In this document: positions 1 through 36,047 of the stretch, piece after piece
Numbering within the stretch: the stretch's first letter is position 1
Layout of the letters: every line of letters begins with the position of its first letter
Source: a virus
Virus record (IMG/VR): IMGVR_UViG_3300020583_000028
Span: 1 to 36,047 of that record
Length of the DNA stretch: 36,047 nucleotides
Strand: one strand, 5' to 3'
Position numbers and translations under genes: made by a program
The notes under the pieces: generated by a model
What the model was told of the DNA's origin: nothing
The model's input: only the letters and a program-made list of their open reading frames with translations
The model's database searches: none

Positions 1-126
1 GCGCTGAATCCGAATCCCAATCCAAATGATGCTTTGACGTGGCTGGAAAACAACGCCTTGTACATCGGCGGGGCGATCGCCGCTTTGGTTTTGATCAACA
101 ATTTCACGGGAGGAAAGCGCCGATGA
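1..126 (+). CDS. C-terminal end of the anchored protein that starts at 35213
   Basis: Reading from base 1 gives the last 41 residues of the protein encoded at 35213-36046, ending at the TGA at 124-126. It contains the Asn-Pro rich linker, the Trp of the anchor motif, one hydrophobic span and the basic GGKRR tail. It is the duplicate made by the circular overlap, not a separate gene. Confidence 0.9.
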   Translation, partial: ALNPNPNPNDALTWLENNALYIGGAIAALVLINNFTGGKRR

Positions 127-127
127 C
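1..127. repeat. terminal direct repeat, left copy (circular overlap)
   Basis: Bases 1-127 are identical to 35921-36047. The length 127 equals a common maximum assembly k-mer, so this is most simply an assembler overlap on a circular genome and not a biological terminal repeat. The same open reading frame crosses the join without a break, which supports circularity. A true 127-bp terminal redundancy cannot be excluded from sequence alone. Confidence 0.95.
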
Positions 128-467
128 CAAGGAAACGAAACGGCAGGAAGCATCGCGCGAGGCGCGTGAGGATGAAGCCGAGCAGGCTTTGCAGGACGAT
201 CTAGATTTGGAAGAGACGGAAGGCGATGAAAACGACAAGGAGCGAGCGATGACCAGCACGAAAAAGCATGACGAATACAATCCCGGCGACGAAGTGGTTG
301 CCAACATCGAAGGCGAGGATTTGGACGGAGTGGTCCGTTCGGTCCAGCTTTCCAAGGGACTGGTGGACGTGCAGATTTACAAGCGCGGGCACATGAAGCA
401 TGGATTGACCGTGGCGCTCCCGCCGGAACGTCTTTCTACGCGCGGCAAAAAGGCGGCATCGGCTTAA
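123..467 (+). CDS. small acidic/basic protein with SH3-like (KOW-type) C-terminal half
   Basis: A 114-residue protein. The ATG at 123 overlaps the preceding TGA (ATGA), so I prefer it to a longer frame beginning at 39, which lies inside the previous gene. Residues 1-50 are highly charged (Glu/Asp/Lys/Arg) and probably disordered. Residues 55-105 look like a small beta barrel: a YNPGDEVVANIEG-type start followed by alternating hydrophobic strands, as in KOW/SH3-like modules. I do not recognise a named family. Its place directly behind the anchored virion-type proteins and its translational coupling suggest a virion or assembly role, by inference only. Confidence 0.75.
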   Translation: MTKETKRQEASREAREDEAEQALQDDLDLEETEGDENDKERAMTSTKKHDEYNPGDEVVANIEGEDLDGVVRSVQLSKGLVDVQIYKRGHMKHGLTVALPPERLSTRGKKAASA

Positions 468-471
468 CTCT

Positions 472-1212
472 ATGGATTCTCGATTCACAGTTCAGCATTA
501 CTCCACGCTGCGCGGCGGCGAAAAAGTACGCACCGTGCGGCGCAAGGGGCATCTGGTGCGCATCGCCTTTCCGCGCGGGCGGCGCACCACGGGTTCCTGG
601 CGGGTGATCGAAGTACTGCATCCGCGCCACGAGAATCCATGCCGACTGCCGAATCCCGCCGAGCTCGTGGTGATGATGGCCAATCCGCACGAAGGTTCCG
701 AAACGCCATCGCGCGGCCTCGCCGGGGCAAGCGAAGTGTGCGAGGAATTTCGCGGCGCGCCGTGCGAACACGTGGACACTTTCGTCGAGCCGGAACCGCG
801 CCCCGCGAATCTGGGGCATCTGGGCGCGCTCGTGGAATTGCAAGTGAACAGAAAACCCGTGGGATGGAAATGGGCCGAGCTGGATTTCACGGGGAAGGGA
901 ATCATCGTGGCGGGCAACGTGGGCGGATCGCAAATCTACTTCGTCAGCGGCGATCAGAAGGTGACGCGCGGACAGCTTTCCATGATCGGCGTGGACAATT
1001 CCAAAGAAATGATCGATCTGGGCGAGTGCATGGCCATCGCCTACCGCGCCAAGAAAGAACACGTCAACGGCATCGCCAGCGACTACGAACACAAATTCGG
1101 TGACGTGACCGGCGTGCGCCCACGGTTGATGTACGACCGCCGCGGCCCGCAAGGTCGCCTGTTTCTCGTGGGCGGGGAATACACCATCGAACCGGAAGGA
1201 ATCGTGAATTAA
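472..1212 (+). CDS. hypothetical virion-block protein, 246 aa
   Basis: Codes for 246 residues from the ATG at 472, four bases after the preceding stop. The N-terminal 50 residues are basic; the middle (about 120-200) alternates short hydrophobic strands with turns (for example GKGIIVAGNVGG, SQIYFVSGDQ), so it is probably beta rich. No signal peptide and no membrane span. I recognise no family. The stop overlaps the start of the next small gene (TAATG), indicating co-translation. The location between anchored membrane proteins and capsid candidates suggests a structural or assembly protein. Confidence 0.75.
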   Translation: MDSRFTVQHYSTLRGGEKVRTVRRKGHLVRIAFPRGRRTTGSWRVIEVLHPRHENPCRLPNPAELVVMMANPHEGSETPSRGLAGASEVCEEFRGAPCEHVDTFVEPEPRPANLGHLGALVELQVNRKPVGWKWAELDFTGKGIIVAGNVGGSQIYFVSGDQKVTRGQLSMIGVDNSKEMIDLGECMAIAYRAKKEHVNGIASDYEHKFGDVTGVRPRLMYDRRGPQGRLFLVGGEYTIEPEGIVN

Positions 1213-1361
1213 TGGACTCCACAACGCTTAAAGAAGTATTTCGTCAACTCTCAGACGATACGAATCCCAAAGCACAAGATGCTGCGTGGTGGCGGCTTCA
1301 GTTTGAATGGAGACATGAACGTCAGGAAGAAGAAAGAAACTCCAGAAAAGGTAAACACTAA
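1212..1361 (+). CDS. short charged protein, 49 aa
   Basis: A small gene with start and stop both overlapping its neighbours: its ATG shares the A of the upstream TAA, and its own TAA shares its A with the next ATG at 1361. The 49 residues contain a WWRLQFEW cluster in a helical, strongly charged context and end in a basic tail. The perfect head-to-tail overlaps are the main evidence that it is translated. Function unknown; a short amphipathic helix could bind membrane or a partner protein. Confidence 0.6.
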   Translation: MDSTTLKEVFRQLSDDTNPKAQDAAWWRLQFEWRHERQEEERNSRKGKH

Positions 1362-2092
1362 TGCTTGCGGGAACTGATCACGGAATAAGTAAGGCCAACA
1401 TCGTACTCGGTGCGGCGAAGGATTTGGATTTCTCGCTGAAAATCAAGCGCGAGCGCACGGCGGCAGGGCCAGAGCGCGGCTACAACGTGTTCGCCATGAT
1501 CGAAACGATTTATTTCGAGCCGGATGCCGATTGCCGCATGCCGCTTTACAAAGCCGCGAAAGTGGGGCGGCGCATCTACTGGCCGGAATTCGGCCCGTCG
1601 ATCGCGCGATCCATCCCCGAAGGGGATTTGCTGATCGTTTCGCGGCTGCCGATCCGTCGCGGCCTGGCTCGCTTGCCGGACGTTCCCGATCCATCACGCC
1701 CCGCGCAGAATCCTTACGAAGTGGATCAGGAAGGGCAATCGCATCTCGCGCCGGGACAAAAAGAGCACGAGGCTCCGAAGTTCAAACAACTCCTGGAAGA
1801 AATCTCTTCGGCGTGCTTCCTGAATTTCCTGATTTTCCATCCCGTCTCGCAAATCGTGTGCGTGACGGCGGGGCGGGGCGCGACCTGGGGCGCTTTGGGC
1901 AGCTACAAGATGCCGATTTCTTCGCTCTCCAGTTTTGACGGCACGAAAATGGCTTTACTCGTCGATCCCTACACCGGCGAAATGTTTTTCAAGGGCGGCC
2001 GGTACGATCTGGGGGATCAAATGGATTTGAATGCGGTGCGGCGCGATTCCTCCGTCGAACCGCTGGTGAATTTGGGAGCCGGAGGTCAATAG
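1361..2092 (+). CDS. hypothetical virion-block protein, 243 aa
   Basis: Codes for 243 residues; ATG overlaps the upstream TAA. Beta-rich pattern with short hydrophobic strands (IETIYFEPD, GDLLIVSRLPI, FLIFHPVSQIVCVTAG) and a Pro-rich middle section around residues 105-135. No signal peptide or membrane span. I do not recognise the family. It closes a run of four tightly coupled genes (123-2092) that ends at the strong hairpin beginning at its own stop codon, so the four probably form one translational unit ahead of the capsid genes. Confidence 0.75.
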   Translation: MLAGTDHGISKANIVLGAAKDLDFSLKIKRERTAAGPERGYNVFAMIETIYFEPDADCRMPLYKAAKVGRRIYWPEFGPSIARSIPEGDLLIVSRLPIRRGLARLPDVPDPSRPAQNPYEVDQEGQSHLAPGQKEHEAPKFKQLLEEISSACFLNFLIFHPVSQIVCVTAGRGATWGALGSYKMPISSLSSFDGTKMALLVDPYTGEMFFKGGRYDLGDQMDLNAVRRDSSVEPLVNLGAGGQ

Positions 2093-2121
2093 CAAAAGTC
2101 CCCGGTAAGGGGAGCTTTTGC
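2092..2121 (+). terminator. strong hairpin with GGTAA loop (member 1 of 3)
   Basis: GCAAAAG-T-CCCC, loop GGTAA, GGGG-A-(G)-CTTTTGC: a 12-bp stem with one bulged G (2092-2103 pairing with 2109-2121). No T-run follows, so it may be a processing site, RNA stabiliser or 5' leader element for the gene at 2218 and not an intrinsic terminator. The core CCCC-GGTAA-GGGG recurs ahead of the genes at 18870 (minus strand) and 33850. Confidence 0.6.
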
Positions 2122-2217
2122 GAATTCAAAATGATTGTTCGGCTCGTCAATCCGACGTATGACGCGCGCCGGCGTCACGCGGGAAGAACCCACAACGGCG
2201 GGGAAGGAGGATTTTTT

Positions 2218-2718
2218 ATGGCAAGACATCATCATCATCGTCACCACCGGCGCCGCAATCCCTTTGCCGCGGGCAGCATCAATCAACTCGCGGTGAAGGT
2301 TGCCGGCGCTTTGGGCGGCGCGATCGCCGCGTCCGCCATTCCCAACATGGTCTCCCCGAGCCTCAATACGGGATGGGCCGGCGTGGGCATGGCGCTCGTG
2401 GTCGGATTCGGCGGGGCGTTTCTTTTGAAAGGCATGTCGCAAGACCTTTCTGAAGGCGTGCTCATCGGCGGATCGGTGCAAGCCGTTTCCCGCGCGATCA
2501 CCATCGTCACGGGCAAAACGCTGCTCACCGCTTCGCTCGGCCAGTACGGCCCGCTCAACTTCACGATCCCGACGCCGGCGTATTCGCCGGGCGCGCCGGC
2601 GATCGCCGCGTCCGCTTCCAAGACCGGGCCATCGAAGGGCGCAGCGGTAACACCCGCGGCGGCCGCAGCGATGGGCATGCTTGGACCGCGCCGCGCGTAT
2701 TCGAAGTATGTGGCGTAA
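2218..2718 (+). CDS. His/Arg-tailed small membrane protein, likely virion component
   Basis: A 166-residue protein. The ATG at 2218 follows a textbook ribosome binding site (GGAAGGAGG, 6-7 bases upstream), so an in-frame extension back to 2131 is rejected. The N-terminus is a His/Arg-rich basic stretch (residues 3-13), followed by small-residue-rich hydrophobic segments at about 22-42, 48-70 and 80-95 (GALGGAIAAS, GVGMALVVGFGGAFLL), consistent with two or three membrane helices. The C-terminal third is Ala/Pro rich. The basic N-terminus could contact DNA under an internal membrane. It sits directly before the major capsid candidate and has the strongest ribosome site of the region, as expected for an abundant virion protein. 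Confidence 0.8.
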   Translation: MARHHHHRHHRRRNPFAAGSINQLAVKVAGALGGAIAASAIPNMVSPSLNTGWAGVGMALVVGFGGAFLLKGMSQDLSEGVLIGGSVQAVSRAITIVTGKTLLTASLGQYGPLNFTIPTPAYSPGAPAIAASASKTGPSKGAAVTPAAAAAMGMLGPRRAYSKYVA

Positions 2719-2734
2719 GGCAGTGGTTAGCTCG

Positions 2735-2753
2735 CCCTGAGCGTAGCGAAGGG
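2735..2753 (+). other. hairpin ahead of the capsid candidate gene
   Basis: CCCTGAGCGTAGCGAAGGG folds into CCCT/AGGG and GC/GC stems separated by tandem G-A mismatches, with a GTA loop. It lies in the 92-base leader between the His-rich protein and the capsid candidate. I have the impression that this motif is common in environmental bacterial DNA; here it could stabilise the leader or end upstream transcription. Confidence 0.4.
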
Positions 2754-2810
2754 TGGCTAGCAAACATCCGAGCTGCGAAGCCTGCGAGCCGGAGAAAGGA
2801 GAATCGCAAA

Positions 2811-3575
2811 ATGCAACTTCTTAGCAAGGTAAAGAGATTCGCTCATTTGCCGGAAATTTCGGCGCATGAAATCGGCCGGCCCCGCTTCCGCTTGAAAAAC
2901 ATGCTGGCGGCAGGGTTGGGAGATTTCGTGGTTCAGCCGGAATGGGATTATTACGGCGTGGCGGTTTCCACGGCGGTAGTGAAGCAAACGCTGTTCTCGA
3001 TCGTGCAGAACAACAACTTCACCATCACCGGCGGCGCCACGGTTGCGAAAACCCTGCAGATGACCAGCATGGTGCAGCCGAACCAGTTGCAGGCCCCCGA
3101 ACGGATGCTCGTTCGCGGGATCACCTGCGTGCTGGACAATCTGTGCAACCAGACGGACGCCATCAAGTTCGGAAGCCAGACCATTGTGAACTTTTTCATC
3201 TCCACGAAATCGTTCTTTGTGGTCGCGCACTTCCTGAAACTTCCGGCGGGCGGCGGCATCTGGGCGCAGCAATTCGGCGCCACGGCGGCCAACACCATCA
3301 TCGGGCCGGTAGGCAACGGGTTGCCCAACGAGCACCAGGGATTCCGCTTGACGGATCCCGGATGCCCAGGCACTCCCGGCGTCGACCAGTTCCCGGAAAT
3401 CGACGGCATTTTGATTGCCCAGCAACAGGCGTTCAAAGTGGAAGTCGATCCCACGCTGGCGGCCTGGGCGCAAGCCACGGGCTTCACCACCAACGCGAAC
3501 AATACCGTGCCCATCGGCACGGGCATCAATGCGTGGGTGTATCTGGAAGGGCAGAAGGCACGAGCCGTTCTGTAG
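2811..3575 (+). CDS. major capsid protein candidate, 254 aa
   Basis: Start at 2811 is set by AAGGAG ten bases upstream. The 254 residues are neutral, beta rich and lack any signal or membrane span. The order of motifs is what I associate with capsid proteins of tailless phages: an N-terminal basic arm; TxxMVQPNQLQAPERMLVRGI (about residues 84-105); a strand ending FFISTKSFF; a glycine-rich LPAGGGIW turn (about 143); NGLPNE; and a C-terminal VYLEGQKAR strand. That points to a jelly-roll type fold, but this is pattern recognition, not a search. It is preceded by the strongly translated membrane protein and followed by three more beta-rich proteins, the expected neighbourhood of capsid genes. 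Confidence 0.6.
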   Translation: MQLLSKVKRFAHLPEISAHEIGRPRFRLKNMLAAGLGDFVVQPEWDYYGVAVSTAVVKQTLFSIVQNNNFTITGGATVAKTLQMTSMVQPNQLQAPERMLVRGITCVLDNLCNQTDAIKFGSQTIVNFFISTKSFFVVAHFLKLPAGGGIWAQQFGATAANTIIGPVGNGLPNEHQGFRLTDPGCPGTPGVDQFPEIDGILIAQQQAFKVEVDPTLAAWAQATGFTTNANNTVPIGTGINAWVYLEGQKARAVL

Positions 3576-3695
3576 CGCGTGCGGACCTCCGACATTCGAT
3601 GCGCGGATGCCGGAACAACTCGATCGCGGGCCGTAGACGCGAAGGCGTGGCGGCCCGCACGCAGTACGCTGGATGGCGGGGAAGGGAATCGCGTC

Positions 3696-4256
3696 GTGAA
3701 AACCATTCGTACGATTTTCGATCTAGATCAGCACGCGCTCGATCTGGCGAACGAGATGCCGGTAGCGATGGGAAGTTCGCAAGTGCCGGCACTCACGCAG
3801 GATCAAATGAATGCGCTGCAAGCCGATCCGCAAATCATGGAACTGGGCGGCCAGCTATACATCGCCAAATTGTTTCACTACATCGTCAATCTGACGCATG
3901 CGGGGAACGACACCCAGGCGCAATCGTTCCAGATTGACAGCGACGCCGATTTTCAGCTTTTGATGCTGATCGGCAGCCGCACCAGCAACGCCCTCAGCAT
4001 TCAGGTGACGGAAGGCGGCGCCGGCGGGCTGGCCTGGCAGAGCGCTCCCGTGAACTTCGACAATTTCGTGGGCACGGCGCAACTGCCGTTCCCGGCGGGG
4101 CTGATTCCCCAACTCATGCCCAAAAAGCGCTCGTACAAGGTCACGACGATTGACACGAGCGGCACGGCGAACACCGTGCAAGTGGATTTCTGGGGCTACA
4201 AGCTGTATCCGGCGGCGATGGCCGCGCAGCTTGGGGCGTTGCCAAGTCCAAACTAG
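3696..4256 (+). CDS. jelly-roll-like capsid or vertex protein A, 186 aa
   Basis: I choose the GTG at 3696 because GGGGAAGGGAA lies 7-8 bases upstream; the frame is open back to 3579 but the upstream residues are Arg-rich and uncharacteristic. The 120 bases 3576-3695 then form a leader in which I see nothing else. The mature 186 residues show DADFQLLMLIGSRTSN, then a VTEGG turn, then an IPQLMPKKRSYKVTT strand and a final VDFWGYKLYP strand. The same order occurs in the next gene (DFWLVAVMGRAS, ITEEEG, VRIPHF, LCMFGYSTWW), so the two look like diverged tandem duplicates. Two small single-jelly-roll proteins side by side are known in some membrane-containing tailless phages and archaeal viruses. 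Confidence 0.6.
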   Translation: MKTIRTIFDLDQHALDLANEMPVAMGSSQVPALTQDQMNALQADPQIMELGGQLYIAKLFHYIVNLTHAGNDTQAQSFQIDSDADFQLLMLIGSRTSNALSIQVTEGGAGGLAWQSAPVNFDNFVGTAQLPFPAGLIPQLMPKKRSYKVTTIDTSGTANTVQVDFWGYKLYPAAMAAQLGALPSPN

Positions 4257-4317
4257 AGATTTGAGGTTGGAGGTTGGAACGGATCAAATCTCTAACGTCC
4301 AGCCTCTAACTTCTGGA
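4254..4317. repeat. gene-boundary repeat, family A (GGTTGGA type), hairpin
   Basis: Degenerate tandem units of the form GAGGTTGGA followed by their complements. The arm TAGAGATTTGA (4254-4264) pairs perfectly with TCAAATCTCTA (4284-4294), and the left stem begins inside the stop codon of the upstream gene. The right end, CTTCTGGAG, supplies the GGAG ribosome site of the gene at 4329. Confidence 0.75.
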
Positions 4318-4328
4318 GCGAAGCGACG

Positions 4329-4832
4329 ATGATCAACCCGTGGATACAAGGACGAGTGCCGGGCGCGCCGATGAATCCCACCCTCGGCGCCTGGCAGAAT
4401 CGCCGGAAACTGGCCTCGGCGGCGTGGACGCTGCCGCAGTGGGTGCGGCTCTCCCTGCACAGCGCGCATTTATTCTGGTACCAATTTCCGGAATTGTCGC
4501 TCACCGCCGGGCAAACCGATTTGACGCGCATCACGGTAACGGAGGATTTTTGGCTCGTGGCCGTGATGGGCCGCGCGTCCGTGGCCAGCATCGGCAATCA
4601 AGGCAGCTTCCGCTTTCAAATCACCGAAGAGGAAGGCGCCTACAAATATTCCAAGTACGGGCAGAACCAATCCAATTTCGCGCCCATCGCGCAGGAGCCC
4701 GGCTTGGTGCGCATCCCGCACTTCATCGCCGCGGGATCGCCGGTAGTCTGCAAGATTCAAAATCTCAGCGGCAGCACCACGAACATCGTGGACCTGTGCA
4801 TGTTCGGCTATTCGACGTGGTGGAGGCAGTAG
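4329..4832 (+). CDS. jelly-roll-like capsid or vertex protein B, 167 aa
   Basis: ATG at 4329 with GGAG ten bases upstream, contributed by the repeat array. The 167 residues have a helical or extended N-terminus with a WTLPQWVRLS segment, then a beta-rich core from about residue 60: DFWLVAVMGRAS, GSFRFQITEEEG, a polar NQSNFAPIAQEPG loop, VRIPHFIAAGSPVVCKIQN and a last LCMFGYSTWW strand. The core parallels the protein encoded just upstream, suggesting tandem duplication. No signal peptide or membrane span. Probably a minor or second capsid protein; function inferred from order and fold pattern only. Confidence 0.6.
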   Translation: MINPWIQGRVPGAPMNPTLGAWQNRRKLASAAWTLPQWVRLSLHSAHLFWYQFPELSLTAGQTDLTRITVTEDFWLVAVMGRASVASIGNQGSFRFQITEEEGAYKYSKYGQNQSNFAPIAQEPGLVRIPHFIAAGSPVVCKIQNLSGSTTNIVDLCMFGYSTWWRQ

Positions 4833-4835
4833 ATT

Positions 4836-4904
4836 CTGGAGGTTAGAGGTTAGAGATTTGAAGTTGGACCGATCCAATCTCCAACTTCCAATTTCCAACT
4901 TCTA
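4836..4904. repeat. gene-boundary repeat, family A, hairpin
   Basis: Tandem GGAGGTTAGA-like units run into a TTGGA-CCGA-TCCAA centre and then into complementary TCCAACTTC-like units, ending seven bases before the ATG at 4911. The whole 69-base interval between the two genes is repeat. No other ribosome binding site is visible for the downstream gene. Confidence 0.75.
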
Positions 4905-4910
4905 GAAAAC

Positions 4911-5624
4911 ATGGCTTACGACAAACTAGACACCGGACCTTCGGAAGCGTCGGGACAACCGAACATCACGGACGCGGCCGCATCGTCCATTCGTGGGTCG
5001 ACGTGGCCCTACAAGCTGCACGCGGATCGCAGCATGGCGCCGAAGCTGATCCTGCGCCCGCCGCCCACGGAGCCGGTTTCGACCGATCCCACCATCGCCG
5101 CGATTCAGGATACGCAAAGCGTTCTGCAGCAAATCCAGCGCGCCACGCGTCTGATTTCCGCGCCCTGGCTGATCGAGCCGCCGGATTCGGAATCGTTTCG
5201 AAACACGGCAGGCGTGGCGCTCCCAGCCATCAGCGCCACGGTTTTCACGGTGGTCGCCCAAGTGACCTGTCCGCCAGGCCGCAACGGCGTGATCAAGTGG
5301 ATCGCCAACGTGATCGTGGGCGGCGCCTGGGCGGATTTTTCCGGGGATGCCGTGTGGCAGATCGTCCGCAACCCACCGGCGGGCGTGTATACCGGCGGCA
5401 ATGCGGAAAGAAATTACGAAAAGGTGCTGGCCTCGCTCGGCCTGATCAACAATCCCTCGCGCATTTCCGGCATTCGCATCTTTGAAAACGACGTGATTCA
5501 GTGGGTCGTGCGCAACAACGCCTTGCCCACGGGCGTGAATGCCGGCGCGCTCCTCAGCGGCTATTTCTATCCGCGCACCTGGGATGATCAATTCGACGCG
5601 TCAGACAATCCGGTAGCGTGGTAG
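4911..5624 (+). CDS. beta-rich capsid-associated or spike-base protein, 237 aa
   Basis: Codes for 237 residues. Residues 1-60 are polar and Pro-rich; 60-90 include a helical AIQDTQSVLQQIQRATRLIS stretch; from about 105 on the pattern is a compact beta domain (TCPPGRNGVIKWIANVI, AVWQIVRNP, ISGIRIFENDVIQWVVRNN) that ends with LLSGYFYPR. This resembles the single-domain jelly-roll decoration or vertex proteins found near capsid genes, but I cannot assign a family. The start lies seven bases after a family A repeat and has no clear ribosome site, like several genes here. Followed within eight bases by a small gene. Confidence 0.6.
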   Translation: MAYDKLDTGPSEASGQPNITDAAASSIRGSTWPYKLHADRSMAPKLILRPPPTEPVSTDPTIAAIQDTQSVLQQIQRATRLISAPWLIEPPDSESFRNTAGVALPAISATVFTVVAQVTCPPGRNGVIKWIANVIVGGAWADFSGDAVWQIVRNPPAGVYTGGNAERNYEKVLASLGLINNPSRISGIRIFENDVIQWVVRNNALPTGVNAGALLSGYFYPRTWDDQFDASDNPVAW

Positions 5625-5631
5625 GCGGCCA

Positions 5632-5787
5632 ATGGAAGAATGTCTGCACAATCATCTCACGCGCCTAGAGGATTCCGTTGGCCCAGCGAACCTCTACCAG
5701 TGCCTTGAGTGCAAGGAAATCTTAGTGCTGGACCCGAAACCGTATGTGATCACCGTGAAATTCGGCACTCCACCGGAGAAAAAGTAA
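5632..5787 (+). CDS. small Cys/His protein, possible zinc knuckle, 51 aa
   Basis: Runs from the ATG at 5632 to a TAA directly abutting the next ATG at 5788. The 51 residues contain ECLHNHL near the N-terminus and YQCLECKE in the middle; Cys4, His6, His8, Cys24 and Cys27 could bind one zinc ion. The C-terminus ends in GTPPEKK. A compact CxxC protein tightly coupled to the adhesin gene; role unknown. The even spacing with the neighbours and coding-like composition support it. Confidence 0.65.
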   Translation: MEECLHNHLTRLEDSVGPANLYQCLECKEILVLDPKPYVITVKFGTPPEKK

Positions 5788-6951
5788 ATGGCTCGAAAGA
5801 TGAACATTCCGAAGGCCAAACAGATTCAAGGGTTACGCAAGGCCATCGCCAACAGGAAAACGCCGCGGCAGTTCATTCCCTCGATGAAAAAGCGCCTGGC
5901 GAAACTCATGGCCTGCATCCTCTTCGCGCTGATTGCATCGTCGGCTAGGGCGCAGACTCCTGTTTCCCTCGTTCCCACGCAGCAAATCTTGGCTGCATCT
6001 GGCACGGCTTGTACGGGTACCGGCCAATCGTTCACGGTAAACAATCGGAATCAGACGCAACATACCGCCACTCTGGTACTTTCCGGATCAGCTACAAGCA
6101 GCAAACTGCAAATTCAAGGCGTGGACAGTTCTGGAAATACGTTCATTATTTCACCAACGGCCCAGGCGGGGCAGTTGTTCACGGCAGTAAGCGCAATTGT
6201 AAGCGCATCCGGGTATTATCCGACAGTCAATGTGCTGGTAACCTGCCCCATTGGGATAACTTTCACTCTGACGTATTCAGGTTCCCAAACTACGCCGGTC
6301 ATTCTTGGCGGAACTCAGTTCCTAAGCCTGATAGACCAACAGCTTTTCACCGCAATTAGCGGCGCTGGAAATGTTGGCACCGCGGTTTTCGGCACGCCCT
6401 TCGGCAATTCGTCGGGCATCCTGGTGTTCACTTATCTCAGCAGTCCTGTTTCGGGATCGATTTTAGAAGTGATGTGCACTTCCACCACTACGGGATTGAT
6501 GACGCAGTTTAATTTCCCCATCGCCAACCTCTCTCCAGGAGTGCAAGTGTTCAAGGTGCCCCCGGCTACCTGCCCCCAAGTGCAAGTCGTTTATGTAAGC
6601 GGCGGTGCGGCAGGGAACATTTCGTTTGAATATATTTTCGATTCGCCGGGCGCAGCGGTAAACGAAACGCAAGGAAGCTACACGCACATCACGGGAACGA
6701 CGGCCACGGCGGTAAAAACCGTGCCGGGCACGCTCGTAAGCGTGACGGTCAATACTCCCGCTGTGGGAACGATCAGCGTTTTCGATCTTGCGACCGCGGC
6801 TTGCACGGGCACGCCATCCACGAATACGGTTGCGGTGATCACGGCCACGGCGACGGCTCCCATTGCCACGCTTCTATACAACGTGGGGTTGTTGAACGGC
6901 ATTTGCGTGAAGGCTTCCGCAGCGATGGATTTCACGGTTTCGAGTCAGTAG
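5788..6951 (+). CDS. secreted or surface beta-rich protein, spike/adhesin-like, 387 aa
   Basis: The start at 5788 has CGGAG nine bases upstream. Residues 1-32 are a very basic extension (KAKQIQGLRKAIANRKTPRQ) before a classical signal peptide: MKKRLAKL, a hydrophobic run, then SSARAQ near residue 56. Without the extension, Met33 would start a perfect Sec signal, so an internal start is possible, though it has no ribosome site. The mature part is almost entirely Ser/Thr/Gly/Val-rich short strands with scattered Cys (C-rich TACTGTG, LVTCPIG, ATCPQ, TAACTG), typical of extracellular beta-sandwich or fibre proteins. It opens a group of three large proteins likely to contact the host surface. Confidence 0.65.
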   Translation: MARKMNIPKAKQIQGLRKAIANRKTPRQFIPSMKKRLAKLMACILFALIASSARAQTPVSLVPTQQILAASGTACTGTGQSFTVNNRNQTQHTATLVLSGSATSSKLQIQGVDSSGNTFIISPTAQAGQLFTAVSAIVSASGYYPTVNVLVTCPIGITFTLTYSGSQTTPVILGGTQFLSLIDQQLFTAISGAGNVGTAVFGTPFGNSSGILVFTYLSSPVSGSILEVMCTSTTTGLMTQFNFPIANLSPGVQVFKVPPATCPQVQVVYVSGGAAGNISFEYIFDSPGAAVNETQGSYTHITGTTATAVKTVPGTLVSVTVNTPAVGTISVFDLATAACTGTPSTNTVAVITATATAPIATLLYNVGLLNGICVKASAAMDFTVSSQ

Positions 6952-6957
6952 GGAAGG

Positions 6958-6976
6958 GACGCACAGGGAGTGCGTC
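6958..6976 (+). other. leader hairpin before the 862-aa fibre protein
   Basis: GACGCAC, loop AGGGA, GTGCGTC: a perfect 7-bp stem lying between the upstream stop and the GGAGG ribosome site at 6977-6981. It ends immediately before the ribosome site, so it could separate the two translation units or modulate initiation. Confidence 0.5.
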
Positions 6977-6985
6977 GGAGGGAAA

Positions 6986-9574
6986 ATGCGAAAATTTTTC
7001 GGTGTCGCCCTGGCGGTCGCCGGGGCGTTTCTTTTTGTTCCCGCTGCGCACGCCCAATTCACCACCGTGACGGCCACGGTAAAGGATCCCAACGGCATTC
7101 CTTACGTTGGCGGAACTATGAGCGCGGTTCTCGTCCCCGGTTCGCCCGGAGGCTACACCTTGAACGGCGCGCCGTATTCCGGGCGTGTCGGGCCAGTCAC
7201 ACTCGATGGGACCGGGAAATTTATCGCCAATTTTGGGGATGTGACGCTGATTTCGCCGGGCAGCCCGCAATGGCTGATCACGATCAATTCAAATCAAGGA
7301 GGGATCGAGCCTCCCCTGGGCACTGGTGGGCAGACGTTTGTTTTCACAAGCACAGGGACCACAATCAGCGGAAGCTCTCCCGTGGATATCAGCGCTTCGC
7401 TGAACGCCCTGGCTCCAAAACTGACGAATTTCGCTGGCAGCGGGTCGGGCACCGTCACCAGTATTACGGCGACCAGTCCCGTCGTTGTCACTCCCAGTCC
7501 GCTTGTCGCCACCGGAGTAATCTCCTGCCCCACGTGCAATACCAGTTCGGCCACGATCGCCGGCACGATTGCGGTCAATCAGGTAGCCTTCGGCACTGCG
7601 CCGAACACCATCGGAGGATCGGCTAATTTAACCTATACCACCGGCACGCAGTTCTTAGAACTGCTGAGCACGACTGGAAGTGGTTCCTTTCTCGGTTTGC
7701 CTGCTGCTTTCCATATAAATGACGGAGCAGCCCCTACATGGAATATAGCATTAACTAAGACTGGAGCCCCCGCCGGTGCTGCAATGACATTGGGTGCAGA
7801 TGCCAGCGGTAATGGATTTGTTACCAATACGGGGGATGGCACTCTTAACACCGCGAGTCAGATGGAATTCGAGGTAAATGGAGACCTATTTCTAACTGCG
7901 GCAACAGTAGCGGGAGAAACGCTTACTCTTCTTCATGGTGGGGGCGCAAGTCTCGCCAATGCGCCGTTCACGATAGGTAGCAACTTCAACTATACAGACG
8001 TAGCGGGAACGCAAAATTTAATACTCGGTACTGGCGTCAACGGGAATTTAGATATCCGCGTTTCCTCGGCCGCAACGCACTTTATCGGCCCAACCGTAGT
8101 AGGCGCTGACACTATGGATTTCCAGGTTCATAGCGTGCCCCTGATCAGCGCAACCACCACGAACGGCACAACCGATCAATCCGTGAGTGTGCTGCAACAG
8201 CAGGCCGGTGCGGGAAATTTCGTTTTTACTTCCGATTTGATAACGGCAAACGGGGCGACATCCGGGGCCGCTACGATTACTTTCCCCGCAGTAGCGGGAA
8301 CTATCACAAATCCAATCGTATTCAGCAACGCGATTCAGAGCTTGAGTAACATATCAACCGGCCCGGATGGCGTGCATCCTGGGAACGTCTCATTTGTAGG
8401 CAATACCACGGCTGTAACGCCAGCGGCGAACACGTTCAACATCATGGGTCCGTCCACAGCGGCGTTCACGGCCTACGCCCTTCAGTTTTCGAGCACCGCG
8501 CCCACCACTGGGCAGTGCATGGTGATCGGAACGGTTTCCGCAGCCGTAGCTCCCGTGAATTTCCAAGCGTGCACTTCAGGAGCGGCATTATCCGCAATCA
8601 CGGCGGCGACGGGATCAAACACCATCGCGAACGGGAACAATCCGCAAACGTGGAACTGGGCGCAAACCACCGATGCGCAGGATGGGATGGCGTTTGGGGA
8701 GACCTCGGCAGCCACAGGCGGCACACTGACTGGCTTCCTGGCAAATCAGGCGTTGCACTCCATCTCCACACTGACTGCATCCACGGAAACGCCGCTGGAA
8801 ATTGTTCAAGGTTCTGTGACGGGCACAGTGGCTTTTCCGGCCTTCCAGATTGAAACCACCTGGAACAATGCGGGACTGACCGGCCAAGGGATCGTGTTTA
8901 ATGTCACGAACACGGCGTCCGCGGCTGGATCTTTGCTCTTGAATTTGCTGGTGGGTGGTGCAACGCAGTTCAGCGTCAATAAAAATGGTCAAATTTTGGT
9001 GCCAAATGGCACGTTAGCTGCGCCATCGTACGCGTTTTCTACGAATGCCGGTACGGGATTTTCTTACAGTACCGTTGGACCTTCCATCGTCCAAACTTTC
9101 GGCGGGACGGCTAACGCAGCTTTTAATAACAACGTCGGTTTCAATTTGATAGGTGCAAGTTATTTTGGATGGGCCGCATCAACTGATCCTACCATAAATT
9201 GTGATACCTGTTTCGAACGAGTTTCCGCAGCGGTTGCAGCGTTGGGTGGATACGGCACTAAAACTGGCACATTACAGCTCGCTTCGATTATGTCCCTTGG
9301 CACGAAATTCACGGCCGTAGGCTGCACGAATAGCGCAACCCTTGGCGGCGCTACCGCAGGTCAATTCACAAGCGGAACGACAGGCGCATGCACCGTTACC
9401 ATTACAATGGGAAATTCTGTGACAGCCCCAAATGGATGGGCATGCTGGGCTTCTGATCAAACGACCCCTGGAAATATATACGACCAGAAAACTGGCGGCT
9501 CGACAACTACAGCCGTACTTTCAGGAACTACAGCTTCAGGTGATGTGATCAGTTTTGGCTGTGTCGGCTACTAA
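6986..9574 (+). CDS. large secreted fibre/receptor-binding-like protein, 862 aa
   Basis: Start ATG at 6986 behind GGAGG. Residues 1-24 form a Sec signal peptide (MRKFFGVALAVAG... with a PAAHAQ cleavage site). Residues 25-130 resemble a small beta domain (TVTATVKDPNGIPY...). Around 150-190 is a GSGTVTSITATSP...ISCPTCNTSSA unit, a style I know from tail-fibre-like and surface proteins of soil bacteria. The centre is long, repetitive and Ser/Thr/Gly-rich. The last 110 residues are a compact domain with paired Cys and the sequence GWACWASDQTT...GDVISFGCVGY, a common C-terminal cap of phage and bacterial fibres. Probable receptor-binding or adhesion role. The coexistence of a signal peptide with virion genes is unusual: either it assembles from the periplasm or it is a host-derived surface protein. 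Confidence 0.65.
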   Translation: MRKFFGVALAVAGAFLFVPAAHAQFTTVTATVKDPNGIPYVGGTMSAVLVPGSPGGYTLNGAPYSGRVGPVTLDGTGKFIANFGDVTLISPGSPQWLITINSNQGGIEPPLGTGGQTFVFTSTGTTISGSSPVDISASLNALAPKLTNFAGSGSGTVTSITATSPVVVTPSPLVATGVISCPTCNTSSATIAGTIAVNQVAFGTAPNTIGGSANLTYTTGTQFLELLSTTGSGSFLGLPAAFHINDGAAPTWNIALTKTGAPAGAAMTLGADASGNGFVTNTGDGTLNTASQMEFEVNGDLFLTAATVAGETLTLLHGGGASLANAPFTIGSNFNYTDVAGTQNLILGTGVNGNLDIRVSSAATHFIGPTVVGADTMDFQVHSVPLISATTTNGTTDQSVSVLQQQAGAGNFVFTSDLITANGATSGAATITFPAVAGTITNPIVFSNAIQSLSNISTGPDGVHPGNVSFVGNTTAVTPAANTFNIMGPSTAAFTAYALQFSSTAPTTGQCMVIGTVSAAVAPVNFQACTSGAALSAITAATGSNTIANGNNPQTWNWAQTTDAQDGMAFGETSAATGGTLTGFLANQALHSISTLTASTETPLEIVQGSVTGTVAFPAFQIETTWNNAGLTGQGIVFNVTNTASAAGSLLLNLLVGGATQFSVNKNGQILVPNGTLAAPSYAFSTNAGTGFSYSTVGPSIVQTFGGTANAAFNNNVGFNLIGASYFGWAASTDPTINCDTCFERVSAAVAALGGYGTKTGTLQLASIMSLGTKFTAVGCTNSATLGGATAGQFTSGTTGACTVTITMGNSVTAPNGWACWASDQTTPGNIYDQKTGGSTTTAVLSGTTASGDVISFGCVGY

Positions 9575-11630
9575 ATTGAACAAAACATTCATATTTTGGG
9601 CCTTCATTTGCTACATTGGATTACCAATTTTAATATCCGCACAGTCTCCCACGCTTGGGCAGACCGTGCCACCAGCCGTCAAACAAGGTCAGACATTCAT
9701 CTTCACTTGCACGGCGAATTGTTCTGGAGTTGTCTGGTCTTGCACAACCGTCGGGGGATGTAAGGGATCGATCAATTCTTTCACAGGCGTTTATACTGCC
9801 CCCGCATCAATCCACACTCAGAATCCCGATGGCGGTTGTCAGTTGCTTCCAAACGATCATATTTACAATATTCGCGCCGACTCCATGAACGTGAACGCAA
9901 ACTCCTCCACATGGATTGCCCAAGACGCTTTTGGTCATTTAATCGTAAGTAATGCCATCCCTGTAAACTTTGCAGACGTTTCGACTCCTACAACATCCAT
10001 GAAGTTCATAAACAACCAGTTGTCGAATGGCAACTTTCAGTTTCCGTTGACTCCAAAAGGGCAAATGGAGCAAGGCTGGGATCCGAACGCTCTTGGGGAT
10101 CATCACATGGTGACGATTAATCCCACGACTTGTCATTTCAACTCGATCTACTACTACAACCCATCCGGGGACACTTGCTCTAGCGGAACCTGTAATTCTC
10201 ATGCCGGCGAACAGTACGATGCCGCGAGTTACGCCCTCAGTTCACCAGTCACCACAAATGGCACGACAAATGCCGCAGGAATGTGGCTAGAAGCTCTAAT
10301 GACTCATTTCCAAGAATGGCAAAACGCGGTCAATGGCGGGGGAGAAATAACCCACGCAGGACAAATCACCATGAGAGGGGCGGCACTTGGGAATAACACC
10401 TTTCTATGGCCTGCCACTGATGCAAATTTCAGCGGATCTGGTTCTATCCCCTTCGGCGCAAGAGTTCGGCTGAAGTCCACTTTCAACATTTCCGGGTTCT
10501 CTGTGCCAGCTCAGAAACTCCTTTTACAGCTTCAGCACTATGGAGCCTTTGTCGATGATACGGGATCGGATTGGAACATCCGCATTGATGGTGGGAAACT
10601 GCCCTACGCTTACCAATCAGCTTTAAGCGAGATTTCGGCAGCAAACATCGTCAACAGTAACTTTGAGTTCGTGGACGAAGCCGGCCTGGAAGTGTCGGCT
10701 ACTAGTGGTGCCACGACAAACTCAGAAACTGTCTGCGCCACGAATGGGTCCGGCTCAAGCTGCATCAATGTGATTCCTACAGGCGTGACCGTTGGTGTGC
10801 CGCAGAATGAACTAGACATCCAAGCAGGAATGGGAGCACAGCAACTCGCCGCTTTTGTCAACGGCGCATCGAATGCTTCCCTTACTTGGACGATGAGTCC
10901 GACAATTGGAACGCTGACGAGCGGAGGGCTTTACACTCCACCGGCGACTGTCTCCATCAATACAGCTACACAGGTCACGGCCACAAGCGTTGCCGATAAC
11001 ACCGTGTCAGCGACATTCAGTTTGGTGGTAATCCAGCAAGGCGCAATTCGGCTGCAAATGGGCGGCCCGTGTGGGAGTGGACTCACAATCACCTATCCAG
11101 TCACTCCGTTCAACTGCGTCACCACTGGATTTACAGATAGTCACGGCAATATTTGGCAAGCCAAAACTGCAGACAATGGGAGCGGAGAACTGGATTGCGG
11201 CGCAGGCATACCTCCGTGGCCGAATACGACAGACATCGGGCTTTATGAGATTCCGTCCTCGGCGGACACTGGCGATCTGATCTTCACATTTCTTGTTCCG
11301 AACGGAATTTATTCGGTCACAGCAAAGATGGCATTTCATTGCTCGTATGACGATGTAGTGGGACAGAATAATTTCAGTTTAGAAACTCAGGGAACGATCC
11401 CATTCGATCGATTCGATCCCGTATCTGATGCGGGCGGGGCTCTCTTGCCGGTGGATTATGTTTTCTCAGCGGTTGTTTTAGACAATCATCTTTATGTCGC
11501 CGTGCGCTATCACAAAGGTTCGGTGGGCAGCATACTTTCAGCGTTGCAAATAGTTCAAACATCATCCATCGTTCCATCATCTGGCTTATATTCAGGCGTA
11601 ACATTTTCTCCCGGAGTGACGATTCAATGA
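9555..11630 (+). CDS. secreted Ig-like domain protein, 691 aa
   Basis: The frame starts within the end of the previous gene. TTG at 9555 is favoured by AGGTGA ten bases upstream; GTG at 9561 or TTG at 9576 (one base past the upstream stop) are alternatives. All give a signal peptide (NKTFIFWAFICYIGLPILISAQ region). The N-terminal domain holds Cys pairs and a TGVYTAP strand. The centre (about 170-420) resembles a lectin-like or laminin-G-like beta sandwich with many aromatic and polar strands. Residues 420-500 form an Ig-like domain containing LTSGGLYTPPATV, a hallmark of acidobacterial surface proteins. The C-terminal 190 residues are another beta domain with AVVLDNHLYVAVRYHKG. Likely carbohydrate binding at the cell surface; enzymatic motifs not recognised. 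Confidence 0.65.
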   Translation: MAVSATKLNKTFIFWAFICYIGLPILISAQSPTLGQTVPPAVKQGQTFIFTCTANCSGVVWSCTTVGGCKGSINSFTGVYTAPASIHTQNPDGGCQLLPNDHIYNIRADSMNVNANSSTWIAQDAFGHLIVSNAIPVNFADVSTPTTSMKFINNQLSNGNFQFPLTPKGQMEQGWDPNALGDHHMVTINPTTCHFNSIYYYNPSGDTCSSGTCNSHAGEQYDAASYALSSPVTTNGTTNAAGMWLEALMTHFQEWQNAVNGGGEITHAGQITMRGAALGNNTFLWPATDANFSGSGSIPFGARVRLKSTFNISGFSVPAQKLLLQLQHYGAFVDDTGSDWNIRIDGGKLPYAYQSALSEISAANIVNSNFEFVDEAGLEVSATSGATTNSETVCATNGSGSSCINVIPTGVTVGVPQNELDIQAGMGAQQLAAFVNGASNASLTWTMSPTIGTLTSGGLYTPPATVSINTATQVTATSVADNTVSATFSLVVIQQGAIRLQMGGPCGSGLTITYPVTPFNCVTTGFTDSHGNIWQAKTADNGSGELDCGAGIPPWPNTTDIGLYEIPSSADTGDLIFTFLVPNGIYSVTAKMAFHCSYDDVVGQNNFSLETQGTIPFDRFDPVSDAGGALLPVDYVFSAVVLDNHLYVAVRYHKGSVGSILSALQIVQTSSIVPSSGLYSGVTFSPGVTIQ

Positions 11631-11683
11631 GCGTGAAGGGAAAGTTTTGTCGAAAAGATTAAGCCCGGCCCAAGGAAACCAAC

Positions 11684-11926
11684 ATGGCTTGCGCCATCAA
11701 AAACACGGATCACACTCCCTGCGGCAATCCGCCCACGCACCATTGGGGCACCGTGGAATTTTGTTGCAACCACTTCGATAAATTCGTAGCGACACTGTTT
11801 GAAACGAAAGGCGGGATCGATGAAAGACGGCACATTGAAATCGTGGAAGAATACAATCGGCGCACTGGTCGCACTTCCGTGATCCCGGGCGCCGATTGCG
11901 AGTCCGAGAAAAAGCGCGAGCCATGA
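11684..11926 (+). CDS. small Cys/His-rich protein, 80 aa
   Basis: ATG at 11684 with AAGGA nine bases upstream. The N-terminal half carries Cys and His in a zinc-finger-like order (MACAIKN...CGNP.THHW...FCCNHFD), reminiscent of small treble-clef or HNH-less zinc proteins. The C-terminal half is helical and charged with a potentially free Cys. Its stop overlaps the next start (ATGA). Function unknown; the coupling to a membrane coiled-coil protein places it at the boundary between the fibre and the lysis groups. Confidence 0.65.
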   Translation: MACAIKNTDHTPCGNPPTHHWGTVEFCCNHFDKFVATLFETKGGIDERRHIEIVEEYNRRTGRTSVIPGADCESEKKREP

Positions 11927-12204
11927 TCGGATTCCTGTGGGCGGTGATTGGAGCGGTGTTCGGGGCGGGCGTGGCCTACGCCACGATGCGGAACGACGCC
12001 GCCAAGGAGCGCGAAAACCGGGAACGCGAGGATTCCCTAATTCGCAAGGATTTGAACGGCCTGGGAGCGAAAATGCGACTAGACGAAGGCCGGGCCGAAC
12101 GCCGCTGGAAACACATGATCGCCACGCAGATCGAAACCTCTCCCACGCTGCGCGAAGCCAAGATTCACGCTAAACTTTTGCGCGAAGATGCTTGGCGCGA
12201 TTAG
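11923..12204 (+). CDS. N-terminal membrane anchor with charged helix, spanin-like, 93 aa
   Basis: ATG at 11923 overlaps the upstream TGA (ATGA), so a longer frame from 11896 is not needed. Residues 2-22 are one hydrophobic span (IGFLWAVIGAVFGAGVAYA). Residues 25-93 are a highly charged helix (KERENREREDSLIRKD, RAERRWKHM), likely a coiled coil. This topology fits an inner-membrane spanin subunit or a structural membrane protein linking membrane and capsid. Its end overlaps by four bases with the opposing gene at 12201. Confidence 0.65.
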   Translation: MIGFLWAVIGAVFGAGVAYATMRNDAAKERENREREDSLIRKDLNGLGAKMRLDEGRAERRWKHMIATQIETSPTLREAKIHAKLLREDAWRD

Positions 12205-12656
12205 GAAATCAGATCATCTTTTTGTGCGGCTACGATTCGAGCAACGGTTATTCCAGGCGTTTGTGCGGCATACGGTGCCATAAATTTAATAAGTTTTTCG
12301 ATGATAATCAGACGGGCACCTTTTCGCTTGAGGAGAACTTGTCGGAATTGCTTAAGATGACTCAAATTCGCTTCCATCAAAAATGGACGCTTGCCGTTTT
12401 TGAGGGTAATCCGTTGAGGCAAGGTGGGGAATCCCGGCAAAAGCATCTGTTTTTGCGAGGGAGTGTGCTGACGACGGCGATTCAACAACCAAACAAAACG
12501 CTCAATGATCAGTGGTCGCTTGAGTTGATCCACGAGCACGGACTCGGAATCATAAACTCTTTCCGCAATCTTGGAGATAGAAACTCCGGATTCGGCAAGC
12601 ATCAAGGCCGTTTCGAGAGTAATTTCCAGTTCGCGCTTAAGGGCAGCATTGAGCAT
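12201..12656 (-). CDS. leftward putative DNA-binding regulator inside the rightward block, 151 aa
   Basis: A 151-residue protein on the opposite strand to all its neighbours. A possible helix-turn-helix lies at residues 24-48 (GVSISKIAERVYDSESVLVDQL); the C-terminal half is basic and helical, with GKRPFLMEANLSHLKQFRQ and a closing ITVARIVAAQK. I prefer it to the overlapping rightward frame at 12192-12710, whose composition is poor. A promoter with 17-base spacing ends about eight bases before the ATG, so the message may be nearly leaderless. The promoter lies inside a 10-bp inverted repeat, suggesting self-regulation. It may be a recently acquired or lysogeny-type switch gene. Confidence 0.65.
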   Translation of the reverse strand: MLNAALKRELEITLETALMLAESGVSISKIAERVYDSESVLVDQLKRPLIIERFVWLLNRRRQHTPSQKQMLLPGFPTLPQRITLKNGKRPFLMEANLSHLKQFRQVLLKRKGARLIIIEKLIKFMAPYAAQTPGITVARIVAAQKDDLIS

Positions 12657-12662
12657 TTTAGA

Positions 12663-12721
12663 GACTTTGGATACTACGCGATGACATTAGGTTTTGCAAC
12701 CATCGAATAGCATCCAAAGTC
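12663..12721 (-). promoter_or_regulatory. promoter of the leftward regulator framed by an inverted repeat
   Basis: On the minus strand TTGCAA (12694-12699), 17 bases, then TAGTAT (12671-12676). A perfect 10-bp inverted repeat, GACTTTGGAT at 12663-12672 and ATCCAAAGTC at 12712-12721, encloses the promoter with the inner arm overlapping the -10 hexamer. This is the layout of an operator pair for autoregulation by the 151-residue protein. Confidence 0.55.
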
Positions 12722-12761
12722 GGGAAAAGATCTGCACGTCGCCGATTTCTTGGAGGAATTG

Positions 12762-13187
12762 ATGCACAAAGGACACATGATTTTTGCGTTGCTGTTTTTT
12801 CTGATCGGTTGCGGGCTGCACACGCTGGCGCAGATTGACGCCATCGCGCGGGCCAAGAACACCACCATCAGTTCCCGCATAGAAATACTGACGGCGCGCT
12901 GGCAAACGATCCTGATCCGCACGGCTTGGTCCGTGGCTCTCTTTACGCTGTGGCTGCAAGGGCAGCTCGTGGCCGTGATGACGGCGGCCAAGATTCCCGT
13001 GCCGGACATGGTTTCCGGCATTCTGGATTTGCACGTGGGCGGCGCCGTGGCCTTCATGGCCGGATACGCCTTTGACAGCGCCCTGGCCTTCGCGCCCTGG
13101 CTGAAAAACACCATTCCCCCGCCCATCGATTTCCAGAACGGCGCTTCCACAGCCCCGTCGGTTGACACTTCCAAACCGAAAGGGTAG
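12762..13187 (+). CDS. multi-span membrane protein, holin-like, 141 aa
   Basis: ATG at 12762 chosen because GGAGG sits five bases upstream; a TTG at 12750 would put the ribosome site inside the gene. Hydrophobic spans at about 4-24 (MIFALLFFLIGCGLHTLA), 48-70 (TILIRTAWSVALFTLWLQG) and 88-110 (GGAVAFMAGYAFDSALAFA) give three helices, with a polar Pro-rich C-terminus. Size and topology fit a class I holin, and it lies upstream of two peptidoglycan hydrolases. It may instead be a virion membrane protein. Confidence 0.65.
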   Translation: MHKGHMIFALLFFLIGCGLHTLAQIDAIARAKNTTISSRIEILTARWQTILIRTAWSVALFTLWLQGQLVAVMTAAKIPVPDMVSGILDLHVGGAVAFMAGYAFDSALAFAPWLKNTIPPPIDFQNGASTAPSVDTSKPKG

Positions 13188-13190
13188 AAA
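13162..13190 (+). promoter_or_regulatory. sigma70-type promoter candidate
   Basis: TTGACA (13162-13167), 17 bases, TAGAAA (13185-13190). It overlaps the 3' end of the holin-like gene and would start a message near 13197 for the genes from 13329 onward, passing through the family B repeat pair. It could give the lysis and entry genes their own transcript. Confidence 0.5.
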
Positions 13191-13192
13191 AT

Positions 13193-13317
13193 CAGTGGCT
13201 AGTGGCGAGCGGCTAGAAAAAACCGAGTACAGCATGGGAAGCTTGCAAGGGACGCCAAACGTAACGTACGGGGAAACGGTTTTGCTGGCCACTCATCACT
13301 AGCCACTAGCCACTGAG
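13193..13317. repeat. gene-boundary repeat, family B (CTAGTGG type), inverted pair
   Basis: Left arm 13193-13216 is built of AGTGGCTAGTGGC-like units; right arm 13287-13317 is the complementary CTAGCCACTAGCCACT. About 70 bases of unique sequence without a convincing gene lie between. The right arm ends 11 bases before the ATG at 13329 and includes a GAGG that may serve as ribosome site. Confidence 0.75.
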
Positions 13318-13328
13318 GTTTTCCAAAA

Positions 13329-13541
13329 ATGCCTGAGCCTACTTATTTCCAAGACGCGCTGCGCGACATCGGCATGATTCTCCGCGCGGTGGACAAAACG
13401 GCCACGCCGGGAGAAAAGATCGTGCGCATCGCTTGGGTGATCGGAAACCTGCCCGAAGCGCTGCGCGAAACCGTGGTAAGCGAGGCGCAGAACCGCGTAG
13501 CGATCGGCTGGGCGGCGGGACGGAAACCTACGGATTGGTGA
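13329..13541 (+). CDS. small helical protein, 70 aa
   Basis: Short gene bracketed by a family B array upstream and a family A array downstream. The protein is amphipathic and helical (DALRDIGMILRAVDKT, IVRIAWVIGNLPEALRETVV) without a signal peptide or membrane span. I do not recognise the family. Being flanked by different repeat families on each side makes it one of several cassette-like small genes here. Confidence 0.6.
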   Translation: MPEPTYFQDALRDIGMILRAVDKTATPGEKIVRIAWVIGNLPEALRETVVSEAQNRVAIGWAAGRKPTDW

Positions 13542-13543
13542 TT

Positions 13544-13612
13544 TCTGGAGATTGGAGAATCGAGGTTTGAGGTTTGATTCGATCCAACTTCTAACCTCCG
13601 ACATCAAACTTC
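13544..13612. repeat. gene-boundary repeat, family A, hairpin
   Basis: GGAGATTGGAGAATCGAGGTTTGAGG units followed by complementary CCAACTTCTAACCTCC units, centre TTCGATCC. It fills the space between the small helical gene and the glycosyltransferase and runs right up to the ATG at 13613, with no separate ribosome site. Confidence 0.75.
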
Positions 13613-14416
13613 ATGCGCAAGACTTTATGGACTTTGAACATCGGGAACTATGCTCCGGAACTGTGCGAGCTTACCTATCCTCTGCTTCTGGGATACGCGA
13701 GGAAAATCGGCGCGGATTTTCAGATCATCAACGAGCGGCGCTTTCCCGAGGCTCCCATCACCTACGAAAAGCTACAAATTTTCTATTTGGGCAGGGCCAA
13801 CGATTGGAACATTTATATCGATTCCGATGCCGTCATTTCGCCAGATATGCTGGACATTACAGAACGCATGCCCAAAAACACCGTAGCGCACTATTCCACG
13901 GATCACGCGTCAAACCGTTGGAAATACGATCAGTTTTTTCGCCGGGATGGCCGGGATATCGGCTCTTGCAATTGGTTCGCGGCGGCTTCGGACTGGTGCA
14001 TCGATCTGTGGCGTCCGCTCGAAGATTTATCTTTCGATCAAGCGCGCGACAATATCCTCCCAACTATGAAGGAACGCAAATCCGGCATCACGCGCGATCA
14101 TCTGATCGACGATTACGTGCTTTCGCGCAACATTGCGCGCTTCGGGCTGAAGGTGAAAACGATGCTGCAAATTCAAACCGAGGATGGAGATCGTGGCTTG
14201 TACGCTTTTCACCGGCACACCGTCACTATGGCCGACAAAATAAGGGAAACGCGCGATGGGATTAAAGTGATGGAAATCGGGAACGTGGACGAGTACAGGC
14301 AAATAAAGGGCCGCAAGCTGAGCGAATGGCTCTTGGAATACGGAACGAATCGCCAGAGTCCAGAAGTTCAGGGCTTGGTGATGGCAAATGACAAGTACGA
14401 GAAGGCGACTCCCTGA
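13613..14416 (+). CDS. GT-A type glycosyltransferase-like protein, 267 aa
   Basis: Residues 20-82 contain the features of a GT-A fold: YPLLLGYARKIGADFQIIN, a short IT-YEKLQIFYL segment and WNIYIDSDAVISPDM, whose DSD (residues 70-72) matches the metal- and nucleotide-sugar-binding DxD motif. Later sections include SCNWFAAASDWCIDLW and a conserved-looking DDYVLSRNIA. No signal or membrane span, so it acts in the cytoplasm. A virus can use such an enzyme to glycosylate its own virion or to alter the host surface. It sits before the lysis enzymes. The nearest named family (GT8- or GT32-like) cannot be fixed by eye. Confidence 0.65.
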   Translation: MRKTLWTLNIGNYAPELCELTYPLLLGYARKIGADFQIINERRFPEAPITYEKLQIFYLGRANDWNIYIDSDAVISPDMLDITERMPKNTVAHYSTDHASNRWKYDQFFRRDGRDIGSCNWFAAASDWCIDLWRPLEDLSFDQARDNILPTMKERKSGITRDHLIDDYVLSRNIARFGLKVKTMLQIQTEDGDRGLYAFHRHTVTMADKIRETRDGIKVMEIGNVDEYRQIKGRKLSEWLLEYGTNRQSPEVQGLVMANDKYEKATP

Positions 14417-14631
14417 TGCCCGTGTCCCTCACTGTTGACAAGCTGGAAGCGGACGGCACGATTCGCGTGCGGCATACTTTCTTCGGTGACACAATCGAGG
14501 AATGCGAACGGCTGCGCGATCAGCACGGCAGCGGTTGCCAGGCGTTCGGCCCGGCGCTCGATCGCGACATGGTGATCGAGGAAGAGGAAGAAATCGACGA
14601 AATCCCGGAGTGGTCCGACGATGACGAGTAG
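14416..14631 (+). CDS. small acidic-tailed protein, 71 aa
   Basis: The ATG overlaps the glycosyltransferase stop (TGATG). Residues 1-45 look like a small beta domain (VSLTVDKLEADGTIRVRHTFFG); residues 52-71 are almost continuous Glu/Asp. Its 3' end overlaps the start of the transglycosylase by 11 bases. Unknown function; an acidic tail could mimic DNA or chaperone a basic partner, but that is speculation. Confidence 0.65.
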   Translation: MPVSLTVDKLEADGTIRVRHTFFGDTIEECERLRDQHGSGCQAFGPALDRDMVIEEEEEIDEIPEWSDDDE

Positions 14632-15166
14632 TGACATTTCGGCTTTGATTCTTTCCACGGCGACGGCCTATGGCGTCGATCCGCGGCTGGCGCTGGAAGT
14701 AGCCATGCAGGAATCTGGCTTGGACAATTCGCGCATCAGTTCCGCCGGGGCCATCGGTATTTTTCAGCTTGAACCCGCGACGGCCGCCGACCTGGGCGTC
14801 GATCCCACCGATCCCACGCAAAACATTCAGGGCGGCGTGCACTACCTCTCCCAAATGCTCTCTAGATACTCCGGGAACGTGAAGGAAGCCCTGGGCGCTT
14901 ACAATTGGGGTCCGGGGAACATGGACGCGGCCATCGCCGCGCACGGCGCCGCCTGGATCGTCTACGCGCCCCTGGAGACGCAGGATTACATCCAGACGAT
15001 CATGGGAAACATCGGCAGCCAATACACAGTGAGCGTGGGCAATCCACTACCGCTTCCCGGAGTACCCTCGACGCCAGGCGCGCCGTCTGGATGGTCGGTG
15101 GGCACGGCCTTCTGGATCGGCGGGGCGATCCTGGCCGGATGGTTTTTATTCAGTCTTTTGGAATGA
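14621..15166 (+). CDS. SLT-type lytic transglycosylase with C-terminal membrane anchor, 181 aa
   Basis: Cleaves peptidoglycan glycan strands by transglycosylation. All landmarks of the lysozyme-like SLT domain are visible: catalytic Glu31 in AMQESGLDN, the GAIGIFQLEPATAADLG motif (about 43-60), NIQGGVHYLSQML (about 68-81) and ALGAYNWGPGNM (about 90-101). After a Pro-rich linker a single hydrophobic span (AFWIGGAILAGWFLFSLL) closes the protein. A membrane-anchored transglycosylase is the design of the PRD1 virion enzyme used for DNA entry, so I infer a virion-associated entry role rather than lysis. Confidence 0.88.
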   Translation: MTSSDISALILSTATAYGVDPRLALEVAMQESGLDNSRISSAGAIGIFQLEPATAADLGVDPTDPTQNIQGGVHYLSQMLSRYSGNVKEALGAYNWGPGNMDAAIAAHGAAWIVYAPLETQDYIQTIMGNIGSQYTVSVGNPLPLPGVPSTPGAPSGWSVGTAFWIGGAILAGWFLFSLLE

Positions 15167-15175
15167 GTTTTTCCG

Positions 15176-15598
15176 ATGAGCCTTTTCGACGGCATTCCCG
15201 ATACCCCAACGCCACAGAAGGCAACTGGGTTAACAGGGACCGAAGCGAATCGGGCGCACAGTAGCGGAGCCGATCAACTCCGCGAATCAGCGCCCACAGT
15301 AGCGACGGTCCCTCGCGAAAAACTGCCACAAACACCGCTGGATGCCATCGAACAAGGCATCGTGAGAAAGCTGCAAGGGTACGTGACCTTCGTTCCCGCC
15401 AGTTCCCACAAACGATTTATCCACGATTTGATCCCGGATCGATCGCAACTGAGCGACCGCGGGCGGGCCTACCTGGCCTACATCGCCCACCGCTACAGAC
15501 GGCAATGGAAAGCCACGCACGAGGAATTTTGTTGGATCGTGCGCTGGGCGAGTTACGGTACACTTCCCAGACCGAGGCCGGATTCGCAATGCCGATAG
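15176..15598 (+). CDS. hypothetical basic protein, 140 aa
   Basis: Starts nine bases after the transglycosylase stop and overlaps the start of the lysozyme. Residues 1-50 are polar and low complexity; residues 55-140 are basic and helical (RKLQGYVTFVPASSHKRFIHDL, YLAYIAHRYRRQW, HEEFCWIVRWASYG). No membrane span. Possibly DNA binding or a lysis regulator; no family recognised. Confidence 0.65.
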   Translation: MSLFDGIPDTPTPQKATGLTGTEANRAHSSGADQLRESAPTVATVPREKLPQTPLDAIEQGIVRKLQGYVTFVPASSHKRFIHDLIPDRSQLSDRGRAYLAYIAHRYRRQWKATHEEFCWIVRWASYGTLPRPRPDSQCR

Positions 15599-16008
15599 AA
15601 AACATCTACGAGCAGCTTCGTCGCGATGAAGGCGTGCGCAAATTTCCCTATAGGGACACCGTAGGAAAGCTGACCATCGGCGTGGGGCGCAACCTGAACG
15701 GCAAGGGACTCACGGACGAAGAAATCGAGCATCTATTTCGCAACGATATCGGCGAACTTATATTGGAAGCCCAGTCGCGATTGCCGTGGTTCACCGCGCT
15801 AGACGGCGTCCGCCAAGGCGTAATCCTGAACATGGCGTTCAACATGGGATTCGCCGGACTCGAAAAGTTTCCCAAGTTTTTGATGGCCGTGGCGCAAGGC
15901 CAATGGGAAACGGCGGCGGACGAAATGAGGGATTCGGAATGGGCGCAGCAAGTGGGAGACCGGGCCGTGCGCCTGGAAGAGCAAATGCGCACCGGCGCAT
16001 GGGTCTGA
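15589..16008 (+). CDS. phage lysozyme, GH24 (T4-type endolysin), 139 aa
   Basis: Hydrolyses the MurNAc-GlcNAc bond of peptidoglycan. I start at the ATG at 15589, since the open frame back to 15505 overlaps the preceding gene and lacks similarity. The GH24 catalytic signature is present: Glu14 in RRDEGVRK, Asp23 in PYRDTVG and Thr29 in KLTIGVGRNL. Further family features are ALDGVRQGVILNMAFNMG and GLEKFPKFL. There is no signal peptide or anchor, so release needs a holin. Length is short but normal for the family. Confidence 0.92.
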   Translation: MPIENIYEQLRRDEGVRKFPYRDTVGKLTIGVGRNLNGKGLTDEEIEHLFRNDIGELILEAQSRLPWFTALDGVRQGVILNMAFNMGFAGLEKFPKFLMAVAQGQWETAADEMRDSEWAQQVGDRAVRLEEQMRTGAWV

Positions 16009-16011
16009 CGC

Positions 16012-16140
16012 ATGGCGCGATATTTTTTCCTCGCCGCCATCGCCGTCAGTGCGTTTTTCGTTCTCGGGTACGGCGTGCCGCTATTTTGTTTATTGGCGCG
16101 CTTTTTGGGTTATCCTTGGCGACGGCGGGCGCGTTTTTAA
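16012..16140 (+). CDS. tiny one-span membrane protein, 42 aa
   Basis: ATG at 16012, four bases after the lysozyme stop. The 42 residues are MARYFF, a long hydrophobic run to about residue 34 and a PWRRRARF basic end. Size and position directly behind an endolysin are typical of a lysis accessory protein such as a small holin or antiholin. There is no strong ribosome site, so translation would depend on coupling. Confidence 0.55.
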   Translation: MARYFFLAAIAVSAFFVLGYGVPLFCLLARFLGYPWRRRARF

Positions 16141-16193
16141 CGGTCCTGATCGTGGGCGCGCTGGAATGCTTCGTCATGCGAGTGTTGGAATAA
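16086..16193 (+). CDS. possible second tiny membrane protein in an overlapping frame, 35 aa
   Basis: In another frame, TTG at 16086 opens 35 residues that are almost entirely hydrophobic (MFIGALFGLSLATAG, FLTVLIVGALECFV) and end at the TAA at 16191-16193. It overlaps the 42-residue gene by 55 bases. Nested membrane peptides in different frames are known for lysis genes, but the non-ATG start and missing ribosome site make this uncertain. Confidence 0.35.
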   Translation: MFIGALFGLSLATAGAFLTVLIVGALECFVMRVLE

Positions 16194-16194
16194 T

Positions 16195-16497
16195 GTGGAG
16201 CATGTGGTGGGCTATCCTATACTTTTCGGACAAACCACTGAGTTCCATGAGGCCAGAAGGAACAAGACTCCCTATCCAAGTGGATTTCCTTGGAAGCTGA
16301 TAGAGGCTCACAATGCGCAGGCTCAGAGCAATCATTCACAAACACTTGAACGACTAGCGCAGCGAGGCGGTCTGAGTCCTTTAGAAATATGGTGTGTTGT
16401 GAATGACAAAAAGTGGCATGACAAAGGGGACATGACGGAAGCAAAAGCTATTGAATGGCTTCGGAGCATCGAAGGCGTTGAATGGCGTGTACCTTAA
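16195..16497 (+). CDS. small soluble protein, 100 aa
   Basis: Opens with a GTG at 16195 right after the preceding TAA. The protein is polar, with LERLAQRGGLSPLEIWCVVNDKKW and AKAIEWLRSIEG helical segments that look like a small cytoplasmic phage protein. Base composition is a little more AT-rich than the neighbours, which fits a recently gained accessory gene. Function unknown. Confidence 0.6.
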   Translation: MEHVVGYPILFGQTTEFHEARRNKTPYPSGFPWKLIEAHNAQAQSNHSQTLERLAQRGGLSPLEIWCVVNDKKWHDKGDMTEAKAIEWLRSIEGVEWRVP

Positions 16498-16507
16498 AGG
16501 GGGAAAG

Positions 16508-16867
16508 ATGAGCGGATTCACCAGTTTTCTGAAACAGTTCGGATTGGAAGTGGTCAAGGCCGCCGAAGGAATCATCGGCTCGCCGAAACTGATCATTCAA
16601 ACCATCGCGCAAGACAGCGCCGACGTAAGGTCGCTGATCAACATGGTCAAGATGGGCGAAGGCATGTGGGCCGCGGCGGGAGTCGAAAAAGCCGGCAGCC
16701 AAAAACTTGCCGCGGTGACTCCGTACGTTGCCGCGATGGTGGGCGACGTGGAAGTGATCGCCGGAACGAAACTCGCCAGCATCATCAAGGACCAGACGCA
16801 ATTCAATTCCGGCGTGCAGGACTTGATTTCGGCGATGGTGAAAATTCTGAACGCCTGCGGAGACTGA
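16508..16867 (+). CDS. helical protein with strong ribosome site, 119 aa
   Basis: ATG at 16508 with AAAGGGGG close upstream, so the longer frame from 16451 is rejected. The sequence is a series of amphipathic helices rich in Ala, Lys, Val and Ile (FLKQFGLEVVKAAEGIIG, LINMVKMGEGMWAAAG, AAVTPYVAAMVGDVEVIAG, LISAMVKILNACG). No signal peptide; hydrophobicity is too broken for a clear span, but it could lie on a membrane. Strong translation signals suggest an abundant product. Stop overlaps the next start. Confidence 0.7.
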   Translation: MSGFTSFLKQFGLEVVKAAEGIIGSPKLIIQTIAQDSADVRSLINMVKMGEGMWAAAGVEKAGSQKLAAVTPYVAAMVGDVEVIAGTKLASIIKDQTQFNSGVQDLISAMVKILNACGD

Positions 16868-16956
16868 TGCTCGGGCCGCTTTTCATGGCTTTGTTGTGCT
16901 ATCTTGCCGGGATGCTGGTTTGCTCGATTTGCACGAATGAATGGTGGAAACGATGA
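16867..16956 (+). CDS. tiny membrane protein, 29 aa
   Basis: Start and stop overlap both neighbours (TGATG at 16865, ATGA at 16953). The 29 residues are one hydrophobic span (MLGPLFMALLCYLAGMLVCSI) followed by a polar end with paired Trp and basic residues. The coupling argues that it is real. A lysis peptide or virion membrane peptide is the likely role. Confidence 0.55.
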   Translation: MLGPLFMALLCYLAGMLVCSICTNEWWKR

Positions 16957-17294
16957 ACATTCGCAACTGGGCGGCAGTTGTACTGGTCTCAAGTCTATTA
17001 GGGTCAACGATCGGCATTCTTCTCGGTCAAGAAAAGAAAAGCTACGACCTCACGGAGACGCAAACGCTGCGGCTCAAGGTGAAGCAACTGGAATACGTCA
17101 GTGCGTTCGAGCACTACCAGCAGGCCGTGGGCGCGTTCAACGCCGAAGTGAAGGCCGTGGAAAAAGAGCACGACTGGCCGGAAACCGTGCAGTTCGATCC
17201 CAACACCTTGACGTTCCGTGAGCCTCCCCCGCAGCCCGCGCCAGCGAAAACGCCGGAAAAGCCGCAGCCCAAGAAGGACGAAGGTGCCAAATGA
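16953..17294 (+). CDS. anchored coiled-coil protein with Pro/Lys tail, spanin-like, 113 aa
   Basis: I place the start at 16953 (ATGA overlap), though ATG 16941 is possible. Residues 5-27 form a hydrophobic span (WAAVVLVSSLLGSTIGILLG), 30-75 a charged coiled-coil-like helix (TQTLRLKVKQLEYVSAFEHYQ, NAEVKAVEKEH) and the end is Pro/Lys-rich. This is the topology of an inner-membrane spanin. The C-terminal tail KPQPKKDE resembles the LQPKKD end of the next protein, so the two may share a binding surface or descend from a tail duplication. Confidence 0.65.
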   Translation: MNIRNWAAVVLVSSLLGSTIGILLGQEKKSYDLTETQTLRLKVKQLEYVSAFEHYQQAVGAFNAEVKAVEKEHDWPETVQFDPNTLTFREPPPQPAPAKTPEKPQPKKDEGAK

Positions 17295-17668
17295 AACCTA
17301 TCGTAATTCTAATTTGCTTGGTGTCGACCGCCCTTTTCGCCGCGCAGAATGCTCCACTAAAAAGCGATAGCACTACGACATTCGATCATAGTCCGACCTG
17401 GACTAAGGGACCGATGATTCTCCTGTCCACTGACCCCAAGGCTCTTGCCTTAATCGAGGTACGCGATAAAGACGGAAAGCAAATGGTTTCGATCAGTTCT
17501 GACGGAAAAGTGACATACGGAGAGAACTACAAGGCCGACGAATCCGCCAAAACTTTCTGGGAAGCTTTAGCTTTAACCTATCCTAGTGTTTGTAAACAGT
17601 TTCAAGTACCGCCATCGCCGCCCGAATCGCCGGACAAACTGCAGCCCAAGAAAGACTCCGTCAATTAA
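17291..17668 (+). CDS. exported small protein, 125 aa
   Basis: ATGA overlap with the preceding gene. Residues 1-18 form a signal peptide (MKPIVILICLVSTALFAAQ; a Cys at residue 9 lies within the hydrophobic core and so is not a typical lipobox). The mature part has a beta section (ALALIEVRDKDGKQMVSISSDGKVTYG) followed by SAKTFWEALALTYP, a motif I have seen in small exported phage proteins. The Pro-rich tail ends LQPKKD like its neighbour. An outer partner for the upstream spanin-like protein is one possibility. Confidence 0.65.
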   Translation: MKPIVILICLVSTALFAAQNAPLKSDSTTTFDHSPTWTKGPMILLSTDPKALALIEVRDKDGKQMVSISSDGKVTYGENYKADESAKTFWEALALTYPSVCKQFQVPPSPPESPDKLQPKKDSVN

Positions 17669-17671
17669 ACC

Positions 17672-17842
17672 GTGATACTAGACAAGGAAATCAAAGACCG
17701 GCTGAACGCGGCGATCGACCGCGTGACCATGAGCCAGGAACGGGAACGAATGGCGCGCTACGTGATCGGATTGCTGATCCCGGAAGTGAAGAAACTGATT
17801 CAGGAAGCGCTGCGCGAAGAGCGGGGACGTGTTCACTTTTGA
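17672..17842 (+). CDS. small helical protein, 56 aa, GTG start
   Basis: GTG at 17672, three bases after the upstream stop. The 56 residues are charged and helical (ILDKEIKDRLNAAIDRV, QERERMARYVIGLLIPEVKKLIQEAL) and may dimerise as a coiled coil. No membrane span. Supported by coding-like composition and by filling the gap between two real genes; function unknown. Confidence 0.6.
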   Translation: MILDKEIKDRLNAAIDRVTMSQERERMARYVIGLLIPEVKKLIQEALREERGRVHF

Positions 17843-17892
17843 ACTTTCTGCAGGCTCGGCTTCGTGGTATCGTTCCCGAATTGGAGGCGCTT

Positions 17893-18159
17893 ATGCGGAC
17901 GCTCACTTCCCTCGGCCCAAAGTTGGCGGCTTTCGCGCTGCAAGTCCGATTGCACAGCTACGGATTCTTCGGCATCGAAGGACTCTTCGGCGTCATCCTC
18001 GGCCTGATCTGTTTCATCATTTTTGTGGGAATCCTCTGGAAGATTCTGGAGATCCTGCTCCCGAAGCTGATCACCGATCCCGGCTGGCGGGAAATCATCC
18101 GCTGGCTGCTCATTTTGCTTCTCTTCGTCGCTTTCCTGCACTTCTTCGGCCTGTACTAA
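17893..18159 (+). CDS. two-span membrane protein, holin-like, 88 aa
   Basis: The ATG at 17893 has GGAGG five bases upstream; a TTG at 17839 would extend it by 18 residues without a ribosome site. Hydrophobic spans at about 24-48 (FFGIEGLFGVILGLICFIIFVG) and 68-86 (WLLILLLFVAFLHFFGL), joined by a short polar loop, fit a phage holin of the two-span class. It is the last rightward gene and sits seven bases from the end of the leftward block. Confidence 0.7.
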   Translation: MRTLTSLGPKLAAFALQVRLHSYGFFGIEGLFGVILGLICFIIFVGILWKILEILLPKLITDPGWREIIRWLLILLLFVAFLHFFGLY

Positions 18160-18165
18160 GCGCCG

Positions 18166-18870
18166 TCAGTAGTGAACCGTTCGCGTAATCCGCGAAGGCG
18201 ATGGCGGCATTGGAGGAACTGGCAGGCCGGATTCAACAATCGAATTCTGCGGAACATTCACAGATAGCGCAGGCATACTTCCATTCCCCACCGACCAGTT
18301 TCCTATGGCCGCTTGATCGTGGCCGATCGTTCCCACGAGCATCGGTACGCGCCACAGTGGATGCAGGTAACGATTGCGCACATGCTTTTTCCATTCGTAA
18401 GCGGCCACGGCTGCGCCAAGGTCTACCGCGGCCCAGGCGCCCATCACTTTAGCCGTGGAACGCGATCCGTGATACAACTGCCCAACCTCGTGCATGCTGG
18501 AATTGTCTGAAAACGATTTCGCTGTAGAAACCGTGTCTAGCGTCCAGGCGGCGCCCAGCGAACCGGCTTCGATCCAAAATTCCTTATCCGCAACATGGAC
18601 AGGCGTCTGTGGCTGCGGCTTATCCGGCAGGATGGCCGTATCAGCGGCAAAGCACGGAACGCCAAGAACGAGCAAAAGCAGGAGTACCGCCGATGCGTTT
18701 CCTATGGCTCGCAAGCAATCCCACACGATAGCCTGGGCATTTTCCTGAACCGTTCGCAGCGTCTCCGGGAAATATTTTGCCCGGCAGTCCGGGCAGATGC
18801 CGTGAGCCATTCCCGGCTTGCCGCCGAATTCCCTGATCTTTTCGTTGCACCACGCGCACATGAAAGTCAT
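18166..18870 (-). CDS. zinc-ribbon protein joined to a membrane/exported domain, 234 aa
   Basis: I start at the ATG at 18870, which has AAGGA eleven bases upstream; the frame is open to 18936 but that would place the conserved hairpin inside the gene. Residues 1-33 make a zinc ribbon (CAWCNEK...HGICPDCRAKYF). Residues 55-80 are a signal-like or membrane segment ending FAADTA, followed by LDTVSTAKSFSD, AAVDLGAAVAAYEWKKH and a second weak span. The last 50 residues are low complexity. The domain pair is odd: a cytoplasmic zinc ribbon ahead of an apparently exported domain, in one uninterrupted frame. It may be a gene fusion. A small inverted repeat TTCGCG-TAATC-CGCGAA lies at 18180-18196 near the gene end. 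Confidence 0.65.
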   Translation of the reverse strand: MTFMCAWCNEKIREFGGKPGMAHGICPDCRAKYFPETLRTVQENAQAIVWDCLRAIGNASAVLLLLLVLGVPCFAADTAILPDKPQPQTPVHVADKEFWIEAGSLGAAWTLDTVSTAKSFSDNSSMHEVGQLYHGSRSTAKVMGAWAAVDLGAAVAAYEWKKHVRNRYLHPLWRVPMLVGTIGHDQAAIGNWSVGNGSMPALSVNVPQNSIVESGLPVPPMPPSPSRITRTVHY

Positions 18871-18889
18871 TGTCTTGGTCATCCTTACC

Positions 18890-18920
18890 GCGAAAGCGCC
18901 CCTTACCGGGAGCCTTTCGC
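18890..18920 (-). other. hairpin with GGTAA loop (member 2 of 3), leader of the zinc-ribbon gene
   Basis: On the minus strand GCGAAAG ... CCC-GGTAA-GGG ... CTTTCGC. The outer 7-bp stem differs in sequence from the hairpin at 2092 (GCAAAAG/CTTTTGC), with A-T replaced by G-C on both sides, while the loop and inner stem stay the same. It ends eight bases before the AAGGA ribosome site. Confidence 0.5.
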
Positions 18921-18998
18921 TCTTTGTCTGACACAAGAATGCCGCACAGGATCGCCGGGAGTAATAGCTCTGGGGTACTCAAAAACTGGTACTTTCGT

Positions 18999-19994
18999 TT
19001 ACCCGGATTCAGCTTCGGATTGAGGCTCAAAAACGAGGGATTCGGTGGAGGTGCCGTCGCCCCAGCCGTGCTTTAGGATGGCAGCGATGTTTTTCTTGGA
19101 TTGCTGGTAGTAGCTCGGTTTCAATTCCACTCCGATTCCTCGGCGGCCATTCACGATGGCGCCGCAGACTTCCGATCCCACTCCCATAAACGGCGTCAAG
19201 ATATTTTCGCCGGGATTGGACCACAGGACAAGGCAGCGTTCGATCACATCCAGTTGCAGGGGATGCACGTGCTTTTCGTCGTTCTCGTCTTTGGCCTGGC
19301 GGAACGGCAGGACTCGCCCGATGCGGATATCGTCCCAAAACGCAGAAGCGTACTGCCGCCAAATCCAATGGGAGAAACGATTCTCGATTTGGTTTCCTTT
19401 CCAGCCGCGGTATTTCAGAAGTTCGGCGGGCATCTTGCGCTCGCCGGCGTAGTTCAAGAGGCCGTGGGGATGCGCGATCGGAACGGAATTCTGCCCCTTG
19501 CGGCGGAAGATCAGAAGATAGTCCGCGCTGGCCACGGAACAGCGGGAGGAATCTTCCACGATGGTTTTGTGAGCCAAATTCTTGGTCATCGTGCGGTTGC
19601 GGACGCCCAACGGCTCTTTCCAAATGGCGTAACGCGCGATGTAGTGAAAACCTTCGCGCTCGTGCAAGCGGATGATGTCTCCAGGAAAATCCACCAGATA
19701 ATCCGTGCCGCTGTTGCCGGAAGGCACGTCCATGCAGTGCACCGCCGTCATGCGCCCGGGCATGGTCAGGCGGAAAAGTTCGCGCACCACAAAAGCGTAG
19801 TGCTCGAAGAATTCGGCGTAGTCGCGGCAGTTCGATAAATCGCGATCGTTCGAGGAATAGTGGTACAGCCCGCCGAAGGGGGGCGAGTAGATGGACAGGT
19901 GAATCGAGCCGTCGGGCAGCGTGCCCATCACGTCGATGCAATCGCCGCAATAGATGGCGTGCGACGCGGCCACTTCCTGTTCGATTACAGCCAT
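18999..19994 (-). CDS. DNA methyltransferase, amino (N4/N6) class, 331 aa
   Basis: Transfers a methyl group from S-adenosylmethionine to an exocyclic amino group of DNA. Catalytic motif IV is SPPF (residues 37-40) near the N-terminus; the SAM-binding motif I is FMGVGSE (about 276) near the C-terminus, followed by RRGIGVELKPSYY. Motif IV before motif I defines the beta-type order. SPPF-type motifs occur in both N4-cytosine and N6-adenine enzymes, so the target base is uncertain. The central variable part would be the target-recognition region. The ATG overlaps the helicase stop by ten bases. No restriction nuclease is adjacent: an orphan enzyme for protection or regulation. Confidence 0.88.
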   Translation of the reverse strand: MAVIEQEVAASHAIYCGDCIDVMGTLPDGSIHLSIYSPPFGGLYHYSSNDRDLSNCRDYAEFFEHYAFVVRELFRLTMPGRMTAVHCMDVPSGNSGTDYLVDFPGDIIRLHEREGFHYIARYAIWKEPLGVRNRTMTKNLAHKTIVEDSSRCSVASADYLLIFRRKGQNSVPIAHPHGLLNYAGERKMPAELLKYRGWKGNQIENRFSHWIWRQYASAFWDDIRIGRVLPFRQAKDENDEKHVHPLQLDVIERCLVLWSNPGENILTPFMGVGSEVCGAIVNGRRGIGVELKPSYYQQSKKNIAAILKHGWGDGTSTESLVFEPQSEAESG

Positions 19995-21388
19995 GCAGGC
20001 ACCTCAACCGGGTCCGGAAAATCCACGTCCCGGCGGATGCCGATGGCGCGGTTCATTTCGCTCACGAGATTGGAAAACATGCGGTCGGCGGCCGCAGCTT
20101 TCTTTTGCAGATTTTCCAGCACCGTTTTTTCGCCTTCCGTGGTGACGATATCCACCTGCACCGGATTTTTCTGGCCGAAACGCCAGCAGCGGCGGACGCC
20201 TTGGTAATACTGTTCAAAGGAATGCGACGGAAAAAACGTGACATGCGAGCATTTCTGGAAATTGAGGCCCCACGCGCCGATCTTCGGCTTGGTCACCAGG
20301 GCCGATACGTCTCCATTGGCGAAGTCCATGAACTTCTCTTCCTTGGCTTCGTCGGAATCGTCGCCGCTCACTTGCTGCGCACCTGGAATGATTTCTTCCA
20401 GTAAATTCCCTTCGTCGTTCAGATGGCACCATACCAGCGACGGACCATCATGATTAGCCACGAGCGAGGCTACTTTTTCGCAGCGCTCACGAATGGTGCG
20501 ACGTCGCTCCTCGCGCTGCTCCTGCAATCCCACGGCGGGCATGGAGAAGAGATATCCCGGCGCTTTATTGCGGGCGGTCACTTCGTGTTGCGTTTCCGTG
20601 AGCGGCGGCAGAACGAATTCCCTATCGTCGAATCCAAGATCGGATGGCCGGCGGATCGCGCGGCTCCAGGAACACACCCATTGCCAGAACGGAATTTCGG
20701 CGTGCCCCTTGAACCGCCATTTCGCCTTATCGTCTAACTGAGCAAAGTTCTTGCCTCTCTGACGATAGACTACCGGCTTCGACGTGTGTTGATCATTCTT
20801 GAAAAAACGATTCAGCATGTCCATGTGGCCGAGTTCGCCGAGGGCTTCGCTGGACGTGCCCAGTTCGATGTAATCGTTTGGCGCGGCCGTGGCCGTGCAA
20901 AGCAGGCGGTAGGGCATGCGGCGCATGAATTCGGTGATTTCCTTGCGGCGCACGCCATCAAACGATTTCAGGATGCTGGATTCGTCACACACGCAGCCTA
21001 CGAAATCTTGCGGATCAAAATAATGAAGCCGTTCGTAATTGGTGACGATGATTTGCGCTCCCGTATATCGGCCATCGACGGATCGCCGCGCTCCAATTTG
21101 GAATTTCTCCGCTTCCTGAATGGTCTGCGCGGAAACGGCCAGGGGAGTCAGAATCAGCACGGGCTTGTTTTCGTGGCGCACGATTTCATCGGCCCAAACC
21201 AGTTGCATCGGAGTTTTGCCCAGCCCGCAATCGGCGAAGATGGCCGCCCGCCCCTTGCGGATCGACCTATCCACCAGGTCTCTCTGGAAATCGAAGAGGA
21301 AATCCGGGACGTTAGACGGGGCAAAACCGGAGCATCCGCCCAATTGAGCTTTTCGGTCCAGAAATTGAGTGTAGGCGTCTTGGCGCAT
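19985..21388 (-). CDS. SNF2/SWI2-type DNA helicase or translocase, 467 aa
   Basis: Superfamily 2 ATPase with the usual motifs in order: Q-type start DFQRDLV, motif I ADCGLGKTPM (about 52-61), Ia LILTPLAV, II VCDESSILK (DESS in place of DEAH), III CTATAAPN, then in the second lobe V TKPKIGAWGLNFQ and VI YQGVRRCWRFGQ. A short insertion separates the lobes. This type, paired with a methyltransferase, recurs in phages and mobile elements. Roles could be displacing proteins from viral DNA, helping replication or counter-defence. No nuclease domain seen. No ribosome site; start follows a short A-rich leader. Confidence 0.85.
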   Translation of the reverse strand: MRQDAYTQFLDRKAQLGGCSGFAPSNVPDFLFDFQRDLVDRSIRKGRAAIFADCGLGKTPMQLVWADEIVRHENKPVLILTPLAVSAQTIQEAEKFQIGARRSVDGRYTGAQIIVTNYERLHYFDPQDFVGCVCDESSILKSFDGVRRKEITEFMRRMPYRLLCTATAAPNDYIELGTSSEALGELGHMDMLNRFFKNDQHTSKPVVYRQRGKNFAQLDDKAKWRFKGHAEIPFWQWVCSWSRAIRRPSDLGFDDREFVLPPLTETQHEVTARNKAPGYLFSMPAVGLQEQREERRRTIRERCEKVASLVANHDGPSLVWCHLNDEGNLLEEIIPGAQQVSGDDSDEAKEEKFMDFANGDVSALVTKPKIGAWGLNFQKCSHVTFFPSHSFEQYYQGVRRCWRFGQKNPVQVDIVTTEGEKTVLENLQKKAAAADRMFSNLVSEMNRAIGIRRDVDFPDPVEVPAWL

Positions 21389-21401
21389 GGGATTTTTGGC
21401 T

Positions 21402-21830
21402 TTAGGGCGCCACAGGGCGCGTTTTCCGTGGTTTCCTAGGCTTGCCGTAGCTTGGGGGAGCCGTTTGGCTGCCAGCGGGCCGGGAAACGCCGGGAATGGG
21501 GGTTCTGGAGGTTAGAAGTTCGATGTTGGACGTTCGACCGACTAAATTGTCACCACGCCCACCCCCCCATGCCAGGGACCGGATTTCATCTAAGTGAACT
21601 ATATCTTTCGCTGTCCAACCGCAATCAGAGTGAATCGTGCCCGATGCGCGATCATAGAAATGCAACGCACCACGCAACGCGAAGATCAGCTTTTGCCGTT
21701 CCAATGTGAGCGTCTGAATAATCTCAACGGAGGGAGGGACGGACGGGATATGGCTTGGTTTTGATCGTGCTAACCTTTGCGCCTTCCGAGCGCTTTTCCG
21801 TCCGCCCTTCGCTCCGCTGCGTTTCGACAT
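21402..21830 (-). CDS. basic-tailed hypothetical protein, 142 aa
   Basis: Begins at the ATG at 21830 (a TTG at 21839 is also open), just downstream of a family A array. Residues 1-28 are very basic (MSKRSGAKGGRKSARKAQR); the middle, IIQTLTLERQKLIFALRGALHFYD...DCGWTAKDIVHLDEI, looks coding. A second family A array lies inside the 3' part of the frame (about 21503-21540) and is translated as SNIELL-like residues, then a Pro/Arg-rich end follows. So either the repeat has been fused into the gene or the true product stops being conserved there. Function unknown. Confidence 0.5.
   Translation of the reverse strand: MSKRSGAKGGRKSARKAQRLARSKPSHIPSVPPSVEIIQTLTLERQKLIFALRGALHFYDRASGTIHSDCGWTAKDIVHLDEIRSLAWGGGRGDNLVGRTSNIELLTSRTPIPGVSRPAGSQTAPPSYGKPRKPRKTRPVAP
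21503..21540. repeat. family A repeat, inside the 3' part of a gene
   Basis: GGAGGTTAGAAGTTCGATG-type units read on the plus strand. It lies within the open frame of the 142-residue protein. The opposite-orientation array is at 21831-21868, so the two frame most of that gene as an inverted pair. Confidence 0.65.
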
Positions 21831-21868
21831 TCGTTCCAATCTCCAACGTCCAATCTCTAACTTCTAGA
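21831..21868. repeat. family A repeat upstream of the 142-aa gene
   Basis: Units of TCCAATCTCCAACGTCC and TCTAACTTCTAG type. It lies between the start of the 142-residue gene and the end of the small membrane gene at 21857, overlapping the latter's last codons. Confidence 0.7.
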
Positions 21869-22021
21869 TTTCCATCTATTCCGCACCCCGTGCGGGCACC
21901 ACCAGCGGCGGCATTCTGGAATGTCCTTGAAATCGCTCCTGGCAATGAGCCACGCTTCCCACAGAAAGTGCACCGCCACGAGCAGCGACCAGACCAATAT
22001 GGCGATGGCGATGTATTTCAT
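21857..22021 (-). CDS. small one-span membrane protein, 54 aa
   Basis: I start at the ATG at 22021, where the repeat array ends; the frame is open upstream to 22108 but those residues are just translated repeat. Residues 2-22 are hydrophobic (KYIAIAILVWSLLVAVHFLW), followed by a soluble part with CRRWWCPHG, a CxxxxC that could bind metal. Last codons overlap a family A array. Function unknown. Confidence 0.55.
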   Translation of the reverse strand: MKYIAIAILVWSLLVAVHFLWEAWLIARSDFKDIPECRRWWCPHGVRNRWKSRS

Positions 22022-22022
22022 T

Positions 22023-22059
22023 CTTCGTGACTCGTGATTCGTGAATCGTGATTCGTGAA
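22023..22059. repeat. gene-boundary repeat, family C (GTGATTCGT type)
   Basis: Tandem 8-10 base units TTCGTGACTCGTGATTCGTGAA, all variants of CGTGATT. The array fills the gap between two leftward small genes and abuts the ATG of the membrane protein at 22021. Confidence 0.8.
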
Positions 22060-22061
22060 AA

Positions 22062-22265
22062 TCATTTGTCGAATAGCTCCTTCTGTTCCGGCTGCTTCGG
22101 TAATTCAAGTTTAGGAATCTCTGCTTTCGGCAACGGCGGCGCCGGATGATTTTCGTCTAGGCAAGGGCCGACGCGCCCGTCATCGATGCGATGCTCCGTG
22201 TTCCGATGGCATTTCAAGCACCAAGCCGTCGCCGTCAGCGTCGATTTGGGGAAATGTTCAGTCAT
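22062..22265 (-). CDS. small zinc-finger-like protein with Pro/Lys/Glu tail, 67 aa
   Basis: ATG at 22265 directly after a family C array (ending GAAAAA); upstream in-frame residues are translated repeat. Residues 14-36 hold WCLKCHRNTEH and GPC, a possible CCHC zinc site. Residues 41-67 are a Pro/Lys/Glu-rich tail with repeating PK-E-L-P units. The start overlaps the previous gene's end by eight bases. Possibly nucleic-acid binding; not a named family. Confidence 0.6.
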   Translation of the reverse strand: MTEHFPKSTLTATAWCLKCHRNTEHRIDDGRVGPCLDENHPAPPLPKAEIPKLELPKQPEQKELFDK

Positions 22266-22473
22266 TTTTTCGTGATCCGTGATTCGTGGCCCGTGACTCG
22301 ATGAATTCGGCAATTTTGATGGCATCCTTCCTTGCTTGATCCATTGTGGTGATGATTGCTTTGTACGAAGCTCCGATCAGCCATCCTGCGTAAAAAGCCA
22401 ACATCTCGTCGCCCTCATCGTCGGGCAATTGGCCAGAAATCTGATACCGCCGCAAAAAGTCGCTGACTTTCAC
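22258..22473 (-). CDS. small helical protein with GTG start inside a repeat, 71 aa
   Basis: The only fitting start is a GTG at 22473, which is formed by the last unit of a family C array (GATTCGTGAAAG). The 71 residues are helical (SDFLRRYQISGQLPDDEGDEML, AGWLIGASYKAIITTMDQARKDA) and look like a genuine small phage protein. The last ten residues are encoded by the next family C array. A clear case of repeat sequence providing both ends of a gene. Confidence 0.6.
   Translation of the reverse strand: MKVSDFLRRYQISGQLPDDEGDEMLAFYAGWLIGASYKAIITTMDQARKDAIKIAEFIESRATNHGSRKND
22268..22302. repeat. family C repeat
   Basis: TTCGTGATCCGTGATTCGTGGCCCGTGACT-type units. It encodes the tail of the 71-residue protein and forms the leader of the 67-residue protein. 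Confidence 0.75.
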
Positions 22474-22502
22474 GAATCACCAGTCACGAATCACCAATCA
22501 CG
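22470..22502. repeat. family C repeat, between ATPase and the next gene
   Basis: TCACGAATCACCAGTCACGAATCACC units. It begins just at the ATPase stop codon (22498) and ends in the GTG start of the 71-residue gene (22473). Confidence 0.8.
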
Positions 22503-24324
22503 CTTTCTGTACTTGCACTTTCATTTCCGGGACTTCCTGAAAGCCGTCCGGCTCCAGGGTTAAAAAACCCATTTCGGTTAGGCGGTTCAACGGCTTGTAC
22601 AGGTTAGTGGTGGGTTGATCGCAGCCGCGGCGCTTTAATTCCTTTTGCACCGTGGGACCGTTGCGCGCCTGCTTGAAATAGCCTTCATGGACCAGGCGCG
22701 CGATGCGTCCGATGATCGTGGAATCGTCCATCTCCACGGTTTGCCGCTCCACCTTGACGCGCAGTTCCGGCCGGCGGGTGAGCAGTTCCATAATGCCGGG
22801 GTCTTTCTGCGCGCGGTCCACCACGTAGCGATAGATGGCTTCTTTATCGCCGCCGTTGGCGAAACCGTCTGCGGGAAGCGTTACGCCATGCTCGACCGAT
22901 CCGCGGGCAGTGATCACGCCGCGCAAACGACGTACTTCCTTGGCCAGCGCGTCGTGGGCTTCGATCAGCGTTTTGTGTTCCGCTTCTAGCGCTTCGTACT
23001 TTTCTCGCCACATTTTTTCATCGTCCTCGCTTTCAGACGCACGTAAAAGTGTTGCCGATACGGCATCGGAATTTGATTCCTGATCTTCGCTGGAATTTGA
23101 AACGTCGGAATCCGAAGCCCTGTCTCCCGGTAAAGCATTTCTCTCGTGTGGCTCATTTTCGTCCCTTTCTAAAGTTTGGATTTGCAGCAATTGATGCGGC
23201 GCCGGGGACGACGGCGCCGGTTTAGACTCTCGACTGATTTTGAACGCGCGCAGCATTTGCCGCGCGCTGGAAACGCTTTCCTCGCCTTTGGCGATGGCTT
23301 GGGCGTGCAATTCCGAGGACATCCAAGCGGGCTGCACGTACACCTTGGAAACGCGGGCTTCGGGCGTGCGCACGAAGAATTCCCCGATTTTCAAGCGGGC
23401 GATGTCCACCGGGCGAAGCGCGGGCGTAAAGAGGCCCGCTAAGCTGCGATCGATCTCATGCATTTCCGTTTGCACGCCGATGCCCACGATGGAGCAGGCG
23501 CGCAGCATGATCTTGTCCACCGCAGCCATATCCTGCGAATCAAGCCACATGAAGTTTTTATTGGCCCCGGCTTTGCGTACTAGGGTCTCGCAAGCCATCT
23601 TTACCGGGGAGTTTTTTCCTTGGGGCACGAAGTCCTGCGCTTCGGGCACGATCACCCGCACGCCCTTTTCGTGCTGGTACACCCACTCCATCACCGAACG
23701 GATCACTAGGGCTTGCGTTTCCATCGCGTATTCGCGCAGGTCCATCACGTTCAGGCCGGGATGCAGCGTGAGTTTTTTGGTATACGGCAGGCGTGACAGT
23801 TGCGGCATGACGATGTCGAAGTACGCTTTCAGGGACGTGTACACGCCGGCATTGATCCCGCTGACGGGTTTTCGGGTGTACTTCCATTCTCTTTTTTTCT
23901 TCTTTCCGCGCCCCTTTTCGACGTAGTCTCCCTCGCCGTCGAGCAGGGCTTTGATGTTTTCGTGCACGTCTTTCAACGCTTTGGCGATACGCGGTTCCAC
24001 GCAGCAGCGAATAATCCAGGCTTCCTCGAAATTCAGTTTGCGCTGTTGTGATGCTTCCAGGATGGATTTGACCCAGCGCCACAGCGGCTGCTCTTCGTCG
24101 TTGGTAGGTTCGGAAAAGTAAGGGGGAATCATTCGCCCCGTGAGAAATCCCCCCTCGCCTTGTTTGGTGATGAAGGCTACCGCGCGCAGCCCACCACGAA
24201 AGGCGATAGCCTCGAGCGCCGTAGTTTTCCCGGAAAGCTGCGTCTGGCCGAACCACGCCAGATGCCCCGTCTCCGGGATTTCCACGCGCTTTCCGGTGCC
24301 GATTTCCCAGCCGAGTAAAATCAT
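22498..24324 (-). CDS. HerA/FtsK-like P-loop ATPase, candidate genome-packaging motor, 608 aa
   Basis: Walker A is GQTQLSGKTT (residues 26-35), with an unusual extra residue before SGK. The Walker B counterpart is VIVPEAQDF: the acidic Glu is present but the preceding Asp of HerA-type DEA is replaced by Pro. A sensor-like WLDSQD follows, as the ATQ/SQ motif does in HerA. Residues 1-330 are the ATPase core; 340-440 is a Ser/Glu-rich linker; 410-450 is a predicted coiled coil; the last 120 residues look like a winged helix (LTRRPELRVKVE, MGFLTLEPDG). Tailless membrane viruses package DNA with this ATPase class, but theirs are usually much shorter. A transfer or segregation ATPase is the alternative. 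Start follows a family A array. Confidence 0.7.
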   Translation of the reverse strand: MILLGWEIGTGKRVEIPETGHLAWFGQTQLSGKTTALEAIAFRGGLRAVAFITKQGEGGFLTGRMIPPYFSEPTNDEEQPLWRWVKSILEASQQRKLNFEEAWIIRCCVEPRIAKALKDVHENIKALLDGEGDYVEKGRGKKKKREWKYTRKPVSGINAGVYTSLKAYFDIVMPQLSRLPYTKKLTLHPGLNVMDLREYAMETQALVIRSVMEWVYQHEKGVRVIVPEAQDFVPQGKNSPVKMACETLVRKAGANKNFMWLDSQDMAAVDKIMLRACSIVGIGVQTEMHEIDRSLAGLFTPALRPVDIARLKIGEFFVRTPEARVSKVYVQPAWMSSELHAQAIAKGEESVSSARQMLRAFKISRESKPAPSSPAPHQLLQIQTLERDENEPHERNALPGDRASDSDVSNSSEDQESNSDAVSATLLRASESEDDEKMWREKYEALEAEHKTLIEAHDALAKEVRRLRGVITARGSVEHGVTLPADGFANGGDKEAIYRYVVDRAQKDPGIMELLTRRPELRVKVERQTVEMDDSTIIGRIARLVHEGYFKQARNGPTVQKELKRRGCDQPTTNLYKPLNRLTEMGFLTLEPDGFQEVPEMKVQVQKA

Positions 24325-24393
24325 TTCTAGATTCTCGATGTTGGATGTTAGAGGTTTGATCCACCATCTAATCTCTAAACTCTAACTTCCAGA
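24325..24393. repeat. gene-boundary repeat, family A, hairpin
   Basis: Units TCTAGATTCTCGATGTTGG and GTTAGAGGTTTGATCC meet complementary TCTAATCTCTAAACTCTAACTTCC units. It abuts the start codon of the ATPase (24324) on one side and the stop of the 58-residue gene (24396) on the other. Confidence 0.8.
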
Positions 24394-24395
24394 AT

Positions 24396-24572
24396 TCAAT
24401 CTTCCCCCGGCTCCCGCCTTTGCGATGGCGCTGCTACGGCGGACTTGCCCGCCGTTGCCCGGATTTTTGGAACAGGAATAGAGCGCACCGTGATGGTCAA
24501 CCGCTGGCCCATCTTGTCCGCCAAGGTGTACATTTTTTTCACCAGCTTCGCGAATTCTTCCTGATCCGTCAT
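24396..24572 (-). CDS. small basic helical protein, 58 aa
   Basis: An overlooked short gene: ATG at 24572, TGA at 24396. The N-terminal 30 residues are helical (DQEEFAKLVKKMYTLADKM) followed by a strand RLTITVRSIPV; the rest is basic and low complexity. It fills the space between two repeat arrays exactly (family C upstream, family A downstream) and the reading frame has coding-like composition. Function unknown. Confidence 0.55.
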   Translation of the reverse strand: MTDQEEFAKLVKKMYTLADKMGQRLTITVRSIPVPKIRATAGKSAVAAPSQRREPGED

Positions 24573-24584
24573 GGGTTTAGCTTT

Positions 24585-24640
24585 TCACGAATCACGAATC
24601 ACCCTTCCTTCGTCAGGGCAAGCTACTCACGAATCACGAT
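24585..24640. repeat. family C repeat, two clusters
   Basis: TCACGAATCACGAATCACCC at 24585-24604 and CTCACGAATCACGATA at 24627-24642, separated by 22 unrelated bases. It separates the 148- and 58-residue genes. Confidence 0.75.
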
Positions 24641-25080
24641 ACCAAACGCGGCTTTCCCTCTTCCGGCTTGGCGTAGCCTAGCTGCCAGGCGCGGCGGCGC
24701 ATACTGACGCGCTGCGCGAAGGTCATGGCGAAAAATGTGGTGTGCATATCGTTCGGCGCGGTCTCGGACATCTGGCTCATGCCTTGCCGCGCCTGGCGCG
24801 TTAGCTCGGTGGCATGGTTCAGGAGCACGTGATCCGCCCATCCCTGCGGCGGCCACAATGGGAAGGCGCGGCCGCAATGCTCGCAGCACTGTATTTCGCC
24901 GGCGCAGATTTCGGCGATCCAATCGATCCCGCGCGCGTTCAGCGATTCGTCAAACTCCACCTTAACGATTTGATTGTCGCGAAGCCAAGCCGGTTCGGAA
25001 TCGTGATCTGTGATTCGTGATTCGTGTTTCGTGGAGACTTTGTCGTTTGGATTCACTGCAAGCCATCCTCGGCGTAGCAT
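24634..25080 (-). CDS. zinc-finger-like protein, up to 148 aa
   Basis: The frame is open from the ATG at 25080 to 24634, but residues 17-28 (KHESRITDHDSE) are a translated family C array, so the real start may be later, or the repeat has been absorbed into the gene. The conserved-looking body begins at about residue 30: a beta strand IVKVEFDE, then CCEHCGRAFPLWPPQGWADHVLLNH, a C2H2-type finger. The C-terminal third is helical and basic (MTFAQRVSMRRRAWQLGY). Could be a DNA-binding factor. Its start overlaps the upstream stop by 28 bases. Confidence 0.6.
   Translation of the reverse strand: MLRRGWLAVNPNDKVSTKHESRITDHDSEPAWLRDNQIVKVEFDESLNARGIDWIAEICAGEIQCCEHCGRAFPLWPPQGWADHVLLNHATELTRQARQGMSQMSETAPNDMHTTFFAMTFAQRVSMRRRAWQLGYAKPEEGKPRLVS
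24999..25034. repeat. family C repeat at the start of the zinc-finger gene
   Basis: AATCGTGATCTGTGATTCGTGATT-type units. In the minus-strand frame it reads as part of the 148-residue protein; if the gene starts downstream, it is a leader repeat like the others. Confidence 0.75.
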
Positions 25081-25433
25081 CGCCCATCGTCGCGCGGCTT
25101 CCAGGAACGCACGCCGTTCGGCATTCCAGTCGGCGAAGCGGACGTGGTGAATTCCTCGGCGCAGGTGATTCCCAGAGCCTTATCAGTTTCCGTGGGCACC
25201 GCGCGGCGAATGCCGAGCTCGGCGCGGTACACGGACATTTGCTTGATGTAGTACCATTCCTCGTCTTTCATCTGTTTTAGCAACTCGGCCATACTGCGCG
25301 CGTGGAACGCTTCGGCATTTTCCGCGGCTTGGCGCATTTCGTCAATCTTGATCGCCCCAGGCGCCAGGCCGATGGCGATGCCCAAAAGAATCCAGAGCAC
25401 CGCCTGAATCGTTTTCTTGGTTGGGTTTTCCAT
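25053..25433 (-). CDS. one-span membrane protein, 126 aa
   Basis: ATG at 25433 with GGGAGG nine bases upstream, so a well-translated gene. Residues 10-30 are hydrophobic (AVLWILLGIAIGLAPGAI), then a helical charged section (ENAEAFHARSMAELLKQMKDEEW) and a polar end with two Cys. N-terminal anchor with a cytoplasmic or periplasmic helical domain. The start is four bases from the previous stop. Confidence 0.7.
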   Translation of the reverse strand: MENPTKKTIQAVLWILLGIAIGLAPGAIKIDEMRQAAENAEAFHARSMAELLKQMKDEEWYYIKQMSVYRAELGIRRAVPTETDKALGITCAEEFTTSASPTGMPNGVRSWKPRDDGRCYAEDGLQ

Positions 25434-25436
25434 TTC

Positions 25437-25718
25437 TCACATCCTCCCTTTCTCATAATGCTGATCCAAGAGTTGCAGTGCTTTGATCAGCATTGCGCGT
25501 AAATCGTGCTTCCCCCAAAAAGTTACGGCGCTAGAATCATCGTCACCGGGGCGGTGAATAAACGGCCCTTTGTGAATCGTCATCCCGCCGGATGGGACTT
25601 CGGTGGTAACAGGCAATTCAAGAAAGAAGCGCACGCCTGTAAACTTTTGGCCTTCCACTTCCTTGACGATGATCTCCACGCGATCCGTCATTTCTTCGGC
25701 GTAGACATTTACTCGCAT
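25437..25718 (-). CDS. hypothetical phage protein, 93 aa
   Basis: Beta-rich sequence with MRVNVYAEEMTDRVEIIVKE, then FTGVRFFLELP, a charged loop DDDSSAVTFWG and a helix LRAMLIKALQLLDQHYE. I have seen this general pattern in small soluble proteins from several phages but cannot name a function. No membrane span. Between a family A/B array upstream and the well-translated gene downstream. Confidence 0.7.
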   Translation of the reverse strand: MRVNVYAEEMTDRVEIIVKEVEGQKFTGVRFFLELPVTTEVPSGGMTIHKGPFIHRPGDDDSSAVTFWGKHDLRAMLIKALQLLDQHYEKGRM

Positions 25719-25727
25719 CTGTTTTTC

Positions 25728-25777
25728 AAACCTCCAATTTCAAACTTCCAAGCTCTAGCGGCTAGTGATTAGTGGTC
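25728..25777. repeat. mixed gene-boundary repeat, family A then family B
   Basis: AAACCTCCAATTTCAAACTTCC (family A half) is followed by AGCTCTAGCGGCTAGTGATTAGTGG (family B). This is the only place I see two families joined end to end, suggesting insertion of one next to the other. Confidence 0.65.
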
Positions 25778-26047
25778 GTTCAAAACCTCGAACACATGGA
25801 ATACAAATGATCTGCCCGATTCTTCGGAGATCTGAAAGGTGCCGATATAATCGAATTTTCCAGGGCCTATTTCTGACCCGGTTGGATGAATCTGGAACCA
25901 TCGTGCTTCAGGCGGTGCACTGGGATCGACCATCACCCATAGGCAAGGCTTTCCACCTTGTAGCTGCATGCAGAGAATCTCTGCGCCTTTGGGCATCTGC
26001 CAAACCATTGACACAGTGCCGCCGAATTGGTATTTCCAGATTTTCAC
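25769..26047 (-). CDS. DUF7352-like small beta protein, 92 aa
   Basis: Starts at GTG 26047 (GTGAAAATCTGG, the same first codons as the gene at 29822). KIWKYQFGG, VWQMPKGAEILCMQLQGGKPCLWVMVDP, YIGTFQ and FVFHVFE match the small beta domain I know as DUF7352 from phages and soil bacteria. Role unknown, possibly metabolic regulation or host takeover. No membrane span. Confidence 0.7.
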   Translation of the reverse strand: MKIWKYQFGGTVSMVWQMPKGAEILCMQLQGGKPCLWVMVDPSAPPEARWFQIHPTGSEIGPGKFDYIGTFQISEESGRSFVFHVFEVLNDH

Positions 26048-26111
26048 AGGTCACCCGTCATCGGCTGCGCCTTGGCCAGCACCATCCCTGCGAAGGCGCT
26101 GCGGCGGGCCA

Positions 26112-26399
26112 CTAGGCGCTTGTCGAAGTCGGAGGCTCCGGTTTTGGCGCGTAGCCTTCGGGGACGCCGGTCACGATTCCCAGACGCTCCAGCGCGCCCG
26201 CCGTCGCCGCTTCCGGCTCCTTCGGCGGTTTCGCGGTCGTTTCGCCAATCAGCAAACGCTCTTGTTCGGCGTCCGCGCTTTGCAAGCGATTCACTAGGGC
26301 TACAAACCGTATCCCCTTCTCCGTCACGCCTTCCCAGACGCGCAGGTTCAGCCCGTTCAGAACCAGCGTTTTCGTGGTGCTCTCCATCGTGGCTTTCAT
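26112..26399 (-). CDS. small protein with Pro-rich tail, 95 aa
   Basis: ATG at 26399 has AAGGGGG seven bases upstream, which rules out the longer frames that run through the family C array. Residues 12-45 form a small beta section (KTLVLNGLNLRVWEGVTEKGIRFVALVNRL); residues 60-95 are Lys/Glu/Pro/Ala-rich. No recognised family. The gap 26048-26111 holds nothing that I can identify. Confidence 0.65.
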   Translation of the reverse strand: MKATMESTTKTLVLNGLNLRVWEGVTEKGIRFVALVNRLQSADAEQERLLIGETTAKPPKEPEAATAGALERLGIVTGVPEGYAPKPEPPTSTSA

Positions 26400-26418
26400 G
26401 TGTAACCCCCTTAAGATT

Positions 26419-26454
26419 TGTGACTCGTGACTGGTGACTGGTGACTGGTGAAAA
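26419..26454. repeat. gene-boundary repeat, family C variant (GTGACTGGT type)
   Basis: GTGACTCGTGACTGGTGACTGGTGACTGG units, with C to G changes that make it intermediate between families B and C. It lies just upstream of the strong ribosome site of the 95-residue gene. Confidence 0.75.
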
Positions 26455-26506
26455 TTGCAAAGCAACCTCTTGACGCTGGAACCACTCGTCCGCCTTCCAA
26501 ACCAGA

Positions 26507-26761
26507 TCATGCCCGATGCGGAGAAACTGTTTCCACATCCACCGTTTCGTTCGCGCTTTCAAGTTGGGTTCCATTATTCAAACTCGCTTTCCGCCTGGAC
26601 ACTTCCTTGTTCAGTACGTCCCGGATCCACCAGGACACCGACCGCGAATCTAACGCCGCAACTTCCCGGTAGGCTTCCCGCTCTTCCGGCTTCACTGAAA
26701 ACGAGCAGTACAGCCATTCGCCACTAGATCGCTTGATTGGTTTTTGTGTTCTCTTGGCCAT
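26507..26761 (-). CDS. ribbon-helix-helix (Arc/MetJ-like) regulator candidate, 84 aa
   Basis: ATG at 26761 with AAGGA nine bases upstream and a strong promoter at 26796-26824. Residues 14-55 match a ribbon-helix-helix domain: a strand WLYCSFSVKPEE, a helix EEREAYREVAALDS and a second helix VSWWIRDVLNKEV. The basic first ten residues and the polar tail are typical additions. Such proteins bind DNA as dimers and repress early promoters; the TGCCAGGCA site at its own start point is a plausible operator. Confidence 0.65.
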   Translation of the reverse strand: MAKRTQKPIKRSSGEWLYCSFSVKPEEREAYREVAALDSRSVSWWIRDVLNKEVSRRKASLNNGTQLESANETVDVETVSPHRA

Positions 26762-26780
26762 TTCCGTTTTCCTTAGTCTC

Positions 26781-26790
26781 TTGCCAGGCA
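26781..26790. promoter_or_regulatory. possible operator TTGCCAGGCA over the transcription start
   Basis: A near-palindrome (TGCCAGGCA) overlaps the predicted start point of the regulator promoter. The same nonamer occurs at 31189-31197 in the divergent control region. Shared site suggests one repressor for both promoters. Confidence 0.4.
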
Positions 26791-26795
26791 GAGAC

Positions 26796-26824
26796 AGTAT
26801 GCCTTATTATTTATCTTTTGTCAA
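26796..26824 (-). promoter_or_regulatory. strong sigma70-type promoter of the ribbon-helix-helix gene
   Basis: Minus strand: consensus TTGACA (26819-26824), 17 bases, CATACT (26796-26801). The spacer and upstream 40 bases are AT-rich. Predicted start near 26789. One of the two best promoters in the window. Confidence 0.75.
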
Positions 26825-26861
26825 GATATATTTCTTTAATAAGACAATCCCGAAATTCGCT

Positions 26862-27110
26862 CTAGATGTCACGCTTCGATAGTTCCTTCTCGATTAGACC
26901 GCGAAGCCCTCCCGGGATCGCCTTTAGCCGTTCATGGATCGCCAGAGGTAGCCGGATACGTAGTTCGGGATTGAGACGGTTATAATCAGCGATTTCAGTT
27001 TTATGGTTTACCCTGTAAGTCTTGCTGTGCTTACGATGCTGTTCCGGATGGGCTTTCTTATACTTTACATTAGCTTTACGCCTTGATTGCTTTTCCTTCT
27101 CATTGCGCAT
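26862..27110 (-). CDS. basic DNA-binding-like protein, 82 aa
   Basis: ATG at 27110 preceded by GCGGGGGAA. Residues 1-45 are extremely basic and patterned (KEKQSRRKANVKYKKAHPEQHRKHSKTY), resembling the tandem zincless basic repeats of some HNH-type proteins without their catalytic residues; residues 48-82 form a helix pair (ELRIRLPLAIHERLKAIPGG, LIEKELSK) that could be a ribbon-helix-helix. Its promoter contains a 12-bp palindrome between the hexamers, so autoregulation is likely. It lies next to the origin-like region and may bind it. Confidence 0.65.
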   Translation of the reverse strand: MRNEKEKQSRRKANVKYKKAHPEQHRKHSKTYRVNHKTEIADYNRLNPELRIRLPLAIHERLKAIPGGLRGLIEKELSKRDI

Positions 27111-27127
27111 AAATTCCCCCGCGCAAA

Positions 27128-27156
27128 TCTATATCACGCGCGTGAGGGTGCGTCAA
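27128..27156 (-). promoter_or_regulatory. promoter with palindromic operator in the spacer
   Basis: Minus strand TTGACG (27151-27156), 17 bases, TATAGA (27128-27133). The spacer holds the perfect 12-bp palindrome TCACGCGCGTGA (27134-27145), in position to block polymerase. GCGCGTGAGGG occurs twice, at 27138-27148 and 27167-27177, extending the operator. The start of the 82-residue gene lies about 14 bases downstream of the predicted start point. Confidence 0.7.
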
Positions 27157-27239
27157 CCGGTCGGGCGCGCGTGAGGGGAGAAAGCACACCCACGCGCAAT
27201 GGGAGGTTTCGCCCCTTTCGCCCCTCGGACAGATGCCTA

Positions 27240-27700
27240 TAAATAAACAAAAAAACAACTTCTTCTCTCTCTCTTTATTACCCTTATTCTGTGCGAGCCT
27301 CTTGGAATATCGCACCTCGGCGCACGCTTTTTATAGCAACTTACTGATGGTAAATATGTTAACACTTTCGCCCTTTATTCCCTTTTTCAAAAATAGCCCG
27401 CAACTTATTGATTCTTCGTGGAAATGCAGTGTGTCAACGCACACACAGTGGCCACTTCGCCTTTTCTTCACTTGTGCGCGTGTTGTGCGCTTACATTTGC
27501 GCACACCGCACATAGTTTGCAGTGTATTGAAAATAGGGCGGTTAAAAATAGAGTTGTGCGGGGCCTAAAAATGCCATAGACAGGAAAGGACTTACGGGAG
27601 CGAAATCGCACATCTTTTCGGAAATGCCGCACCTGTTATGTGGTTTGTTTTCAAGAGGTGTGTGCGGCGTGAAAATGCCTGTGCGGGCCTGTTTTACGGT
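27240..27700. other. AT-rich iteron-like region, candidate replication origin
   Basis: This is the longest stretch without a convincing gene (27111-27739). It is AT-rich in 27240-27440 and carries many copies of TGTGCG or its complement CGCACA: 27290, 27473, 27484, 27501-27505, 27508, 27555, 27606, 27661 and 27680, with further CGCACC copies at 27311 and 27628. Clustered short repeats beside a DnaB-like helicase gene and an AT-rich tract is the layout of an iteron-type origin. Open frames here (for example 27233-27568) have no coding character. A direct search for Rep protein or a nick site was not possible. Confidence 0.5.
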
Positions 27701-27719
27701 TAAAAATCGGTTGGCTGAG

Positions 27720-27739
27720 AATGTCGGCGCGCCGACATT
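27720..27739. repeat. perfect 20-bp palindrome at the end of the helicase gene
   Basis: AATGTCGGCGCGCCGACATT, with no loop bases and an AscI-type GGCGCGCC centre. It ends exactly one base before the helicase stop codon (27740-27742 on the minus strand). It could be a protein-binding dyad, a cruciform or a terminator stem, though no T-run follows on the minus strand. Confidence 0.8.
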
Positions 27740-29107
27740 TTAGGGAAGGGAACCTATCTTTTTCTTAATGCGGTACACTTGGTAGCGGCTTAAATGTAGA
27801 TCGTCGGCTATTTCCGTTACTTTCATGCCCATCCCGAACATTTCGATGGCCCGTTTTTCCACCACGTCTTGCAATGCCCGGTGCGTGAACACCGATCCGC
27901 CCAGGGAATCGCTCTCCAGTCGCACTTCGAATGGCAGGACGGCATCGGCATCGTCGCCGCGGTATTTTTCGCAGTGGACTTCGCAGCGCAAAAGCTGATC
28001 CGGGGAATAATCGGAGGGATGGCGCATCATCAAAATCGCGTCTAGAAAATCTTCCCGCTTGGAAGTGCCGCGCTGCGCGCCGCTTTTTCCGGCGTGGTGC
28101 AAAAGTTGCGTAGTGATTCCCTTGTGCCGCAATTCGATCAGCCATTCCTGGGTAGACGCCCAGCCCTCTTCGTCCTCTTTCCCGGTGCGGCACAGGGCGC
28201 TGATATTGTCCAGAACGAGAAACGTGCCTTCCTGCAAATGATCCTCGATCAACCGTTGGCCTTGCAATTCGGCAATGTTGGGCGCGCGCTTGTCGATGGT
28301 GCGGTTGATGAAGTTCATCATGCCTTCTTCCGGCGGTTGCATCCCGTGCGCCTTCACGATCCCTTGCCAGCGGGCTTGCAATTGATTGTGAGGGAGCTCG
28401 CCGTCCACGTACACCACGCGGCGCGCTTTGGGAATTCTCCACTGGCACCACTTCGCCGCGCCGATGGAAATGGAATAGCAGCCGTCCAGCATGAAGTAGG
28501 TTTTTCCGCAACCGCGCCAAGCGTAGAGCATTCCCAATCCTTGCGTGGGTAGGATGGGATCGATCACGAATTCCAGCGGACTTGTGTCCATCGTTAGCAG
28601 TTCGCGTCCGTCGATCAATCGCAGATGGTTTCCGTTGCCATTCGTGGACGCGCGGACGGTGTTCTGAAACTCGGCGTACAGATCATCGTAACTCGTGAAG
28701 TTGTTAGCGGCTCCCGTGACCATTTTTTCGCCGGCGCGCATCATTTGCCGGCGCAAGGATTTGTCGTGGACGATGCTGGCGTAGTGCGACACATTCGATA
28801 CGGAAGGAACTCCATCCATCAATTTGGAAAGGTATCCCACGCCGCCGGCCAGTTCTGTTTTGCGCTGCTCTTCCAGGCGATTGAACAGAGTCAACGTGTC
28901 GATTGCGGTTCCGGCTTCGTGAAGGAAAATCATTTCGTGGAAAATGATTTGGTTTTCAGGCAGCGAAAAATCCGCGGATTTCAGTTTGTCGGTCGCGGCC
29001 TTAAATGCGGCGTCGGTGGGATCGATCAGGATAGCGCCAAGCACGGCCTTTTCCGCTTCGATATTTTTCGGCAGTTCGGGAGCGGGTTGCGCGGCGCTTT
29101 GGGTCAT
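27740..29107 (-). CDS. DnaB-like replicative helicase with RecA-like ATPase and C-terminal HTH, 455 aa
   Basis: Residues 14-130 match the DnaB N-terminal helical domain (IEAEKAVLGAILIDPT, LPENQIIFHEM, IDTLTLFNRLEE, GGVGYLSKLMDGVPS). Residues 185-400 are a RecA-type ATPase of the RepA/AAA_25 style: Walker A LYAWRGCGKTYF, VVYVDGELP, Walker B FLVLDNIS, then TQLLHHAGKSG. So it combines a DnaB-type front with a RepA-type core. Residues 420-452 form a helix-turn-helix ending (EMFGMGMKVTEIADDLHLSRYQVYRIKKK), which may bind the neighbouring origin-like repeats. It unwinds DNA for replication and would load on the virus origin. Start overlaps TGA of an unlikely upstream frame (ATGA); no ribosome site. 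Confidence 0.85.
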   Translation of the reverse strand: MTQSAAQPAPELPKNIEAEKAVLGAILIDPTDAAFKAATDKLKSADFSLPENQIIFHEMIFLHEAGTAIDTLTLFNRLEEQRKTELAGGVGYLSKLMDGVPSVSNVSHYASIVHDKSLRRQMMRAGEKMVTGAANNFTSYDDLYAEFQNTVRASTNGNGNHLRLIDGRELLTMDTSPLEFVIDPILPTQGLGMLYAWRGCGKTYFMLDGCYSISIGAAKWCQWRIPKARRVVYVDGELPHNQLQARWQGIVKAHGMQPPEEGMMNFINRTIDKRAPNIAELQGQRLIEDHLQEGTFLVLDNISALCRTGKEDEEGWASTQEWLIELRHKGITTQLLHHAGKSGAQRGTSKREDFLDAILMMRHPSDYSPDQLLRCEVHCEKYRGDDADAVLPFEVRLESDSLGGSVFTHRALQDVVEKRAIEMFGMGMKVTEIADDLHLSRYQVYRIKKKIGSLP

Positions 29108-29114
29108 GCGGATA

Positions 29115-29172
29115 CCGGAGGTTGGAGATTCGAGGTTGGAGGTTCGATCGGGTCTAACTGCAAACTTCCAAT
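29115..29172. repeat. gene-boundary repeat, family A, ahead of the helicase
   Basis: GGAGGTTGGAGATTCGAGGTTGG units meet TCGATCGGGTCTAACTGC and complementary units. On the minus strand it forms the leader of the helicase gene, ending eight bases before the ATG. Confidence 0.75.
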
Positions 29173-29195
29173 ATCTGATTTTGTTTTTTCCATGA

Positions 29196-29246
29196 TTGCC
29201 AGGACGAAACCGGGGCGCTCCGAGCCTGGCAAGGTAGAGCGCCCCG
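29196..29246 (-). ncRNA. crossing-stem (H-type) pseudoknot candidate
   Basis: Two perfect stems interlock. Stem 1: CGGGGCGCTC (29211-29220) with GAGCGCCCCG (29237-29246), 10 bp. Stem 2: TTGCCAGG (29196-29203) with CCTGGCAA (29225-29232), 8 bp; one arm of each lies within the loop of the other. Read on the minus strand, the way this operon is transcribed, the loops are 4, 4 and 8 bases, which is geometrically sensible. It lies between the small cassette gene and the helicase. It could be a regulatory RNA or replication-control structure. No known riboswitch class was recognised. Confidence 0.6.
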
Positions 29247-29262
29247 ATTCCCTTCGTATGGG

Positions 29263-29298
29263 GCTTGACACCCTGGGCGGACTAGACTCAGGGCAAGC
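29263..29298. other. hairpin next to the pseudoknot
   Basis: GCTTG and CAAGC flank CCCTG and CAGGG with a three-base bulge, giving a 10-bp interrupted stem around a 13-base loop. Together with the pseudoknot it makes 29196-29298 one folded block in which no gene is credible. Confidence 0.5.
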
Positions 29299-29364
29299 GG
29301 AGACGAAAGTACGGGAATCATCTATCGCGGTCAAGAGGGAATCGCCGTGGGTGTTCAAAGAGCC

Positions 29365-29393
29365 TGTGGGAAAACTGTGGAAACTGTGGAAAA
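29365..29393. other. DnaA-box-like tandem sites
   Basis: TGTGGGAAAA (29365), TGTGGAAA (29376) and TGTGGAAAA (29385) run in tandem, spaced 11 and 9 bases. Their complement, TTTTCCACA, is close to the DnaA box consensus TTATNCACA. They lie about 260 bases upstream of the helicase start, so host DnaA could act here. Confidence 0.45.
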
Positions 29394-29395
29394 GT

Positions 29396-29463
29396 TCTGG
29401 AGGTTTGAGATTAGATGTTCGAAGTTAGATCGATCCGACCTCCAACATCTAACTTCTAAAATC
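29396..29463. repeat. gene-boundary repeat, family A, hairpin
   Basis: GGAGGTTTGAGATTAGATGTTCG units, centre GATCGATCC, then complementary GACCTCCAACATCTAAC units. It lies between the DnaA-like sites and the next structured block and not beside a gene, the one clear exception to the gene-boundary rule. Confidence 0.75.
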
Positions 29464-29466
29464 AAA

Positions 29467-29543
29467 CCCGGCGCGATGGTCTGGCGGATTAGGGACCGCG
29501 CTCCCACCTGTGGCGCCGGGTAAACGAGGATGGTCAATCCTCG
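29467..29543 (-). ncRNA. structured, tRNA-like non-coding block
   Basis: CCCGGCGC (29467-29474) pairs perfectly with GCGCCGGG (29513-29520). Inside, on the minus strand, GCGG-TCCCTAAT-CCGC (29484-29499) is like a tRNA anticodon arm and is followed by a GGGTTTGATT that is like a T-loop, but the acceptor and T-stem pairings are missing and the repeat array at 29396-29463 begins there. A second hairpin, CGAGGAT-GGTCA-ATCCTCG, is at 29525-29543. It may be a degraded tRNA or an unrelated regulatory RNA. The stretch 29544-29609 holds no gene that I can support. Confidence 0.4.
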
Positions 29544-29609
29544 CAGCTTGGTTCATCGAGATAGGGAACGTGAGGAAACCCATCTCATCCGGGGGAAGAA
29601 TAACAAAAA

Positions 29610-29640
29610 CAGTGGCTAGTGGCTAGTGGTTAGTGACTAG
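29610..29640. repeat. family B repeat, downstream side of the cassette gene
   Basis: AGTGGCTAGTGGCTAGTGGTTAGTG units. It overlaps the last codon region of the 61-residue gene. The opposite-orientation partner lies at its start (29820-29853). Confidence 0.8.
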
Positions 29641-29822
29641 AGTAACGATGGGAATTTCGGTGTGTCCATTTTGAAACCTTCGTCATCCGCAATCCATACT
29701 ATTTCATGCCTCTGTCCATCGTTCACTGAATGAACGTACTCGTCCGCTTTTTCTTTCGAGGAAAACGCTCCGACAGGCCACTTGTCCTCATGCGAATCCT
29801 TCATGACGATCCAGATTTTCAC
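29637..29822 (-). CDS. small protein bracketed by inverted repeats (cassette-like), 61 aa
   Basis: Starts at the GTG at 29822 formed by the repeat (CTAGTGAAAATCTGG). The 61 residues make a small alpha/beta fold: a strand KIWIVMKD, helix SSKEKADEYVHSVND, then HEIVWIADDEGFKMD, the type of small phage protein that reads as a compact sheet. Both ends coincide with family B arrays in inverted orientation, and the first codons are the same as those of the gene at 26047, so GTGAAAATCTGG is a recurrent gene start. Confidence 0.65.
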   Translation of the reverse strand: MKIWIVMKDSHEDKWPVGAFSSKEKADEYVHSVNDGQRHEIVWIADDEGFKMDTPKFPSLL

Positions 29823-29853
29823 TAGTCACCAACCTCTAGTCACTAGTCACTAA
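29820..29853. repeat. family B repeat, upstream side of the cassette gene
   Basis: CACTAGTCACCAACCTCTAGTCACTAGTCACTAAT-type units, the reverse complement orientation of 29610-29640. It supplies the GTG start codon and occupies the whole interval to the 437-residue gene. Confidence 0.8.
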
Positions 29854-29855
29854 TC

Positions 29856-31169
29856 CTACACCACTCCCGCGCTGGCCGTGGCGGATTTTGTTTCCGCGGC
29901 GGCGGCTTCTTTGGCGATGCGCAAAAAATCCTCGATGATTTTCGGCAGGCGGGGATCGTCGGCCACTTGCGTCAAGATGTCCGCGCCGAAGTATTGCATC
30001 TGGGCTTCGCGGCTCTTGAAAAAGGCGAGGAGTTGTTCCTTGGAAAATTTCGTCAACTCTTCCAGGATTTCCGGCCAGGCATTGCGTAGATAGTCGTACA
30101 TATCCTGGCCATCGGATTCAGGGTCTTTGATGCCGGCGACCAGGCGATGCATGTGGGCTTGCGCGATGATGGCTTGGGCCACTTCGGGAGAGACGGGCAC
30201 GCCAGCGGCAGAGGAAGGAGCGGCCCCGACTTGTGTTGAAGATGTCGGGGCCGCCGCTGGCGTAGGGGACGACGGGTTTACATCGATCACGTTGGCATCA
30301 CCGGGCCGGATTTCGCCGCGCTGTAATCGCACGGTGCGCTCCTGGGCTTCGGAGTTCAGCCGGAATTCGTGCAGGCCGTTCACTAGGCGGTCCACCAGCA
30401 TGGGCAGATTGTTGGCGAACGTGGCGGCCAGGTCCGCCTTGGGCGCGCCGCTGGTGATCAGCCCGGAAGTTTTTAGCGTGGTGATCAGCGCCAGGATTTC
30501 TTCCACGCCTTTTTTTTCCGGCGAGCCGATCAGTCCCAATTCTTTCAGTGTGCGGATCGTGTCGAGCAGTCCGTGTTCCTGATTTCCGCCGCCGAGGATT
30601 TCTTTGGCGTTGCGCAGTGTGGCCAGCGGGTCTTGCGTGGGAGGAATCTGGGTTTTGATCAGTTCCATCGCTTGCGTGGCCGCCGCGCGCATCATTTCCA
30701 TCTGCATGCGCATGAATTCGGGATTGGCGTACATGCGCATGGCTTCCAGCGCCACGGAATTTGTTCCATCAGCCTGTGCGGTGCGTGGCACGCTGTTCAC
30801 GAGTGGCACACCTTCCAAATCGACTTGCCACTTGGCTACCAAATTGTGTTTTTTCGGCGGCCCGAGCATCCACAGTATGAATTTTCCCCCGCCGAAGCGC
30901 GAACGGATATCTTCCTCGGTGAATGGACCGTTGAAAACATTGTCCACTGGGGCGGCGCCGCGTTCCCACTTTTCACCGGCGCGATAGACGCGCACCAGGT
31001 GCTCGCTCCATTGCTCCGCAGTTAGATCGTTCACGACATCTTCCCACGGGCGATTATAGAAACGGCCAGCCTGGGCATCATTGGCAGCGTCTATTCTGGG
31101 AGGTAAAACCTCAGATTCGATTGTTTTGCGAAATCGCGTACCGGGAGCCGGTTGCGTCATAGTGGCCAC
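29856..31169 (-). CDS. first leftward gene, unknown protein with helical core, 437 aa
   Basis: Start at GTG 31169 is favoured by GAGGAT six bases upstream; ATG at 31160 is an alternative. Residues 40-75 are helical. At 90-125 there is a short beta module with RSRFGGGKFILWMLGPP and WQVDLEG, a pattern I have met in virus-encoded proteins but cannot name. Residues 130-300 are helical, rich in Met, Ala and Leu (RMYANPEFMRMQMEMMRAAATQ, ILALITTLKTSGLI). Residues 300-335 form a Ser/Pro/Ala linker, followed by a helical C-terminal domain. As the first gene of the early strand it may be a replication or scaffolding factor. No catalytic motif identified. Confidence 0.7.
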   Translation of the reverse strand: MATMTQPAPGTRFRKTIESEVLPPRIDAANDAQAGRFYNRPWEDVVNDLTAEQWSEHLVRVYRAGEKWERGAAPVDNVFNGPFTEEDIRSRFGGGKFILWMLGPPKKHNLVAKWQVDLEGVPLVNSVPRTAQADGTNSVALEAMRMYANPEFMRMQMEMMRAAATQAMELIKTQIPPTQDPLATLRNAKEILGGGNQEHGLLDTIRTLKELGLIGSPEKKGVEEILALITTLKTSGLITSGAPKADLAATFANNLPMLVDRLVNGLHEFRLNSEAQERTVRLQRGEIRPGDANVIDVNPSSPTPAAAPTSSTQVGAAPSSAAGVPVSPEVAQAIIAQAHMHRLVAGIKDPESDGQDMYDYLRNAWPEILEELTKFSKEQLLAFFKSREAQMQYFGADILTQVADDPRLPKIIEDFLRIAKEAAAAETKSATASAGVV

Positions 31170-31226
31170 TCGACATCCTCATTTCTCCTGCCAGGCAATG
31201 CCTAGTAAAGCACACGAAAAGGCTAG
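31170..31226. promoter_or_regulatory. divergent control region between the two blocks
   Basis: Only 57 bases separate the leftward and rightward genes. It contains the perfect palindrome AGGCA-A-TGCCT (31193-31203), which overlaps TGCCAGGCA (31189-31197). On the minus strand TTTACT, 17 bases, AGAAAT is a weak promoter whose spacer contains the palindrome, so a bound protein would block it. A rightward promoter is not clear. The regulator at 26507 is a candidate for the binder because the same nonamer lies at its own promoter. Confidence 0.5.
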
Positions 31227-32162
31227 ATGTCACGCACGCATCGCGGTGTTGCACCCGATGAAATAACGGGTGCGCATGTCCACGATGTTCTTTCGCGCGG
31301 AAAGAACTTCGGGCATCCTTCGCAGTGCATGGGAATTTTCCCGATTGCCGACCGTTCCGGATTGCTTTTCTCCGCGCCGCTGGCCTGGGGCGACGATGGC
31401 ACCGCGCAGACCATCGCGGTGCTGCGCGGCCTGGTGGACGATGCCTGGAAAGACCCTTTCGTCAACCGCACGGCCATCGAAATCATCCGCAACGCCGGGG
31501 CGCAGCCGCACGATTCGCAGGCGCAGATCGCCGCCATCTACGATTACGCGCGCTCGTTTTATTTCGTGAACGATCCCATCACCAAGGAAGCTTTGCGTCC
31601 CACGCGCGAGCTGCTGCAATTGAAGGCCGGGGATTGCGACGATATCAACGCCAATGTTTTGCCCGCGCTGCTCGGCTCCATCGGCTTTGAAACGCGTCTA
31701 GTGACCGTGGCCAGCGATCCGCGCATGCCGGATTATTTTTCGCACGTCTACTGCGAAGTTTTCATTGACGGCGAATGGTATCCCCTGGACGCCGCGCGCC
31801 CCGGCGCGGTGATCGGCGTGGCGCCGGAATCTTTCTTCCGCCGGCAATGGTGGAGTCTCACCGACGATTCCCACGAGGATTATCCCGGCGGGGCGGACGG
31901 CACCATGTCCGGCTATCACCCGCAAACGCTGCGCGGGCTCGCCGGCGTCACTTCCGACGTGGCGGCGATCCTTACGAGTGCGTCCGGCGCGCTGAAATCC
32001 GTGGGCGGGCAGACGGTACGGCCAGTGGTGGGTCCGGCAATCGGGCCGGGGGGCGCGGCGATGTCCGTGCCGGCGCAAACTTCCTTCTTTTCCACGTCCA
32101 CCGGCGAATTGCTTTTCCTGGCGGCGGTGATCGGCGGAATCTGGTGGTTGGCGAGCGAATGA
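31227..32162 (+). CDS. transglutaminase-like cysteine-hydrolase domain protein with C-terminal anchor, 311 aa
   Basis: The frame opens at ATG 31227, with AAAAGG upstream. A transglutaminase/protease-like domain spans about 85-210, with the triad visible: Cys137 in LKAGDCDDIN, His173 in YFSHVYCEVF and Asp188 in WYPLDAARPG. This fold includes cysteine proteases, amidases and cross-linking enzymes. The C-terminal 80 residues are Ala/Gly/Pro-rich and end in a membrane span (LLFLAAVIGGIWWLAS). I infer a virion membrane enzyme that matures or cross-links capsid proteins or opens the host wall. It leads the rightward block. A later ATG (residue 35) is also possible. Confidence 0.8.
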   Translation: MSRTHRGVAPDEITGAHVHDVLSRGKNFGHPSQCMGIFPIADRSGLLFSAPLAWGDDGTAQTIAVLRGLVDDAWKDPFVNRTAIEIIRNAGAQPHDSQAQIAAIYDYARSFYFVNDPITKEALRPTRELLQLKAGDCDDINANVLPALLGSIGFETRLVTVASDPRMPDYFSHVYCEVFIDGEWYPLDAARPGAVIGVAPESFFRRQWWSLTDDSHEDYPGGADGTMSGYHPQTLRGLAGVTSDVAAILTSASGALKSVGGQTVRPVVGPAIGPGGAAMSVPAQTSFFSTSTGELLFLAAVIGGIWWLASE

Positions 32163-32263
32163 TTATGGTGACGATTCGGCGGACGGCGCGCATCGGATTC
32201 TGGTGGACGCGATTTTTGCGGCGCATCTGGGAATACTCGGACAAGGGATTTTTGCAGCCATGA
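32159..32263 (+). CDS. tiny Trp/Arg-rich peptide, 34 aa
   Basis: An ATG at 32159 overlaps the upstream TGA, and the peptide's own TGA overlaps the ATG at 32260, so it is linked at both ends to real genes. The 34 residues contain RIGFWWTRFLRRIWEY, a cationic amphipathic segment typical of membrane-active or membrane-surface peptides. The double overlap is the main evidence for translation. Could be a minor virion component or a membrane-perturbing peptide. Confidence 0.5.
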   Translation: MIMVTIRRTARIGFWWTRFLRRIWEYSDKGFLQP

Positions 32264-33234
32264 GTTACGCTCCGCTATCGACGCGAAATAAGAACGGGCT
32301 GCATCCGAATTTTCGCGGACTCGGTTTTCTGGGCGATTCCTCCACTTCGCTTTCTCCGATGGACGCGCTGAATAAAGCCCTGCAAGCGTATTCCAGGTTC
32401 AACGTGAATCCCGCGCCGTCCGGGAATTCGGGATGGTTGGCCACGCTGGAGCCTTTTGTTGCTTCCGGCCAGATGCCTGCAACCCCGCCCATCGGCCCGG
32501 ATTGTTCGGGTATTCAGACGCAGCCGCTGAATCTTTTTTCTACGGTAAGCGGTCTTGTGCTTGGCACTGCCGCTGCTGGGTCTAGTATTTATCAGCAACA
32601 GCAGAACAAAAATAGCGACAATCAAAATTCATCGAACATGGGAACGATATTGGGGGCGGCGGTTTTAGGTGCTGGTTTAATCATCAGCGTGATCAACATG
32701 ATTTTTCAGCATCATGCCGCAGCGGTGCAGCGTGACCTGAATTTCGGATGCAGCGTGATCCCCGCCGTCAACAACGCTTTTTCCGTGATTTTCAAAGCGG
32801 TGCAAAGCGGACAAATGAATCCGGGGGATGCGGCCAGTGCGCTGCCGGAAATTTATTCGCAGTACATGAGCGCCGGCGGTGCCTCGGGAAGCGCTTCCGG
32901 TCCATCCAGCATTCCCGGCGGCGGCGCGGCAATCAACGATAGTCCCTACTGCAACAGCAATTGTTTGTTGAGCATTTGCCTGTACGCGATGGTCCTCTAT
33001 TGGCAAGAACAATTTCAGACGCAGGCCGCGCAAGCTGCGGCATCAGCCGCTCAAGTTGCGGCGGCATCTGCAGCACCGGATACGCCCCCGGCTGTGCAAA
33101 CTTCGCAGGGCGGTTCGCAAGTTCCCGAAGTGGTGGGCGGCATCCCTCCGTCGCCAGCGGGATTTTCTCTTTCGCAAATTCCGGCCTGGGGATGGATCGC
33201 GCTGGCCGCCGTAGGCGCCTGGGCGGTGCTGTGA
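32260..33234 (+). CDS. multi-span virion-type protein with PNFRGLG module, 324 aa
   Basis: ATG at 32260 overlaps the upstream stop; the longer frame from 32203 is rejected. Residues 6-22 are the module LSTRNKNGLHPNFRGLG, shared with the next protein. Hydrophobic segments at about 100-120 and 124-145 (MGTILGAAVLGAGLIISVINMIF) and a C-terminal WGWIALAAVGAWAVL give three spans. A Ser/Gly/Ala-rich part, an Asn/Cys loop (YCNSNCLL) and an Ala/Gln-rich helix come between. Likely a virion membrane protein. Confidence 0.7.
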   Translation: MSYAPLSTRNKNGLHPNFRGLGFLGDSSTSLSPMDALNKALQAYSRFNVNPAPSGNSGWLATLEPFVASGQMPATPPIGPDCSGIQTQPLNLFSTVSGLVLGTAAAGSSIYQQQQNKNSDNQNSSNMGTILGAAVLGAGLIISVINMIFQHHAAAVQRDLNFGCSVIPAVNNAFSVIFKAVQSGQMNPGDAASALPEIYSQYMSAGGASGSASGPSSIPGGGAAINDSPYCNSNCLLSICLYAMVLYWQEQFQTQAAQAAASAAQVAAASAAPDTPPAVQTSQGGSQVPEVVGGIPPSPAGFSLSQIPAWGWIALAAVGAWAVL

Positions 33235-33245
33235 TGTTATTTCTT

Positions 33246-33413
33246 TTAAACATTCAGTGGTTTCGTGAAATCGCTCACGAAATGTTCGAATGCGACAAAA
33301 CAGCTTTCACAGAGAAGGTATATATCTACCCGTTCCCACATTTCTGGTATTTCATCAGATGTAGAATATTCCTCCGTTTGTTTGCAGCGATCACACTGAA
33401 AAATAATTGCCAT
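33246..33413 (-). CDS. leftward small zinc-ribbon protein inserted in the rightward block, 55 aa
   Basis: ATG at 33413 on the minus strand has GGAGG seven bases upstream. Two Cys pairs, CDRC (residues 7-10) and CESC (35-38), frame about 24 residues and make a classic small zinc ribbon; the rest is acidic. The surrounding 240 bases are clearly more AT-rich than the flanking virion genes, suggesting recent acquisition. Too short for most gene finders. Role unknown; zinc ribbons of this size often bind RNA polymerase or other host proteins. Confidence 0.7.
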   Translation of the reverse strand: MAIIFQCDRCKQTEEYSTSDEIPEMWERVDIYLLCESCFVAFEHFVSDFTKPLNV

Positions 33414-33475
33414 ATAGATTCCTCCACTCTGTGTACAACCTTCTTTACCATAAAAAGTAATTGGAGTGAAGTCTA

Positions 33476-33820
33476 ATGGCCTACGCGCGCCTATCCACGA
33501 AAAACGGCAACGGGCTGAATCCGAATTTCCGCGGACTTGGCGCGTACGGTCTGCTTTCCACGCGCAACAAAAACGCCATACATCCCAATTTTCGCGGCCT
33601 GAGCGACTTGGGAGATTCGCCGCTCACGAATATTTCGTTCGGCCCCGGCGGACAATTCGCCATCAGCACGGCCACTACGCCCACGTCGACCAGCATTTGG
33701 GATCAGATGCTCACCTGGATGGGGGAATCCACGTTCATACCCGGGATGCCGAATTCGATTTTCGCCATCGGCGCGGGAGTTTTCGTTCTGGCTAAAGTTT
33801 TTGGCGGGAGGCATCGCTAA
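33476..33820 (+). CDS. anchored protein with two PNFRGL modules, 114 aa
   Basis: ATG at 33476 with GGAG ten bases upstream. Residues 6-22 and 27-42 are two tandem copies of LSTxNxNxxxPNFRGL, the module that opens the previous protein. The C-terminus belongs to the shared anchor family: TWMGESTFIPGMPN, a hydrophobic span and a basic GGRHR end. Between them lies a Ser/Thr/Gly linker. One of the four members with the tripartite tail. Confidence 0.75.
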   Translation: MAYARLSTKNGNGLNPNFRGLGAYGLLSTRNKNAIHPNFRGLSDLGDSPLTNISFGPGGQFAISTATTPTSTSIWDQMLTWMGESTFIPGMPNSIFAIGAGVFVLAKVFGGRHR

Positions 33821-33838
33821 GGCCCCGGTAAGGGGCCT
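33820..33838 (+). other. hairpin with GGTAA loop (member 3 of 3)
   Basis: AGGCCCC, loop GGTAA, GGGGCCT (33820-33826 with 33832-33838), 7-bp perfect stem. It lies 12 bases before the ATG at 33850 and shares the CCCC-GGTAA-GGGG core with 2092-2121 and 18890-18920. Confidence 0.6.
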
Positions 33839-33849
33839 CAGAAAAAGCC

Positions 33850-34617
33850 ATGTATGCGGAACTTAATTCGCCGTTGCCAGGATTGACCGCATCTCCCACG
33901 GGCGAACGGTGTTGCGGCATGCGCGGCGCGTTCCTGGGAATGCTGGGCCAAGATCCCATCGCATTCGATACCACTTCCACGGACGTTACCGGCGGACTCA
34001 TTGCTCCAGACAATCCCGCGCCGCCGATCATCGATTTGGGTCCGCCTGCCCCGATCGATATGCCTGTTTTGCCGCTGCCGAATCAGCTTTCTCCGTCGCT
34101 GGAGACGATGTATCCGGCCACTGTGGGCAACGAATTCACCAGCAACGGCGACGGCACCTATACCAACATTCAGACCGGGCAGACAGTGCCGTACACCATC
34201 GCGGAACAGATTACCGCGGCAACCTCTGGGACGGCGACGGCGAACCTGCAGACCACCGCGACGGGACAAGGACAAGATATAAACATCACCGATCCGAACA
34301 GCGGCGTGACGAATACGGTGAACACCAATAACTTAAGCGTGGCCGCGCAGGGTTTGCAGGCCGCGGGCCAACTGGTGACGGCTGCAGGAAAACTCACCAC
34401 GCAAGGGCAAACGCTTTTGAATGGCGGCAATTTGTACAAATCGCCATCAACAACGTCGCCTTTCGGAAACATTTCCGGCGCGATGAGTTCACTTACGTCG
34501 TGGTTTACCGGCTCCACGATGATTCCGGGGCTGCCGAATATGGTGATCATCGGCGGGATCGTGGCGGCGGCTTTCATTTTGCCGGCAATGATGTCCGGAA
34601 AGAAGCGTAAACGATGA
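33850..34617 (+). CDS. anchored virion-type protein, 255 aa
   Basis: No strong ribosome site before ATG 33850. Residues 1-80 are Pro/Asp-rich and unstructured; 100-170 have a low-complexity Thr/Asn-rich beta-like section; residues 170-200 (AAQGLQAAGQLVTAAGKLTTQGQ) form a helical repeat shared with the next protein; the end SSLTSWFTGSTMIPGLPN, membrane span, SGKKRKR is the shared anchor. A Cys-Cys pair near residue 21 is unusual. Overlaps the next start by ATGA. Confidence 0.7.
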   Translation: MYAELNSPLPGLTASPTGERCCGMRGAFLGMLGQDPIAFDTTSTDVTGGLIAPDNPAPPIIDLGPPAPIDMPVLPLPNQLSPSLETMYPATVGNEFTSNGDGTYTNIQTGQTVPYTIAEQITAATSGTATANLQTTATGQGQDINITDPNSGVTNTVNTNNLSVAAQGLQAAGQLVTAAGKLTTQGQTLLNGGNLYKSPSTTSPFGNISGAMSSLTSWFTGSTMIPGLPNMVIIGGIVAAAFILPAMMSGKKRKR

Positions 34618-35216
34618 TCGCGCCGAATCATCCGTCGCTGGGCACGCCGATTTATTTCGGATTCCCTCCGGGGTTTCATCCGGCTGCAACACCTCCGCAG
34701 CCCGCGTTGCCGATTCACGAAGTACCGCCGCCGATTGTTCCCCCTGTGCAATCTCGCGTCCCGCCGGAACAGCTTCCGGTAGAAGTGCAAGGCCCCGTCG
34801 TGGCCACGGGGCAAACGGTTTCCACTTCGGGATCGCCCGGCGGCTTGCCGGTGGAGTTGACGGGCATCGTCGATCCTGTGACGGGGATCACCTATTCCGG
34901 GTACCTCACCGGGGATGCGCAAACGCTGTATCAATCCGGTTCGCTCTTGACCGGGGGAAATAAATTGACGCCGCAAGGCTCTGCGCTCGCCGCGCAGGGA
35001 GATTTAATTTCCGGCACACCCGCTCCCAGCGCCGCGCAAATCGCGCAAGGTTCGGCCAGCGCTGCCGCGCCATCGTCGGGATTTTCGTTTTCATCGATCA
35101 CGAATTGGCTTTCCGAGGAAACTTTGTTCGCCGGATACCCCAACGGCCTCGTGGCTGCGGCGGCAGTAATCGCGGCGTCGTGGCTTCTGGGCGGGAAGAA
35201 AGGGCGGCGGCGATGA
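34614..35216 (+). CDS. anchored virion-type protein, paralogue, 200 aa
   Basis: ATG overlaps the upstream stop (ATGA). The N-terminus MIAPNHPSLG is paralleled by MIFPNHPAFE in the next protein. The middle is Pro-rich, then a helix LYQSGSLLTGGNKLTPQGSAL like that of the preceding protein. The C-terminus is the shared anchor: NWLSEETLFAGYPN, hydrophobic span, GGKKGRRR. The shared parts at both ends and in the middle indicate duplication and module exchange among these genes. Confidence 0.7.
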   Translation: MIAPNHPSLGTPIYFGFPPGFHPAATPPQPALPIHEVPPPIVPPVQSRVPPEQLPVEVQGPVVATGQTVSTSGSPGGLPVELTGIVDPVTGITYSGYLTGDAQTLYQSGSLLTGGNKLTPQGSALAAQGDLISGTPAPSAAQIAQGSASAAAPSSGFSFSSITNWLSEETLFAGYPNGLVAAAAVIAASWLLGGKKGRRR

Positions 35217-36046
35217 TTTTTCCGAACCATCCCGCGTTTGAGGAACTTCGGTCCGGAATGGGCATGGGTTATCAACCCGGCGCGCACGCCATGCTCGGCT
35301 ATCAACCCGGCGCGCATGCGATGCTGGGATACCACGCGGGATCGCACGGTAATCTTGGCACTGTTTCTGACGCACAGATGCAAGCAGCTTGGGATGCCGG
35401 TCTTGACGGCAACACAATCGATGCGTTGAGCGCTGCGGGCGCTACGGATGCTGACATTCAAGCGTTGATGGCTGGCACGACTGACGTAGCTACTCTGATG
35501 GCGAAATATGCAGGATTGCAAACCACCGAAGGGACTACAGTCACGGCCACTACGTCACACACGACGCCATCTCCCACGCCAACTAACCCGGCTCAATCTC
35601 CTCCCGGTAGTACGCTGCTCTATACGGTCTCTTACAACCCAGTGAAAGCATTTTCGACGGCATCGTCTGTGATTTCACAGATCGCCGCATTGTTGCCCTC
35701 TCACGGCATGGCGATGGCGACGAACGCGGTTCAACAATCGGGACTGACATCGCAAGCCTCTTTTACGATGACCATTCTTGACAGCGTGGGGCATCAATAC
35801 CTGAGCGATGCGCAATCCGTGCTCGATGGTTTACTGAATCAATTCACCAACAACGGGAAACTCACTTCTAGCGTTACGCTCGTTTCCGCAGGGACAACAG
35901 CGAGCGGAACTCCCGGAGGAGCGCTGAATCCGAATCCCAATCCAAATGATGCTTTGACGTGGCTGGAAAACAACGCCTTGTACATCGGCGGGGCGATCGC
36001 CGCTTTGGTTTTGATCAACAATTTCACGGGAGGAAAGCGCCGATGA
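35213..36046 (+). CDS. anchored virion-type protein with decapeptide repeats, 277 aa (continues across the circle join)
   Basis: Start at ATG 35213 (ATGA overlap, with AAAGGG nearby); the longer frame from 35105 is a shadow. MIFPNHPAFE opens it. Residues 19-48 are three tandem decapeptides (GYQPGAHAML twice, then GYHAGSHGNL). Residues 50-90 are helical (QAAWDAGLDGNTIDALSAAG); the middle is Thr/Ser/Pro-rich; 130-210 is an alpha/beta-looking soluble domain; a short Asn-Pro linker leads to the anchor end ALTWLENNALYIGG, hydrophobic span and GGKRR. The end is duplicated at 1-126 because of the circular overlap. Confidence 0.75.
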   Translation: MIFPNHPAFEELRSGMGMGYQPGAHAMLGYQPGAHAMLGYHAGSHGNLGTVSDAQMQAAWDAGLDGNTIDALSAAGATDADIQALMAGTTDVATLMAKYAGLQTTEGTTVTATTSHTTPSPTPTNPAQSPPGSTLLYTVSYNPVKAFSTASSVISQIAALLPSHGMAMATNAVQQSGLTSQASFTMTILDSVGHQYLSDAQSVLDGLLNQFTNNGKLTSSVTLVSAGTTASGTPGGALNPNPNPNDALTWLENNALYIGGAIAALVLINNFTGGKRR

Positions 36047-36047
36047 C
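35921..36047. repeat. terminal direct repeat, right copy
   Basis: Identical to bases 1-127. It includes the C-terminus of the decapeptide-repeat protein and the first bases of the gene at 123. Confidence 0.95.

Follow-up and report, generated by a model that had tools for sequence, protein, structure and literature searches.

The described systems closest to the genome analysed here include the Halopanivirales (Helvetiavirae; SH1, HHIV-2, HCIV-1, SNJ1 and P23-77), with which it would share small single-jelly-roll shell proteins (predicted here for g7), an FtsK/HerA-like ATPase, the lack of a tail and probably an internal membrane (suggested here by membrane anchors), and among them the Simuloviridae, with which it would also share a circular genome and a temperate life. 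The two differ in that Halopanivirales infect haloarchaea or Thermus and show no detectable sequence similarity to the present genome, that Simuloviridae genomes measure 16-19 kb (PMC12642351) against 36 kb here, and that the present lineage is distinguished by four shell-type genes in one block, a DnaB helicase and integration at dif. The prokaryotic double-jelly-roll viruses (PRD1, PM2, Bam35, STIV and Odin groups) are likewise tailless, in some cases encode a lytic transglycosylase, and mostly possess an FtsK-HerA ATPase (some have no ATPase at all); their main capsid protein, however, contains two jelly rolls, whereas the candidate shell proteins described below (g5-g8) have lengths of 167-254 aa and no sequence match to them, and their genomes measure 7-18 kb (PMC5894146). 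The first-pass annotation had regarded the present genome as unusually large for a tailless virus, and its ~36 kb indeed lie above both of these size ranges. Integration at the host dif site, probably by XerCD, is a trait in common with the non-tailed vibriophage NO16, for which the use of host XerCD has been proposed (PMC9966536), and with the filamentous CTXphi; NO16 differs by its 10.6 kb genome, and the genes and hosts of both are unrelated to those considered here. The Tunturi viruses have a host phylum in common with the lineage, Acidobacteriota, but all five isolates are tailed, with genomes of 63-309 kb (PMC11924767).

The window (i.e. the whole stretch of DNA analysed, 36,047 nt, constituting the single IMG/VR record IMGVR_UViG_3300020583_000028) is a complete genome that closes into a circle of 35,920 bp, the remaining 127 nt being a k-mer overlap, as its first 127 bases (1..127, unstranded) recur exactly and in direct orientation as its last 127 (35921-36047); the large size claimed at first pass is thereby borne out. 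We rejected the interpretation of this feature as a biological terminal repeat: 11 related records end in repeats of 77, 97, 99, 119 or 127 bases, with differing cut points, and since these lengths fit assembler k-mers, the genomes are either circles (of 35,920 bp in the case of the window) or circularly permuted. A scan with g5 recovered 10 loci (85-100% identity), and subsequent scans with the ATPase and with the g5 and g8 profiles extended the lineage to 33 records harboring g5 and/or g8 (the window and 32 others, two proviruses counted), in which the closed records (n=12, window counted) span 32-37 kb and the near-complete free genomes ~32-39 kb. The order g5>g6>g8 was confirmed in 29 of the 33 records, the remaining four being cut by contig or fetch ends. 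Most complete members carry g2 (472..1212, plus strand), g5, g6, g8, g27, g37 (29856..31169, minus strand), g38 and g39, of which the core proteins g2 and g37 have homologues in both proviruses as well; a further lineage protein, g3 (1361..2092, plus strand), is found in provirus 2 too. Neither g5 nor the ATPase nor a paralogue of g5 matched any of 50,697 phage records, and the profiles A1, A5 and A6, used in a similarity test of capsid proteins and ATPase, had no significant match in the PDB. The window genome belongs to a group of bacterial viruses that had not been seen before.

The tandem capsid-like genes that had been noticed at 2811, 3696, 4329 and 4911 are correctly placed, and form a plus-strand block (g5, 2811..3575; g6, 3696..4256; g7, 4329..4832; g8, 4911..5624) whose order is kept across the lineage; g6 begins at a GTG codon inside a longer ORF (3579-4256). 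Within this block, g5 is the best conserved protein and the candidate major capsid protein, g8 is conserved, and g6 and g7 are small capsid-type paralogues of one family (hhalign E 2e-6; 1e-46 with deeper alignments), to which hhalign linked neither g5 nor g8. The gene upstream, g4 (2131..2718, plus strand), encodes a His/Arg-rich N terminus and a hydrophobic segment, and may represent a nucleic-acid- or membrane-associated virion protein. Structure prediction for the block, which the first-pass annotation had proposed as a check, succeeded in part: the AlphaFold2 model of g7 (54 sequences, pLDDT 75) has some eight strands within residues 47-162 and was classified as a jelly-roll type sandwich (Foldseek, VIA-align), while that of g5 (14 sequences) reached a pLDDT of 29 and was discarded. 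In VIA-align comparisons the g7 model matched capsid proteins of SH1 (6qt9_C: Z 8.3, rmsd 3.2, 112 aligned), HHIV-2 (6h82_I: Z 8.2, rmsd 4.4, 122 aligned), HCIV-1 (6h9c_K: Z 7.9, rmsd 5.0, 126 aligned), satellite panicum mosaic virus (Z 7.9, rmsd 3.8, 116 aligned) and SPV1 (Z 7.7, rmsd 3.8, 121 aligned), but folds other than capsids matched it as well (peptidylglycine monooxygenase PHM, Z 9.9; nucleoplasmins, ~8; the phage baseplate domain 9f4b_F2, Z 8.6). As unrelated jelly rolls score equal to capsid proteins, the model supports a jelly-roll fold for g7 and not descent from a named virus family. The same holds for the mark of Helvetiavirae, two single-jelly-roll major capsid proteins: the g7 score of Z ~8 to SH1 and HHIV-2 is equalled by unrelated folds, and the second candidate is the g5 model of pLDDT 29. 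No protein of the block exceeds 254 aa, and all four are probably too short to accommodate two jelly rolls; none of them matched a capsid family in Pfam or PHROGs. Extra, strongly diverged g5-like genes occur outside the capsid block in four relatives (G004:6905-7528; G008:14702-15322 and 15879-16427; G010:28190-29149; G007:3581-4267).

The membrane-spanning proteins reported at first pass are confirmed by hydropathy, which places a membrane-like segment in 14 window proteins. C-terminal anchors are present in 8 of the 36 window proteins of at least 100 aa (for five outgroup contigs the figure is 16 of 284 ORFs), and are conserved among the homologues of g17 (8/8), g38 (12/12), g39 (14/15), g40 (11/11), g41 (11/11), g42 (10/11) and g43 (11/11). 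Six of these anchored proteins are encoded consecutively on the plus strand, a short distance upstream of the capsid block in the circular map: the transglutaminase-like core protein g38 (31227..32162), the core membrane protein g39 (32203..33234), and g40 (33476..33820), g41 (33850..34617), g42 (34614..35216) and g43 (35213..36046). Three members of this run (g40, g42 and g43; 33476-35330) have the short N-terminal motifs HPNFRGLG and NHP in common, and g43 contains a near-perfect 30-nt tandem repeat (35267-35326), a pattern that suggests short tags for binding the capsid or a partner. On the other side of the capsid block (5788-11630, plus strand) lie three proteins that mostly have N-terminal signal-like segments, namely the secreted-type g9 (5788..6951; candidate spike or surface protein), the long and conserved g10 (6986..9574; candidate spike or receptor binder) and the variable, secreted-type g11 (9555..11630; candidate receptor binder), and each provirus has similar proteins at the corresponding position. 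That presumed virion spikes should be exported is unexpected for a virus whose particles are assembled within the cell. By comparison, g6-g8 have neither a signal-like segment nor a C-terminal anchor, while for g5 an N-terminal segment is absent and 3 of 15 homologues show a C-terminal segment.

Among the enzymes, the membrane-anchored transglycosylase of the first-pass annotation stands: g17 (14621..15166, plus strand) is an SLT lytic transglycosylase (Pfam 6e-23) with a C-terminal membrane segment. Profile matches furthermore identified a phage lysozyme (endolysin; g19, 15505..16008, plus strand) and a DnaB-type replicative helicase with a C-terminal HTH (g36, 27740..29107, minus strand). 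An N6_N4 DNA methyltransferase (g25, 18999..19994) and an SF2/SNF2-type helicase (g26, 19985..21388), both assigned by profile and on the minus strand, form a pair (18999-21388) that is poorly conserved in the lineage and whose segments are 67% and 47% identical (tblastn) in contig G028; it is possibly exchanged cargo. We do not claim a defence system, the PADLOC matches listed being methyltransferases and one DpdE model.

The candidate packaging motor is the P-loop ATPase g27 (22498..24324, minus strand; motif and profiles), whose family has an invariant P-loop (GxTQxSGKTT) followed downstream by PE instead of DE. Its initial description as HerA/FtsK-like rests on this P-loop and on FtsK_SpoIIIE matches in 4 of 23 members, which are weak (best E 0.005); as a marker it proved weaker than supposed, given the occurrence of the family in tailed phages with a terminase of their own and its absence from one provirus. 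PHROG 2666, which is labelled terminase large subunit, matches 11 of the 23 members (best E 2e-7), the match being limited to the region around residues 182-344, and profiles for the TerL ATPase and nuclease do not match the family. The ATPase is encoded in every complete free genome examined; homologues with 34-45% identity, however, lie beside terminase and/or portal genes in contigs G019, G023, G026 and G028, and provirus 2 has neither an ATPase of this family nor a convincing P-loop ORF. We consequently rejected the use of this ATPase for recognising tailless viruses; that it packages DNA in the free viruses is likely by elimination, and unproven. An ATPase tree in which provirus 1 grouped with G028 and distant MAG sequences was set aside, since long branches meet there. 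Provirus 2 may be defective, or may package its DNA without a viral ATPase.

The acidobacterial host suggested from the sequence found support in two proviruses (31.3 and 27.1 kb) located in acidobacterial chromosomes, and the lineage appears to lie dormant in the chromosomes of this soil phylum; the window itself is not integrated. Provirus 1 was detected by the ATPase profile in an Acidobacteria MAG contig (PJLO01000003.1, 336 kb), contains homologues of g2, g5, g6, g8, g17, g37, g38, g40 and the ATPase, and is delimited by two copies of a ~103-bp repeat that lie 31.3 kb apart within host genes (an Rfam search of its left att flank gave nothing credible). Provirus 2 (G298:C10, L161-L163), the only further one among 396 acidobacterial genomes, was recognised by its g5 profile match (E 1e-60), and is a 27.1-kb element between copies of an 18-bp repeat. 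One of its boundaries reads AACGTCTGATAA CGTATA TTATGTAAAAT, by form a standard dif site and the sole match in the 5.3 Mb host genome, and the other consists of the first arm and the centre of dif only. Provirus 1 shows a half-site similar to that of provirus 2, and a search of its genome at 3 mismatches found no dif elsewhere. No PF00589 integrase was detected in provirus 1 or in six viral records tested, nor any integrase in provirus 2, for which the check consisted of inspecting the ORF list only. Provirus 2 thus has the traits of an Xer-dependent integrative element (dif insertion, a half-site repeat as flank and an ORF list free of integrases). As it sits exactly in the single dif of its host, and as provirus 1 has no PF00589 protein, it is most likely the host XerCD that integrates these elements. 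The XerC half-site of the proviruses had no good match in the free genomes, and no attP was found in the window. In the vicinity of both proviruses are truB and a rhomboid gene, named here by reading their sequences and not by a profile match.

Taken together, we consider it probable that the window represents the entire circular genome of a dsDNA virus of Acidobacteriota that is temperate, tailless and icosahedral, with a jelly-roll shell and probably an internal membrane. An alternative would be a tailed phage with a terminase, portal and capsid too diverged to be recognised, and with g6 and g7 as tail or receptor-binding beta domains; the g7 model does match phage baseplate domains (9eui_Q in addition to 9f4b_F2), and the ATPase is common to the lineage and to tailed phages. 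The marks of Caudoviricetes, however, are missing in searches that are able to find them: PF03354 and PF17289 (TerL) and PF04860 (portal) were silent in 20 lineage genomes, and matched the four outgroup contigs that share the ATPase and lack the capsid block, so that the first-pass reading of a genome with no recognisable terminase, portal or tail gene is upheld. The PHROGs and Pfam matches listed for the window include no terminase, portal or tail family and, for PHROGs, no tape measure, tail tube or protease; the best 25 of 52 PHROGs matches for its 43 proteins are confined to helicase, methyltransferase, lysozyme/transglycosylase-type or unnamed families, and labels naming a tail accompany only matches to lysozyme/SLT-type enzymes. 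The capsid-block proteins of the relatives and proviruses matched no capsid, portal or terminase family in PHROGs at E 0.01. Moreover, long proteins in the structural half are limited to the signal-bearing g10 and g11, and the block of anchored proteins was not seen in tailed outgroups. We therefore regard a tailed phage as highly improbable.

A plasmid-like or integrative element that is no virus, with the beta proteins as exported surface factors and the ATPase as a translocase that moves DNA in partition or transfer, would account for the signal-bearing g9-g11, the ParB-like proteins of the proviruses, the circular genome, the Xer-dependent integration and the want of a named capsid match; such an element is nonetheless unlikely in view of the lysozyme and the anchored SLT protein, the lack of secretion or conjugation genes in family scans, and a fixed structural block, with g5-g8 free of signal peptides, that recurs in 33 records of narrow size (~32-39 kb). 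The claim of a tailless, membrane-type virus calls for a distinction, as the gene content speaks for its tailless part and the g7 model for a jelly roll, while an internal lipid membrane is suggested by the anchors. These are assigned by hydropathy alone and indicate association with a membrane, not location in the virion, and the anchored proteins of a tailless virus without internal membrane could instead function at the host envelope, in lysis, egress or superinfection exclusion. To this possibility we likewise attach a low probability: seven anchored proteins are conserved, six of them in the run g38-g43 next to the capsid block, a similar run exists in provirus 1, and the Simuloviridae, which have single-jelly-roll shells, possess an internal membrane (PMC12642351). 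A membrane beneath the protein shell, of the kind that known tailless membrane viruses have, would fit these proteins and is the more probable reading.

If the genome is that of a tailless membrane virus, g5 would be the main shell protein, with g6/g7 and g8 as additional components of the shell or its vertices, the anchored proteins would reside in a lipid layer beneath the shell, and g9-g11 would form spikes or bind receptors. At entry the SLT protein (g17) would open the cell wall, DnaB (g36) would recruit host replication, the P-loop ATPase (g27) would fill the shell with DNA, the lysozyme (g19) would help release, and host XerCD would insert the circular genome at dif. We know of no earlier tailless virus of Acidobacteriota, and these would accordingly be, as far as known, the first (the five isolates of one isolate study being all tailed); the genome size known for tailless dsDNA viruses of prokaryotes with jelly-roll shells would be about doubled, concrete proviruses (one at dif) would be at hand for testing, and the separation of an FtsK/HerA-like ATPase from a tailless lifestyle would bear on the classification of viruses by such ATPases. 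The lineage works like known tailless viruses, yet fits no named group on present evidence, and is possibly a new lineage of high rank. More tentatively, and with some doubt on our part, it may merit at least family or order rank, with a single-jelly-roll shell that originated or diverged separately from those of Helvetiavirae and Bamfordvirae and can accommodate 36 kb, and a motor that either is dispensable or has its counterpart in tailed phages.

The window also contains five dispersed GGTTnGA-type heptamer repeats, all intergenic (4841-4868, 21510-21537, 29120-29147, 29402-29429 and 29441-29468), as against none in shuffled sequences. Matches to these repeats number 50 and 7 in two acidobacterial genomes (G108 and G124, respectively), and occur in 2 of 200 genomes of a control phylum (one with a single match, the other with 14 in three tandem arrays); they may mark the host clade.

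Follow-up and report, generated by a model that had tools for sequence, protein, structure and literature searches.

Shape-conserved pseudoknot at the first start codon of the helicase operon in a family of uncultured phages, a candidate translational gate

Helicase operon and pseudoknot of the window

The window (the whole stretch of DNA analysed, 36,047 nucleotides; IMG/VR record IMGVR_UViG_3300020583_000028) carries identical 127-base terminal repeats at 1-127 and 35921-36047, which makes it very likely that the record is a circular genome, complete at 35,920 bp. A replicative helicase with a DnaB N-terminal domain, an AAA_25 ATPase domain and a weak C-terminal helix-turn-helix is encoded on the minus strand (27740..29107), and the RNA of interest is thus the transcript with minus-strand sense. 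The helicase ATG at 29107 is overlapped (ATGA) by the stop codon of a 29-codon ORF (29104..29193, minus strand; ATG 29193-29191), and a pseudoknot lies immediately before this ORF. A sequence-only reading of the same DNA had assigned the pseudoknot to the leader of the helicase message, without giving its strand; this position was confirmed, the last knot arm ending 2 nt before the ATG at 29193 of the coupled ORF.

The core of the H-type pseudoknot (29196..29246, minus strand, 51 nt) consists, in mRNA sense, of a perfect 10-bp stem (S1) interlocked with a perfect 8-bp stem (S2), exactly as previously described. From the 5′ side it is composed of S1a (CGGGGCGCTC, 29246-29237), L1 (TACC, 29236-29233), S2a (TTGCCAGG, 29232-29225), L2 (CTCG, 29224-29221), S1b (GAGCGCCCCG, 29220-29211), L3 (GTTTCGT, 29210-29204) and S2b (CCTGGCAA, 29203-29196), all on the minus strand. 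With an outer extension containing G-U pairs, S1 reaches 15 bp (GGAATCGGGGCGCTC / GAGCGCCCCGGTTTC, 29206..29251, minus strand). The stacking sums were -17.2 for S2, -26.0 for the 10-bp S1 and -32.6 for the 15-bp S1, and S2 thus outweighs the outer five pairs of S1. The 15-bp form leaves just 1-2 nt for L3; therefore, full-length S1 and S2 may compete for L3.

The window knot was the best-scoring perfect-stem pseudoknot genome-wide (stacking score, -42.9; runner-up, -36.4) and was equalled in none of 40 dinucleotide-shuffled genomes (best shuffled score, -42.6), which bears out the earlier judgement that such an arrangement is very unlikely by chance. Pairs of stems with minimum lengths of 8 and 10 bp arose 0.025 times per dinucleotide-shuffled genome (40 genomes), and 0 of 200 shuffled leaders were as good as the window knot. 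At gathering scores, no Rfam match was obtained in the window or in six member loci; the Rfam hit BSnc115 (E, 0.48; score 17, cut-off 115) was rejected as chance.

Repeats are present elsewhere in the window. A dispersed palindrome, GCGAAAG-CCCC-GG(T/C)AA-GGGG-CTTTCGC, occurs at 2094-2122 and 18889-18917, and in or near the leader of four related records (inside L3 in L126 and L130, upstream of the knot in L127 and L129). Dispersed repeat families of 14-40 nt (TTCGTGATTCGTGA-type and CTCCAACTTCTAACTTC-type) occupy intergenic DNA between 4254 and 29467, on both sides of the knot.

Related viruses and conservation of the pseudoknot

The helicase as a single query found no relatives, and the related records were collected with an ATPase-like protein of the window (22501-24324, minus strand), which yielded 30 related virus loci. 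A helicase profile applied to whole records gave full-length matches in 14 of the 30 loci (17 at any level, the other three being short and partial), and L249 (a contig listed with a Terriglobia MAG), L309, L320, L322 and L323 were added by profile scans. The knot family comprises these five, the window, L122, L123, L124, L126-L130, L132-L134, L158, L164 and L165, 20 records in total. Relatives of the ATPase-like protein occur in many viral contigs, as well as in MAG contigs with bacterial and archaeal labels; the protein had no match in Pfam, PHROG or PDB, nor in the phage and plasmid collections searched. Two further window proteins, 2811-3572 (capsid-like) and 3699-4253, are common to the virus family and likely structural: the former is encoded in all 18 other family records searched (L249 being outside the search), and the latter in 14 of 14 searched. 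No Pfam, PHROG or PDB match was found for the former, whose AlphaFold model had a pLDDT of 37, and no Pfam or PHROG match for 3579-4253, the longer frame of the latter.

An H-type pseudoknot was found in the helicase operon leader of all 20 records with this DnaB-type helicase, in 17 distinct knot sequences. The order of elements is the same in every leader: S1a (S1 of about 8-16 bp), L1 (3-9 nt), S2a (S2 of 8-12 bp), L2 (0-6 nt), S1b, L3, S2b and ATG. L3 is short in the window group and extends up to about 80 nt, with the inserted repeat, in L126 and L130. The stem arms change sequence completely between lineages with pairing retained, as illustrated by L133 (CGCCGAGCGTT/AACGCTCGGCG and TGGCTTGCTG/CAGCAAGCCA), L320 (CGGCTTTTCCGG/CCGGAGAAGCCG and TTAGCGGCAACT/AGTTGCCGCTAA) and L323 (GGGAGCGG/CCGCTCCC and TGGCAGGTTGG/CCGACCTGCCA), and no loop base was conserved between lineages in the family alignment. 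Covariation among relatives had been proposed as a check on the structure, and loss of pairing as grounds to abandon it; pairing was kept through sequence change in 20 of 20 records.

Stems of the divergent members were picked by a complementarity search and their alignment is structural; the shuffle test, which repeats that search, is therefore a fair control. Seventeen of the 20 leaders were never matched by 200 dinucleotide shuffles each, and L134 was matched by one of 200; L126 and L130, unscored under standard loop limits, were matched by 0 of 200 shuffles under wider limits. Among 15 representatives, 3-6 standard pair types occurred in every one of 16 inner pair columns, and 3′ arms dealt to other sequences paired in 43% of cells (maximum, 53%). 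Variation of the stems is slight among the seven closest sequences: all cells of S1 (100%) are paired, outer S1 pairs change one-sidedly only, a standard pair being kept, including through G-U, and the covariation score was not above control (354/500 shuffles). As these seven are uninformative, the support from covariation comes from the divergent members.

A tandem pair of 3′ arms (CCTGGC...CCTGGCAA) precedes the ATG in L123 (4254-4353), in the leaders of L126 and L130, and in L164 (about 1397-1485). Both arms are able to pair with one loop, a possible register switch.

When all distant relatives of the ATPase were scanned for knots before start codons, many of the hits listed were chance GC-rich matches inside ORFs, and only L249 and L309 were accepted because their knot lies in the leader directly before a DnaB-type ORF. 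In a scan of 80 loci, whose limits left out three family members (L317, L318 and L326), a knot of some kind lay close to a start codon in 15; six of these belong to the family and carry it where the helicase operon begins, and the other nine, being scattered, were taken as chance. Matches of a loose DNA pattern scan were likewise discarded as chance.

Eleven further records encode the capsid-like protein, none of them with such a helicase, and in the 10 whose loci were scanned (all except L452; for some records the scans covered parts only) no like element was found. Two of the 10 loci had no knot-at-start hit, the best hits of the others (up to three each) were without promoter, and a scan of every hit with a promoter returned none in L444, L445, L448 and L449. 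L324 and L325, which carry helicase relatives outside the family, had no knot at the start. Since capsid relatives without the helicase lack the knot where examined, the knot seems to move with the helicase module rather than with the virus family.

Strand sense, first start codon and promoter

Positions at which a Watson-Crick stem breaks once and then continues were counted in mRNA sense; they comprised 11 G-U, one C-A and one G-A (L126, L130 and L165 not scored, and counts not all independent, some records being close relatives). By sequence, further G-U pairs are present in L165 (three), L126 and L130 (one each), and L126 and L130 have one C-A each. Because the interruptions are G-U (11) rather than C-A (1), the element appears to act as mRNA and not as DNA; neither an antisense RNA nor an element of the DNA would be expected to show this preference, which points to the mRNA. 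The knot block is 51, 51, 52, 47, 46, 46 and 55 nt long in the seven closest records. These indels are not multiples of three, which rules out a coding explanation and agrees with the earlier impression that no coding frame in the block is convincing.

The end of S2b falls between -2 and +4 nt relative to the ATG in all 20 records (2 nt inside to 4 nt before), and in L132 and L134 the S2b pairing takes in the AU of the AUG. A conserved mRNA-sense pseudoknot thus overlaps or abuts the initiation region. The knot-adjacent ATG is the helicase start in 11 of the 20 records, and elsewhere the first gene varies: a 145-aa DnaB-N-only protein in L309, short ORFs of 29, 31 and 36 codons in the window, L122 and L128, respectively, cytosine-methylase-like ORFs in L124 (above the Pfam cut-off), L158 (below it) and L127 (by sequence likeness only), and proteins without Pfam match in L123 and L129. 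Given this variation, the knot is linked with the place where ribosomes enter rather than with any single protein. A stop/start overlap (ATGA, TGATG or GTGA) was found in all eight window-subgroup records whose first ORF is foreign or short. The start of the short ORF of L128 resembles the methylase ORF of L127, and it looks like a deletion remnant that retains coupling. Shine-Dalgarno-like sites (-4.5 or better) were present at 3 of 20 knot ATGs versus 86 of 221 other long ORFs; being rare at knot ATGs and uncommon elsewhere too, such sites are not obviously what S2 conceals.

A sigma-70-like promoter (TTGACC-17-TACTTT, 29306..29334, minus strand) places the predicted start of the RNA some 105 nt upstream of the ATG at 29193. 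The pattern TTGA[CA]-17..19-[TC][AG]nnnT was located 115-194 nt upstream of the ATG in 20 of 20 leaders, and its strict TTGAC form in 19 of 20, versus a mean of 0.61 and a maximum of 3 in shuffled leaders. Upstream of the knot promoter, after the preceding gene, inspection by eye revealed a GC hairpin of terminator-like form, whose inner hairpin (GGTGGTTCGACCATC) is conserved, in L122, L123, L130, L158 and L164.

Predicted translational gate, alternatives and known systems

On sequence grounds, the structure, conservation, sense strand, promoter pattern, position and coupling overlap of the element appear established. Three features argue for a role in translation initiation: the spacing between knot and start codon is constant, the G-U pairs are those of the sense strand, and the knot is not bound to any particular following gene. 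We consider it rather probable that the knot is a cis-acting translational gate of the phage replication (helicase) operon, in which S2 closes and opens the ribosome landing site. The pseudoknot would form much of the 5′ untranslated leader of this operon in one family of uncultured phages, with S1 as a long hairpin whose loop carries S2a, the partner of the S2b that lies directly before, or reaches into, the first start codon. Closure of S2 would make the 30S landing site double-stranded up to the AUG, and we infer that initiation would be blocked; with S2 open, S2b and L3 (about 15 nt or more) would be free beside the AUG, the ribosome could enter, and the first ORF would be translated. Where this ORF is not the helicase, re-initiation on the helicase would follow through the overlapping stop and start codons. 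Opening of S2 is presumed to be regulated by a signal, the regulator being a product of the helicase module; the co-occurrence of the knot with the helicase makes the helicase itself the prime candidate. A constitutive knot would fit equally well.

The same proximity to the AUG might have the opposite meaning, that it is the knot which brings the ribosome there, or sets its position, without a Shine-Dalgarno sequence, as a bacterial IRES-like device. The knot ends right at the AUG in 20/20 records and its shape is conserved while its letters are not; foreign first genes use the knot-adjacent ATG, with the helicase then reached by stop/start overlap, and because knot ATGs are mostly without a Shine-Dalgarno-like site (3/20 with such a duplex) a stimulatory role is conceivable. 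A stem ending at about -2 should, however, clash with the mRNA channel of the 30S subunit, other genes of these viruses often lack a Shine-Dalgarno sequence too, and no phage precedent was found in the accessible text of the open-licence PubMed Central literature, so that this positive role is judged unlikely. A specific form of it, a shape-only phage entry device that loads ribosomes at the adjacent AUG without Shine-Dalgarno sequence, makes any gene behind it the first translated and leaves the helicase to coupling, is similarly doubtful; if it were true, the members with tandem 3′ arms (L123, L126, L130 and L164) would switch register between entry-competent and closed forms.

Improbable as well is a leader acting at the level of transcription, by antitermination, pausing or stabilisation of the mRNA 5′ end near the promoter. 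Transcripts of the 20 leaders are predicted to begin only 79-158 nt ahead of the ATG, which places the knot near the 5′ end, and a GC-rich hairpin in that position could be protective. The promoter-to-knot distance is variable, however, whereas the knot-to-ATG distance is constant, and no terminator-like site was detected in the window at 29000-29700.

The sequence-only reading had offered control of helicase expression or, alternatively, a replication-initiation structure. The former is upheld by the fixed start-codon distance, the G-U pairs and the promoter upstream; the latter fits less well, although repeats which we take to be DnaA-box-like lie upstream in many members (TTTTCCACA / TTTCCACA / TTTTCCCACA at 29370..29393, minus strand, in the window). 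Of the 20 leaders, 9 contain TTTTCCACA and 15 contain TCCACA. The cumulative GC skew of the window is lowest around 26-29 kb, beside these repeats, a possible replication origin. These features and the neighbouring helicase gene would suit a cruciform or protein-bound inverted repeats of an origin acting as DNA. Against this, the interruptions are G-U and not C-A, the arm sequences are wholly different between lineages, the ATG distance is fixed, and TCCACA is absent from five of the 20 leaders scanned (L164, L165, L249, L320 and L322); we regard such an element as quite improbable.

A metabolite riboswitch in the style of SAM-II, SAM-SAH or preQ1 would share the logic of a pseudoknot helix adjoining the start codon; it is very improbable, given the lack of an Rfam gathering-score match in the window or six member loci, loop bases that are not conserved between lineages, and downstream genes without an evident common metabolite. 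Least credible is a knot controlled by antisense RNA, for which the replication gene behind a leader pseudoknot recalls IncB/IncL-type repA leaders, as an antisense promoter-like pattern was found in 1 of 20 leaders against 0.49 expected.

As a translational gate or otherwise, the element is a strongly supported new RNA family with a single architecture, hardly any common letters and a constant place at the first-gene start codon; such families evade sequence-seeded searches. The knot provides a small defined test object for how initiation in bacteria can be permitted or controlled by a structure that touches the AUG. It also offers a way into a virus family for which the searched collections of known phages and plasmids contained no match.

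In the accessible open-licence PubMed Central literature, no report of this knot element was found. In the intergenic-region IRES of dicistroviruses, which operates in eukaryotic hosts, a pseudoknot stands directly before the first codon as part of a far larger three-knot fold; the phage knot likewise abuts the first codon, without a large three-knot fold. The repA leaders of IncB, IncI1 and IncL plasmids contain a pseudoknot controlled by antisense RNA and a leader peptide, and thus resemble the phage leaders in having a pseudoknot before a replication gene, but there is no antisense promoter signal across the phage leaders. SAM/SAH and SAM-II riboswitches have a conserved ligand-binding core. 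In the family described here, unlike SAM-II, SAM-SAH and preQ1, the loops differ freely, most members lack a Shine-Dalgarno sequence, and no covariance model matched. The likeness to SAM/SAH and SAM-II lies in an H-type pseudoknot with the 3′ arm over the ribosome landing site, as set out for SAM/SAH (PMC7367207).

The T4/RB69 gene 32 operator is a pseudoknot in the mRNA leader of a phage replication gene in which structure counts over sequence (PMC535899), the knot of about 28 nt lying upstream of a less structured UUAAA-bearing stretch of >40 nt with the ribosome-binding site. Unlike this operator, the family knot is at least 46 nt long and ends at the AUG, with no >40-nt UUAAA/ribosome-binding stretch after it. 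Gene 32 encodes a self-repressing single-strand binding protein, whereas the first ORF here is a helicase, a methylase, another protein or a short ORF, and the window genome had no match to a PF00436-type SSB. The phage leaders and gene 32 have in common a phage replication gene, a leader pseudoknot and a structure that outweighs sequence.
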